DNA from: Bacteroidia bacterium
Lineage (GTDB): Bacteria; Bacteroidota; Bacteroidia; AKYH767-A; OLB10
DNA: 40,362 nucleotides
Direction of reading: 5' to 3'
Assembly (NCBI GenBank): GCA_020847635.1
Contig: JADLBQ010000011.1
Span: 1-40,362, forward strand
This document shows, one piece after another, positions 1 to 40,362 of this stretch. Under the pieces are notes generated by a model that was not told the DNA's origin, made no database searches, and was given only the letters and a program-made list of their open reading frames with translations. Made by a program: the position numbers and the translations under genes. Every line of letters begins with the position of its first letter. Position 1 is the first letter of the stretch.

Positions 1-515
1 CCGCCTTCAAAGTCGTTGAATTGTTTTACAAGGTTTTTGCTTTGAGCAAAAAATCTGTCAAATAGGGTAGCGTCAAAAATGAACCACTCGTATATGTTGG
101 TTACCACCAAATGTTTTACTTCAAGGTTGTTGTGTGTAATTCTCTCTCGCAGGTAATACAAAACCAATTCCTGAAACGCTTTTGCGTTCAGTTTTTTGGT
201 CGTAATCATTTCCGATTTGTTGGTTGGCTTTTTCGCTTCGAGAATTACGCCAACTGTTGAGTTTGCATTTTGTCCGTTATGAATAACAAGGTCATTTCTA
301 CCTTTGGTATTTATAAAGTGATTCGGGTCGTAATAGGTTTTCTTTAAAAAGTCAATGACAAGGTTCTTATGAAACTCTTCACTTTCGGTGTCATTAGTCC
401 TGTCGAGTAAAGTAATGAGATTGGTTTTGAAACCTTCAATTTCAGTCCTGTTTGGTTTTACTTTTAAAAAGGCTTTGTTCAGTGCCTTTCTTGGTTTCAA
501 TTCTTTTAAAATCAT
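1..515 (-). CDS. Type IIG restriction-modification enzyme, N-terminal part (runs off left edge)
   Basis: Partial gene: 171 codons from an ATG at 515, open to the window edge. An in-frame TAG directly precedes the ATG, so this is the earliest possible start. The N-terminus (MILKELKPRKALNKAFLKVK) and the later YYDPNHFINTKGRNDLVIHN stretch resemble, from memory, the leader domain of large single-chain type IIG/IIL enzymes of Bacteroidota that fuse a nuclease to an Eco57I-like methyltransferase. A PD-(D/E)xK nuclease pattern is visible: D75, then E93-A-K95 in the segment VGVILEAKKP. The lysine-rich first ~25 residues and the QELVLYYLRER helix after the nuclease core fit the same family. Such enzymes cut and methylate DNA as a defence against foreign DNA. 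The methyltransferase and specificity regions would lie left of the window, so function is inferred from this domain alone. The gene is probably a mobile accessory gene beside core genes. Confidence 0.75.
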   Translation of the reverse strand, partial: MILKELKPRKALNKAFLKVKPNRTEIEGFKTNLITLLDRTNDTESEEFHKNLVIDFLKKTYYDPNHFINTKGRNDLVIHNGQNANSTVGVILEAKKPTNKSEMITTKKLNAKAFQELVLYYLRERITHNNLEVKHLVVTNIYEWFIFDATLFDRFFAQSKNLVKQFNDFEG

Positions 516-948
516 CTACAAATTATATTTTCTATTTCAGTCGGTTAAGATAAGTTTTTCGGTTGAAACAGAGTCAGAGCGTTGGCAGAAAAATGATTTA
601 ATTGTGCTTATGAATGCTAAGGTATTTATGCGGCTGGTTTTTTCACACTGGCGTAGTTACAAAAAATTAAAAACCATTTTCCTTAGCGGTGAAGAGTGAG
701 TAAATGCTGGCTGTGCTGCCGGTGAGCAGGGATTTTTTATTAACGATTCAGTATGAGATTTTCCCATCGGTTCGCATTAACAGACTGTAGAAAGCCTTGC
801 ATAGAACAGCATTATTATTGAAAAAACGACATTCATCTCTTTTTGCCTGTCATTCCAAGCATGTAGATCAGCGGGAAATACTGGTGGGATGACGGAATAG
901 AAAGTGCCATGCCTCACTCTTTGCTTCAAACAATCTTAGCAGATCAAA
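516..948. other. Gene-free gap between the RM gene and the M20 gene
   Basis: I see no convincing gene on either strand in these 433 bases. The stretch holds a REP-like imperfect inverted repeat (849-893). It also has a weak CTGC/GCAG hairpin at 716-729 followed by six T (733-738), with no + strand gene ending there. The + strand frame across 388-699 mostly overlays the RM gene and looks non-coding. The gap probably marks the boundary between an acquired RM gene and the core chromosome. Confidence 0.4.
849..893. repeat. REP-like imperfect inverted repeat
   Basis: GTCATTCC at 849-856 is matched by GGGATGAC at 886-893 (7 of 8 bases complementary), with a 29-base spacer. The arms resemble the short GTCATTCC/GGAATGAC palindromes scattered between genes in many bacterial genomes. 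Only one copy is seen here, so repeat status is inferred from appearance. Confidence 0.25.
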
Positions 949-2133
949 TCATGATTGCAAATCATGAACTGCCATCCAGGCAATCAATCCGGCACCTGTT
1001 GTTAATGCGTCTTCATCAATATCGAAGGTAGGGGTGTGAACGGAGGAGGTAATACCTTTTTGTTTATTCCCGGTTCCAAGCCGGTAGAAACAGGCCGGCA
1101 GTTGATGTGAATAAAAAGAAAAATCTTCAGCTGCCATCCAAAGGTCTAGTTCTTCAATGTTATTTTCGCCCAGATAAGAAGCAGCTGCCTGCCGGGCTTT
1201 TTCGGTAAGTACAGGGTTATTTTTTAAAACGGGGTATCCTTTTCGGATCTCAATTTCACAACTGGTACCGGCAGCACGGCATACAGAGTCAGCAATGGTT
1301 TGAATTCGCTCATGAGCCTGTGTCCTCCAGGTTTCATCCATCGTTCTGAAAGTACCTTCCAGGTAAACCCTGTCAGGAATAACATTGGTTGCACCATTAG
1401 CAATAACTTTCCCGAATGATAAGACACTTGGAATAATAGGATTGGCATTGCGGGAAACCACCTGCTGTAATGAAGTAATTAACTGAGCTGCTGTGGTAAC
1501 CGGGTCAACCGTAAGATGAGGCAGAGCACCATGCCCGCCTTTTCCTTTGATGGTAACATAAAGTTCATCGGTACTTGCCATGTAAATCCCACTACGGAAT
1601 CCTACTTTACCGGCTTCAATGAATGGCATTACGTGCTGACCATAAATTGCCCGGGGTTCAGGATTCTTTAAAGCTCCTTCATTGATCATTAAGGAAGCAC
1701 CACCGGGAAGTTTTTCTTCTCCAGGCTGAAAAATAAGTTTTACTTTTCCTTTCCAGTCATTCCGGGTTTCATTCAGCAGCAGGGCAGCACCCAGCAGGCT
1801 GGCAGTATGAACATCATGACCGCAGGCATGCATTACTCCTTGGTTTTTTGATTGGTAGTCACTCTCATTAGCTTCAGTTATTGGAAGGGCATCCATATCA
1901 GCCCGCAGGGCAACGGTATTGTCTGAAGAAATTTTACTTTCAATCAGGGCAATAACTCCGGTACCAGCCATTCGTTGCGTTTTAATTCCAATCTCCTGAA
2001 GGGTCTTTTCAACAAAGGCAGCAGTATGGTATTCTTCAAACGATAATTCAGGATTAGCATGAAGATGTCTTCTCCAGGAAATCAGCTGATGGTGTAAATT
2101 CCAGGCTTTGCTTCTGAATAGTTCTGCCTTCAT
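949..2133 (-). CDS. M20 family metallopeptidase / amidohydrolase (M20D, IAA-amino acid hydrolase or hippurate hydrolase type)
   Basis: A 394-residue enzyme with all M20D signatures: RRHLHANPELSFEE (21-34), LRADMDALPI (76-85), the metal-binding MHACGHDVHT (101-110, with C104 and H106 as ligands), FQPGEE (135-140, catalytic and metal-binding Glu pair), GQHVMP (165-170) and a C-terminal histidine in SVHTPTF. The family removes acyl groups from N-acyl amino acids such as hippurate or N-acetyl-diaminopimelate, using a two-metal centre in the cytoplasm. The substrate cannot be told from sequence. There is no signal peptide. The gene starts 11 nt after the stop of the large propeller/barrel gene and is probably co-transcribed with it. 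Length is normal for the family and no key residue is missing. Confidence 0.9.
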   Translation of the reverse strand: MKAELFRSKAWNLHHQLISWRRHLHANPELSFEEYHTAAFVEKTLQEIGIKTQRMAGTGVIALIESKISSDNTVALRADMDALPITEANESDYQSKNQGVMHACGHDVHTASLLGAALLLNETRNDWKGKVKLIFQPGEEKLPGGASLMINEGALKNPEPRAIYGQHVMPFIEAGKVGFRSGIYMASTDELYVTIKGKGGHGALPHLTVDPVTTAAQLITSLQQVVSRNANPIIPSVLSFGKVIANGATNVIPDRVYLEGTFRTMDETWRTQAHERIQTIADSVCRAAGTSCEIEIRKGYPVLKNNPVLTEKARQAAASYLGENNIEELDLWMAAEDFSFYSHQLPACFYRLGTGNKQKGITSSVHTPTFDIDEDALTTGAGLIAWMAVHDLQS

Positions 2134-2144
2134 ATCTTACTCAA

Positions 2145-5100
2145 TTAAAAGTCTGTTCCAAGTGAGAAGTAAAAGATCCGGTCATTGGCTTTTGTATCTT
2201 CAAATCCCCATGCCCAGTCGAATTTCATAAAATATCCCAACAGCCGGGTTCTGAACCCGGCACCAAATCCTCCAACCAGTGGTTCAATCTGTTTTTGAAG
2301 AATAATGGTAATGGGGTTACCCGAAATAACTTGAATGTTAAGAGAATTATCCTTTCCATAAGGATCCCAGCCTGTCCAGGCTGATCCGATATCACCAAAA
2401 CCAACAATCTGGAAATTCCGGATTAAATCACTTCTGATCGGCCGCTGAATCAGGTACTGAAATACCGGAATCCGGATTTCGGAATTAATCAATGCAAAAT
2501 TGTTTCCGTTTCTGATGTTTTGTAGAAATCCCCGCATAGGCGAGGCCAGTGTCTGGAAAGCATAATTCTGTGAATAATCAATGTTAATGTCATAATTGAA
2601 GATATCTACCGGTACAAAAGAATTATCAACGGATCCCAGGTAGTAAATCAATTTCATATCGCCAAATGAAGAACTTGCTGCAAACCGGTTAGCCCAGATA
2701 ATCTGGCGGTGAAGCCGGATGTAATGTCTTGCATCAATACCAACTACACCCAGAAATGTTTTTGAGCGGTCAACCTGGCGAAAACCTTCAGCAAAGACTT
2801 TCAGCCGGGTTCCGGTATATAAATTTAGTCCGCGCTTAATTGTGTTGTCAAAAATAAATTCTCCTTTGAGGCTTCCCCAGTTTTCATAGTAGTTTTTGAT
2901 TTGCAACGGGATAATGTCAGTAGATTTGACTACGGTCCGGTCATTGCGGTAAGATGCGGTTCCCCGAATGGAAGAGGTTTCATTAAGCGGATAGGATAAT
3001 CTGAATTTTAATTCATGTGTATGAACTTTCAGATAAAAAGGACCAATGGTAAATTCCCTTGCCTGCCGGTAAAAGACGTATTGCTTGTCAATTCTGTTCT
3101 TCAAGTCTTCAAAGGTCAGCAGGTACTCATTACTATTCAGATCTCCGGCAAGTTTAAATCCGGCAGTGATTCTGTAATCATTCATCAGGTCATTAATACC
3201 GATTTTAAAGAGCCCAGTTAAACCCGGATCAAAAAAGACAGCTCCACCGGTAAAGGTCTGATAAGTTGCATTCAGGAGGCTGTTGTCAAGCTGAGCAACA
3301 AAATAATCTGCAGAAAATACCGGATCATAAATTCTTCGTTTGGGCAGCCGGAATGCAGTGTCAGCCTGTTGTAAGGTTGTTGCGAACAGCGGTGAAACAA
3401 ATGCAGAATCAACGTTTATCCGGGTAGTGTCAGTTGGTTTGGGTTTCTGCTGAAACTCACTTTGAAACACATAATGATGAATATCAATTTTATTGTTCTT
3501 TTCGGGTTTTTCTGTATCTTCCGGTACAGCTGCAGGCTCTTTAACGGGTAGGTTCTTATTGGTAAGTGGTTTTACTGCTATTTGCTGAGTTAACAATGCA
3601 AATTGAGTTTGTGTAGGTTGTAAGGATGTTTTCAAAGTGTCACTGAAAGGATTATACAAAATGGAAACTTCCTGCCGATGGTTTATCAGTCTGCTTTGAA
3701 TGTAGCGTGTCTTTTTAAAGTTTAAATCATGAGCATCCACATTTCTTGCTAAATCAGAATAGGGCTGTTCACGAATAATATAACGGTAATGTTCCGTAGT
3801 ATCAACAAACATTAGTATGCTGTCAATAGTGGCAAAAAAGGGATTGAAGATACCGTTTCTGTCACTTAAATAAACCAAAGATGATGGCGAAACCGGCAAG
3901 GGCTTGAATTCATCAGCAGTTTCTGTATGCGTGACTCTTTTCAAAATATTATCCCTTATTGAATAATCGTACAGAAACAAGTCGTAATGTTTTAATGGCA
4001 GCGCATCCGCTGAAAGAGATTGTTTTAATGAGTCGGTTGGGCGGTTGGATGCAAACACAATAAACTTTCCACCGGGCATAAATTGTGGGTCGGTATCATC
4101 AAATATATCATTTGTAATATTCTGAGAAGTCCGGGCTCTTACATTAAAAACAAAAATGTCACTTTGTCCTTTCTGGATTCCGGAAAGAACAATATCAGTA
4201 CCGTCATCACTATAATTAAATGAAGTTACCTTTTCGAAATAAAAGAATTTATTTATTTCCAACTTCTTTTCACTCATGGAGTAGTTATCCATCCATACAC
4301 TGCCCTTGTTTTCATAAATAATTGTAAGTGCCCGACCAGATGGATGCCATTGAATCAGCGGAAATGAAAAATCATTTTCAAGTTCAATACTTTTTAAACC
4401 GCCTTTTTTGATTTTTTTGCTTTTGCCGGTTGATAAATCATTGAGAAAAATACGGTATTTACCAAGATCGTTGGTCACATAAGCAAGCGTGGTTGCATCC
4501 GGACTTAATGCAATTCGGGTCAATAAATGTTTCTTTTTAATTTTTAGGTTGACAAGCTGGCCTGCCGGATTCTGCCTTCCCTTCTCATCGGCCATGTATC
4601 GTTTCTGATAGTAGGCTGACCAGTTAGAAGCAAGTTGTTTCAATGAAAGGCCAAGTACATAATTGATTCCGCTTTCAATATTTCGGTTGATGCGTGTCAG
4701 GTACAAAAGATTGGCAATGGCTGTGTTTCCATAGGTTTCAGAAATATAATGCCAGATACTGATTCCGGCCAGCAGCTCATTATCAAAAATCATTTTATTA
4801 AACTTCAGATAACGTTTACTCAGGATTCCGTCACGCATCTGATTGTCAAGATTTGTATTCCAGCCATATCCAATATAAGCAGTTAATCCCTCATAAAACC
4901 ATACCGGCAGATGAAGCAGCACAGATGTCTGAATCCGGTCTTTCAGATTTCCGCCATACATCAATTGTTCAATCAGTACTTTTGAAATACCGGCTCTCAA
5001 AGCTCCGCGCAGGTCATTATGGTCACCGTTAAAATAAATCAAAACCTTATTCCCGATGACCCGTGTAACTCCACCGATGTTGCCATTCTCCATTTCGTCA

Positions 5101-5417
5101 TTCTCCAGGCCGATGTTGGTCTGCTTCATATCACTAAGCCGGTTAAAAACCAGAATCTGCAACCTTCCGCTGATTTTATAATCAAACATCCGCTCAATGT
5201 CTTCCAGGTCTTCATCACCAAATTGACCAACAAATGCTGCTAACTCTTGCCCACCCGGATAAAAATAAATATCCATGTTACGGAATCGGTACAAGTTCCA
5301 GAGGAAGTCATTGTACTGGACCCTGTTTTTTCCGAATGACTGGCTCATCCCATGATAGAACTGAGCTGAAGCGATCAGTGGAATTAGAAATACAAATAGC
5401 AACAAAGCGCGTTTCAT
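2145..5417 (-). CDS. Secreted peptidase-MA-like / TolB-like propeller / outer-membrane beta-barrel protein
   Basis: I choose the ATG at 5417 (1090 residues): MKRALLLFVFLIPLIASAQ is a clean signal peptide, whereas extending upstream needs a TTG at 5453. Order of parts: signal peptide (1-19); a peptidase-MA-like domain (~20-290); WD40/PD40 TolB-like repeats (~295-650, for example LSPDATTLAYVTN and FMPGGKFIVFASNRP); a low-complexity linker (~650-740); and a C-terminal beta-barrel ending in SLGTDF, an outer-membrane-type aromatic terminus. The peptidase domain keeps VWFYEGLTAYIG (172-183), typical of the clan. Where HExxH is expected, though, the sequence reads RAGISKVLIEQLMYGG (141-156), so catalysis looks lost. 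It is probably an outer-membrane or surface protein with a binding role. The downstream M20 gene likely shares its transcript. Function is otherwise unknown. Confidence 0.75.
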   Translation of the reverse strand: MKRALLLFVFLIPLIASAQFYHGMSQSFGKNRVQYNDFLWNLYRFRNMDIYFYPGGQELAAFVGQFGDEDLEDIERMFDYKISGRLQILVFNRLSDMKQTNIGLENDEMENGNIGGVTRVIGNKVLIYFNGDHNDLRGALRAGISKVLIEQLMYGGNLKDRIQTSVLLHLPVWFYEGLTAYIGYGWNTNLDNQMRDGILSKRYLKFNKMIFDNELLAGISIWHYISETYGNTAIANLLYLTRINRNIESGINYVLGLSLKQLASNWSAYYQKRYMADEKGRQNPAGQLVNLKIKKKHLLTRIALSPDATTLAYVTNDLGKYRIFLNDLSTGKSKKIKKGGLKSIELENDFSFPLIQWHPSGRALTIIYENKGSVWMDNYSMSEKKLEINKFFYFEKVTSFNYSDDGTDIVLSGIQKGQSDIFVFNVRARTSQNITNDIFDDTDPQFMPGGKFIVFASNRPTDSLKQSLSADALPLKHYDLFLYDYSIRDNILKRVTHTETADEFKPLPVSPSSLVYLSDRNGIFNPFFATIDSILMFVDTTEHYRYIIREQPYSDLARNVDAHDLNFKKTRYIQSRLINHRQEVSILYNPFSDTLKTSLQPTQTQFALLTQQIAVKPLTNKNLPVKEPAAVPEDTEKPEKNNKIDIHHYVFQSEFQQKPKPTDTTRINVDSAFVSPLFATTLQQADTAFRLPKRRIYDPVFSADYFVAQLDNSLLNATYQTFTGGAVFFDPGLTGLFKIGINDLMNDYRITAGFKLAGDLNSNEYLLTFEDLKNRIDKQYVFYRQAREFTIGPFYLKVHTHELKFRLSYPLNETSSIRGTASYRNDRTVVKSTDIIPLQIKNYYENWGSLKGEFIFDNTIKRGLNLYTGTRLKVFAEGFRQVDRSKTFLGVVGIDARHYIRLHRQIIWANRFAASSSFGDMKLIYYLGSVDNSFVPVDIFNYDINIDYSQNYAFQTLASPMRGFLQNIRNGNNFALINSEIRIPVFQYLIQRPIRSDLIRNFQIVGFGDIGSAWTGWDPYGKDNSLNIQVISGNPITIILQKQIEPLVGGFGAGFRTRLLGYFMKFDWAWGFEDTKANDRIFYFSLGTDF

Positions 5418-5455
5418 GGGTGGTCTCTGTCCAGAATGTTTTCCTGTTGGCAAGG

Positions 5456-5463
5456 CGAAAATA
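5456..5463 (-). promoter_or_regulatory. Putative -7 box for the propeller/barrel gene (TATTTTCG)
   Basis: TATTTTCG on the minus strand, one base off the TAnnTTTG consensus, 38 nt before the ATG at 5417. No clear TTG lies at the usual distance upstream. It faces away from the ydcF promoter at 5511-5518. Confidence 0.35.
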
Positions 5464-5510
5464 ATGACTGCAACTGAGAAAACGGTAAGTTGAAGTGGTT
5501 CTAATTAGAT

Positions 5511-5518
5511 TATGTTTG
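5511..5518 (+). promoter_or_regulatory. Putative promoter of the ydcF-like gene (TATGTTTG)
   Basis: TATGTTTG is a perfect match to TAnnTTTG. A TTG at 5490-5492 gives an 18-nt spacer, close to the 19 nt seen in both rRNA promoters in this window. The ATG at 5537 lies 18 nt downstream. Confidence 0.55.
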
Positions 5519-5536
5519 CAATGATACCCTCCAGGT

Positions 5537-6301
5537 ATGTTTTTTATTCTCTCAAAACTGTTCTCGTTTCTGTTTTCACCACTTTCATGGGTGTTGATTT
5601 TTTTGCTGGCCGGGTTGTTTGTTAAGAGGACTGACTTGAAAAGGCGGTTGCTGATCACCGGTATTGCCATGTTAATTTTCTTTTCCAATCCCCTTATCCG
5701 TCAACTCGCCTTCGGAGTGTGGGAGCCTCCGTTCACAAAAGAAGAAAACCTGAAAACTTTTGAAGTGGCTGTTATACTGGGGGGAGCTATGAGATATTAC
5801 AATTCAGAAACGGACCGACCGGTATATGGCCCTTCGGTAGAAAGGCTGATGCAGGTAGTGAATCTGTATTTTAAAGGAAAAGTTCGGAAAATTCTGATTT
5901 CAGGCGGAAGCGGCCTTCTGACTTTACAAGAATCTAAAGAAGCACCTGTCCTAATGAAGGAAATGGTTAATATGGGAGTAAAGCCCGAAGATATCCTGCT
6001 TGAAAGCAAATCCCGAAACACGTATGAGAATGCTGTATTTACTTCCTCAATGCTCAGAGAAATGAATTTTAAAGGCGAACTCTTGTTGATTACTTCTGCC
6101 TATCACATGCCCCGGTCTTTGGCATGCTTTCATAAAGCAGGGATTAATGCTGTGCCATTTCCGGTGGACAGCTATGCAGGAAGAATTACCTGGACTCCCG
6201 GCCGCTTGATTATTCCTGACAGTGAGAACCTCACTAACTGGGACATGCTGATTCATGAATGGGTGGGATGTATGGTTTATAAAATTAGAGGATATTTATA
6301 A
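5537..6301 (+). CDS. YdcF/ElyC family membrane protein (DUF218)
   Basis: A 254-residue protein with two N-terminal membrane segments (about 11-29 and 38-52), then a soluble DUF218 domain. Family signatures: VAVILGGAMRYYN (78-90), KILISGGSG, ESKSRNTYENAVFTSSML and LLITSAYHMPRSLACFHKAG. Proteins of this family, such as ElyC, SanA and YdcF of Escherichia coli, are linked to envelope integrity and peptidoglycan or lipid-carrier metabolism, but their chemistry is not settled. The start is the first ATG after a good promoter. The helicase-nuclease gene begins 7 nt after its stop, so the two are likely one transcript. The domain order and the two-helix anchor match ElyC-type members; the exact role is not inferable. 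Confidence 0.85.
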   Translation: MFFILSKLFSFLFSPLSWVLIFLLAGLFVKRTDLKRRLLITGIAMLIFFSNPLIRQLAFGVWEPPFTKEENLKTFEVAVILGGAMRYYNSETDRPVYGPSVERLMQVVNLYFKGKVRKILISGGSGLLTLQESKEAPVLMKEMVNMGVKPEDILLESKSRNTYENAVFTSSMLREMNFKGELLLITSAYHMPRSLACFHKAGINAVPFPVDSYAGRITWTPGRLIIPDSENLTNWDMLIHEWVGCMVYKIRGYL

Positions 6302-6308
6302 CCTGATA

Positions 6309-9300
6309 ATGAGTCAACTTACAATTTTCAGGTCTTCGGCTGGTTCCGGAAAAACACTTACGCTAGTATTATATTACCTTCAGATTGCATTAAAACAACC
6401 CGACTCCGATAACCATATTCTGGCAATTACATTCACCAATAAGGCAACGGAGGAAATGAAGTCAAGGTTGATTAACACGCTTGCAGCAATAGCTGCCGGA
6501 AACGAGCAGATAATGACCGGTCTACTGACAGAACTTACTAGGTTGGAGGAAAATGAAATCAGGCAACGAAGCAGCCGGCTACTGAAACGAATACTGCACA
6601 GCTATGCTGAGCTTTCCATAATGACAATTGATAGTTTCTTTAACCGGTTAATCCGGCCAATTGCCCGCGAACTGGGAATATCGGTTAATCGTGAAATTGA
6701 ACTGGATTATTCACGAGTAATACGGGATGTAAAACATCGCTTGTTTTCAGATATTGGAAAGGATCAGGAAACTACAAACTTGATGACAGAATTTATATCC
6801 GGCAAAATGGATGACAAGGGAACCTGGAAAGCAGATAAAGAAATTGAAAAATTAATACTGGAGATTATCCAGGATTATGATGGAGTTTATTATCGTGAGA
6901 AGAAGGCGATAACGGTAGAGTTTATTGTACGGCTAAAAGAAATTCAGCACTCTTTTAAGAATACACTGAATAGTCACAGTATTCAGTTTCATGATTTCCT
7001 GAATAAAAACAATATAGAAGTATCAGACCTCTACAACAAAGGACGTGGCCCGGCAGGCTGGTTCTTAAAAGCCGCTAAAGGAAGTTTAACGAAGGACGAT
7101 ATAAATGAAAGTGTAAAACGTGCATGTGTTTCCGGTGATAACTGGTTTAATGCTAAAAGTAAACTGCGGGATCAGATCTCTGAACAGACAAAACAGAAGC
7201 TGGTCTCTTTATTGCAGGATTCAGTTCAATTTTTCAGTGCGCATAATCAAGCCTATGTATCAGCAGATGCTGTACTTAAATTAATTTACATGGCAGGGCT
7301 TACAGATAAACTGAAGCAAAAGTTAAATCAGTACAGAGATGAAAGAGAGATTCTTCTGCTTTCAGATATCAGCCGGTTGGTTAGTGAATCATTAACCATT
7401 AATGACACAGAATTTATTTTTGAAAAAGCCGGATCCAGATATATGCATATCCTGGTTGATGAGTTTCAGGATACATCTGAGGTTCAATGGAAGAATCTGA
7501 AGCCTCTTGTAATAAATTCACTTGCATCCGGAGGAAATGTGCTAATTGTTGGAGATGCCAAACAAAGTATTTACAGGTGGCGTGGTGGTAAAGCAGAACT
7601 GTTGCTCTCCGGTATCCGGCAAGAACTGAAACAGTTTGAAAAAATTACCGTGGAAAAGGAATTAACGGTAAACTACCGCAGCTCACCCGGAATAGTTGAG
7701 TTTAACAATCTTTTCTTTTCACAGATCAGTAATCTAAATAATGAGTTACTTACGAGTGAACCATCTATGGTACCGCTGGTTTACCAAAAGGAGAAAATTG
7801 TACAGAAGGTTGGAAAGAAGGATAACTACAGGGGGCTGGTTGAAGTGAAACTTCTAAAAACAGATAAGCAAGAAGCAACGCTGGAAATTAGAAAACAGGC
7901 TCTGGCTGAACGAATGATTGAAAGTATCCGGCAATCATTAGAAGATGGATTTTCACACAGAGATATTGCAATCCTGGTCAGAAAAGGGGACGATGCAGCT
8001 CTGGTGACATCTAAACTTTTTGAGAAGGGGATTCGAAATGTTATCTCAGCTGAATCCTTACTGGCTTCTCAGTCTGATCAGGTTCAGTTACTGGTTTTTG
8101 CAATGAAGCTGATTGATGAACCTGATAATGAAATTGCCAGAGCCGGGCTACTCACTCAGTATTTTAAAAATACAAATCAGTATTTATGCCACGATCGGGT
8201 GTATGCAAAGATTAAAGACCAGAAGGAGTTAATGAACGAGCTTCCGGCAGCCTTTCGGCAGGAATGGCAGATACTGAAGTTTCTTCCACTGGTTGACTTA
8301 GGTGAATACCTTATCCGGATTTTTAATATCAGAAGTGATGTTTTTGTTGTCAGGTTTCAGGATGCATTGATTGAGTTCACTTCAAAGTATAATAAAGGGT
8401 TAGCCTACTTCCTGGAATGGTGGATGGAGAATGAAAACAAAATAAAAGTGTCAATTCCTGATAAATCGGATGCAATCAGGGTTCTTACGATTCACAAATC
8501 AAAGGGTCTTCAGTTCCCTGTTGTGATAATTCCTTTTGCGGAATGGTCAGTGACACCGCAGCCAGGAACCAGCATACGGGTGTTGGCAACCCAAAAACCT
8601 TTTGATGAATACGACTCGTATTTTGCTTTAACGGAAAGTAAATTGAAGGAATCCTATTTTGAGCATTCGTATCAGACTGAAATTAACATGTCGGTTTTTG
8701 ATAACATTAACCTTTTGTATGTAGCTTTTACGCGGGCTGAGACCCGGCTTTATGTTTTTTCCTCAAAGGAGCAGGGACGGGCAACAAACATCAGCTCACT
8801 TATTACAGAGACACTTCAGCATCAGGAATTTCAGAATAAAACCCGAGAACTCGAAAATTGGAGTGAATTTATCTCAGGAAAGAGGGAAAAATATGAAAGG
8901 ATTGAACAGGTGAAAAGGGAGGACACGCTTTCTCAAGATAATTTTATATCAGGTGAATGGCGAAGCAGACTGGCATTTGCATTGAATAAGGACCTGATTT
9001 CGTCAGCTGATTCTCCTTCTGCTCTTCAGGGCCTGGAGTTTCACAAGATGATGTCAGAAATTATAACCGGGGCAGATACCGGAAAAGTATTTCAGAAATT
9101 CAGGATTGAACAATCAATCCGCGAACAAATCATCAGGCTGATTGACAACTGTAATGAATATGAATGGTTTACCGGAAAGTTTGAAGTAAAAACAGAATGT
9201 CCTCTGCTCTTGACGGATGGCCGGATACTCAGACCCGACCGGCTCATGTTCTCCAACAACCGGGTTACCATCCTAGATTATAAAACCGGAACTGAAAAGC

Positions 9301-9416
9301 CAGAACATGAAAAACAACTTTCAGAATATGCCGCTACACTTCAGCAGGCCGGATTTATAGTGGAAGGAAAGTATATCTATTATATCCCGACTCAAAAATT
9401 AATGAAGATCGAATAA
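6309..9416 (+). CDS. UvrD/Rep-type helicase-nuclease, AddA/RecB-like
   Basis: 1035 residues from the ATG at 6309. An upstream in-frame ATG at 6255 would overlap the ydcF-like gene and adds 18 residues before the conserved N-terminus. Superfamily 1A helicase motifs are complete: Walker A SAGSGKT (10-16), motif Ia AITFTNKATEEM, motif II VDEFQDTSEVQW (383-394), motif III VGDAKQSIYRWRGG, motif IV VNYRSS, motif V VLTIHKSKGLQFPVVI and motif VI LLYVAFTRAETRLYV. The C-terminus carries a RecB-type nuclease core with DYKTG (990-994) and a glutamine in EKQLSEYA. The layout is that of AddA or RecB, which resect double-strand breaks for recombination. AddA normally needs AddB, which is not next to it here. 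It may pair with a distant subunit or act alone. Confidence 0.88.
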   Translation: MSQLTIFRSSAGSGKTLTLVLYYLQIALKQPDSDNHILAITFTNKATEEMKSRLINTLAAIAAGNEQIMTGLLTELTRLEENEIRQRSSRLLKRILHSYAELSIMTIDSFFNRLIRPIARELGISVNREIELDYSRVIRDVKHRLFSDIGKDQETTNLMTEFISGKMDDKGTWKADKEIEKLILEIIQDYDGVYYREKKAITVEFIVRLKEIQHSFKNTLNSHSIQFHDFLNKNNIEVSDLYNKGRGPAGWFLKAAKGSLTKDDINESVKRACVSGDNWFNAKSKLRDQISEQTKQKLVSLLQDSVQFFSAHNQAYVSADAVLKLIYMAGLTDKLKQKLNQYRDEREILLLSDISRLVSESLTINDTEFIFEKAGSRYMHILVDEFQDTSEVQWKNLKPLVINSLASGGNVLIVGDAKQSIYRWRGGKAELLLSGIRQELKQFEKITVEKELTVNYRSSPGIVEFNNLFFSQISNLNNELLTSEPSMVPLVYQKEKIVQKVGKKDNYRGLVEVKLLKTDKQEATLEIRKQALAERMIESIRQSLEDGFSHRDIAILVRKGDDAALVTSKLFEKGIRNVISAESLLASQSDQVQLLVFAMKLIDEPDNEIARAGLLTQYFKNTNQYLCHDRVYAKIKDQKELMNELPAAFRQEWQILKFLPLVDLGEYLIRIFNIRSDVFVVRFQDALIEFTSKYNKGLAYFLEWWMENENKIKVSIPDKSDAIRVLTIHKSKGLQFPVVIIPFAEWSVTPQPGTSIRVLATQKPFDEYDSYFALTESKLKESYFEHSYQTEINMSVFDNINLLYVAFTRAETRLYVFSSKEQGRATNISSLITETLQHQEFQNKTRELENWSEFISGKREKYERIEQVKREDTLSQDNFISGEWRSRLAFALNKDLISSADSPSALQGLEFHKMMSEIITGADTGKVFQKFRIEQSIREQIIRLIDNCNEYEWFTGKFEVKTECPLLLTDGRILRPDRLMFSNNRVTILDYKTGTEKPEHEKQLSEYAATLQQAGFIVEGKYIYYIPTQKLMKIE

Positions 9417-9423
9417 ACCGGCA

Positions 9424-10659
9424 TTAAGCAACCCGCAGCCGTTTAATCCTGGATTTGTCAAGCTGACTGACAGCGTATTCAAGAGTTATTTTCAACCCTT
9501 TATTCTTTTTAACTGCCGGGATGTTATACATCTGTTCAAGCATAATTGATTCGCAGATTGATCTGAGACCACGGGCCCCGAGCTTGAATTCAATAGCTTT
9601 ATCAACAATAAAATCAAGCACTTCCTCATCAAATTCCAGGTGAATATCCTCCATTTCAAAAAGCTTGATATACTGTTCAATTAATGCATTTTTTGGTTCT
9701 GTCAGAATCTTTCGAAGGGCATCCCTGTCTAATGGATTAAGATGGGTGATGACAGGTAGCCTTCCGATAAGTTCGGGAATCAGTCCGTACGATTTTAAAT
9801 CAGCCGGTGATATGTATTGCATCAGATTCTCCATATCAACCTGTGATTCAGTAGCCGAAGTATAGCCGATTGTTTGACGCTGAACTCTTCGGGCAATTAT
9901 TTTTTCAATTCCGTCAAATGCACCTCCACATATAAACAGAATATTCTGTGTATTTACAGGAATCATTTTTTGTTCAGGATGTTTCCTGCCACCCTGGGGC
10001 GGAACATTGACTATGGTATTCTCAAGAATTTTGAGCAATCCCTGCTGCACTCCTTCTCCGGAAACATCACGGGTGATTGACGGATTGTCTCCTTTTCTGG
10101 CAATTTTATCAATTTCATCAATGTAAACAATTCCACGTTCAGCAGCAGCAACGTCATAATTGGCTGCCTGAAGCAATCGGGTCAGAACACTTTCAACATC
10201 TTCACCAACGTAACCGGCTTCTGTTAAAACCGTTGCATCCGCTATGCAGAATGGCACATTTAGCATTCTGGCGATTGTCCGGGCTAACAAGGTTTTACCG
10301 GTACCGGTCTGGCCAACCATGATAATATTTGATTTCTCAATTTCGATTGAGTCATCCTTTTTCGAAAGATGGATCAGCCTTTTATAATGGTTATACACAG
10401 CCACACTGATAATTTTCTTTGCCTCTTCCTGACCTATAACATATTTGTCTAAAAATGCTTTGATTTCCGGAGGATGAAGCAGGGTGAGATTCCGGGCTAA
10501 TGACTTTCTGAACTGATCTGACAGTTCTTCATCTACAATAGTCTGAGCCTGCTTAATACAGGAATCACATATATGAGCATTTATGCCGGCAACCAGTACC
10601 TGAGTGGTACTCTTGTCTTTACCGCAGAAGGAGCAATGGATTTCGTTTTTAGCTTTCAT
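9424..10659 (-). CDS. clpX: ATP-dependent Clp protease ATP-binding subunit ClpX
   Basis: 411 residues, the usual ClpX length. The N-terminal zinc-binding domain has C9-x2-C12 and C31-x2-C34. Walker A is GQTGTGKT (115-122), Walker B ends IDEID (179-183), and the pore loop is GYVGED (148-153). The ClpP-docking loop reads IGY (263-265) rather than the IGF of E. coli; from memory this is usual in Bacteroidota. The sensor and C-terminal D2 regions are present ([19 protein letters not shown]). ClpX unfolds tagged or damaged proteins and feeds them into ClpP. It lies 23 nt downstream of clpP on the same strand, so the two are co-transcribed. The product is a cytoplasmic hexamer. Confidence 0.98.
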
Positions 10660-10682
10660 AGCTTTGTTAACATAACTAACGC

Positions 10683-11369
10683 TTACTGAGAAGTTTTGTT
10701 ACGGGAAAGTACTTCATCAATCATTCCGTATTCCTTAGCTTCAGTGGCAGTCATCCAGTAATCACGGTCCGAATCTTTATATACCGTGTCGTAATCTTTG
10801 CCTGAATGGAGGGCAATAATCTCGTATAATTCCTTTTTCAATTTTATGATTTCACGAGCTGTGATTTCAATATCTGAAGCCTGACCTTCAGCTCCCCCCA
10901 TTGGCTGGTGAATCATCACTCTTGAATGAGGTAGTCCGGTTCTTTTTCCTTTGCTTCCGGCACATAGTAAGACAGCAGCCATAGAAGCCGCCATTCCGGT
11001 ACAAATGGTTGATATATCAGGGTTAATATATTGCATTGTATCGTAAATCCCCAGGCCGGCATACACCGATCCTCCGGGGCTGTTTATATAAATCTGGATG
11101 TCTTTTTTAGCATCGGCCGATTCGAGGTAAAGAAGCTGTGCCTGGATTACATTGGCAACATAATCATTAATTGGAACACCCATGAAGATAATCCGGTCCA
11201 TCATTAACCTCGAAAATACGTCCATACTGGCAACATTCAGCTGCCGTTCTTCAATAATGGTAGGTGAAATATAATTTGCATTTACTGCACTGATCACATT
11301 GTGAAGTGTTGCACTGCCGATGCCTCTGTCTTTAATGGCATAACGTAAAAAATCTTTGTCGGAGTTCAT
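10683..11369 (-). CDS. clpP: ATP-dependent Clp protease proteolytic subunit ClpP
   Basis: 228 residues. The serine-protease triad is visible: S129 in [12 protein letters not shown]154 in VMIHQPMGG, and probably D203 in [11 protein letters not shown]. Other ClpP hallmarks are [21 protein letters not shown] and [11 protein letters not shown]. Compared with the E. coli enzyme there is an N-terminal extension of about 30 residues before the conserved [10 protein letters not shown]; from memory similar extensions occur in other Bacteroidota. ClpP forms the 14-subunit proteolytic chamber used by ClpX. It sits between tig and clpX, a classic order, with a 131 nt gap after tig that may hold its own weak promoter. 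Confidence 0.97.
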
Positions 11370-11500
11370 AAATTAGGAAGTGTTTTTTTAATTTGTAAAA
11401 CTAACTTGGTGTTTTGCGGACGAATATCTGTAAAAATAAGAATGACCTTCAGAGCTAGTGGATTTAACTTCTCATCACAGCTGTGTTAATCATTATTAGA

Positions 11501-12862
11501 TTAATGGTGGTGGTTCTTAACAATCTCAATAAACTCATCCAGAGTAACCTGCTTCTCCTTCTTCTTAACCTGTTCTGAAAGATTATTGAATACTTTTCTT
11601 TCCAAAATATTATTAGCTGCTTCTGTTCGCATTTTTTCATCCTTGATATAACGGGCTGCCATATCATCAATGCGATGAGGGTCGAAAGTAGAAATTCCGT
11701 ATTGACTCAACATTCGCATCACGTAATGTCTGCCATAATTCAGCAGTTCTTCTTCCTTGACATCCAGCTTAAATTCCTCAACCAGCTTATTCCGGATCAA
11801 TGTCCATTTCATATCATAAGCGTAATGTTTAAAGTTTTTATCAATCTCTTCAGTTGAAATAGGTTTTTCTGAAGAAGCTGAAATCCATTTTTTTAAGAAT
11901 GCTTCGGGCAGGGATATCCCGGTTTCTTCAACCAGTACATCTTTTATATCATGATGCAATTTGTGCTCAGACTCAGATTTATACTCATTGGCAATTTCCT
12001 CTTCAACTTTCTTTTTCAATGCTTCAACATCGGTAACCACATCCTTACCATAGACCTTGTTGAAAAGAGCTTGATTAAGATCGGCAGGGATAGTTTTCTC
12101 AATCATTGAAATTTCTGTTTCATACCACTGGCCATGCTCTTCTACTTCTTCAGCTTTGATGTTTAAAAGAGCTGAGATACCTGTCTTGGAACCTGTTGCT
12201 CGTTCAAGATTCAGAGGCTTTTTGTCAGCAATTTTCATTAAGCTGATTTCAGCAATAATTTTTTCATCCTTCAGATCTGTTAATTTAAACCAGGACGAAG
12301 TAGTGAATGCATTTTCCGGAATCACTCCATCTTCAGAACATGCCGTAAACCGGGCTTTTATATAGCAATCGTTGTCAATTGACTGAGGATGGGTAATCTC
12401 GCCATGCCTCATTTTCATATCTTCTATAGCTTTTTCAACCTCGGCTGAACCAACTTTTATGGAATAAGATTCCACTTCTTTTGAGGGGGATATATTAACT
12501 GTGAAGTCAGGCCGGATTCCGATCTCGAAAGCAAACTTAAAATCACCGGGTTGTTCAAAATTGTTAGTTGCATTTTCAGAGTCTACCGGTAAAGGTTGTC
12601 CGAAAATTTCAATTTTATTATCTTCAAAATATTTGTAAAGCGAGTCGGTAACCAGTTTGTTGATTTCATCAGTCAAAATAGCTCTTCCATACCTGTTTCT
12701 AACAATTGTTTCAGGCACATGCCCCTGTCTGAATCCTTTAATCTGGATAGTACGGGCTGTTTTCTTTATTTCTTTATTGACAAGCGAAGTATAATCTTCA
12801 GGCTTCAATTCTATACGGATAATGTCGGTATTATCAGCAATAGTTTCTTTGGTAATATTCAT
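11501..12862 (-). CDS. tig: Trigger factor, ribosome-bound chaperone
   Basis: 453 residues from the ATG at 12862. A longer frame exists, but its extra residues are the reverse reading of the upstream tRNA, so I reject it. The N-terminal ribosome-docking signature is GFRQGHVP (43-50), followed by ETIVRNRYG. A middle region sits where the FKBP-like PPIase domain belongs but shows little of the canonical FKBP pattern. The C-terminal helical arms are rich in charged residues, and the protein ends in a histidine run (KNHHH). Trigger factor binds near the ribosome exit tunnel and shields nascent chains. The gene precedes clpP and clpX. Its leader after tRNA-Leu is only 15 nt and has no Shine-Dalgarno sequence, so tig mRNA is probably made by processing of a tRNA-tig transcript. 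Confidence 0.94.
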   Translation of the reverse strand: MNITKETIADNTDIIRIELKPEDYTSLVNKEIKKTARTIQIKGFRQGHVPETIVRNRYGRAILTDEINKLVTDSLYKYFEDNKIEIFGQPLPVDSENATNNFEQPGDFKFAFEIGIRPDFTVNISPSKEVESYSIKVGSAEVEKAIEDMKMRHGEITHPQSIDNDCYIKARFTACSEDGVIPENAFTTSSWFKLTDLKDEKIIAEISLMKIADKKPLNLERATGSKTGISALLNIKAEEVEEHGQWYETEISMIEKTIPADLNQALFNKVYGKDVVTDVEALKKKVEEEIANEYKSESEHKLHHDIKDVLVEETGISLPEAFLKKWISASSEKPISTEEIDKNFKHYAYDMKWTLIRNKLVEEFKLDVKEEELLNYGRHYVMRMLSQYGISTFDPHRIDDMAARYIKDEKMRTEAANNILERKVFNNLSEQVKKKEKQVTLDEFIEIVKNHHH

Positions 12863-12877
12863 TGTCAAGTTATTATG

Positions 12878-12959
12878 TGCGGGTGGAGGGACTCGAACCC
12901 CCATGCCGTTAAGCGCCAGATCCTAAGTCTGGTGCGTCTGCCAATTTCGCCACACCCGC
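12878..12959 (-). tRNA. tRNA-Leu (anticodon UAG)
   Basis: An 82-nt class II tRNA on the minus strand. The acceptor stem pairs GCGGGTG at the 5' end with CACCCGC at the 3' end, plus discriminator A at 12878; CCA is not encoded. The anticodon stem CCAGA/TCTGG closes the loop CTTAGGA, giving anticodon TAG (12923-12925), which reads CUA leucine codons. The T arm has the usual GGTTCGAGTCC. The variable arm is long, as in leucine tRNAs. It lies 15 nt upstream of tig on the same strand. Confidence 0.97.
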
Positions 12960-12984
12960 AGCGTAGTATTTTGGAAAAGGAGGG

Positions 12985-12992
12985 CAAATGTA
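12985..12992 (-). promoter_or_regulatory. Putative promoter of tRNA-Leu and tig (TACATTTG)
   Basis: TACATTTG on the minus strand is a perfect TAnnTTTG box, 25 nt before the tRNA 5' end. No exact TTG is seen about 19 nt further upstream, only a T-rich stretch. It is the only good box before tig, since the tRNA-tig gap is just 15 nt. Confidence 0.55.
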
Positions 12993-13056
12993 GCTTTCTG
13001 ATTTGTAAAAAGACAGTGCTTGTTAAGGTTACAGGCTTTATTCTAACTGTCTGGCA

Positions 13057-13836
13057 TCAGAATCTGACCTTAAAATGTTGCTTGGTTAAGCCTTTTCTAA
13101 AAAAGACAATCCCAAACATAAACACATCAATGGTTGAAGTAACACCTGGATGGTCTTTTATTTCAGTCCAGGCTTTTTTCATACCTGCAGACCAATAAAT
13201 ATCATCAAAAATAATGACTGTATGCTCTTCAGTTATGCTCAGAAACTCATTAAAATAACGTAAAGTAGCTTCATATTGATGGTTTCCATCCAAGAAGATA
13301 AAATCCGGTTTTGAATTGCTAAGCTCAGTTGGAAGTAATTCATCAAAGTTTCCTGTGTGTAATATGATGTTATTAAACCCACAGTGAACAAAATTTTTTT
13401 TTGCAATGGCAGCTGTATTCGGACAACCTTCGATGGTTATTAGCCTTCCTGCCGGAATTGCAGATGCCAGATACATACTGCTGTAGCCAAAAGAAGTACC
13501 CAACTCTAATATTGTTTTGGGGCTGAAGTAATGTGCAAGCCGGTAAAGCAGCCTTGCATATTTAAGCGGTTTGGATGAATGACGGGCAATGGATGAAACA
13601 GTTCGCTGATAGTGCCGGTTGCCTGAATAGGCAGTTCCAAGATCAGTAACTTCAATCATTGTTGAATTTTTCAGATTTCCGGATTTACAATCAATAATTA
13701 ATGGTTCATCCTTTATAGTAAGCTTCTTTCGTATAGATTGATTGACAATATCATAAATAAATGGTGGGTGAATGCTGTATTGACTAACTGCATTTCTGCG
13801 GTAAGCCAGATAATCCATAATAAATGAATAGTTCAT
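13057..13836 (-). CDS. Class I SAM-dependent methyltransferase (O-methyltransferase-like)
   Basis: 259 residues from the ATG at 13836; a second in-frame ATG at 13818 is also possible. The Rossmann methyltransferase core is clear: motif I ILELGTSFGYSSMYLA, an acidic ribose-binding residue in ITIEGCP, a following AIAKKNF helix, and DFIFLDGNHQYEATLRYF and VIIFDDIYWSAGMKKAW. These last two segments match caffeoyl-CoA-type O-methyltransferases, where DGxH and DD bind a metal. The N-terminal segment IHPPFIYDIVNQSI is common in Bacteroidota homologues. The substrate is unknown. A perfect TAGGTTTG box sits only 5 nt before the first ATG, which predicts a 2-nt leader or use of the second ATG. There is no signal peptide, so it is cytoplasmic. 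Confidence 0.82.
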   Translation of the reverse strand: MNYSFIMDYLAYRRNAVSQYSIHPPFIYDIVNQSIRKKLTIKDEPLIIDCKSGNLKNSTMIEVTDLGTAYSGNRHYQRTVSSIARHSSKPLKYARLLYRLAHYFSPKTILELGTSFGYSSMYLASAIPAGRLITIEGCPNTAAIAKKNFVHCGFNNIILHTGNFDELLPTELSNSKPDFIFLDGNHQYEATLRYFNEFLSITEEHTVIIFDDIYWSAGMKKAWTEIKDHPGVTSTIDVFMFGIVFFRKGLTKQHFKVRF

Positions 13837-13841
13837 TACAG

Positions 13842-13849
13842 CAAACCTA
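13842..13849 (-). promoter_or_regulatory. Putative promoter of the methyltransferase gene (TAGGTTTG)
   Basis: TAGGTTTG on the minus strand, a perfect TAnnTTTG match, ending 5 nt before the ATG at 13836. Transcription would begin about 2 nt before that ATG. Confidence 0.5.
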
Positions 13850-13904
13850 ACATAAATTGTGTTTAAAAAATGAAATAGCAGGTTGGTGAACTGGGGTATA
13901 ATCT

Positions 13905-13912
13905 TAACTTTA
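13905..13912 (+). promoter_or_regulatory. Putative promoter of the PhoD-like gene (TAACTTTA)
   Basis: TAACTTTA is one base off TAnnTTTG. A TTG at 13883-13885 gives a 19-nt spacer, identical to the rRNA promoters. The ATG at 13937 lies 24 nt downstream. Confidence 0.5.
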
Positions 13913-13936
13913 CACGCATTTTAACCCGAAGTATAA

Positions 13937-15496
13937 ATGAAACCTGTTTTAAGAATCACCACAGTTGCAATGGTTTTAATTTCCAAAAGTTTTCTTCTGA
14001 CAGCACAGCCGTTTCCAGTGTTTTTCTGGTCAGGGGCATTAACATCAGAATCAATTAAGGTGAATGTTAAGATATCGGAGCCCTGCCAGCAGATCCGGCT
14101 TGTTTTAAGTAATGATCCGTTATTTTCTTATCCGCAGTTCTCTGAAAACTATTCGGTTGATTCAAGTACAAATCTGATGCTGTCAATGAAGGTAGATGGA
14201 CTTCAACCAAATTCTAAATATTATTATGCCTTTGAAATAAACTCTGAAATCAATAAGGGGCCCGATAAAACAGGTAGTTTTACCACACCGTTAGTTGGCC
14301 CGTTCAGTTTTAAATTTACTTTTAATTCCTGTATCGGGAATGCTTCTCATAATTATAGCAATATGATGAAGTTGCGAAAGCCGCTTTTTTGGATTTGCAG
14401 CGGAGACCTTCATTATAAAAATCCAAACTCTACAGATGTAAATGTGCATCGTGAGAAATATGAAGGTCCAGTTTTGGCTCGGGAGCCCCTTAAAGGTTTC
14501 CTGCGGAGTACTCCAGCAGTTTATACCTGGGACGATCATGATTATTGCGGTAATGACAGTGATAGTCTTTCAGCAGGAAAGGAGAGTGCCAGGCAGGCTT
14601 ATAGGGAGTATGTTCCGCATTATGATTTACCGGATGCAGCAGGTCCGATCTATCAGTCATTTACCATCGGCCGGGTTCATTTTATTGTTACAGATCTGCG
14701 AAGCACGAAGTCACCAGCAGCCCTGATGTCACCAAAACAACATGAGTGGATGAGAAAGGAATTACTTTATTCAAGAGATCAGAAGATGATGGCAGTCTGG
14801 GTAAGTTCTATGCCCTGGTATCCGCCTGTTCATTATGAGAATTGGGGAGCCTATCCGGCCGAACGCAGATCAATTGCAAATTTCCTTTGTGATAATCAAA
14901 TCAGGAATCTGATGATTCTTACCGGTGATGCTCACATGCTGGCAATTGATGATGGTGCCAATGGAGATTTTACGACAGGTCATAACAGTCCGTATAGATA
15001 CCCGGTCTTTAATGCCAGTGCTGTGGCTAAGAGTGGTGCTCATAAAGGTGGAGTTTATAATCATGGAAGCTATTTGAATCCCAATATTTATGTCGGTCAG
15101 TACGGGCTGGTTCGGGTTTTTGATAATGGAGGTGACACCATTTGTTTTTCGTTAGAAGGTTACCGCACGGACACAATCGGATCGTATGATTCGTTGCTTG
15201 TCAATTATACTTTCTGCAGGTCGTTCAGCCAGGTCATAAATGAACCGGTTAATGATATTTTTATTTCACCCAATCCGGCTGAGAGTGAAGTTAATATCCT
15301 ACTTGCTGAAGCTTCTGCTTCGGTTGAGGTAACACTGACTGATTTAAGAGGAAGAAAAGTGTTTAAGAATACTTTGTTTGGCTTTAAATCACAAAAGGTT
15401 TATACCGTACAACTTCCTTCAACCATTAAGGGTAATTATATTCTGACAATTTTTTCAAACAATATGACCTATCACAAACGGCTGATTGTTAACTGA
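13937..15496 (+). CDS. PhoD-like metallophosphatase with C-terminal T9SS sorting domain
   Basis: 519 residues. Parts in order: an N-terminal signal peptide (about 1-24, ending TAQ); a fibronectin-like PhoD N-terminal domain (about 30-115, with GLQPNSKYYYAFEI); a PhoD-type metallophosphatase core (about 118-425); and a T9SS type A sorting domain (about 443-519, starting ISPNPAESEVNILL and ending HKRLIVN). Metal-binding motifs are CSGDLHY, YTWDDHDYCGND, FIVTDLRS and ILTGDAHM. PhoD enzymes hydrolyse phosphodiesters and monoesters outside the cytoplasm, often under phosphate limitation. Classical PhoD goes through Tat, but here the C-terminal domain predicts outer-membrane passage by type IX secretion and surface anchoring or release. 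The gene ends 3 nt from the convergent dnaG stop. Substrate specificity is not known. Confidence 0.88.
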   Translation: MKPVLRITTVAMVLISKSFLLTAQPFPVFFWSGALTSESIKVNVKISEPCQQIRLVLSNDPLFSYPQFSENYSVDSSTNLMLSMKVDGLQPNSKYYYAFEINSEINKGPDKTGSFTTPLVGPFSFKFTFNSCIGNASHNYSNMMKLRKPLFWICSGDLHYKNPNSTDVNVHREKYEGPVLAREPLKGFLRSTPAVYTWDDHDYCGNDSDSLSAGKESARQAYREYVPHYDLPDAAGPIYQSFTIGRVHFIVTDLRSTKSPAALMSPKQHEWMRKELLYSRDQKMMAVWVSSMPWYPPVHYENWGAYPAERRSIANFLCDNQIRNLMILTGDAHMLAIDDGANGDFTTGHNSPYRYPVFNASAVAKSGAHKGGVYNHGSYLNPNIYVGQYGLVRVFDNGGDTICFSLEGYRTDTIGSYDSLLVNYTFCRSFSQVINEPVNDIFISPNPAESEVNILLAEASASVEVTLTDLRGRKVFKNTLFGFKSQKVYTVQLPSTIKGNYILTIFSNNMTYHKRLIVN

Positions 15497-15499
15497 TCG

Positions 15500-17455
15500 T
15501 TATTTAAGAATAACAATACCAAGTGATTTTGTCAGTTCAAGTTTAGTTTCTTCAAGTGATTGCCTCTCCGCTAGGAGATCAGTAATATCCTTTTCATTCG
15601 AGATAGCCTGCCTGATCTGATCATTATTTTCTTTAATCCGCATGATGAGTTTTCGAATCTTAAAGGCAACAATCGTACGGATGACCTGGTTGGCCAAAAC
15701 ATCGGTTTCAGTTCTGACATAAACTCCGGTTCGCTCCCAGTCATGCAGCTGATACCGGTCGGTCATTAATTCGGCAGCTAACTGTCGGATTTCAATGTCT
15801 TCATGACCGCTAAAGAGAGCTGCGTTAAATGCAGTTCCCTGTTCAAAAATAAGAGTAAACATTTTATGGAGTATAGGATCGTCAAATCTGAACTCCTCCG
15901 GATGGAGTTGTGAAAACATATAGTCTCCAATCGAACCTTCAAAAGACTGACTTTCCTGCCCGTTATCATAGCGGACGGAAACAGGATGATCAAAATAATT
16001 AAGGAGCAACCGGATGATTTCTTTTTCCTGCTGTGTTGAATCGGCTATTTCTAATGACTGGATATCATGGTTGAATTTTGAGGGGGACTCAGATTCTGAT
16101 TCAGAAGTTAAATGACTGGTTACGTTTTTGTCAATTTGCCTTCTTAAGTTCTTGTTGATCTCAAAAATCAGGGTCTGTTCGCTCACCTGAAGTATGGAAG
16201 AACATTGCCTGATATAGGTTTCACGGACAATAGCATCCGGAATTTTTGAAATACTTTCAACTACCTCCCTGATAAGTCCGGCACGGGCTAACGGATCAGT
16301 TGAAGAACCCTTGAGAAGCAGCCCGGTTTTAAATGTAATAAAATCTTTTTTGTGAGTTTTAATGTAGTCAATAATCTCAGAGTGACTATGATTTTTTGCA
16401 AATGAGTCAGGGTCTTCACCTTGAGGGAGTAAGACTACTCTTACATTCATTCCCTGTTCCAGTATCATATCAATTCCGCGAAGCGAAGCTTTAATACCCG
16501 CCTCATCTCCGTCATAAAGAATGGTTACATTGCTGGTATATCGGGCAATTAGCCGGATTTGATCGGTAGTAAGGGATGTACCGCTGGAAGCAACCACATT
16601 CTCAATTCCATTCTGGAAAAGTGAGATTACATCCGTATAGCCTTCGGCCAGGTAACATTCATCATTTTCAATGATCTGTTTCTTGGCAAAATAGATCCCA
16701 TAAAGAATTTTGCTTTTATGATAAATTTCTGTTTCAGGCGAGTTAAGGTATTTAGGTGATTTTTGATCCTGTGCAAGCAGCCGTGCACCAAATGCAATTA
16801 CTTTCCCACTCAGATTATGAATCGGGAATATAACCCGGTTTCTGAACCGGTCAAATAGCCGGTTATCCTTTCCTTCACCAGTTTCCTTTTCAATCAGTAA
16901 TCCTGCTTTAATTAAGAATTCTTCACTGTAACCTTTTAACCGTGCTGACTCAAGTAAGGCACTCCAGCTGTCAGGCGCCATCCCCAGTTGAAATTTTTCA
17001 ATTGTCTGACTAGTAAACCCGCGTTCGTGAAAATAAGTCATTCCGACAGATCTCCCCTCATCTGTTGTGGTTAAATAAGAACTGAAAAACTTACGTGCAA
17101 AATCATTTATTATAAACAAACTCTCACGTTCCAGTTCCATTTCTTTTCCTTCCGGTTCATGGTTGGATTGTTCAATTACTATATTGTATTTTTCAGCTAG
17201 GAAACCGAGTGCTTCCGGAAAGCTGTAATGTTCATGCTCCATCAGGAAGGTTACTGCATTACCAGCTTTCCCGCAGCCAAAGCATTTAAAAATATTTTTT
17301 GACGGAGAAACATAAAAGGAAGGAGTCTTTTCATTATGAAAAGGGCAGAGCCCAATCAGATTAGCGCCTCTTTTTTTTAAGGTTACAAACTCGCCTATCA
17401 CTTCTTCAATCCGTGCAGAATTGAGAATTTGTGAAATACTGTCTTTTGAAATCAT
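15500..17455 (-). CDS. dnaG: DNA primase DnaG
   Basis: 651 residues, normal for bacterial primase. The N-terminal zinc-binding domain is C37-x2-H40-x17-C58-x2-C61. The catalytic TOPRIM domain has the acidic EGYTDVI (271-277) and LYDGDEAG (313-320), and the RNA-polymerase-like subdomain has the basic FDRFRNRVIFPIHN. The C-terminal helicase-interaction region is less conserved, ending in long helices. DnaG makes the RNA primers for lagging-strand synthesis with DnaB. The gene starts 8 nt after the alpha/beta-hydrolase-like gene, so the two are likely one transcript from the promoter at 18473. The dnaG-rpoD link common in other phyla is absent here. Confidence 0.97.
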   Translation of the reverse strand: MISKDSISQILNSARIEEVIGEFVTLKKRGANLIGLCPFHNEKTPSFYVSPSKNIFKCFGCGKAGNAVTFLMEHEHYSFPEALGFLAEKYNIVIEQSNHEPEGKEMELERESLFIINDFARKFFSSYLTTTDEGRSVGMTYFHERGFTSQTIEKFQLGMAPDSWSALLESARLKGYSEEFLIKAGLLIEKETGEGKDNRLFDRFRNRVIFPIHNLSGKVIAFGARLLAQDQKSPKYLNSPETEIYHKSKILYGIYFAKKQIIENDECYLAEGYTDVISLFQNGIENVVASSGTSLTTDQIRLIARYTSNVTILYDGDEAGIKASLRGIDMILEQGMNVRVVLLPQGEDPDSFAKNHSHSEIIDYIKTHKKDFITFKTGLLLKGSSTDPLARAGLIREVVESISKIPDAIVRETYIRQCSSILQVSEQTLIFEINKNLRRQIDKNVTSHLTSESESESPSKFNHDIQSLEIADSTQQEKEIIRLLLNYFDHPVSVRYDNGQESQSFEGSIGDYMFSQLHPEEFRFDDPILHKMFTLIFEQGTAFNAALFSGHEDIEIRQLAAELMTDRYQLHDWERTGVYVRTETDVLANQVIRTIVAFKIRKLIMRIKENNDQIRQAISNEKDITDLLAERQSLEETKLELTKSLGIVILK

Positions 17456-17463
17456 ATAACCTG

Positions 17464-18465
17464 TTATGCAACTTTTCCTGACCTGGGTTTGAGCTTACCG
17501 GGAACAGCAAGATTGACATTTACAAAAGTAGCTAACCTGTCAAAATACTTTTTAATGGTAGCCTGCCGGTTGTCGGCTTCGTCAAAATCTCTGATAGCCA
17601 GCCATGTTTTTTTCTGAGATGGGCAGGCAAAGAACAGTTTCTGAGATGACTGGTAGTCTAAAAATCGGGTTGAAACCCGGGTAATGAACATGATTGGTTT
17701 GTGGCAATCAGCTACCATTTTGCTCACTTTCACAGAATCAGGATCCAAACCAGATTCTTTAAAATAACTTTTCAGCATTCTCCTGTAAAACAGTTTGCCG
17801 GCTAATCCATACTTTTTTTCGGCATACTTCTTAAAATATTGTCTTAAATTCAAAAAAGGATTTTCAAGAATGATGGCTGCAACCCGTTCGTCTTTTAAAC
17901 CTGTTTTTAATGCTACTGCTGCCCCAGTGCCTGAACCCATTAAAGCAATCTGATCAAAACCATATCTGGCTTGCAATGAATCTATGACAATGATAATATC
18001 ATCGGCCGAACGTGACCCGGGAGTGTAAACACTGCCACTACTGGTTCCCTGACCTCGAAGTTCTGCAATGTCAATGGTTAGTCCGCGGGCAGTTGCTTCT
18101 GATGAAAACTTAATATAATTGAGCTTACTTTCAAAAATATCCGGAATAACCAATAAATGGTTCCCTTTTAGAAAATCGGAATCATTTACTGTCCATAATG
18201 TAATTAACTCAGTTTCCGGAACTTTAATCTTTAATTCCTGGTAAATCAACCCTAACTGGCTAGGATTGTATAAAAAACGTTCTTCTCCTGAATCAGTGTG
18301 ATGATGAGTTGCTTCATAAGCAATCTGTTTACTTCGCAGGTAGGCTGAGTCGAGGCGAACCGGATAGACAAGTTCTGTAATTGTAAAAACAGGAATAACA
18401 AGAAACAGAATAATAAGGGTTAAAAGAACAATTAAAATAACCCGGAACCGGCTGATCCTTTTCAT
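17464..18465 (-). CDS. Alpha/beta-hydrolase-fold membrane-anchored protein lacking the nucleophile serine
   Basis: 333 residues with one N-terminal membrane segment (about 8-30), then an extracytoplasmic alpha/beta-hydrolase fold. The core is recognisable: an oxyanion-loop region with ELRGQGTSSG (135-144), the helix DDIIIVIDSLQARYGF, the strand IALMG, then AAVALKTG and AAIILENPFLNLRQYFKKYA. The nucleophile elbow, normally GxSxG, reads G177-S-G179-T-G181, so the serine position is glycine. Near the C-terminus, where the catalytic histidine should be, the sequence reads RDFDEADN. Both residues seem lost, so the protein is probably not a hydrolase and may bind a ligand or partner. It is the first gene of the operon with dnaG. 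The start is supported by a TAACTTCG box 7 nt upstream. Confidence 0.72.
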   Translation of the reverse strand: MKRISRFRVILIVLLTLIILFLVIPVFTITELVYPVRLDSAYLRSKQIAYEATHHHTDSGEERFLYNPSQLGLIYQELKIKVPETELITLWTVNDSDFLKGNHLLVIPDIFESKLNYIKFSSEATARGLTIDIAELRGQGTSSGSVYTPGSRSADDIIIVIDSLQARYGFDQIALMGSGTGAAVALKTGLKDERVAAIILENPFLNLRQYFKKYAEKKYGLAGKLFYRRMLKSYFKESGLDPDSVKVSKMVADCHKPIMFITRVSTRFLDYQSSQKLFFACPSQKKTWLAIRDFDEADNRQATIKKYFDRLATFVNVNLAVPGKLKPRSGKVA

Positions 18466-18472
18466 AAAATCG

Positions 18473-18480
18473 CGAAGTTA
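18473..18480 (-). promoter_or_regulatory. Putative promoter of the hydrolase-like/dnaG operon (TAACTTCG)
   Basis: TAACTTCG on the minus strand, one base off TAnnTTTG, ends 7 nt before the ATG at 18465. Similar TAnnTTCG boxes precede four other genes in this window. Confidence 0.4.
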
Positions 18481-18619
18481 GGCAGATTATTTCCCACATC
18501 CGGATTTCGTCATCCGGGTTAAGATTTTTTTAAATTCTATTCATAGCTGCTTTGCTTTCTCAGGTGTGTGCAGAAGGCAGCTTTGAAAATATCATCTTCA
18601 ACGGGCATTCAGGATACCG

Positions 18620-18627
18620 TACCTTTG
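18620..18627 (+). promoter_or_regulatory. Putative promoter of lipB (TACCTTTG), next to the start codon
   Basis: TACCTTTG is a perfect TAnnTTTG box and has the same sequence as rRNA promoter P1. It ends 4 nt before the lipB ATG, so transcription should begin about one base before the start codon. Confidence 0.55.
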
Positions 18628-18631
18628 CTTC

Positions 18632-19339
18632 ATGCAACATGTAATATTTCGTCAGCTCGGAAGAATCAGATTCTGTGATGCATGGCAGCTGCAGGAACAA
18701 TTGTTAACTGAAATTGCAGAAAAAAGGAAGTTGGGAATAGATCAAAATGATCCATTACATTATTTTCTGCTTTGTGAACATGAACCGGTTTTCACTTTAG
18801 GCAAAAGCGGCAAACCCGATCACTTGCTGGCCTCACCTCAGCTACTGAACAATAAGGGGATTGAATTCTATCATATCAACCGGGGAGGAGATATAACTTT
18901 TCACGGCCCGGGTCAATGGGTTGGTTATCCGATTCTTGATCTCGATTATTTTTTTCATGATATACACCGGTATGTTAATTATCTGGAAGAAACAATCATT
19001 CTGACCTTAAAGGAATTCGGCATCAGGGGCGAAAGAATTAAGGGGCAAACAGGAGTCTGGATTGATACAACTCAGCCTGCAACAGCCAGGAAAATCTGTG
19101 CTTTTGGAGTTCGCTGCTCACGATGGATAACCATGCATGGATTTGCACTTAATGTAAATACCAGCCTTGAAAATTTTAATTTAATTGTACCTTGTGGAAT
19201 CAGGGATAAGTCTGTTACCTCTATGCAGAATGAATTGGGTAAGGAAGTCAATATGCACCAGGTTGAAGAATCCATTAAGCGAAATTTTGAAAAAGTGTTC
19301 AACTGCATTATTACCAAAAGTGATAAAATTGAAATATGA
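18632..19339 (+). CDS. lipB: Lipoyl(octanoyl) transferase LipB
   Basis: 235 residues. The acyl-binding signature NRGGDITFHGPGQWVGYP (83-100) is complete. The catalytic lysine is K154 in ARKICAFGVRC and the catalytic cysteine is C188 in IVPCGI. The HGFALNVN motif (169-176) is also present. LipB moves octanoate from acyl carrier protein to lipoate-dependent enzymes, after which LipA inserts sulfur. lipA is not in the window. The start is the only ATG that keeps the family N-terminus, and the promoter lies so close that the mRNA is predicted to be leaderless. The stop overlaps the next gene by 4 nt (ATGA), so the two are translationally coupled. Confidence 0.96.
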   Translation: MQHVIFRQLGRIRFCDAWQLQEQLLTEIAEKRKLGIDQNDPLHYFLLCEHEPVFTLGKSGKPDHLLASPQLLNNKGIEFYHINRGGDITFHGPGQWVGYPILDLDYFFHDIHRYVNYLEETIILTLKEFGIRGERIKGQTGVWIDTTQPATARKICAFGVRCSRWITMHGFALNVNTSLENFNLIVPCGIRDKSVTSMQNELGKEVNMHQVEESIKRNFEKVFNCIITKSDKIEI

Positions 19340-20466
19340 AAAAATTTATAAATGGATTCCTGATAATTCTTGTTTTGTTAAATGCAGGGTTATTGTTAAC
19401 CGGTAAGTTTTATTACTGGAAGGCACTTGTGTATAATTTTGTTGATATTGATGATTTGAATTTATTCCCGTACCGGACAATCGAAAACGGTAAGCCTCAG
19501 CCTTGGGTATTAGCAGCAGGATATAATCAAACGGAAATGACGGAGAAACTAAAACAGGAACTTGAAGATTTTGAATCTGTAGCCTACCTGGTGATTAAGG
19601 AGGATTCAATCATTTTGGAAAAATACTGGGAAGGTTATTCTGACTCTTCTTATTCGAATTCATTTAGTATGGCAAAGAGCGTTATTGGTATTCTTACGGG
19701 AATTGCTATTGATGAAGGGAAAATCAGGAGTATCAATGAGCCGGTCGGAGATTTTATTGAAGAGTTTAATACTCCTCCAAATAATAAAATCACAATTTAT
19801 CATTTATTAACGATGAGTGCTGAACTGAACTGGGATGAAAGCTATAGCAGCCTGACTTCACCAACTACCGAAGCCTATTATGGCAGGGAACTCAGAAAAC
19901 AAATGCTGAGGTTAAGAAATGCAGGTCCTTTAGGGAGTAACTTTAATTATCAAAGTTCATGTACTGCCTTGCTGAGCTTTATTATCAGAAAAGTAACCGG
20001 GCAAACAGTCAGTGATTATGCCTCGGATAAACTCTGGAAACCACTGGGAATGCAATCGGAGGCACGCTGGAGCCTTGATCATCCTGGCGGAGATGAAAAA
20101 GCTTATTGCTGCATCTACAGCAATGCCCGTGATTTTGCCCGAATCGGTCAACTTTATCTTGACTCTGGTCGGTGGAATGGTAAACAGATTGTATCAGAAT
20201 CGTATGTATTGCAATCGATCCTTCCGGCTAAAACCATTGATAATGGTAAACCTAATGAAGTTTATGGATATCACTGGTGGATTGGAACCTTTGGCGGTAA
20301 ACATGTTTATTATGCTCGTGGTATTCTGGGACAGTATATTTTTGTTATACCAGAGGAAAAAATGATAATTGTCCGGTTGGGTCATAAGCGGGATAAAGAC
20401 AGTGAAGGGAATTTACGTGATGCAGAAATTTATATCAGTGAGACAATCAAGATGTTTGTTGAATGA
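19336..20466 (+). CDS. Serine hydrolase of the beta-lactamase / penicillin-binding protein family (class C-like)
   Basis: 376 residues with an N-terminal membrane anchor (about 5-24). The active-site motif SxxK is S111-M-A-K114, and the second motif YxS is Y205-Q-S207. The third region is YGYHWWIGTFGG. The pattern is that of the esterase/DD-peptidase/AmpC superfamily, acting in the periplasm. The substrate is unknown; such enzymes are often D-aminopeptidases or esterases rather than true beta-lactamases. All three catalytic regions are intact. The ATG overlaps the lipB stop by 4 nt. The functional link to lipoylation is not obvious and may reflect genome compaction. Confidence 0.88.
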   Translation: MKKFINGFLIILVLLNAGLLLTGKFYYWKALVYNFVDIDDLNLFPYRTIENGKPQPWVLAAGYNQTEMTEKLKQELEDFESVAYLVIKEDSIILEKYWEGYSDSSYSNSFSMAKSVIGILTGIAIDEGKIRSINEPVGDFIEEFNTPPNNKITIYHLLTMSAELNWDESYSSLTSPTTEAYYGRELRKQMLRLRNAGPLGSNFNYQSSCTALLSFIIRKVTGQTVSDYASDKLWKPLGMQSEARWSLDHPGGDEKAYCCIYSNARDFARIGQLYLDSGRWNGKQIVSESYVLQSILPAKTIDNGKPNEVYGYHWWIGTFGGKHVYYARGILGQYIFVIPEEKMIIVRLGHKRDKDSEGNLRDAEIYISETIKMFVE

Positions 20467-20520
20467 ATGCCGGAAGCAAAAGCCGGACTTTTTCAGTCAA
20501 ATTTTTTATTATTGCTAACT

Positions 20521-20925
20521 ATGCTTCGCGATATTCCGGAACAGGTTGTTGATAACATTGCAATGGCAGTTTTGCCCTCAGAGGATGAAAGTGGTAAACG
20601 TGAGTGGGGTGTTTATCTGATAAATATGAAAGAGACACCAATAAAAAATGTTCTGATAGCAAGTAAAGGCTACGGTAAACATAAGGGTGAGGATGTTGTA
20701 ACCTCAACCCTCAGGCATTTTTTTGAACTTATTTCACCTCGGGAATTTGTGAAAGTTGAACCCATAATTGAAAATCTGTTTGGGCTGAACAATGAGTACT
20801 GGGTCAGTTTCTACATCGGCAATGAAATCTTTGAACGTAAATTTCTTTTTCTGCCTGAAACAATCAATGAAGAATATTTTTCAACCGTACCTCTAATTGA
20901 CAAACCGGGTGTTGTAATCCGATAA
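20521..20925 (+). CDS. Conserved hypothetical protein, small soluble
   Basis: 134 residues from the ATG at 20521. An in-frame ATG at 20467 directly follows the previous stop, but the added residues (AKAGLFQSNFLLLLT) look non-coding. Recognisable features are an acidic N-terminus (MLRDIPEQVVDNIAMAVLP), the segment WGVYLINMKETPI, the motif SKGYG, then TSTLRHFFELI and FGLNNEYWVSFYIGN. From memory, similar short proteins occur widely in Bacteroidota and have sometimes been mislabelled as a phenylalanyl-tRNA synthetase subunit. It has no signal peptide or membrane segment. It lies 54 nt after the serine hydrolase, probably in the same transcript. Function is unknown. Confidence 0.75.
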   Translation: MLRDIPEQVVDNIAMAVLPSEDESGKREWGVYLINMKETPIKNVLIASKGYGKHKGEDVVTSTLRHFFELISPREFVKVEPIIENLFGLNNEYWVSFYIGNEIFERKFLFLPETINEEYFSTVPLIDKPGVVIR

Positions 20926-20938
20926 ATAATTGCTCTAA

Positions 20939-22540
20939 TTATGGATGATTTATTCTTTCCTCATTTACTTTTATCTTTCTGCTAATCAACTGAAGAATAT
21001 CAGGATCAACCGGGAAATGTCTTGCTGAAGCAGCATGTAAATCTTCAAGCGATTTTTTGAAATTGCCCATGGTGTAATAGGTCAGTGCCCGGTTGTAATA
21101 AATGCTGCCGTCTTTATCATCAATCCTGAGGGCTTCATGGTAATCCTTCAGCGATTCATTAAACTGTTTCAGCTTACCATAAGCATTGGCACGGTTAACC
21201 AGCACATTTTTATCAGACGGATTGAAACGGATTGCATTTGAATAGTATTGAATGGCCTTATTGTACTGCTGCAGTTTATCATACGATACACCCATGTTGT
21301 AACTGGCAGCCCATTGATTTGGATTGAGGTTGTAAGCATGACTCCATATTGAGAACTCACTCTTCCATACAGGAACTTGTTTTACATTCAGCAAAAGAAA
21401 AACTACCCCCATCAAGATCAGAATGTACCGGATGTATGATTTATTCTTTCCGGTTAGCCATAAGGAAGCAACAGTAATGGCTGCCCCGGTCATTCCAAAA
21501 TAAGCATAGCGATCGGCAGTCACTGAAAACCGTTGATATTCAAATGCAATAATCCCGGAAGACGGAAGTAAACCAATCAGAAATACAGCAATTCCGGCAG
21601 CTATAAAGGGTTGCTTTTTATATATTCTGAGCAGGCCAACAAGACCTCCCGAAAAAATTAAAGTGTAGAAGTAAGGAAGAAATGAATGGATCAATTCAGA
21701 AGGTGTGATTCCATAGCATGGAGATAATTGGAACGGAAATAAAATTTTAAGACAGTAAAAGGTCAGTGAATAACAGGCAATGAGCGGGTTCAGAAGAAAT
21801 GATACCGAAACGGCTTTCCAGTCCGGAGAAAGATGACCGGGAGTTATGATTAGGATGGGGAGCATTAAAATGAACCAGGGCCAGATTCCTTTTAAACTTA
21901 TTTTCAGTTTTTCAGGATAGAAAAATGCGGAAATAACAGGAATCATCACGGGTAGAACAATTACAGAGGGTTTGCTGAGCAGGGCAGGAATGAAAAGCAA
22001 TGTTGCAAACAGGTAATTGTTAGAATTGCGAAACCGGCGGATGGTCTCTGTTCTTTGTAATTCTCGGATAAACAAGTTTAATGATGCAAGAGAAAAGAAA
22101 GTTGCCAGCAACCCTCTGAACTCAGAGATCCAGACTACACTTTCAACCTGGAGCGGATGCATTGTAAAACACAAGGCTCCTGTAAGTGCAGCATCAACAT
22201 TTCCCAAGAGGTGATCCAGCAGAAAAAAAAGTAAAATCACATTAATACAATGAATCAACAGGTTAGCTAGGTGAAACCACGAAGGCTTTAATGGAGCTTC
22301 CCCTTTACCTGAAGAAATCAGCTTAACGAGGTACCAGCCCGTATAGGCAACAGGGATGTACATACCTCCCGGATTGTCCCAGATAGCTTTAAGCCTGCCT
22401 TGCATGAAATTTTCATTTGCTGTCAGATGTGAACGTTCATCATCCCAGACAAATGGGTAGCTGATTGCCCTGCCGAACAGGATAAAGGTGACTGCTATCA
22501 GAATCAGTGGGTAAATACGCTTCCTGGTCGAATACGTCAT
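20939..22540 (-). CDS. Multi-pass membrane protein with C-terminal TPRs, TMTC / O-mannosyltransferase-like (GT-C fold)
   Basis: 533 residues. The first ~370 form about ten membrane helices with GT-C features: the early acidic motif VWDDE (31-35) after the first helix, and HPLQVESVVWISEFRGLLATFF, a hallmark of TMTC-type proteins. Residues ~390-505 hold three tetratricopeptide repeats (for example ASYNMGVSYDKLQQYNKAIQ, VNRANAYGKLKQFNESLKDY and YYNRALTYYTMGNFKKSLED). In animals TMTC proteins O-mannosylate secreted proteins. Bacterial members are thought to be polyprenol-phosphate-sugar-dependent glycosyltransferases, but their acceptors are unknown. Here a role in glycosylating envelope or exported proteins is inferred. 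A weak TAATCTTG box overlaps the end of the upstream relic. Confidence 0.8.
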   Translation of the reverse strand: MTYSTRKRIYPLILIAVTFILFGRAISYPFVWDDERSHLTANENFMQGRLKAIWDNPGGMYIPVAYTGWYLVKLISSGKGEAPLKPSWFHLANLLIHCINVILLFFLLDHLLGNVDAALTGALCFTMHPLQVESVVWISEFRGLLATFFSLASLNLFIRELQRTETIRRFRNSNNYLFATLLFIPALLSKPSVIVLPVMIPVISAFFYPEKLKISLKGIWPWFILMLPILIITPGHLSPDWKAVSVSFLLNPLIACYSLTFYCLKILFPFQLSPCYGITPSELIHSFLPYFYTLIFSGGLVGLLRIYKKQPFIAAGIAVFLIGLLPSSGIIAFEYQRFSVTADRYAYFGMTGAAITVASLWLTGKNKSYIRYILILMGVVFLLLNVKQVPVWKSEFSIWSHAYNLNPNQWAASYNMGVSYDKLQQYNKAIQYYSNAIRFNPSDKNVLVNRANAYGKLKQFNESLKDYHEALRIDDKDGSIYYNRALTYYTMGNFKKSLEDLHAASARHFPVDPDILQLISRKIKVNEERINHP

Positions 22541-22559
22541 TCAATTAGATACTGCAAGA

Positions 22560-22805
22560 TTAAGAATAACTTCCCATTGGGTTTCCCTTATGCAGTTCAA
22601 TGATTGATAAGATTGGTTTGCAAAGTTCTGCAAGATTGATGAAAATCTGAAATGATTCCTTAGGCTGACCGGTATATTCCTGCTTAATGAAACCCGGGTG
22701 GATATGTAATTAAGCCAGTCTCTTTAGTAACCGGTCACAAGCCTCCAATTGAATAGAAACTTTCACATGTAATTGTTCGTTCAGGTCGCTTCTGGAATAC
22801 CTCAT
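22560..22805 (-). pseudogene. Degraded short-chain dehydrogenase (SDR) fragment
   Basis: An 82-codon frame from the ATG at 22805 is broken by TAA at 22710-22712. It reads MRYSRSDLNEQLHVKVSIQL ... then, after the stop, LHIHPGFIKQEYTGQPKES ... GNPMGSYS. The order recalls the second half of CsgA/C-factor-like SDRs, where YxxSKxALN is followed by about 25 residues, then HPGxVKT, then a P-ES helix. In the first part the catalytic YxxxK lysine is replaced (YSRSD). The Rossmann N-terminal half is missing. I call it a relic. The resemblance is by eye and not proven. Confidence 0.4.
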
Positions 22806-22836
22806 AATTGGAATTGGGTACAGCACAATTCTAAAA

Positions 22837-22844
22837 CAAATTTA
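22837..22844 (-). promoter_or_regulatory. Promoter-like box before the SDR relic (TAAATTTG)
   Basis: TAAATTTG on the minus strand is a perfect TAnnTTTG match, 31 nt before the relic's ATG. There is no TTG at the expected distance. It may be a chance AT-rich match. Confidence 0.25.
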
Positions 22845-23241
22845 TCAAATATCCGATCTTTTAAAAAGCTCTTAGCTGCTCATAAGTGCTCTTCTGCTCA
22901 ATCCTGATCAGATCGGCTATCCGCTGCTTATAACATTAGCCGGAAACATTCAAAAATACATGGGATGCTTAATAATCAAGATAATCAAGGGTACGCTTTG
23001 TTCTCCGGATTCTTATTTTAGACAGAAAAGATTCGAGGACTCTATTAAGAATGATTCCCTGGAATTTTTAGAAAGTAGATCTGAATTCTCTGAAATGCAA
23101 GGTTAGTTATAATCGGTAAGCTTGTTAAAACCGGCTATTCTATGTCTGATTTAAATTCTTTAAAACATCAGTTAAAACATTGGTTTTATTATTCTGCACA
23201 TCCTATTTTTGCATTATCAGTCTCTGAACACCCAAAACTAT

Positions 23242-23249
23242 TATATTTG
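23242..23249 (+). promoter_or_regulatory. Putative promoter of the DUF349 gene (TATATTTG)
   Basis: TATATTTG is a perfect TAnnTTTG box, 16 nt before the ATG at 23266. A minus-strand match, TAGTTTTG, occupies 23233-23240, one base away, forming a back-to-back pair. Confidence 0.5.
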
Positions 23250-23265
23250 AAGAATAAGAAATAAT

Positions 23266-25143
23266 ATGGAAGTAAATCGAGAAGAACAACAGCCGGGAAA
23301 CCAACAACCCTTAGCAGAAGAGCAGGATTCTGCAGAACAGGAGTTAGTGGCTATTACTGGGCATGCAACAGACTCTGAAGATGAATCGGAGCCAGGTTTA
23401 GATGAGGCTGTCAGTTACCGTGAACTTACCAAAGAACAACTGCTTAATGAGTACAGGCAGCTTGCTGAAACCGATATGACAGAAATCTTGACGGTTAAAA
23501 ACAAAATTGCTGCAGTTGAAGATGCGTTCAAACTTCTACTGCAACACGAAAGGCAGCATGAGACTGAGGTCGAGAACGAACAGGATGAAGCTACTGGAGA
23601 AGAAGAGGATACTAAGAGAAAAAAGCATGATCCGCTGGCTGATCAGTTTTTTGAATTTCAGAAAATTATTAGGAATAAAAAAAATGATTTTAACAATGCT
23701 CAGGAAAGGGAAAGAGAACAGAACCTGGTAATTAAACGGGAACTTCTTGAAAACCTGAAAAGCATAATTCAGAATGAGGAGGATCTGCAGAAAGCTTTTA
23801 ATGCATTCCATGAAATAAGAGATAAATGGAGCAATACAGGCATTGTGCCTTTTAATGAAGCTCAGGATATTCAGTTAAATTACCGGCATCTTGTAAATAA
23901 ATTTTATGAGTTTATAAAGATTAACCGGGAACTTCAGGAACTGGACTGGAAAAAAAATCTTGAACTGAAAATTAAGATCTGTGAAGAAGCAGAAGCTTTA
24001 CACTTTGAATCATCCGTGAAAACTGCATTAGATAAACTTACTATGCTTAACATGCGCTGGCATGAAGCTGGACCGGTAGCACGTGATAAAAAAACAGAAA
24101 TTTTTGAGCGATTTAAAGCTGCAGCAGATGCAATTCATAAAAAACGAAAAGAACAGATTGAACAGCTAAAATTACAATGGGCCGATAATGAAGCAAAGAA
24201 GAATGAATTGATTGATCAGGTTGCTAAGATTGAAATACCGGAACCGGCCACCTCGGCCAACTGGCGAAAAATTAATGAAGAACTTGAAGCAATTCAATCT
24301 GCATGGAAGCATACCGGAAGAACAGAAAAAGTAAAAAATGACGAACTGTGGGAACGATTTAGAGCTGCCAGTGAAGTCATTTATAAAAAACGAAAAGAAT
24401 TTTACTCCGATCGCAGAAAAGAATATCAGATTAATCTGCAGAAGAAAAATGATATCTGCTCAAGGGCTGAAGCACTCCTTAATTCGATTGATTTAAAATC
24501 AGCATCGGCAGATATGAGAAAATTGACAGAAGAATGGAAGCAGACAGGACATGTTCCGGGTAAGTTTGCTGACAAGATTTGGGAACGTTTTCGGAAAGCA
24601 AAGGACTCCTTGTACGAGAAAAGAAAAAGCTTTTTTGCAGAAGCGGAAAAACAATTTGAAGATAACCTTGAGAAGAAAACAGGTCTGATTGAAAGAATTG
24701 AATCCTTTGAATTAACTGGAAATAATAAAGAGGATTTTGAACAACTCAGAGGGTTTCAATATGAGTGGTCTGAAATCGGGATGGTTCCTGCAGCTAAAAA
24801 AAATGAAGTTTACGAACGGTATAAGAAGGCAATTGATTCCTTGTTTGATAAACTGAGAATCAGTGAAAAGGAACGTTCAGTGTTGAGATTTAAAGACCGG
24901 ATTGATCACCTTAAAACCTCAGCTGACGGGAAAAGTAAGATGAGAGAAGAAGAGAGAGTCTTACACAATAAAATCTCTCATCTCAAAAGCGAGGTGAATA
25001 CACTGGAAAACAATATTGGTTTTTTTGCCAAGTCTAAAAATGCAGATCAGATAAAAAAGGATTTTGAAGATAAAATTCTGAAAGCAAAAAATGAATTGGA
25101 AAAACTCAGAAAGCAACTTGAAATGATTAAAAGTGCCAAATGA
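23266..25143 (+). CDS. DUF349 repeat protein, coiled and highly charged
   Basis: 625 residues, acidic in the first ~130 and then strongly lysine/glutamate-rich and helical. About five DUF349-type repeats follow one another between residues ~165 and ~540. Each has a Trp, then TG or IG with a VP or related turn, and ends WERFRxAxD or similar, for example WSNTGIVPFNEAQD, WHEAGPVARDKKTEIFERFK, WKHTGRTEKVKNDELWERFR, WKQTGHVPGKFADKIWERFR and WSEIGMVPAAKKNEVYERYK. The last ~90 residues are a predicted coiled coil. There is no signal peptide. DUF349 proteins are widespread in Bacteroidota and their function is not established; an RNA- or ribosome-related role is only a guess. The gene is monocistronic and convergent with frr. 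Confidence 0.88.
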   Translation: MEVNREEQQPGNQQPLAEEQDSAEQELVAITGHATDSEDESEPGLDEAVSYRELTKEQLLNEYRQLAETDMTEILTVKNKIAAVEDAFKLLLQHERQHETEVENEQDEATGEEEDTKRKKHDPLADQFFEFQKIIRNKKNDFNNAQEREREQNLVIKRELLENLKSIIQNEEDLQKAFNAFHEIRDKWSNTGIVPFNEAQDIQLNYRHLVNKFYEFIKINRELQELDWKKNLELKIKICEEAEALHFESSVKTALDKLTMLNMRWHEAGPVARDKKTEIFERFKAAADAIHKKRKEQIEQLKLQWADNEAKKNELIDQVAKIEIPEPATSANWRKINEELEAIQSAWKHTGRTEKVKNDELWERFRAASEVIYKKRKEFYSDRRKEYQINLQKKNDICSRAEALLNSIDLKSASADMRKLTEEWKQTGHVPGKFADKIWERFRKAKDSLYEKRKSFFAEAEKQFEDNLEKKTGLIERIESFELTGNNKEDFEQLRGFQYEWSEIGMVPAAKKNEVYERYKKAIDSLFDKLRISEKERSVLRFKDRIDHLKTSADGKSKMREEERVLHNKISHLKSEVNTLENNIGFFAKSKNADQIKKDFEDKILKAKNELEKLRKQLEMIKSAK

Positions 25144-25301
25144 GCAATTCCGGATCCTTTATTTGAAGTCCTTGTAGTGGATGATGCCGTCCCCTATTGA
25201 TTATTTACTGACAATATCAGCCCTTCTGAAAGATTGCAGAGGTAATGTGAAGAGCAGAAAACGAATAGTGATTTTGTAATCAATCTTCCCTGCTCACTCC
25301 T

Positions 25302-25865
25302 CTAAACAGTCATAATTTCTTTTTCTTTTTGCTCCAGGTGGTTGTCAATTTTTTTTATAATGGAATCAACAGCATGCTGAACTTTTGTTTCGGCATCTTT
25401 AGCCATGTCTTCCGGTAGGCCTGATTTCTGGTGACGTTTAATTGCTTCAAGTGCTTCACGCCTGCTGTTTCGAATTACAATTTTTGCCTGTTCGCCTTCC
25501 TGTTTGGTTCTCTTTACCAACTCTTTTCTTCGTTCTTCAGTGAGCGGAGGGATGTTAATGCGGATAATGGTACCGTCATTCTGAGGGTTAAATCCAAGAT
25601 TAGCAGCCTGAATCGCTTTTTCAATCACAGCAAGCATGGATTTCTCCCAGGGCTGAATTACCAGTGTTCGTGCATCCGGAGTATTCACATTGGCAACCTG
25701 AAAGAGCGGAGTACTGTTGCCATAATAATCAACATGAATGCTTTCAAGAATCTGTGGATTGGCTTTGCCGGCTCTGATTTTTGCCAGTTCATGTTCAAGA
25801 TAGGTTATGGCTTTTTGAGCCTGCCCGTCAAGAGTACCTAATATTTGTTTCACTTCTTCACTCAT
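25302..25865 (-). CDS. frr: Ribosome recycling factor
   Basis: 187 residues, the standard size. Family signatures are LAKIRAGKANPQILESIHVDYYG (split across residues ~28-50), PLFQVANVNTPDARTLVIQPW, INIPPLTEERRKELVK, and the C-terminal helix KKIDNHLEQKEKEIM. Frr splits the post-termination ribosome with EF-G. In many bacteria frr follows pyrH, but here it follows a protein kinase gene with a 48 nt gap, so partial co-transcription is possible. The product is cytoplasmic. Nothing in the sequence is abnormal. Confidence 0.97.
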   Translation of the reverse strand: MSEEVKQILGTLDGQAQKAITYLEHELAKIRAGKANPQILESIHVDYYGNSTPLFQVANVNTPDARTLVIQPWEKSMLAVIEKAIQAANLGFNPQNDGTIIRINIPPLTEERRKELVKRTKQEGEQAKIVIRNSRREALEAIKRHQKSGLPEDMAKDAETKVQHAVDSIIKKIDNHLEQKEKEIMTV

Positions 25866-25913
25866 AATTTCAGGTTTTAGCAGGTGTAAAATTAAGAATA
25901 TGTGTCTAATAAA

Positions 25914-26870
25914 TCAGAACCTGAACCTTCTTTTTGACTCTTTATATCCTGACAGGAAATCTTCAATAGCAGTTTTCATTTCTGTCGCTGAAACATATCG
26001 TAACTTTTTCCCGGCAATAATATATTCACGCCAGTCGGTACGGCTCATGCGTGAAGGTGGTAATGGGAATGAAACTTTGGCAGTTGCTTTTTGAATGATG
26101 TCAAATAGACCAGCCGGAATCGAAGGATGGGGAGTGAGTTGTCCTGATAGCTGTTGATGGATCAGCGCCTCAGGATGCCGGGAAGTGAATGGCAGATTTC
26201 CGCTCACCAATTCATAAATAACCAGCCCGGCCTGGTAAACATCGCTTTGAGCATCTGCAAGATCATATTGTTGAAGTATCAGTTCAGGTGGTGAATAGAT
26301 CATCGAAAATGGCTGAACGGTATCAATCAGCAGGTTGAGTGGTGTACGTGCATTCCCGAGATCAATTAGTTTTACAATTGGATGCTCACGGTTGACCAGG
26401 TTACCCTTATTATCTGTTTCTATCAATATGTTGGCCGGTTTTAAATCACAGTGAATGATATTCTTACTATGCAGGTACACTAATGCATCAAGCACATCAT
26501 TCATACATTTTAAAATAAAAGGTACCGATTGCCTGAGCTTCTTATTTGATGAAAGAAAGTCCTTCAGGTCATTTCCACTGATATATTCCTGAATCAGAAA
26601 ATGGTTTTGCCCGGTAGTTATGTATTCAAATGTTTTTCTTAGTTGAGGAAAGTCAAGCACTGCATCTGCTTCAAAGCGAAATTGGATCAACGAATATGGA
26701 TAAACCAGCAAGTCATTATTGAAATGCTTGATGATTACCTTTCTGTTATCATCTAACCGTACTCCAGCAAACACAGATCCGAATTTTCCCTTAGCTCTTA
26801 AAACCATTGCCGGATCTTCAGGATTAAAAATATATTCTCCGCTCTTACCTGTTAGTTTTAGAATTGGCAT
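25914..26870 (-). CDS. Serine/threonine protein kinase (Hanks type) with HCD and DLG motifs
   Basis: 318 residues. The glycine-loop region is AKGKFGSVFAG (26-36), and the ATP lysine is K48 in VIIKHF. The catalytic loop is IIHCDLKPANIL (138-149), with HCD in place of HRD, and the metal-binding motif is DLGNAR (170-175), with DLG in place of DFG. The catalytic Asp (D142) and metal Asp (D170) are kept, so activity is plausible; HCD marks a non-RD kinase that may not need activation-loop phosphorylation. An APE-like segment is seen as YSPPELIL. There is no transmembrane helix or PASTA domain, so it is a soluble kinase of unknown target. It sits just upstream of frr on the same strand. Confidence 0.88.
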   Translation of the reverse strand: MPILKLTGKSGEYIFNPEDPAMVLRAKGKFGSVFAGVRLDDNRKVIIKHFNNDLLVYPYSLIQFRFEADAVLDFPQLRKTFEYITTGQNHFLIQEYISGNDLKDFLSSNKKLRQSVPFILKCMNDVLDALVYLHSKNIIHCDLKPANILIETDNKGNLVNREHPIVKLIDLGNARTPLNLLIDTVQPFSMIYSPPELILQQYDLADAQSDVYQAGLVIYELVSGNLPFTSRHPEALIHQQLSGQLTPHPSIPAGLFDIIQKATAKVSFPLPPSRMSRTDWREYIIAGKKLRYVSATEMKTAIEDFLSGYKESKRRFRF

Positions 26871-26951
26871 AATATCGGTTTATCCGGCTGTAATTTCATT
26901 GATAGCTTAAATCATTCCCTGGCTTACTGAAGTCTGTTCGGATGTGAGTTG

Positions 26952-26959
26952 TATTTTCG
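26952..26959 (+). promoter_or_regulatory. Putative promoter of the GT2 gene (TATTTTCG)
   Basis: TATTTTCG, one base off TAnnTTTG, ends 12 nt before the ATG at 26972. It would drive the GT2-gldC pair. No matching TTG lies 19 nt upstream. Confidence 0.35.
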
Positions 26960-26971
26960 GCTCCCAAAATT

Positions 26972-28279
26972 ATGATTCTCTCAGGCAATCATTATCTGAA
27001 TCAATATGCTTTGTTTCCGGCATTTATTCAGGAACAGCCTGCCCGTCACCTGAATTTATCAGTTGTAATTCCATGCAGTAATGAAGACCATCTTCTCAAA
27101 ACACTTCAATCACTGCGTGATTCAAATCCCCCGGCTAATCCTGCTGAAGTACTCATCGTAATTAATTCAGCTGATAATGCACCTGCGGGAGTCATTGAGC
27201 AGAATAAAAGGACAATGTCCGAAGCGTTGGAATGGATTCAAGGAAACTCAAATGAACATCTGAAGTTTTTTTTACTTCCGGTTCAGTTTAATCACCGTCA
27301 CGCAGGTGTGGGTTTAGCTCGTAAAACAGGAATGGATGAAGCTGTTCGGAGATTTGAACAGGTCCACAACTGGAATGGAATCATTGCTTGCTTGGATGCT
27401 GATTGTACCGTTAGCAACAACTATCTGGTTGAGCTGGAAACTCATTTCCTAACTAATCCAAAGTCAACAGGGTGCTCAATCAGGTTTGAACATCCGGTAG
27501 AAGGCATTGAGTACGATACTTCTGTATATCATGCAATTATTGATTACGAGCTGTATTTGTACCTGTATCATTCAGGGCTGGAATACAGTGGGTTCCCATA
27601 TTGTTTTCAAACAGTAGGATCATGTATGGCTGTCCGGAATTCAGTTTATCAGAAATCAGGAGGAATGAATCGCAGAAAAGCCGGAGAAGATTTTTATTTT
27701 CTCCATAAAATCTTTCCGTTAGGGAATTTTCATTCACTGAATTCTGCTTGCGTCTGCCCCTCACCACGTTCTTCTTTGCGGGTACCCTTCGGAACCGGAA
27801 GTATAATCAATAAGGTGTTGTTTCATAATCATAAGATTACTGCATTTAACCCTCAGTCATTTGAAGATTTTAAAACGTTTAATCAGCAGGTAACAGAACT
27901 GTTTGATACGGTTTCTTTCTCAGACTGGGTTCATACCCAGCCTGTAACGATTCAGTCATTCCTAGATTTATATAACTCAGCAGAGAAAATACTTGAAATC
28001 AAATGTAACAGTGCTTCTGTTTCTTCTTTCAAAAAGCGGTTTTACAGCTGGTTTAACGGTTTAATGACATTGCAGTATTTTCATTTTTGCAGAGATCATT
28101 TTTATGCAGATATCGGATTGTCTGAAGCAACACAATATCTTTTTCAGAAAGCAGGCTTAAATACTACAGGGTTGAGCAGCCATAAGGAAATGCTCTTCTG
28201 CTTCCGCAGACTGAGCAGTAAAGGTGTATTGGTTACCTTTAGTTTAATCTTTACATCTTTGCAACAAATGATGTCATGA
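26972..28279 (+). CDS. Family 2 glycosyltransferase
   Basis: 435 residues with a GT-A fold. The nucleotide-sugar start is LSVVIPCSNEDHLLKTLQSL (29-48), and the metal-binding DxD is D142-A-D144 in ACLDADCTVSNNYL. The acceptor-side motif is AGEDFYFLHKIF. A conserved PSPR-S-RVPFGTG segment follows. There is no membrane span, so it is a cytoplasmic or membrane-associated transferase. The sugar and acceptor are unknown. Its stop overlaps the gldC start by 4 nt (ATGA), so the two are translationally coupled. This hints at a shared cell-envelope role, but the pairing itself is not evidence of a shared pathway. Confidence 0.87.
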   Translation: MILSGNHYLNQYALFPAFIQEQPARHLNLSVVIPCSNEDHLLKTLQSLRDSNPPANPAEVLIVINSADNAPAGVIEQNKRTMSEALEWIQGNSNEHLKFFLLPVQFNHRHAGVGLARKTGMDEAVRRFEQVHNWNGIIACLDADCTVSNNYLVELETHFLTNPKSTGCSIRFEHPVEGIEYDTSVYHAIIDYELYLYLYHSGLEYSGFPYCFQTVGSCMAVRNSVYQKSGGMNRRKAGEDFYFLHKIFPLGNFHSLNSACVCPSPRSSLRVPFGTGSIINKVLFHNHKITAFNPQSFEDFKTFNQQVTELFDTVSFSDWVHTQPVTIQSFLDLYNSAEKILEIKCNSASVSSFKKRFYSWFNGLMTLQYFHFCRDHFYADIGLSEATQYLFQKAGLNTTGLSSHKEMLFCFRRLSSKGVLVTFSLIFTSLQQMMS

Positions 28280-28614
28280 AGAAATCAGAAATTAAAATCA
28301 TTGTTGACCTGGATGAGAATAATCATCCTGAAAAGATTCACTGGCAGGCTGAAGGTGCCGGTAAGGATGGCCTCAATCCGTGTAAAAGCATGATGCTTTC
28401 ACTCTGGGATACTCCCGAGGAAGGAACACTGAGAATTGACTTATGGACTAAAGAAATGCTTGTTAGCGATATGCAGCGGTTTGTTTATGAAACAATGCTT
28501 AGTATGGCTAATACGTATGAAAAGGCAACGGATGATAAACAAAAATCAGAATGGCTGAGAAATATGGCAAACCATTTCGGTACAGATGCAGGATTGCTTA
28601 AACCACAGATGTAA
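28276..28614 (+). CDS. gldC: Gliding motility protein GldC
   Basis: 112 residues. Conserved stretches are EIKIIVDLDENNHPEKIHWQ (5-24), KSMMLSLWD, TLRIDLWTKEMLVSDMQRFV and MANTYEKAT, all matching GldC. GldC is a small soluble protein first tied to Flavobacterium gliding. It is found in many non-gliding Bacteroidota and its mechanism is unclear. It overlaps the end of the GT2 gene. The other gld genes and the T9SS core genes are not in the window, so motility cannot be concluded; the two T9SS cargo genes elsewhere in the window do imply a working T9SS. Confidence 0.9.
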   Translation: MKKSEIKIIVDLDENNHPEKIHWQAEGAGKDGLNPCKSMMLSLWDTPEEGTLRIDLWTKEMLVSDMQRFVYETMLSMANTYEKATDDKQKSEWLRNMANHFGTDAGLLKPQM

Positions 28615-28657
28615 CTGCTGCCAGAACGGTTTTCAGAAAGAATCTGTGGTTAAACTT

Positions 28658-31600
28658 TCAGAAAAAGGCTCTCAGTTCCACTCCTCCGGTATGAATGGGT
28701 TTGTTGTTTTCAGTTTTCCGGCCATCGTAATTCAAAGTGAGTTGAAGAAATCCCGATAATGCACGTTGAATGTTAAGTCCCCAGGTATAATTGATACCTT
28801 TATTTAAACCTTCAAGCATTTCGTATGAAAGGGAAGAATTTTCCTGTCCGTTATAACTGATCCGGATGGTATTTAACCGCAGCGTAATGATCCCTTTCTG
28901 AATGTTGCTGAACTTGATTTCTATTCCACCTTTATGTTGTTCTGAAAACTCAGCTGGCTGAGTCTCCGAATTCTGCTTTAACTTATACTCATAAATGAAC
29001 GTTAGCCGCCAGTTCGTACCCGGTTGATAGTTGAATCTGCTTTCCGAAGTAAATAAATCAAGATTGAAATCACGCTCACTGAAAAACTCAGAATTATTTT
29101 CTTTTTCCCCTGCTTCAACTATTTGCTGCAATCCGTAAGTCCTTGAAAAATTTAACCGGGTATTGCTGATCATCCGGATGAATTTACGGCTTTCCATTCC
29201 ATTTGTAAGTAACATTTTCCCGGTATTATTATCAATCGTCAGGTCAGTTCCGAAAACCGTACTTGTCCGATTGTAGAAAATCGTATTCCGGATTGATGAG
29301 GAGGATGAAATCAGAGAGGTGTCAGCAATATTGTTTTCAAATGGATTAATTCCTTGAATCAGATCCTCAATGGTGTTTTTATTTTCAATTTTCAGGGAAA
29401 ATTGATCTGAAAAAGAGGAAATAATTTTTCCCGACTTTGTTTTTCGCTTTGATTTGGCAGCAGGGTTTAATCCTGTTACAAATCCAAGCTGGTTGAATTT
29501 GGTTCTGACATATTCGTTAGTTGGTGTAAAGACCCGGATGTAATCTGCCTGATCTTTGAATGCAGCTGTTTCAAACTCGTTGAGCTGCGGAATGCCATCA
29601 CCATTATAATCATTCCATGCGAATACCCCTGTGCCGTCAGCTACCTTTACATACGTGTATTCCCGTTTTTGTTCCTGTCCGCTTCCGGCCTCAAAAAAGG
29701 TATTGATGCTTAAAGCTCCGTTTAAGAGGTTACTGTTGTATTCCAGCCTGCTTAACAGGCTGCGGTCATCTTTCTGAGATGTAAGCTCAGGCTGCTTAAT
29801 CTTTAGTCTGCGATACTGCGTAAGCAACATAATTTTTGAACGGGTGGTTGGCGTCCAGCCAATACTCCCCGTCACGTCATCTGCTTTCATTGCTTGAGTG
29901 AAAAAGTTATTCTTCAGCCCGTCATCATACCTGATTGAATAATTGGCTGTGTACTGCCATTGCGAAGTATCACCATTGAGCAGATAGACTGAATATCTCT
30001 GATTTGAAAAGGAAGCACTGGTAAGTGAATCAGTTGATGGGAAATAGAGCCTGTTATTTTCAAGGTTTTGTTTTATTCCTATTCTTAAATGTGAGAAAAA
30101 GAGACTTGACAGGTCAGCATTACTTCGGTAAAAAACAGATTTTGACTGGTTCCCTGATGTGGTCAGGTAACTGCCGTCAGCAGACAATCTTAAGAATTTT
30201 AACTGGGTTAATAAAATCCCGTTATGCATAATTCCGTTAAATGCACTGCCTTTCCTGAATGTATGTAAACTGTAATCCAGTTTATGCTTATCATTCTCAA
30301 TTCCGGCAGATGCAATTACGGCATTTTCATCTTCAGGAATTTGAATCCCGGTCAGATTCCAGTCCCGGATAAATTCAACAGGCCGGTAGTTTTCGATCGG
30401 AACAAAATTCTTGCCGGCATGCTCGCCTTTTAGTCGGGCGTTGATTTTCCAGTGCTGATTACTCTTTAGTTCGAAGGTTTTGTTTGCTGCTATACTCAAA
30501 GCCAGTCCCGAATCATTTCTCTTATCAATCTTTGAGAAGGTATTCACGTCATAATTACTAAGCGCACCCTCAATTTTAATGCTGCCTGTCTTATCAAATG
30601 CATAGTCAGCGCCCACAGTAATCATCTGCTGGGTTCGGGGTGTGATCAAAAGCCTGACAGGTTCAAAATTTCCTTGTTTAACACCATTAATTGCTGCGAC
30701 CCATTCAAAAACACGTCCGTTAGCATCAGAACGAACCTGGATGTAGTTGCCATTACCCTGGCCTACATTGGTAAAACTTAAGCGGAAACGTGCAACAGTT
30801 GAATCAGTTGAATACCTGAAAAATTCAAAACCAGACGAATCGATTTTCTCATATAGAACTTCATTGATATTAAACGGTACGGTATCGGCTGCAAGGGTAA
30901 ATGCCTGTGACACACTGTCACCAAGGTTTGCCAGGAATTGTTTCTGACTATCACTCAGATCCTGAAGAAGAGGTTGGTTTTTGCTGTCCTGCTCAGAATA
31001 AATATTAAGCTTTAGATTAAATTTTTCGGTGTGCCATTCATCATTAAAAAAGAATAAGGAACGGGCATAGTTCTTATCCGAATATTCAAATTCGGCAATA
31101 ATTCGTTTATCTTTAGTGATCAGAACTTTTGAAGTAAAGGTAACTTCAGCTGTGTTATAATCAATGATATAATCATATTCCTGCCCGCGTTGAAGCAATA
31201 ATCCATCCACATAAATTTTTTCTGTTCCTGACAAAACAACAATGAATGACTCATTCTGTGCTCCCTGCAGTTTGTAAGGTCCCTGGTTGCCTTCAGTTCC
31301 GTTAAATACATTTCGGGCATAGCGGCCTTTACTGATTGCAGCTGCAATTCCAACTTTCATTTGTTGCTGTTGTCCTTCGGTTTTACCGGTTTTGAATTCG
31401 GTCGTAAACTGCCCTCCCTGAGCTTTTTTGTAGAAGTTCATAAAGTAACTGTCAGGTCTTTTTAATTCATAATCTCCGGCTGTAAGTTGATTTTTTAGTT
31501 TTGATAACCTAATAAAAACTTTGTCAAAGTCATTCAACTGCTGGGTATTCCCCTGAGGCTGGATCGGAATGTTATTATCTGTTATGGCTGCCAGAATTTC

Positions 31601-32119
31601 CATGTCTTCACTGATTTTTCCGGCCAGTTGCAGATTCAGCGTTGAATTCACAACTACGTCCTGGTTATTCCCAAATGACACTCCCCTGGAGATACTTCCG
31701 GTTTTGCTAAGACCTTCCATCCGGGTCATCAATCCGCCTTGAGTTACTTTTCTGTACTCTTCAGGATTATACATCCCGCTTAGTGACTTTTCAATGGTAA
31801 GTCTTGAACGGTTAAAATATACTTTCGAAAACGATAAGGGGAAAACCTGGTAACTGATTTTTACAGAATCTTCGCGGATTGAGTTAAAAGCAGCAGAAGC
31901 TTTATTCCAGATCAGCATTGAAGTTACTGAATTGAAAGAATAAGCTGTGCTGTCAGTTCCTGAAACCAGTATTGAACCTGGAATTATACTAAGGGTGTCA
32001 ATAATTAGCGTATCAGGCTTTACAGAAATAAATTTGATCCGGCTGTTTGAAAAAGGCTGAGCCTGCAGTAGCGTACAGGCAGCATTCAGCAGTAAAAGTG
32101 TAACATGAAAATTTCTCAT
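28658..32119 (-). CDS. Large outer-membrane beta-strand protein with an EF-hand-like loop
   Basis: 1153 residues from the ATG at 32119. Upstream in-frame codons exist, but MRNFHVTLLLLNAACTLLQAQ is a clean signal peptide. The N-terminal region includes GSISRGVSFGNNQDVVVNST, LNLQLAGKISEDMEILAAI and PIQPQGNTQQLNDFDKVFI. The remainder alternates aromatic and polar residues like an outer-membrane barrel and ends GGVELRAFF with a terminal Phe. Residues 837-848, DYNGDGIPQLNE, fit an EF-hand calcium loop (D, N, D at positions 1, 3, 5 and E at 12). From memory, similar proteins of unknown function recur in Bacteroidota with parts reminiscent of SprA. No TonB box or carboxypeptidase-like plug is seen. 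It is probably an outer-membrane protein; what it does is unknown. Confidence 0.72.
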   Translation of the reverse strand: MRNFHVTLLLLNAACTLLQAQPFSNSRIKFISVKPDTLIIDTLSIIPGSILVSGTDSTAYSFNSVTSMLIWNKASAAFNSIREDSVKISYQVFPLSFSKVYFNRSRLTIEKSLSGMYNPEEYRKVTQGGLMTRMEGLSKTGSISRGVSFGNNQDVVVNSTLNLQLAGKISEDMEILAAITDNNIPIQPQGNTQQLNDFDKVFIRLSKLKNQLTAGDYELKRPDSYFMNFYKKAQGGQFTTEFKTGKTEGQQQQMKVGIAAAISKGRYARNVFNGTEGNQGPYKLQGAQNESFIVVLSGTEKIYVDGLLLQRGQEYDYIIDYNTAEVTFTSKVLITKDKRIIAEFEYSDKNYARSLFFFNDEWHTEKFNLKLNIYSEQDSKNQPLLQDLSDSQKQFLANLGDSVSQAFTLAADTVPFNINEVLYEKIDSSGFEFFRYSTDSTVARFRLSFTNVGQGNGNYIQVRSDANGRVFEWVAAINGVKQGNFEPVRLLITPRTQQMITVGADYAFDKTGSIKIEGALSNYDVNTFSKIDKRNDSGLALSIAANKTFELKSNQHWKINARLKGEHAGKNFVPIENYRPVEFIRDWNLTGIQIPEDENAVIASAGIENDKHKLDYSLHTFRKGSAFNGIMHNGILLTQLKFLRLSADGSYLTTSGNQSKSVFYRSNADLSSLFFSHLRIGIKQNLENNRLYFPSTDSLTSASFSNQRYSVYLLNGDTSQWQYTANYSIRYDDGLKNNFFTQAMKADDVTGSIGWTPTTRSKIMLLTQYRRLKIKQPELTSQKDDRSLLSRLEYNSNLLNGALSINTFFEAGSGQEQKREYTYVKVADGTGVFAWNDYNGDGIPQLNEFETAAFKDQADYIRVFTPTNEYVRTKFNQLGFVTGLNPAAKSKRKTKSGKIISSFSDQFSLKIENKNTIEDLIQGINPFENNIADTSLISSSSSIRNTIFYNRTSTVFGTDLTIDNNTGKMLLTNGMESRKFIRMISNTRLNFSRTYGLQQIVEAGEKENNSEFFSERDFNLDLFTSESRFNYQPGTNWRLTFIYEYKLKQNSETQPAEFSEQHKGGIEIKFSNIQKGIITLRLNTIRISYNGQENSSLSYEMLEGLNKGINYTWGLNIQRALSGFLQLTLNYDGRKTENNKPIHTGGVELRAFF

Positions 32120-32222
32120 GCAGCCGGCCAGACTAAGAATCGGAGTAAAACTAAAACAAATTAACCTGCTCAGAATACAACGGCTATGATGCCTGGCCAT
32201 TGTAACACATTGAAACTTAATT

Positions 32223-32978
32223 TCAGTCAGTAATTAATTTCTCAAGCTCGTCCTGAAGTAAACGGTGTAACTTCACTTTTAACGATTCAATATCCTGGCG
32301 GGTCAATCCTTTTGTTTCAATGGGTGGAAACACAACCATTCTGGAAATGCCTGGCCTGCCGGCACTCATTCTTCTGAGAATCCCATCAGGCATTAGCTTG
32401 TAATTATCTGGATAAATCACCGGTAAAATTGGAATTTGTTTTTCGATTGCAAGTCGGAAAGCACCGTTTTTAAAACTCTTAAGCCGGGGGGTCGTTTCGG
32501 GAATGGTCCCCTCAGGGAAAATAGCTACACTGATTCCATTCTCAAGATCTTCACCTGCTCGCTGATATGCTTGATGGGATGAGATAATACTTGAGCGGTC
32601 AACAGGAATGTTCATCTCTTTAAAGAAATACCCAAACAACGGTATGTTTTTCAGTTCTGCTTTCCCCATGAAATGAAAATATTCAGGAATGGCGATATAC
32701 GTTGTTATAATATCCAGATAGGAACAATGATTCGGGCATATAATATAGGCTACACCTTTTTTGGGTTTATATCTCCAAGTTACCTGAGTGATTATGCCAC
32801 TGTTGAAAAGCATGATCCGTGCACAGATCCGATATAATGTAAAAACATGAGGGAACCAGGACTTACGCTGAAGAAGGATATAATAAAATGGATAAAATAC
32901 AATCACTACCACGGATGCATGAAGATAGAACCAGAGTCGCCATATCAGCTGTGTCATTACCCGTAAATATTTTAACAT
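32223..32978 (-). CDS. plsC: 1-acyl-sn-glycerol-3-phosphate acyltransferase (PlsC family)
   Basis: 251 residues with one or two N-terminal membrane segments (about 12-36). The catalytic NHxxxxD is N83-H84-CSYL-D89, and the second motif is FPEGTIPE (153-160), followed by KNGAFRLAIEKQIPILPVIY. These define the PlsC acyltransferase family, which adds the second acyl chain to make phosphatidic acid at the inner membrane; other substrates such as aminolipids are possible. A TATTTTCG box ends 8 nt before the ATG, so a nearly leaderless mRNA is likely. It lies 51 nt downstream of the DUF420 gene, so read-through is also possible. Confidence 0.9.
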   Translation of the reverse strand: MLKYLRVMTQLIWRLWFYLHASVVVIVFYPFYYILLQRKSWFPHVFTLYRICARIMLFNSGIITQVTWRYKPKKGVAYIICPNHCSYLDIITTYIAIPEYFHFMGKAELKNIPLFGYFFKEMNIPVDRSSIISSHQAYQRAGEDLENGISVAIFPEGTIPETTPRLKSFKNGAFRLAIEKQIPILPVIYPDNYKLMPDGILRRMSAGRPGISRMVVFPPIETKGLTRQDIESLKVKLHRLLQDELEKLITD

Positions 32979-32986
32979 AACTTAGG

Positions 32987-32994
32987 CGAAAATA
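32987..32994 (-). promoter_or_regulatory. Putative promoter of plsC (TATTTTCG)
   Basis: TATTTTCG on the minus strand, one base off TAnnTTTG, ends 8 nt before the ATG at 32978. A 14-base palindrome (CTTCACAAGTGAAG, 33000-33013) lies just upstream, between the expected -33 and -7 regions. Confidence 0.4.
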
Positions 32995-33029
32995 GTAAGC
33001 TTCACAAGTGAAGAAAAGACAATTTCAGT

Positions 33030-33566
33030 TTAAAATTGGTAATAAGGTGAAATCATCAGGTAAACAACTACTCCGGTGATAGTAACATATAACCAGATTG
33101 GCATAGCCCATCTCCCGATTGCTTTGTGCTTTTTGATCTGTTTAGTTAGTCCGAAATAAAATGAAAGGAGAACCAATGGAAGTACAACCGGAGCTAATAG
33201 AATATGGGAGCCAAGAATGAAAAGATAGTAAGGACGCAATGGATTGTCTGCCGGGAACCGGACTTCAATTCCGTAAGAATGAAAAGTAAGATATGAAATT
33301 AAAAAAAGACAGGAAAGTAGAAAGGCTGAAAAATTCAGCTTCTTATGAAGTGAAACCTTTTTCTTTCTGATCAGATAAACCGAGACCAGTAAAAGGCAAC
33401 TGCAAGATGCACTTAACACTGCGTTCAGCTTTGGTAACTCATAAACAAAACCGGGAATATGGTCTGACTTGGGTAATTCTAAAAAAACAATTACAGCTGC
33501 AACAACAGCAAGTGAAATAAAGGATATCAGCCAGTACACGCTTTTAAAACGACTCAATTTGTTCAT
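33030..33566 (-). CDS. DUF420 membrane protein, cytochrome-oxidase-assembly associated
   Basis: 178 residues with about five membrane helices. Family features include the N-terminal helix VYWLISFISLAVVAAVIVFL, a histidine in ILGSHILLAPVVLPLVLLSF, then KQIKKHKAIGRWAMPIWLYV and TGVVVYLMISPYYQF at the C-terminus. DUF420 genes often accompany sco and cytochrome oxidase genes, and a CtaM-like role in oxidase assembly has been proposed for relatives. The start overlaps the end of sco by 4 nt (ATGA), so they are translationally coupled. The conserved histidines fit heme or metal contact, but this is inference. Confidence 0.85.
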   Translation of the reverse strand: MNKLSRFKSVYWLISFISLAVVAAVIVFLELPKSDHIPGFVYELPKLNAVLSASCSCLLLVSVYLIRKKKVSLHKKLNFSAFLLSCLFLISYLTFHSYGIEVRFPADNPLRPYYLFILGSHILLAPVVLPLVLLSFYFGLTKQIKKHKAIGRWAMPIWLYVTITGVVVYLMISPYYQF

Positions 33567-34243
33567 GAACCCTTTTTCTCTTTTTGTGTTTCTGTTTCTA
33601 ATATCCGGATATCATGTATCAGCTGATTTACTTCTTCCGGGTTTGTTCCGTCATAATATCCTCGAATTCTCTTATGCGAATCAATCAGTACTAATTGTTG
33701 ACTGTGAATGAAATCACGGTTGCTGCCATCGCCATCTGAAACCGCAAGAAAATAGCTTTTGCGTGCAAGTTCATAAATATGCTTTTTATCTCCGGTAAGG
33801 AAATACCACTTGCCGGGTATTGCTCCGTAGGATTCAGCATACTGCTGTAATTTCTCCGGAGTATCGTGAACGGGATCAACCGTGTGTGAAAGTATGATTA
33901 CGTTATGATCATCCTGGTACTTATCCTGTACACGTTTTAGTTGATTGCTCATGGCAGGGCAGATGGTCTGACAGGTAGCAAAGAAAAAATCAGCAATTGC
34001 TATTTTATTATTCAGAATTTCCTGAGTAACAGTATCACCCCGGTTAGTTATTAAGTTAAAATCCTTGAGTGAATGATAAATAGTATCAATTGCTTTCGAA
34101 ACCGGATTATGAACTGTTTCTTTAGGACCATAAATTTCCAGTTCTTGCGGTTTTTCTTTACTCATAATTAAAACTAGGTAGAAGATAAGTGCAGCGAAGA
34201 AAAGGCTCCCCAATATGAGAGTGCTTTTAAATGAGGTATTCAT
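33563..34243 (-). CDS. SCO family copper chaperone (Sco1/SenC/PrrC)
   Basis: 226 residues from the ATG at 34243; the longer frame needs a TTG at 34255. One N-terminal membrane anchor (about 8-28) is followed by a thioredoxin-like domain. The copper-binding CxxxC is C91-QTI-C95 in FFFATCQTICPAMSNQ, and the distal histidine is H180 in RDFIHSQQLVLID. The protein also has ILSHTVDPVHDTPE, which is typical of the family. Sco delivers copper to the CuA site of cytochrome c oxidase at the outer face of the inner membrane. It lies between ctaB and DUF420, a standard assembly cassette. A TACTTTTG box ends 9 nt before its ATG, so it may also have its own promoter. Confidence 0.93.
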   Translation of the reverse strand: MNTSFKSTLILGSLFFAALIFYLVLIMSKEKPQELEIYGPKETVHNPVSKAIDTIYHSLKDFNLITNRGDTVTQEILNNKIAIADFFFATCQTICPAMSNQLKRVQDKYQDDHNVIILSHTVDPVHDTPEKLQQYAESYGAIPGKWYFLTGDKKHIYELARKSYFLAVSDGDGSNRDFIHSQQLVLIDSHKRIRGYYDGTNPEEVNQLIHDIRILETETQKEKKGS

Positions 34244-34252
34244 AGAATGAGA

Positions 34253-34260
34253 CAAAAGTA
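34253..34260 (-). promoter_or_regulatory. Putative promoter of sco (TACTTTTG)
   Basis: TACTTTTG on the minus strand is a perfect TAnnTTTG box, ending 9 nt before the sco ATG at 34243 and after the ctaB stop. It would allow sco-DUF420 expression independent of ctaB. Confidence 0.45.
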
Positions 34261-34331
34261 AGGCTATAAATTACAAACAACTGTTATGCTCATACTATTG
34301 TGCACAAAATATTTTATTTATTGACAAAAGA

Positions 34332-35225
34332 TCAGATCTTGTCGAGCACCAGGGCTAACATAACAAAAGGCAGGTAAATAATTGAAGCATACATCAGGTT
34401 TCTGGCATCCGTATTGGTACAATTCTTATACAGTCTAATGGAAAACCAGGTATAGATAATGGCTGATAGTGTGAGAATTATCGCTGATGTTGATCCGGTT
34501 AATCCGATTAAATAGGGAAGAAGTCCGATTGGAATTAAACAAGAGGCGTAAATAACAGCATGCAGAGCTGATGCTTTGCTTTTCCCACGCGGTGAAGGCA
34601 ATAACTTAAACCCTGCTTTTGAATAATCGTCATCCAACATCCAGGCAAGTGCCCAGAAATGTGGTAACTGCCAGAGAAACTGAATGAGAAACAAGACCAA
34701 TGCTGGTATTCCCAGTTCACCCCGGGCTGCAATCCAGCCAATTAATGGAGGCATTGCTCCGGGTACTGCTCCTACATGAACCGAAAAATAACTAACCTTT
34801 TTCATGGGTGTATAAACAAAGGCATATAGGATTAGAGCAACTATACCAAGCACAGCACTTAGAAAGTTAAGTTTTATTACTAGAACAAAAAAGCCTGATA
34901 TACCCATTAAAATGCTCAGTACTAGTGCCTCTTTTAATTGCATCCGGTTGGCCGGCAAAGGCCGGTTGTGGGTCCGTTTCATTAAAGCATCGGTGTGTCG
35001 TTCATATATTTCATTTAAACTATTTGCTGAGGCGGTAATCAAAATTCCTCCGGCCGATAACCAGAAAAAACGAATCCAGTCAATTGATCCTTCAGCTCCC
35101 AACAGATATGCAAAGGCAGCTGAAAGAACAACAAACATCAAAAGTTTGAACTTAATCAGTAATCCGAAATCATAAACTTTACTGATGATTCCGTTAGAAA
35201 ATACTGTTGCAATTGCCTTCTTCAA
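34332..35225 (-). CDS. ctaB: Protoheme IX farnesyltransferase (heme o synthase)
   Basis: 297 residues, also called CyoE. It has about eight to nine membrane helices. The first prenyl-diphosphate Mg site is N71-EIY-E75-RHT-D79 in NSLNEIYERHTDALMKRTHN, followed by RPLP. The second is DDDYSKAGFKLLP. The enzyme adds a farnesyl group to heme b to give heme o, needed for heme-copper oxidases. The start is a TTG at 35225: no in-frame ATG lies upstream, and the first internal Met is near residue 30, inside a membrane helix. A TATCTTCG box precedes it by 18 nt. It is the first gene of the assembly cassette with sco and DUF420. No oxidase subunits are in the window. Confidence 0.93.
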   Translation of the reverse strand: MKKAIATVFSNGIISKVYDFGLLIKFKLLMFVVLSAAFAYLLGAEGSIDWIRFFWLSAGGILITASANSLNEIYERHTDALMKRTHNRPLPANRMQLKEALVLSILMGISGFFVLVIKLNFLSAVLGIVALILYAFVYTPMKKVSYFSVHVGAVPGAMPPLIGWIAARGELGIPALVLFLIQFLWQLPHFWALAWMLDDDYSKAGFKLLPSPRGKSKASALHAVIYASCLIPIGLLPYLIGLTGSTSAIILTLSAIIYTWFSIRLYKNCTNTDARNLMYASIIYLPFVMLALVLDKI

Positions 35226-35243
35226 CTTTTGCCAAAAACATGG

Positions 35244-35251
35244 CGAAGATA
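35244..35251 (-). promoter_or_regulatory. Putative promoter of ctaB (TATCTTCG)
   Basis: TATCTTCG on the minus strand, one base off TAnnTTTG, ends 18 nt before the TTG start of ctaB. No TTG lies at the usual distance upstream, so support is moderate. Confidence 0.35.
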
Positions 35252-35378
35252 AGACAGCTTACATGCTTGTAGAAAAAATTGCTGAAATGAGGTTTAGTTA
35301 AACTCTAAAATACCCGAAGGTCAGGGCCTTTTTTATTTATTAAAACATTACTCTGTATTAATGTTTCAATCTATTCAC

Positions 35379-35408
35379 TTACGGAAACTCTTTAATAGTT
35401 TTTCGTAA
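35379..35408 (-). terminator. Imperfect stem-loop after the T9SS cargo gene
   Basis: TTACGGAAACT (35379-35389) pairs with AGTTTTTCGTAA (35397-35408) with one bulged base and a 7-base loop, about 40 nt past the stop of the gene ending at 35449. There is no clear U-run after it, so its role as a terminator is weak. Confidence 0.25.
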
Positions 35409-35448
35409 ACCGGTATTCGGCTTTTTGTTGGATAATGGCAGAATAGGA

Positions 35449-36816
35449 TTACTCAATGATTGCAAACCTTAACTTTCTGTTTAAATCAGCACCAGTAACA
35501 TGTATTGAATAAAGGCCACATTGCAACCCGGTATTCAGCCTGATTGTTCGGTCATGTAAATATTCCCTTGAATTGACCCTGCGTCCACGAACATCATAGA
35601 TCTCTATCTTTATTTTGATGTAATCTTTTGAAATATTTAATTCAGGATTTGTACCCGGAGAACCGGTAATAAATAAGGACCAGCTTTGGGCTACTTCCTC
35701 GATTCCAACTGTTGAAATACAGACTGTATCACTTTCTACTGAGCATCCCATGGTGTCAGATAAGGTAAGTCCGTAGCAGCCGGGTAGAGTAATTGTAAAC
35801 TGTGGATTATTGGCTCCCAATAGCATTATCCCATCTACAGTCCATTGATACAGGTAGAGCGGATTATTGATAGATGAAATCAGTAATGGATTGTTATTCT
35901 GAATTACAGGCGTTGGAATCAGGTCAGCAAGAAAAATCAATACAGAGTCTGTATCTGAAATGGAGCAATCTCCATCAGCGCTTAAGGTGAACAGAATATT
36001 ACCGGTTTCTCCCGGCCCCGGAATGTAGCTTGTCACAGCTGATGCTGAATTGATAATTGTGCCTGTTCCACCGCTCCATTGTAAGCCGGTGGCTCCTGCT
36101 GTGTGCCCATGTAACTCAATTACTGAGCCATAACAAAAAGTAGTGTCTTTGCCGGCATTGACATTAAAATTTGTAACCGGAGCCTGACATCCGTAATTCA
36201 GATAGGTAGCTGTCCCATCAGGCGCAAAATCTACAAATGCTCCGTCATTTTCATAGTTTGCTCCTCCAAAATACCCGAATTGATTAATCAGCTTTGCCCT
36301 GTCATAAGTAACCGTGTCACTACATCCTGAAGGTGCTGAAAAAGTAAGAATGGTTGTCCTTAATCCTTGTGAAACATTGTAGTTGGCAAAATGCCCGGAT
36401 GTGTTTCCAGAACATTGAAACAATACATAAACTGTATCATTCAGATTTGCAAATGAATTGGAGGTCAGACTTACAGATTGACTGGTAATCAATATCACTT
36501 TTGAATTTGCCGGCAAAATTCCGTTAACTGGTTCAATCAGGTGGCCGCAACCCTGAATGTTTGAATTAAAGAAAGCAATTGTTGATGCAGTTCCTCCGTC
36601 CTGGCACAATCCCAGCCAACTGTTGTTTGGCCATTGAACCGTTAAAAAAGCGGTGTTTAGGGGACTTCCTCCCACTGAGAAGGTTAGCATCTCATTTTCA
36701 CCTTCAACAGGCCCGCAGGCATCTACCAATATTCTGTTGATTTCAAAACAAGCTTGTGAATGGCTTTGAAAACTGATTAAAATAATTGTTAGAAAAATAA
36801 GTATGTGTTTTCTCAT
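35449..36816 (-). CDS. Secreted T9SS cargo protein with Bacteroidota surface-protein domain
   Basis: 455 residues with a signal peptide (about 1-20, ending SHSQ). The N-terminal domain (about 21-215) opens ACFEINRILVDACG and continues EGENEMLTF, a lamin-tail-like pattern often seen in Bacteroidota secreted proteins, with several cysteines. A middle part (about 220-290) resembles an Ig-like or PKD-like repeat (AGKDTTFCYGSVIELHG). The last ~75 residues look like a T9SS type A sorting domain (KIEIYDVRGRRVNSREY, LNTGLQCGLYSIHV). The protein is probably exported to the surface by T9SS. No catalytic motif is seen, so adhesion or a structural role is a guess. A TATTTTTG box precedes it by 20 nt. Confidence 0.78.
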   Translation of the reverse strand: MRKHILIFLTIILISFQSHSQACFEINRILVDACGPVEGENEMLTFSVGGSPLNTAFLTVQWPNNSWLGLCQDGGTASTIAFFNSNIQGCGHLIEPVNGILPANSKVILITSQSVSLTSNSFANLNDTVYVLFQCSGNTSGHFANYNVSQGLRTTILTFSAPSGCSDTVTYDRAKLINQFGYFGGANYENDGAFVDFAPDGTATYLNYGCQAPVTNFNVNAGKDTTFCYGSVIELHGHTAGATGLQWSGGTGTIINSASAVTSYIPGPGETGNILFTLSADGDCSISDTDSVLIFLADLIPTPVIQNNNPLLISSINNPLYLYQWTVDGIMLLGANNPQFTITLPGCYGLTLSDTMGCSVESDTVCISTVGIEEVAQSWSLFITGSPGTNPELNISKDYIKIKIEIYDVRGRRVNSREYLHDRTIRLNTGLQCGLYSIHVTGADLNRKLRFAIIE

Positions 36817-36836
36817 CGTGAGATTGATTAGCTAAG

Positions 36837-36844
36837 CAAAAATA
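36837..36844 (-). promoter_or_regulatory. Putative promoter of the T9SS cargo gene (TATTTTTG)
   Basis: TATTTTTG on the minus strand is a perfect TAnnTTTG box, 20 nt before the ATG at 36816. A TTG lies 17 nt upstream of the box, slightly shorter than the 19-nt spacing of the rRNA promoters. Confidence 0.5.
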
Positions 36845-36891
36845 GCAGGTCTTTCTTAATTCAATATAATAGAATGCCTGATTAAAAAAAA

Positions 36892-37812
36892 TTATCGAAA
36901 ATGATCCTCATTCCTGAAAATACTCAAATAGGAATCGTACCGGCTTCCGGCAATTATTTTATTTATAAGCGGAATAACGGCACATCCTGCTTCATGGGTG
37001 TGTGTACAATCAGAAAAATAACAGTCCTTGCCAAAAGCAAAAATTTCAGGAAAAAAATGAGATACCTCTTTTGGATTAAATTCAAGTGTTCCAAACTCCC
37101 GGATTCCTGGTGTATCCGTAATAAAACCTCCACCCGGCAAACAGTACATCTGTGCAAAGGTCGTTGTATGTTTACCTTTTAAATGTTGTTCTGATAATAC
37201 TGCGGTTTTCAAATTCATTCCTGGAATCAGAGTATTAATAATGGTTGATTTCCCAACACCTGAATGACCGCCAAAAAGTGTGATTTTCCCTTTTAGAAAT
37301 TCTTTTAATTCGGTTAAGGTCGTTTGGTCAAAAGCCGTAACTTTAAAACAACGATAACCGACTAACTGATAAAGCTCAATAAGCCTATCAGCATAACAGT
37401 TGACTTCACTATCGTAAAGGTCTGACTTGTTGAAGATTAACCCGGCTTTAATCGAGTAAGCTTCTGCTGTTGCCAGAAAACGGTCAATGAACCCTGTTGA
37501 GGTTCGTGGATAGACAGGTGTAACTACCACCATGGCCAAGTCAAGATTTGAAGCCAGAATATGTGCCTGCTTTGAGAGGTTTTTTGATTTTCGGATGATG
37601 TAGTTCTTTCTTGGAAAAACATCAGTTATCCATCCGGATCCTTCTTGAGCATCAACTTCCAGTTTTACGTTGTCTCCAACAACCACCGGATTAGTGGTGT
37701 CAATTCCTTTCAATCTGAACCTGCCTCTTATCCTGCCACTAAAAATTTTCCCTTCACTCCAGATCTCATAGTTAGTCCCTGTTGATTTAATGACAGTCCC
37801 CGTTATCTCCAT
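36892..37812 (-). CDS. rsgA: Ribosome small-subunit-dependent GTPase A
   Basis: 306 residues. An N-terminal OB-fold (about 1-70) is followed by the circularly permuted GTPase order typical of the family: G4 FNKSD (127-131) comes before G1 GHSGVGKST (182-190) and G3 DTPG (233-236). The C-terminal zinc site is C264-x4-C269-x-H271-x5-C277. RsgA helps the late maturation of the 30S subunit. A perfect TAACTTTG box ends 4 nt before the ATG, predicting a leaderless mRNA like that of lipB. The gene is divergent from mtgA; the two start codons are 68 nt apart. Confidence 0.96.
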   Translation of the reverse strand: MEITGTVIKSTGTNYEIWSEGKIFSGRIRGRFRLKGIDTTNPVVVGDNVKLEVDAQEGSGWITDVFPRKNYIIRKSKNLSKQAHILASNLDLAMVVVTPVYPRTSTGFIDRFLATAEAYSIKAGLIFNKSDLYDSEVNCYADRLIELYQLVGYRCFKVTAFDQTTLTELKEFLKGKITLFGGHSGVGKSTIINTLIPGMNLKTAVLSEQHLKGKHTTTFAQMYCLPGGGFITDTPGIREFGTLEFNPKEVSHFFPEIFAFGKDCYFSDCTHTHEAGCAVIPLINKIIAGSRYDSYLSIFRNEDHFR

Positions 37813-37816
37813 GGTG

Positions 37817-37824
37817 CAAAGTTA
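37817..37824 (-). promoter_or_regulatory. Putative promoter of rsgA (TAACTTTG), next to the start codon
   Basis: TAACTTTG on the minus strand is a perfect TAnnTTTG box. Only CACC separates it from the ATG at 37812. The arrangement copies that of lipB. Confidence 0.55.
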
Positions 37825-37880
37825 GGCCCTAAAGAAATTTCAGTTCACCTTCCTTTCTTTGCAATGGAAATTAGATTATT

Positions 37881-38636
37881 TTGAAAAAAATTTTAAGAAA
37901 GACGGTAAAAATTATTCTTAAAGCCTTTGGTTGGTTTTTTCTGGTCAGTGTAGCTTCAGTCATTCTTTTCCGGTTTATTCCTGTCCCCTTTACACCACTG
38001 ATGGTAATCAGGCTTTATCAACAAGCTGTTGATCCGGATATTAAAATGCGATGCACTAAAAGCTGGAAATCACTTGATAAGATATCGGTGAATATCCAAA
38101 AGGCATTCGTTGCAGCTGAAGACCAGAAATTTTTTGAGCATTTTGGATTTGATCGTGAAGCAATTAATAAGGCAATGAAGTACAATGAAAAGCATAAAGG
38201 TAGACGTGTTAAAGGAGCCAGTACCATTACTCAGCAAACTGCCAAGAACCTCTTCCTTTGGCCTTCCCGTAACTGGGTGCGTAAAGGCCTGGAAGTTTAT
38301 TTTACATTCCTTATTGAAACATTCTGGTCAAAAAAAAGGATCCTTGAGGTTTACATGAATATCATTGAAACCGGTAAAGGAATCTATGGTGTGGAAGCGG
38401 CATCAATAGAATATTTTAAAAAGCCTGCCTTAAAAATAAATGCCTCCCAGGCTGCACTCCTGGCAGCCTGCAACCCCAATCCGCGAAGATGGTCACCTAC
38501 ACATCCAACACCTTACATAAAAAGAAAACAAGCCTGGATTCTCAGACAAATGTTTCATATTGATTGGCCAGTTGATAATCAGGAAAAAAATATTCAAAAA
38601 CCAAAAGCAAAACCGGCTCTTATAATTGGATTCTGA
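37881..38636 (+). CDS. mtgA: Monofunctional biosynthetic peptidoglycan transglycosylase
   Basis: 251 residues with one N-terminal membrane anchor (about 12-33). GT51 motifs are complete: FVAAEDQKFFEHFGFD (76-91, with catalytic Glu E80), KGASTITQQTAKNLFLWPSR, RKGLEVYFTFLIETFWSKKR, and ILEVYMNIIETGKGIYGVEA. The enzyme polymerises lipid II into glycan strands at the inner membrane. The start is a TTG at 37881: it is preceded by an AT-rich stretch, and the nearby ATG at 37864 is out of frame. A TTTCTTTG box, one base off TAnnTTTG, lies 19 nt upstream. Its 3' end overlaps the convergent small outer-membrane protein gene by 43 nt. Confidence 0.94.
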   Translation: MKKILRKTVKIILKAFGWFFLVSVASVILFRFIPVPFTPLMVIRLYQQAVDPDIKMRCTKSWKSLDKISVNIQKAFVAAEDQKFFEHFGFDREAINKAMKYNEKHKGRRVKGASTITQQTAKNLFLWPSRNWVRKGLEVYFTFLIETFWSKKRILEVYMNIIETGKGIYGVEAASIEYFKKPALKINASQAALLAACNPNPRRWSPTHPTPYIKRKQAWILRQMFHIDWPVDNQEKNIQKPKAKPALIIGF

Positions 38637-39136
38637 TAGGGAGAATAGCGTTCCTCAATAACATTATCAAGTAATTCAACTTCAAAAGCAGACCGGTTGC
38701 CAATCATTTGCCGGTAACCACCTCCAATAAATAAACTCGGAATATTCTTTCTGGAGAATTTGTTATAATTAAAATCATCCGGTACTTCCATATTAAGAAT
38801 TTCATATTCAACATGAGCAAATAAATTCTCAATCAAATAATATTTGCTGAATACCCTCCCTCCAAAAATATTGGTTGAATATTTATAGTAAATATCATCA
38901 ACACTATAATAGATATAAGTCATTCCTATGCCGGCAATCAGCTGATCCGTAACTCGATACCCGACATTCGGAGAAATATCAATAAAGGTGTAACTTCCAA
39001 ACTGCAAACCCAGGTTTCCTCCAAATACAAGCCTCTGTCCAAATGTTTGATCCTTTACTTCCTGAGGTTGGGCTGATGAATTGGAGCAATAAAAGAAAAT
39101 GTACGAATTAAGAATTAAAACTATGATCCGGCTCAT
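38594..39136 (-). CDS. Small outer-membrane beta-barrel-like protein
   Basis: 180 residues from the ATG at 39136; a longer frame needs a TTG at 39157. The N-terminus MSRIIVLILNSYIFFYCSNSSAQPQ is a signal peptide, possibly with a cysteine-linked variant. Short beta strands alternate, such as RLVFGGNLGLQFGSYTFIDI, PNVGYRVTDQLIAGIGMTYI and IPSLFIGGGYRQMIG, and the C-terminus is RAGFAFGF with a final Phe typical of outer-membrane barrels. It is an OmpA/OmpW-like small barrel with about eight strands; function unknown. A TATCTTTG box lies 18 nt upstream, back-to-back with the SDR promoter. The last 43 nt overlap mtgA in antisense. Confidence 0.75.
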   Translation of the reverse strand: MSRIIVLILNSYIFFYCSNSSAQPQEVKDQTFGQRLVFGGNLGLQFGSYTFIDISPNVGYRVTDQLIAGIGMTYIYYSVDDIYYKYSTNIFGGRVFSKYYLIENLFAHVEYEILNMEVPDDFNYNKFSRKNIPSLFIGGGYRQMIGNRSAFEVELLDNVIEERYSPYQNPIIRAGFAFGF

Positions 39137-39154
39137 CTGCAAATATTGATTTGC

Positions 39155-39162
39155 CAAAGATA
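39155..39162 (-). promoter_or_regulatory. Putative promoter of the small OM protein gene (TATCTTTG)
   Basis: TATCTTTG on the minus strand is a perfect TAnnTTTG box, the same sequence as rRNA promoter P2. It ends 18 nt before the ATG at 39136 and 3 nt from the SDR box. Confidence 0.55.
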
Positions 39163-39165
39163 GAA

Positions 39166-39173
39166 TAGATTTG
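39166..39173 (+). promoter_or_regulatory. Putative promoter of the SDR gene (TAGATTTG)
   Basis: TAGATTTG is a perfect TAnnTTTG box, 9 nt before the ATG at 39183. A TTG at 39146-39148 gives a 17-nt spacer. The two boxes are nearly head-to-head, so the two promoters should compete for polymerase. Confidence 0.5.
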
Positions 39174-39182
39174 CCTCATATC

Positions 39183-39902
39183 ATGAACATGAAAACAATC
39201 CTGATTACAGGTGCTTCTAATGGAATTGGCTATCATACCGCTTTCAGGCTTGCCACTGAATATCGTTGCCGCGTTATAGCCATTTCAAGAAACCTGGAAC
39301 GCCTTCAGATGCTCAAGTCAGATTCAGATGAGCTAACCCGAAGCCAAGCGATTATTCCAGTTAGAATGGATATTACTGATTATGATCTGGAAACACTTCT
39401 GCACGTATTGGATCAAAATGGAATAACTGCTATTGATGCCCTTATCAATAATGCCGGTACGCTCATTAATAAACCCTTTCAGGCATTGACAGATGATGAC
39501 TGGAAAACCACCTTCGAGGTCAATCTCTTCGGAGCTGCTCGGCTGATAAGATCATGCCTGCATCTGCTGAAAAAAAGTAACCAGGCTCATATCGTAAATA
39601 TAGGTAGTTATGGCGGTTTCCAGGGGTCCCAGAAATTCCCCGGACTTTCAGCCTACTCGGCCAGTAAAGGAGGTATGGCAATATTAACAGAAGCCTTATC
39701 TGAAGAATTCAGACAGGATAACATTTCTGTGAATTGCCTTGCACTTGGAACAGTTAATACTGAAATGGTACAAAAAGCATTTCCCGGCATTGTCTCAACT
39801 ACACAGCCAGATCAGACAGCTGCCTTCATCTCATGGTTTTGTTTAAATGGACAAAACTTCTTTAATGGTAAAATTTTACCTGTTACCCTTTCAGCAACTT
39901 AA
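39183..39902 (+). CDS. Short-chain dehydrogenase/reductase (SDR)
   Basis: 239 residues; the ATG at 39183 is used, with ATG at 39189 also possible, while the TTG at 39171 is too early for the promoter. The Rossmann motif is TGASNGIG (9-16), with INNAG and then Y158-SAS-K162. The C-terminal part, ISVNCLALGTVNTEMVQKAFPG, matches classical SDRs. It is a cytoplasmic NAD(P)-dependent oxidoreductase; substrate unknown. The gene sits just before the rRNA operon on the same strand with no shared promoter. Its box lies 9 nt from the start, so its leader is very short. Confidence 0.9.
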   Translation: MNMKTILITGASNGIGYHTAFRLATEYRCRVIAISRNLERLQMLKSDSDELTRSQAIIPVRMDITDYDLETLLHVLDQNGITAIDALINNAGTLINKPFQALTDDDWKTTFEVNLFGAARLIRSCLHLLKKSNQAHIVNIGSYGGFQGSQKFPGLSAYSASKGGMAILTEALSEEFRQDNISVNCLALGTVNTEMVQKAFPGIVSTTQPDQTAAFISWFCLNGQNFFNGKILPVTLSAT

Positions 39903-39970
39903 CTCAACAAGTGTTTTGTCATGTTCTTAAAATACCTTTTAATACTGTTGAAAAAAAAGACCGGTATTCC

Positions 39971-40000
39971 TTGTCAATCCAGAAAGAGAGTTTACCTTTG
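39971..40000 (+). promoter_or_regulatory. rRNA promoter P1
   Basis: TTG at 39971-39973, a 19-nt spacer, and TACCTTTG at 39993-40000, followed by CAGCCC. This is a full match to the Bacteroidota -33/-7 promoter. It shares box, spacing and the CAGCCC start region with P2. Confidence 0.8.
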
Positions 40001-40003
40001 CAG

Positions 40004-40031
40004 CCCGTTTTGAAATAAACCACCAAACGGG
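40004..40031 (+). other. Stem-loop at the P1 transcript start
   Basis: CCCGTTT (40004-40010) pairs with AAACGGG (40025-40031), a perfect 7-bp stem. It would form at the very 5' end of P1 transcripts. No U-run follows. Confidence 0.45.
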
Positions 40032-40088
40032 ATTTGGCAGAAAAGACTTCCAAATAATAAGTTAGTTTGAAAAAAATAATCAGAAGTG

Positions 40089-40118
40089 TTGTGGGTTTAA
40101 TTATTTGAATTATCTTTG
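40089..40118 (+). promoter_or_regulatory. rRNA promoter P2
   Basis: TTG at 40089-40091, a 19-nt spacer, and TATCTTTG at 40111-40118, followed by CAGCCC. Same architecture as P1. Together they form a tandem pair about 118 nt apart, giving a leader of about 130 nt before 16S. Confidence 0.8.
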
Positions 40119-40165
40119 CAGCCCTTTTAAAAAATGAACAGTCTCCGGAAGCGGAATACTGATAC

Positions 40166-40174
40166 GTTCTTTGA
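40166..40174 (+). promoter_or_regulatory. boxA-like antitermination element in the rRNA leader
   Basis: GTTCTTTGA resembles the boxA core (CTTTGA/CTTTAA) used by NusB-NusE for rRNA antitermination. It lies about 80 nt before the 16S 5' end. The function is inferred from position and similarity. Confidence 0.4.
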
Positions 40175-40198
40175 GAAAGATGGAAATAACAAGCCTGA

Positions 40199-40217
40199 CC
40201 TTCAGATTATCTGAAGG
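40199..40217 (+). other. Perfect palindrome in the 16S leader
   Basis: CCTTCAGAT and ATCTGAAGG flank a single T, giving a hairpin with about 8 bp and a 3-base loop. It may be part of the processing stem or a leader hairpin. Confidence 0.45.
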
Positions 40218-40254
40218 GATTGAGTGAAACCTGAGATCAAAATACAAACTTCTT

Positions 40255-40362
40255 ACAATGGAGAGTTTGATCCTGGCTCAGGATTAACGCTAGCGGCAGG
40301 CCTAATACATGCAAGTCGAACGGGATTCAGGGTAGCAATATCTTGATGAGAGTGGCGTACGG
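40255..40362 (+). rRNA. 16S rRNA, 5' end (runs off right edge)
   Basis: The sequence AGAGTTTGATCCTGGCTCAG (40262-40281) is the universal 16S 5' region, followed by ATTAACGCTAGCGGCAGGCC and ATACATGCAAGTCGAACGG. By alignment with E. coli positions 1-16, the mature 5' end is near 40255. The GGATTAACGCTAGCGGCAGGCCT-type start is consistent with Bacteroidota. Only about 108 nt are present, so genus-level placement is not possible. Confidence 0.97.

Follow-up and report, generated by a model that had tools for sequence, protein, structure and literature searches.

Boxes and genes in the window

The window, the whole stretch of 40,362 nucleotides that was analysed, contains seven genes whose start codons lie 4–9 nt from a sequence that matches or resembles TAnnTTTG (Table 1), the -7 element that together with TTTG at -33 makes up the Bacteroidota housekeeping (sigma-ABfr) promoter. 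Throughout, the gap is the number of nucleotides between the -7 box and the start codon, and a strict box is an exact TAnnTTTG. Checked in the sequence, the coordinates and gaps that the preliminary description had given for these boxes are right in all seven cases. Its choice of TAnnTTTG as the box fits five of them, while the hydrolase and plsC genes are preceded by TAnnTTCG, which may be a weaker variant of the box because it outnumbers permuted boxes upstream of starts (12 occurrences at gaps 14–30, versus 3, 1 and 3 for three of them). Family homologues align with the plsC product from its residue 2–3, and the next 39 codons of lipB hold no other in-frame ATG; in the SDR gene a second in-frame ATG would make the gap 15. 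A longer-gap class is also present within the window (gaps 16, 18, 18 and 20). Of the two boxes earlier taken for rRNA promoters, one is 254 nt and the other 136 nt upstream of the 16S match at 40255.

Table 1. Boxes and genes in the window; leaders are predictions from box spacing
Feature	Position	Strand	Gap (nt)	Remarks
-7 box TACCTTTG of lipB	18620..18627	+	4	predicted leader 0 nt
lipB (lipoyl ligase A/B domain)	18632..19339	+		predicted leaderless; Pfam PF21948
-7 box TAACTTTG of rsgA	37817..37824	-	4	predicted leader 0 nt
rsgA	36892..37812	-		predicted leaderless; Pfam RsgA_N from residue 4
-7 box TAGGTTTG of methyltransferase gene 13057-13836	13842..13849	-	5	predicted leader 0-1 nt
-7 box TACTTTTG of sco gene 33563-34243	34253..34260	-	9	predicted leader ~5 nt
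-7 box TAGATTTG of SDR gene 39183-39902	39166..39173	+	9	predicted leader ~5 nt
Box-like TAACTTCG before hydrolase gene 17464-18465	18473..18480	-	7	TAnnTTCG, non-strict
Box-like TATTTTCG before plsC gene 32223-32978	32987..32994	-	8	TAnnTTCG, non-strict
-7 box of DUF349 gene 23266-25143	23242..23249	+	16	leadered-class example
-7 box of gene 35449-36816	36837..36844	-	20	leadered-class example

Box-to-start distances in the source genome

Distances were collected for 400 first-in-unit genes in 770 kb of the source genome (40 stretches, window left out), with 14 permuted boxes as control. Start codons came from a purpose-made simple caller that left out GTG and TTG starts and that erred by 165 nt at plsC, setting the start too far inside the gene. 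Its first two versions, which yielded 337 and 517 genes (58% and 74% coding), overlooked genes and were discarded; the third, with 617 genes and 81% coding (window included), was settled at the same step as the first view of the histogram.

The TAnnTTTG box is enriched upstream of genes, as for sigma-ABfr promoters. Fifteen strict boxes lie at gap 4, against a mean of 0.2 over the permuted boxes; gaps 0–3 are nearly empty, gap 7 (in the same frame as gap 4) is somewhat raised too, and a second mode follows at gaps of about 14–30. Gaps 4–9 account for 30 of the 101 genes with a nearest box at ≤45 nt. The peak at 4–9 nt, whose absence was to count against the original proposal, is present and sharp at 4, and the gaps fall into two classes as proposed there, one at 4–9 and the other in the second mode. 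The leader of about 1 nt that had been assigned to gap 4 has to be revised, the 4-nt spacing giving 0 nt instead. In F. johnsoniae the distance from box to transcription start is 4–5 nt (PMC6847099), and since 4 nt falls in this range, a gap of 4 would correspond to an mRNA that begins with the A of AUG. A transcription start 4 nt beyond the box would predict the near absence of boxes at gaps 0–3.

Several other sequence signals count against the leaderless reading. A search for the -33 TTG/TTTG element found TTG not clearly enriched at the -33 spacing in either gap class. The source genome shares the TAnnTTTG box with the sigma-ABfr promoter and differs from it in having no evident -33 element, which in F. 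johnsoniae too is much less evident than the -7 box (PMC6847099), and in a box often 4–9 nt from the start codon. The four positions before the start codon (-4 to -1) give no clear separation of the classes; pyrimidines are frequent at -1 in either class, and the lower share of A at -3 in gap-4 genes comes from a sample of 31. For G at the two free positions of the box the picture is mixed, with avoidance visible at gap 4 (no G in 14/17 boxes) but not at gaps 5–9 (12/18), beside raw counts of 59/73 at gaps 10–40 and 206/323 inside genes.

Start codons and competing explanations

We consider it probable, at about 0.83 and judging from box spacing, that boxes at gaps 4–9 are promoters giving leaderless or near-leaderless mRNAs, with the start codon at or a few nucleotides from the predicted transcription start. 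The called ATGs could instead be wrong, with true starts downstream and ordinary leaders; the omission of GTG and TTG starts from the calling would allow for this, as would the further in-frame Met found within 39 codons in 5 of the 17 gap-4 genes and in others such as the SDR gene. We regard this as improbable, since the remaining 12 gap-4 genes have no further in-frame ATG within 39 codons, and distances taken to the next ATG give no second mode. The spike withstands a change of start rule: over all genes, called starts put 16 boxes at gap 4 and the most upstream ATG puts 15 there, against 1 when measured to the next in-frame ATG. A Pfam domain begins at residue 1–10 in 9 of the 30 short-gap proteins outside the window (6 of the 30 have no Pfam match) and also in rsgA and the SDR, domain starts including residue 1 (DHFR), 2 (epimerase), 4 (RsgA_N, AccA and SDR) and 5 (CN hydrolase); the rsgA start codon is taken to be right because its domain begins at residue 4. 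The asparagine synthase gene, with a gap of 6, encodes a protein that begins MCGIAGF, in which Cys2 is the catalytic N-terminal residue. For part of the short-gap genes, then, the start codon appears authentic.

Just as improbable is that the boxes are real while the main transcripts come from further upstream, the short-gap site serving as a secondary promoter. A co-directional gene does precede 13 of the 35 short-gap genes, but the other 22 are divergent from their neighbour or have no neighbour in the stretch, and a chance or minor site would not cluster at exactly 4 nt with gaps 0–3 near-empty. Less probable still is that short leaders are a mere by-product of tight gene packing, of which the 46 nt between the start codons of the SDR gene and its divergent neighbour might be an example; the median distance to the neighbour is 115 nt for gap 4, 109 nt for gaps 4–9 and 121.5 nt for gaps 14–45, and packing offers no reason for a spike at 4. 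A composition or start-calling artefact, such as a box TAA or TAG acting as an in-frame stop, can be set aside almost entirely, for although a box at gap 4 begins in the reading frame of the ATG, as does one at gap 7, boxes with TAC or TAT, which bring no in-frame stop, keep 8 cases at gap 4 (window included) and three permuted boxes that keep TAnn have none there.

Predicted leaderless initiation and its reach

Shine-Dalgarno pairing plays hardly any part in Bacteroidia, whose way of selecting start codons is understood only in part. If the housekeeping sigma factor of Bacteroidota uses the gap 4–9 boxes as promoters and transcription in the source organism begins 4 nt after the box, RNA polymerase would start on the A of the start codon at gap 4 and a few nucleotides before it at gaps 5–9. 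The 5'-terminal AUG would then be recognised directly by ribosomes, with initiator tRNA and IF2 and without leader contacts, and loss of the leader would cost little where Shine-Dalgarno pairing is hardly used. Core genes are among those predicted to be leaderless or near-leaderless (dihydrofolate reductase, acetyl-CoA carboxylase alpha, rsgA and lipB). A sizeable leaderless class recurring gene by gene would, if true, supply natural mRNAs on which to examine whether recognition of a 5'-terminal AUG is a regular route, and TAnnTTTG followed by 4 nt and ATG would be a strong cue for start-codon annotation.

The leaderless mRNAs of Bacteroides and Flavobacterium have their AUG at or near the 5' end, as predicted here. 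Transcription starts mapped in these genera include few short leaders (PMC7366714, PMC9723704, PMC6847099), which counts against the leaderless reading here: 5' UTRs below 10 nt make up 3.7% in B. thetaiotaomicron (PMC7366714), leaderless messages 5.5% in F. psychrophilum (PMC9723704), and leaders not above 10 nt 13% among the boxed genes of F. johnsoniae (PMC6847099). The nearest like-for-like figure in the source genome is 38%: of the boxes within 60 nt that exceed the control count, this share lies at gaps ≤14 (leader up to about 10 nt). The value is a prediction, and its restriction to strict boxes no more than 60 nt away makes it higher. The comparison suggests that translation from bare message ends may be commoner here than in the published maps. 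A search of open-licence papers for leaderless mRNAs in Bacteroidota with dRNA-seq found nothing, and one for leaderless genes in Chitinophaga matched PMC10783764 and PMC12715929.

A comparative genomic study suggests that the biased base composition of Bacteroidetes at about -20 to -10 might mark leaderless mRNAs, and refers to reports of a high fraction there (PMC5397173). That proposal was drawn from averaged biases in four Bacteroidetes species and was called unsettled in the study, whereas a named box at an exact distance in single genes is described here. In Actinobacteria and Deinococcus-Thermus leaderless genes were found by a Pribnow-like box (PMC3160421), a likeness in that a second initiation class is recognised from a promoter element whose distance to the start codon is fixed, and a difference in the box, which here is TAnnTTTG. 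The same survey reported such genes in 1 of 37 Bacteroidetes/Chlorobi genomes (2.4%) and held that Bacteroidetes were possibly underestimated while high hidden shares were unlikely (PMC3160421); the present counts argue against this last view for the source lineage. Leaderless mRNA is a known kind, suggested earlier for Bacteroidetes, and what is new is the 4-nt spike and how abundant the class appears to be with the -7 box of Bacteroidota.

Three pooled genomes, window left out, have 29 genes at gap 4 against a mean of 5.4 at gaps 5–9 (Poisson 1e-12), and gaps 0–3 in 5 of 192 genes. One comparison genome from another family of the same class (G081) has gaps 4–9 in 1 of the 50 genes with a nearest box at ≤45 nt. 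We lean slightly towards leaderless use being lineage-dependent within Bacteroidia, with about 30% of strict-boxed genes (≤45 nt) leaderless or nearly so in the window's genus and Hydrotalea, versus about 2% in that other family, as judged from its one genome; a second initiation route would then be major and kept gene by gene.

Whole-genome pattern counts (n=61) are 4212 at gap 3, 5221 at gap 4 and 4197 at gap 5, gap 4 exceeding gap 3 in 41 genomes and gap 5 in 51, and not exceeding both neighbours in 22. This last count weighs against the leaderless reading, as does the single gap-4 gene that one member of the family and one of the class each have in the stretches read. In a scan of 198 genomes of the phylum, judged by eye, many from other classes have no excess over the reversed pattern, and one family outside the class has an excess.

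Among individual genes, recurrence of the short gap in relatives speaks for the leaderless reading in rsgA and lipB, and the few short gaps of sco speak against it. In lipB the gap is 4–9 in 40 of 76 homologues, and its tree (relaxed box TAnnTTYG; 44 short among 77 labelled rows) requires no fewer than 15 switches between the short arrangement and others, a count that cannot separate gain from loss. A family-wide comparison of box gaps at 24 loci each for the short-gap genes rsgA and sco gave gaps of 4–9 for rsgA at 14 loci (window locus included) and a short gap for sco at 2, one of them in the same genus with a gap of 7.

Distances between -7 boxes and start codons

The genome that carries the window (2.58 Mb in 94 contigs) was sampled outside it in 40 stretches totalling 770 kb and holding 580 usable genes, 400 of them first in their transcription unit, with start codons called by a simple script. 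Strict matches to TAnnTTTG, the -7 box of the Bacteroidota housekeeping sigma factor, precede 15 of these 400 starts at a gap (nucleotides between box and start codon) of exactly 4, against a mean of 0.2 over fourteen permuted boxes; the distance histogram that the preliminary description proposed as a test has its peak here. Gaps 5, 6, 7, 8 and 9 hold 3, 3, 6, 1 and 2 boxes, gaps 0-3 together hold one, and a second, broad mode lies at gaps of about 14 to 30. When G001, a genome of the same genus, and Hydrotalea are pooled with this sample, there are 29 genes at gap 4, 27 at gaps 5-9 and 5 at gaps 0-3 among 192 genes with their nearest box within 45 nt upstream. In the window, all seven boxes of the preliminary description (lipB, rsgA, methyltransferase, sco, SDR, hydrolase and plsC) have the positions and gaps assigned to them; the box sequence holds in five, those of the hydrolase and plsC reading TAnnTTCG.

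Counted over all genes, the spike stands at 16 with called starts and 15 with the most upstream ATG, and falls to 1 at the next in-frame ATG. Eight boxes (window included) persist at gap 4 when only those contributing no in-frame stop themselves are counted. Gene packing was rejected as a cause, the median distance to the neighbouring gene being 115 nt at gap 4 versus 121.5 nt at gaps 14-45.

Several start codons are fixed because protein profile matches begin at residues 1-5 (DHFR, residue 1; epimerase, 2; AccA, RsgA and SDR, 4; carbon-nitrogen hydrolase, 5). Among 30 proteins outside the window with short gaps (4-9 nt), nine have a domain that sets in at residues 1-10 and close to the beginning of its profile, six have no Pfam match and the remainder have domains further in. 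The start-calling script is imperfect: it misplaced the start of plsC, for which alignments with family homologues begin at residue 2-3 counted from another start (both in the table of window features). Families matched by the short-gap genes outside the window include dihydrofolate reductase, AccA, phosphoribosyltransferase, septum formation initiator, PurH, MnmE, 2-oxoacid dehydrogenase E1 and E2, asparagine synthase, TetR regulator and Omp28, among others; no transposase or phage protein is among them, whereas leaderless examples reported for B. thetaiotaomicron are partly such proteins.

Recurrence of short gaps among relatives

Fisher tests against G081, a genome from another family of the class, gave p values from 2e-5 to 0.04 with gaps 0-3 excluded; the apparent lineage contrast in short-gap share is drawn from this single comparison genome together with published figures.

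Short-gap boxes in the genome of the window and in comparison genomes
Genome	Relation	Gap 4-9 genes/genes in stretches with a box within 45 nt	Gaps up to 14 as share of excess over control within 60 nt
Own		30/101	0.38
G001	same genus	13/47	0.31
G260	Hydrotalea	13/44	0.40
G009	same family	7/33	0.27
G060	same class	3/18	0.34
G081	another family of the class	1/50	0.02

Pattern counts over 61 whole genomes (own included), which contain coding background, are 4212 at gap 3, 5221 at gap 4 and 4197 at gap 5; the gap-4 count is above that for gap 3 in 41 genomes, above that for gap 5 in 51, and the highest of the three in 39. Genomes of f45, a family outside the class (G202, G171 and G194), show more gap-4 matches than matches to the reversed pattern (56 versus 8 in G202), and the same box and spacing may extend beyond Bacteroidia.

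Judging by the tallies for rsgA, lipB and sco, only some genes show wide recurrence of the short-gap arrangement. A strict box lies at gap 4-9 in 14 of 24 family loci of rsgA (the window's own included, and two from one genome, G021), one of them before GTG; four have a longer gap, four have no box and two are not judgeable. One family member (L228) has no ATG at its rsgA start and carries GTG at gap 4 behind a strict box (TATATTTG), possibly a leaderless GTG start. The best 80 of more than 586 lipB matches (many records Chitinophagaceae, also Bacteroidetes, some Flavobacteriales), less four with no ATG near the aligned start, left 76 homologues, with gap 4 in 16, gaps 5-9 in 24, other gaps in 14 and no strict box within 90 nt in 22. 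The record names among these 80 place the window's genome in Bacteroidota, probably close to the Chitinophagales. For sco, the short gap occurs in 2 of 24 loci, only those of the window and the same genus, 12 of the 24 being poorly judgeable with no ATG at the aligned start.

Predicted leaderless mRNAs

In F. johnsoniae the -7 element is reported 4 or 5 nt upstream of the transcription start (PMC6847099). If a 4-nt spacing is valid here, gap 4 would make the A of AUG nucleotide 1 of the mRNA, and with gaps below 4 the mRNA would not include the AUG; the histogram has a floor at gap 4, with boxes piled up on it. Position for position, a predicted leader of zero length is commoner than one of 1 to 5 nt (gaps 5-9). 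Gap-4 genes would be transcribed from the A of AUG and presumably translated through direct recognition of the 5'-terminal AUG. Bacteroidia ribosomes are described as sequestering the anti-SD tail (PMC9976891), and IF2 and leaderless mRNA are treated in PMC10783764. Judged from sequence, the earlier prediction of leaderless or near-leaderless mRNAs from short-gap boxes appears right on its main point.

Leaderless mRNAs as a kind are already known in Bacteroidota, at low mapped rates. Base biases suggested them for Bacteroidetes in the comparative study PMC5397173, which cites reports of high fractions and calls the signal unsettled; a 2011 survey of Pribnow-like boxes (PMC3160421) covered 37 Bacteroidetes/Chlorobi genomes and gave leaderless genes in one, possibly an underestimate; and gene-start work (PMC9581028) assigned AT-rich non-canonical ribosome sites to the group. 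Open-licence literature, searched by title and start of abstract, yielded no report that leaderless genes form an abundant class in this lineage. What appears new, and makes the variant worth an RNA-end map, is the spike at one exact gap, together with the apparent abundance and the contrast between lineages.

Further features of the window

The start codons of the genes flanking two divergent strict boxes are 46 nt apart, and the upstream part of each promoter covers the transcribed region of the other. Two further strict boxes, before the 16S rRNA match, are probably tandem rRNA promoters. Elsewhere, a tRNA match overlaps the first 27 nt of an ORF, the true start of which therefore probably lies further in.

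Positions of features in the window
Feature	Position	Strand	Remark
tRNA match	12878-12959	-	
ORF overlapped by tRNA match	11501-12904		
plsC start, script	32813		
plsC start, homologues	32978		
Divergent strict box	39155-39162	-	3 bp from the next
Divergent strict box	39166-39173	+	
Two strict boxes	39993-40118		254 and 136 nt upstream of 16S rRNA match
16S rRNA match	begins 40255
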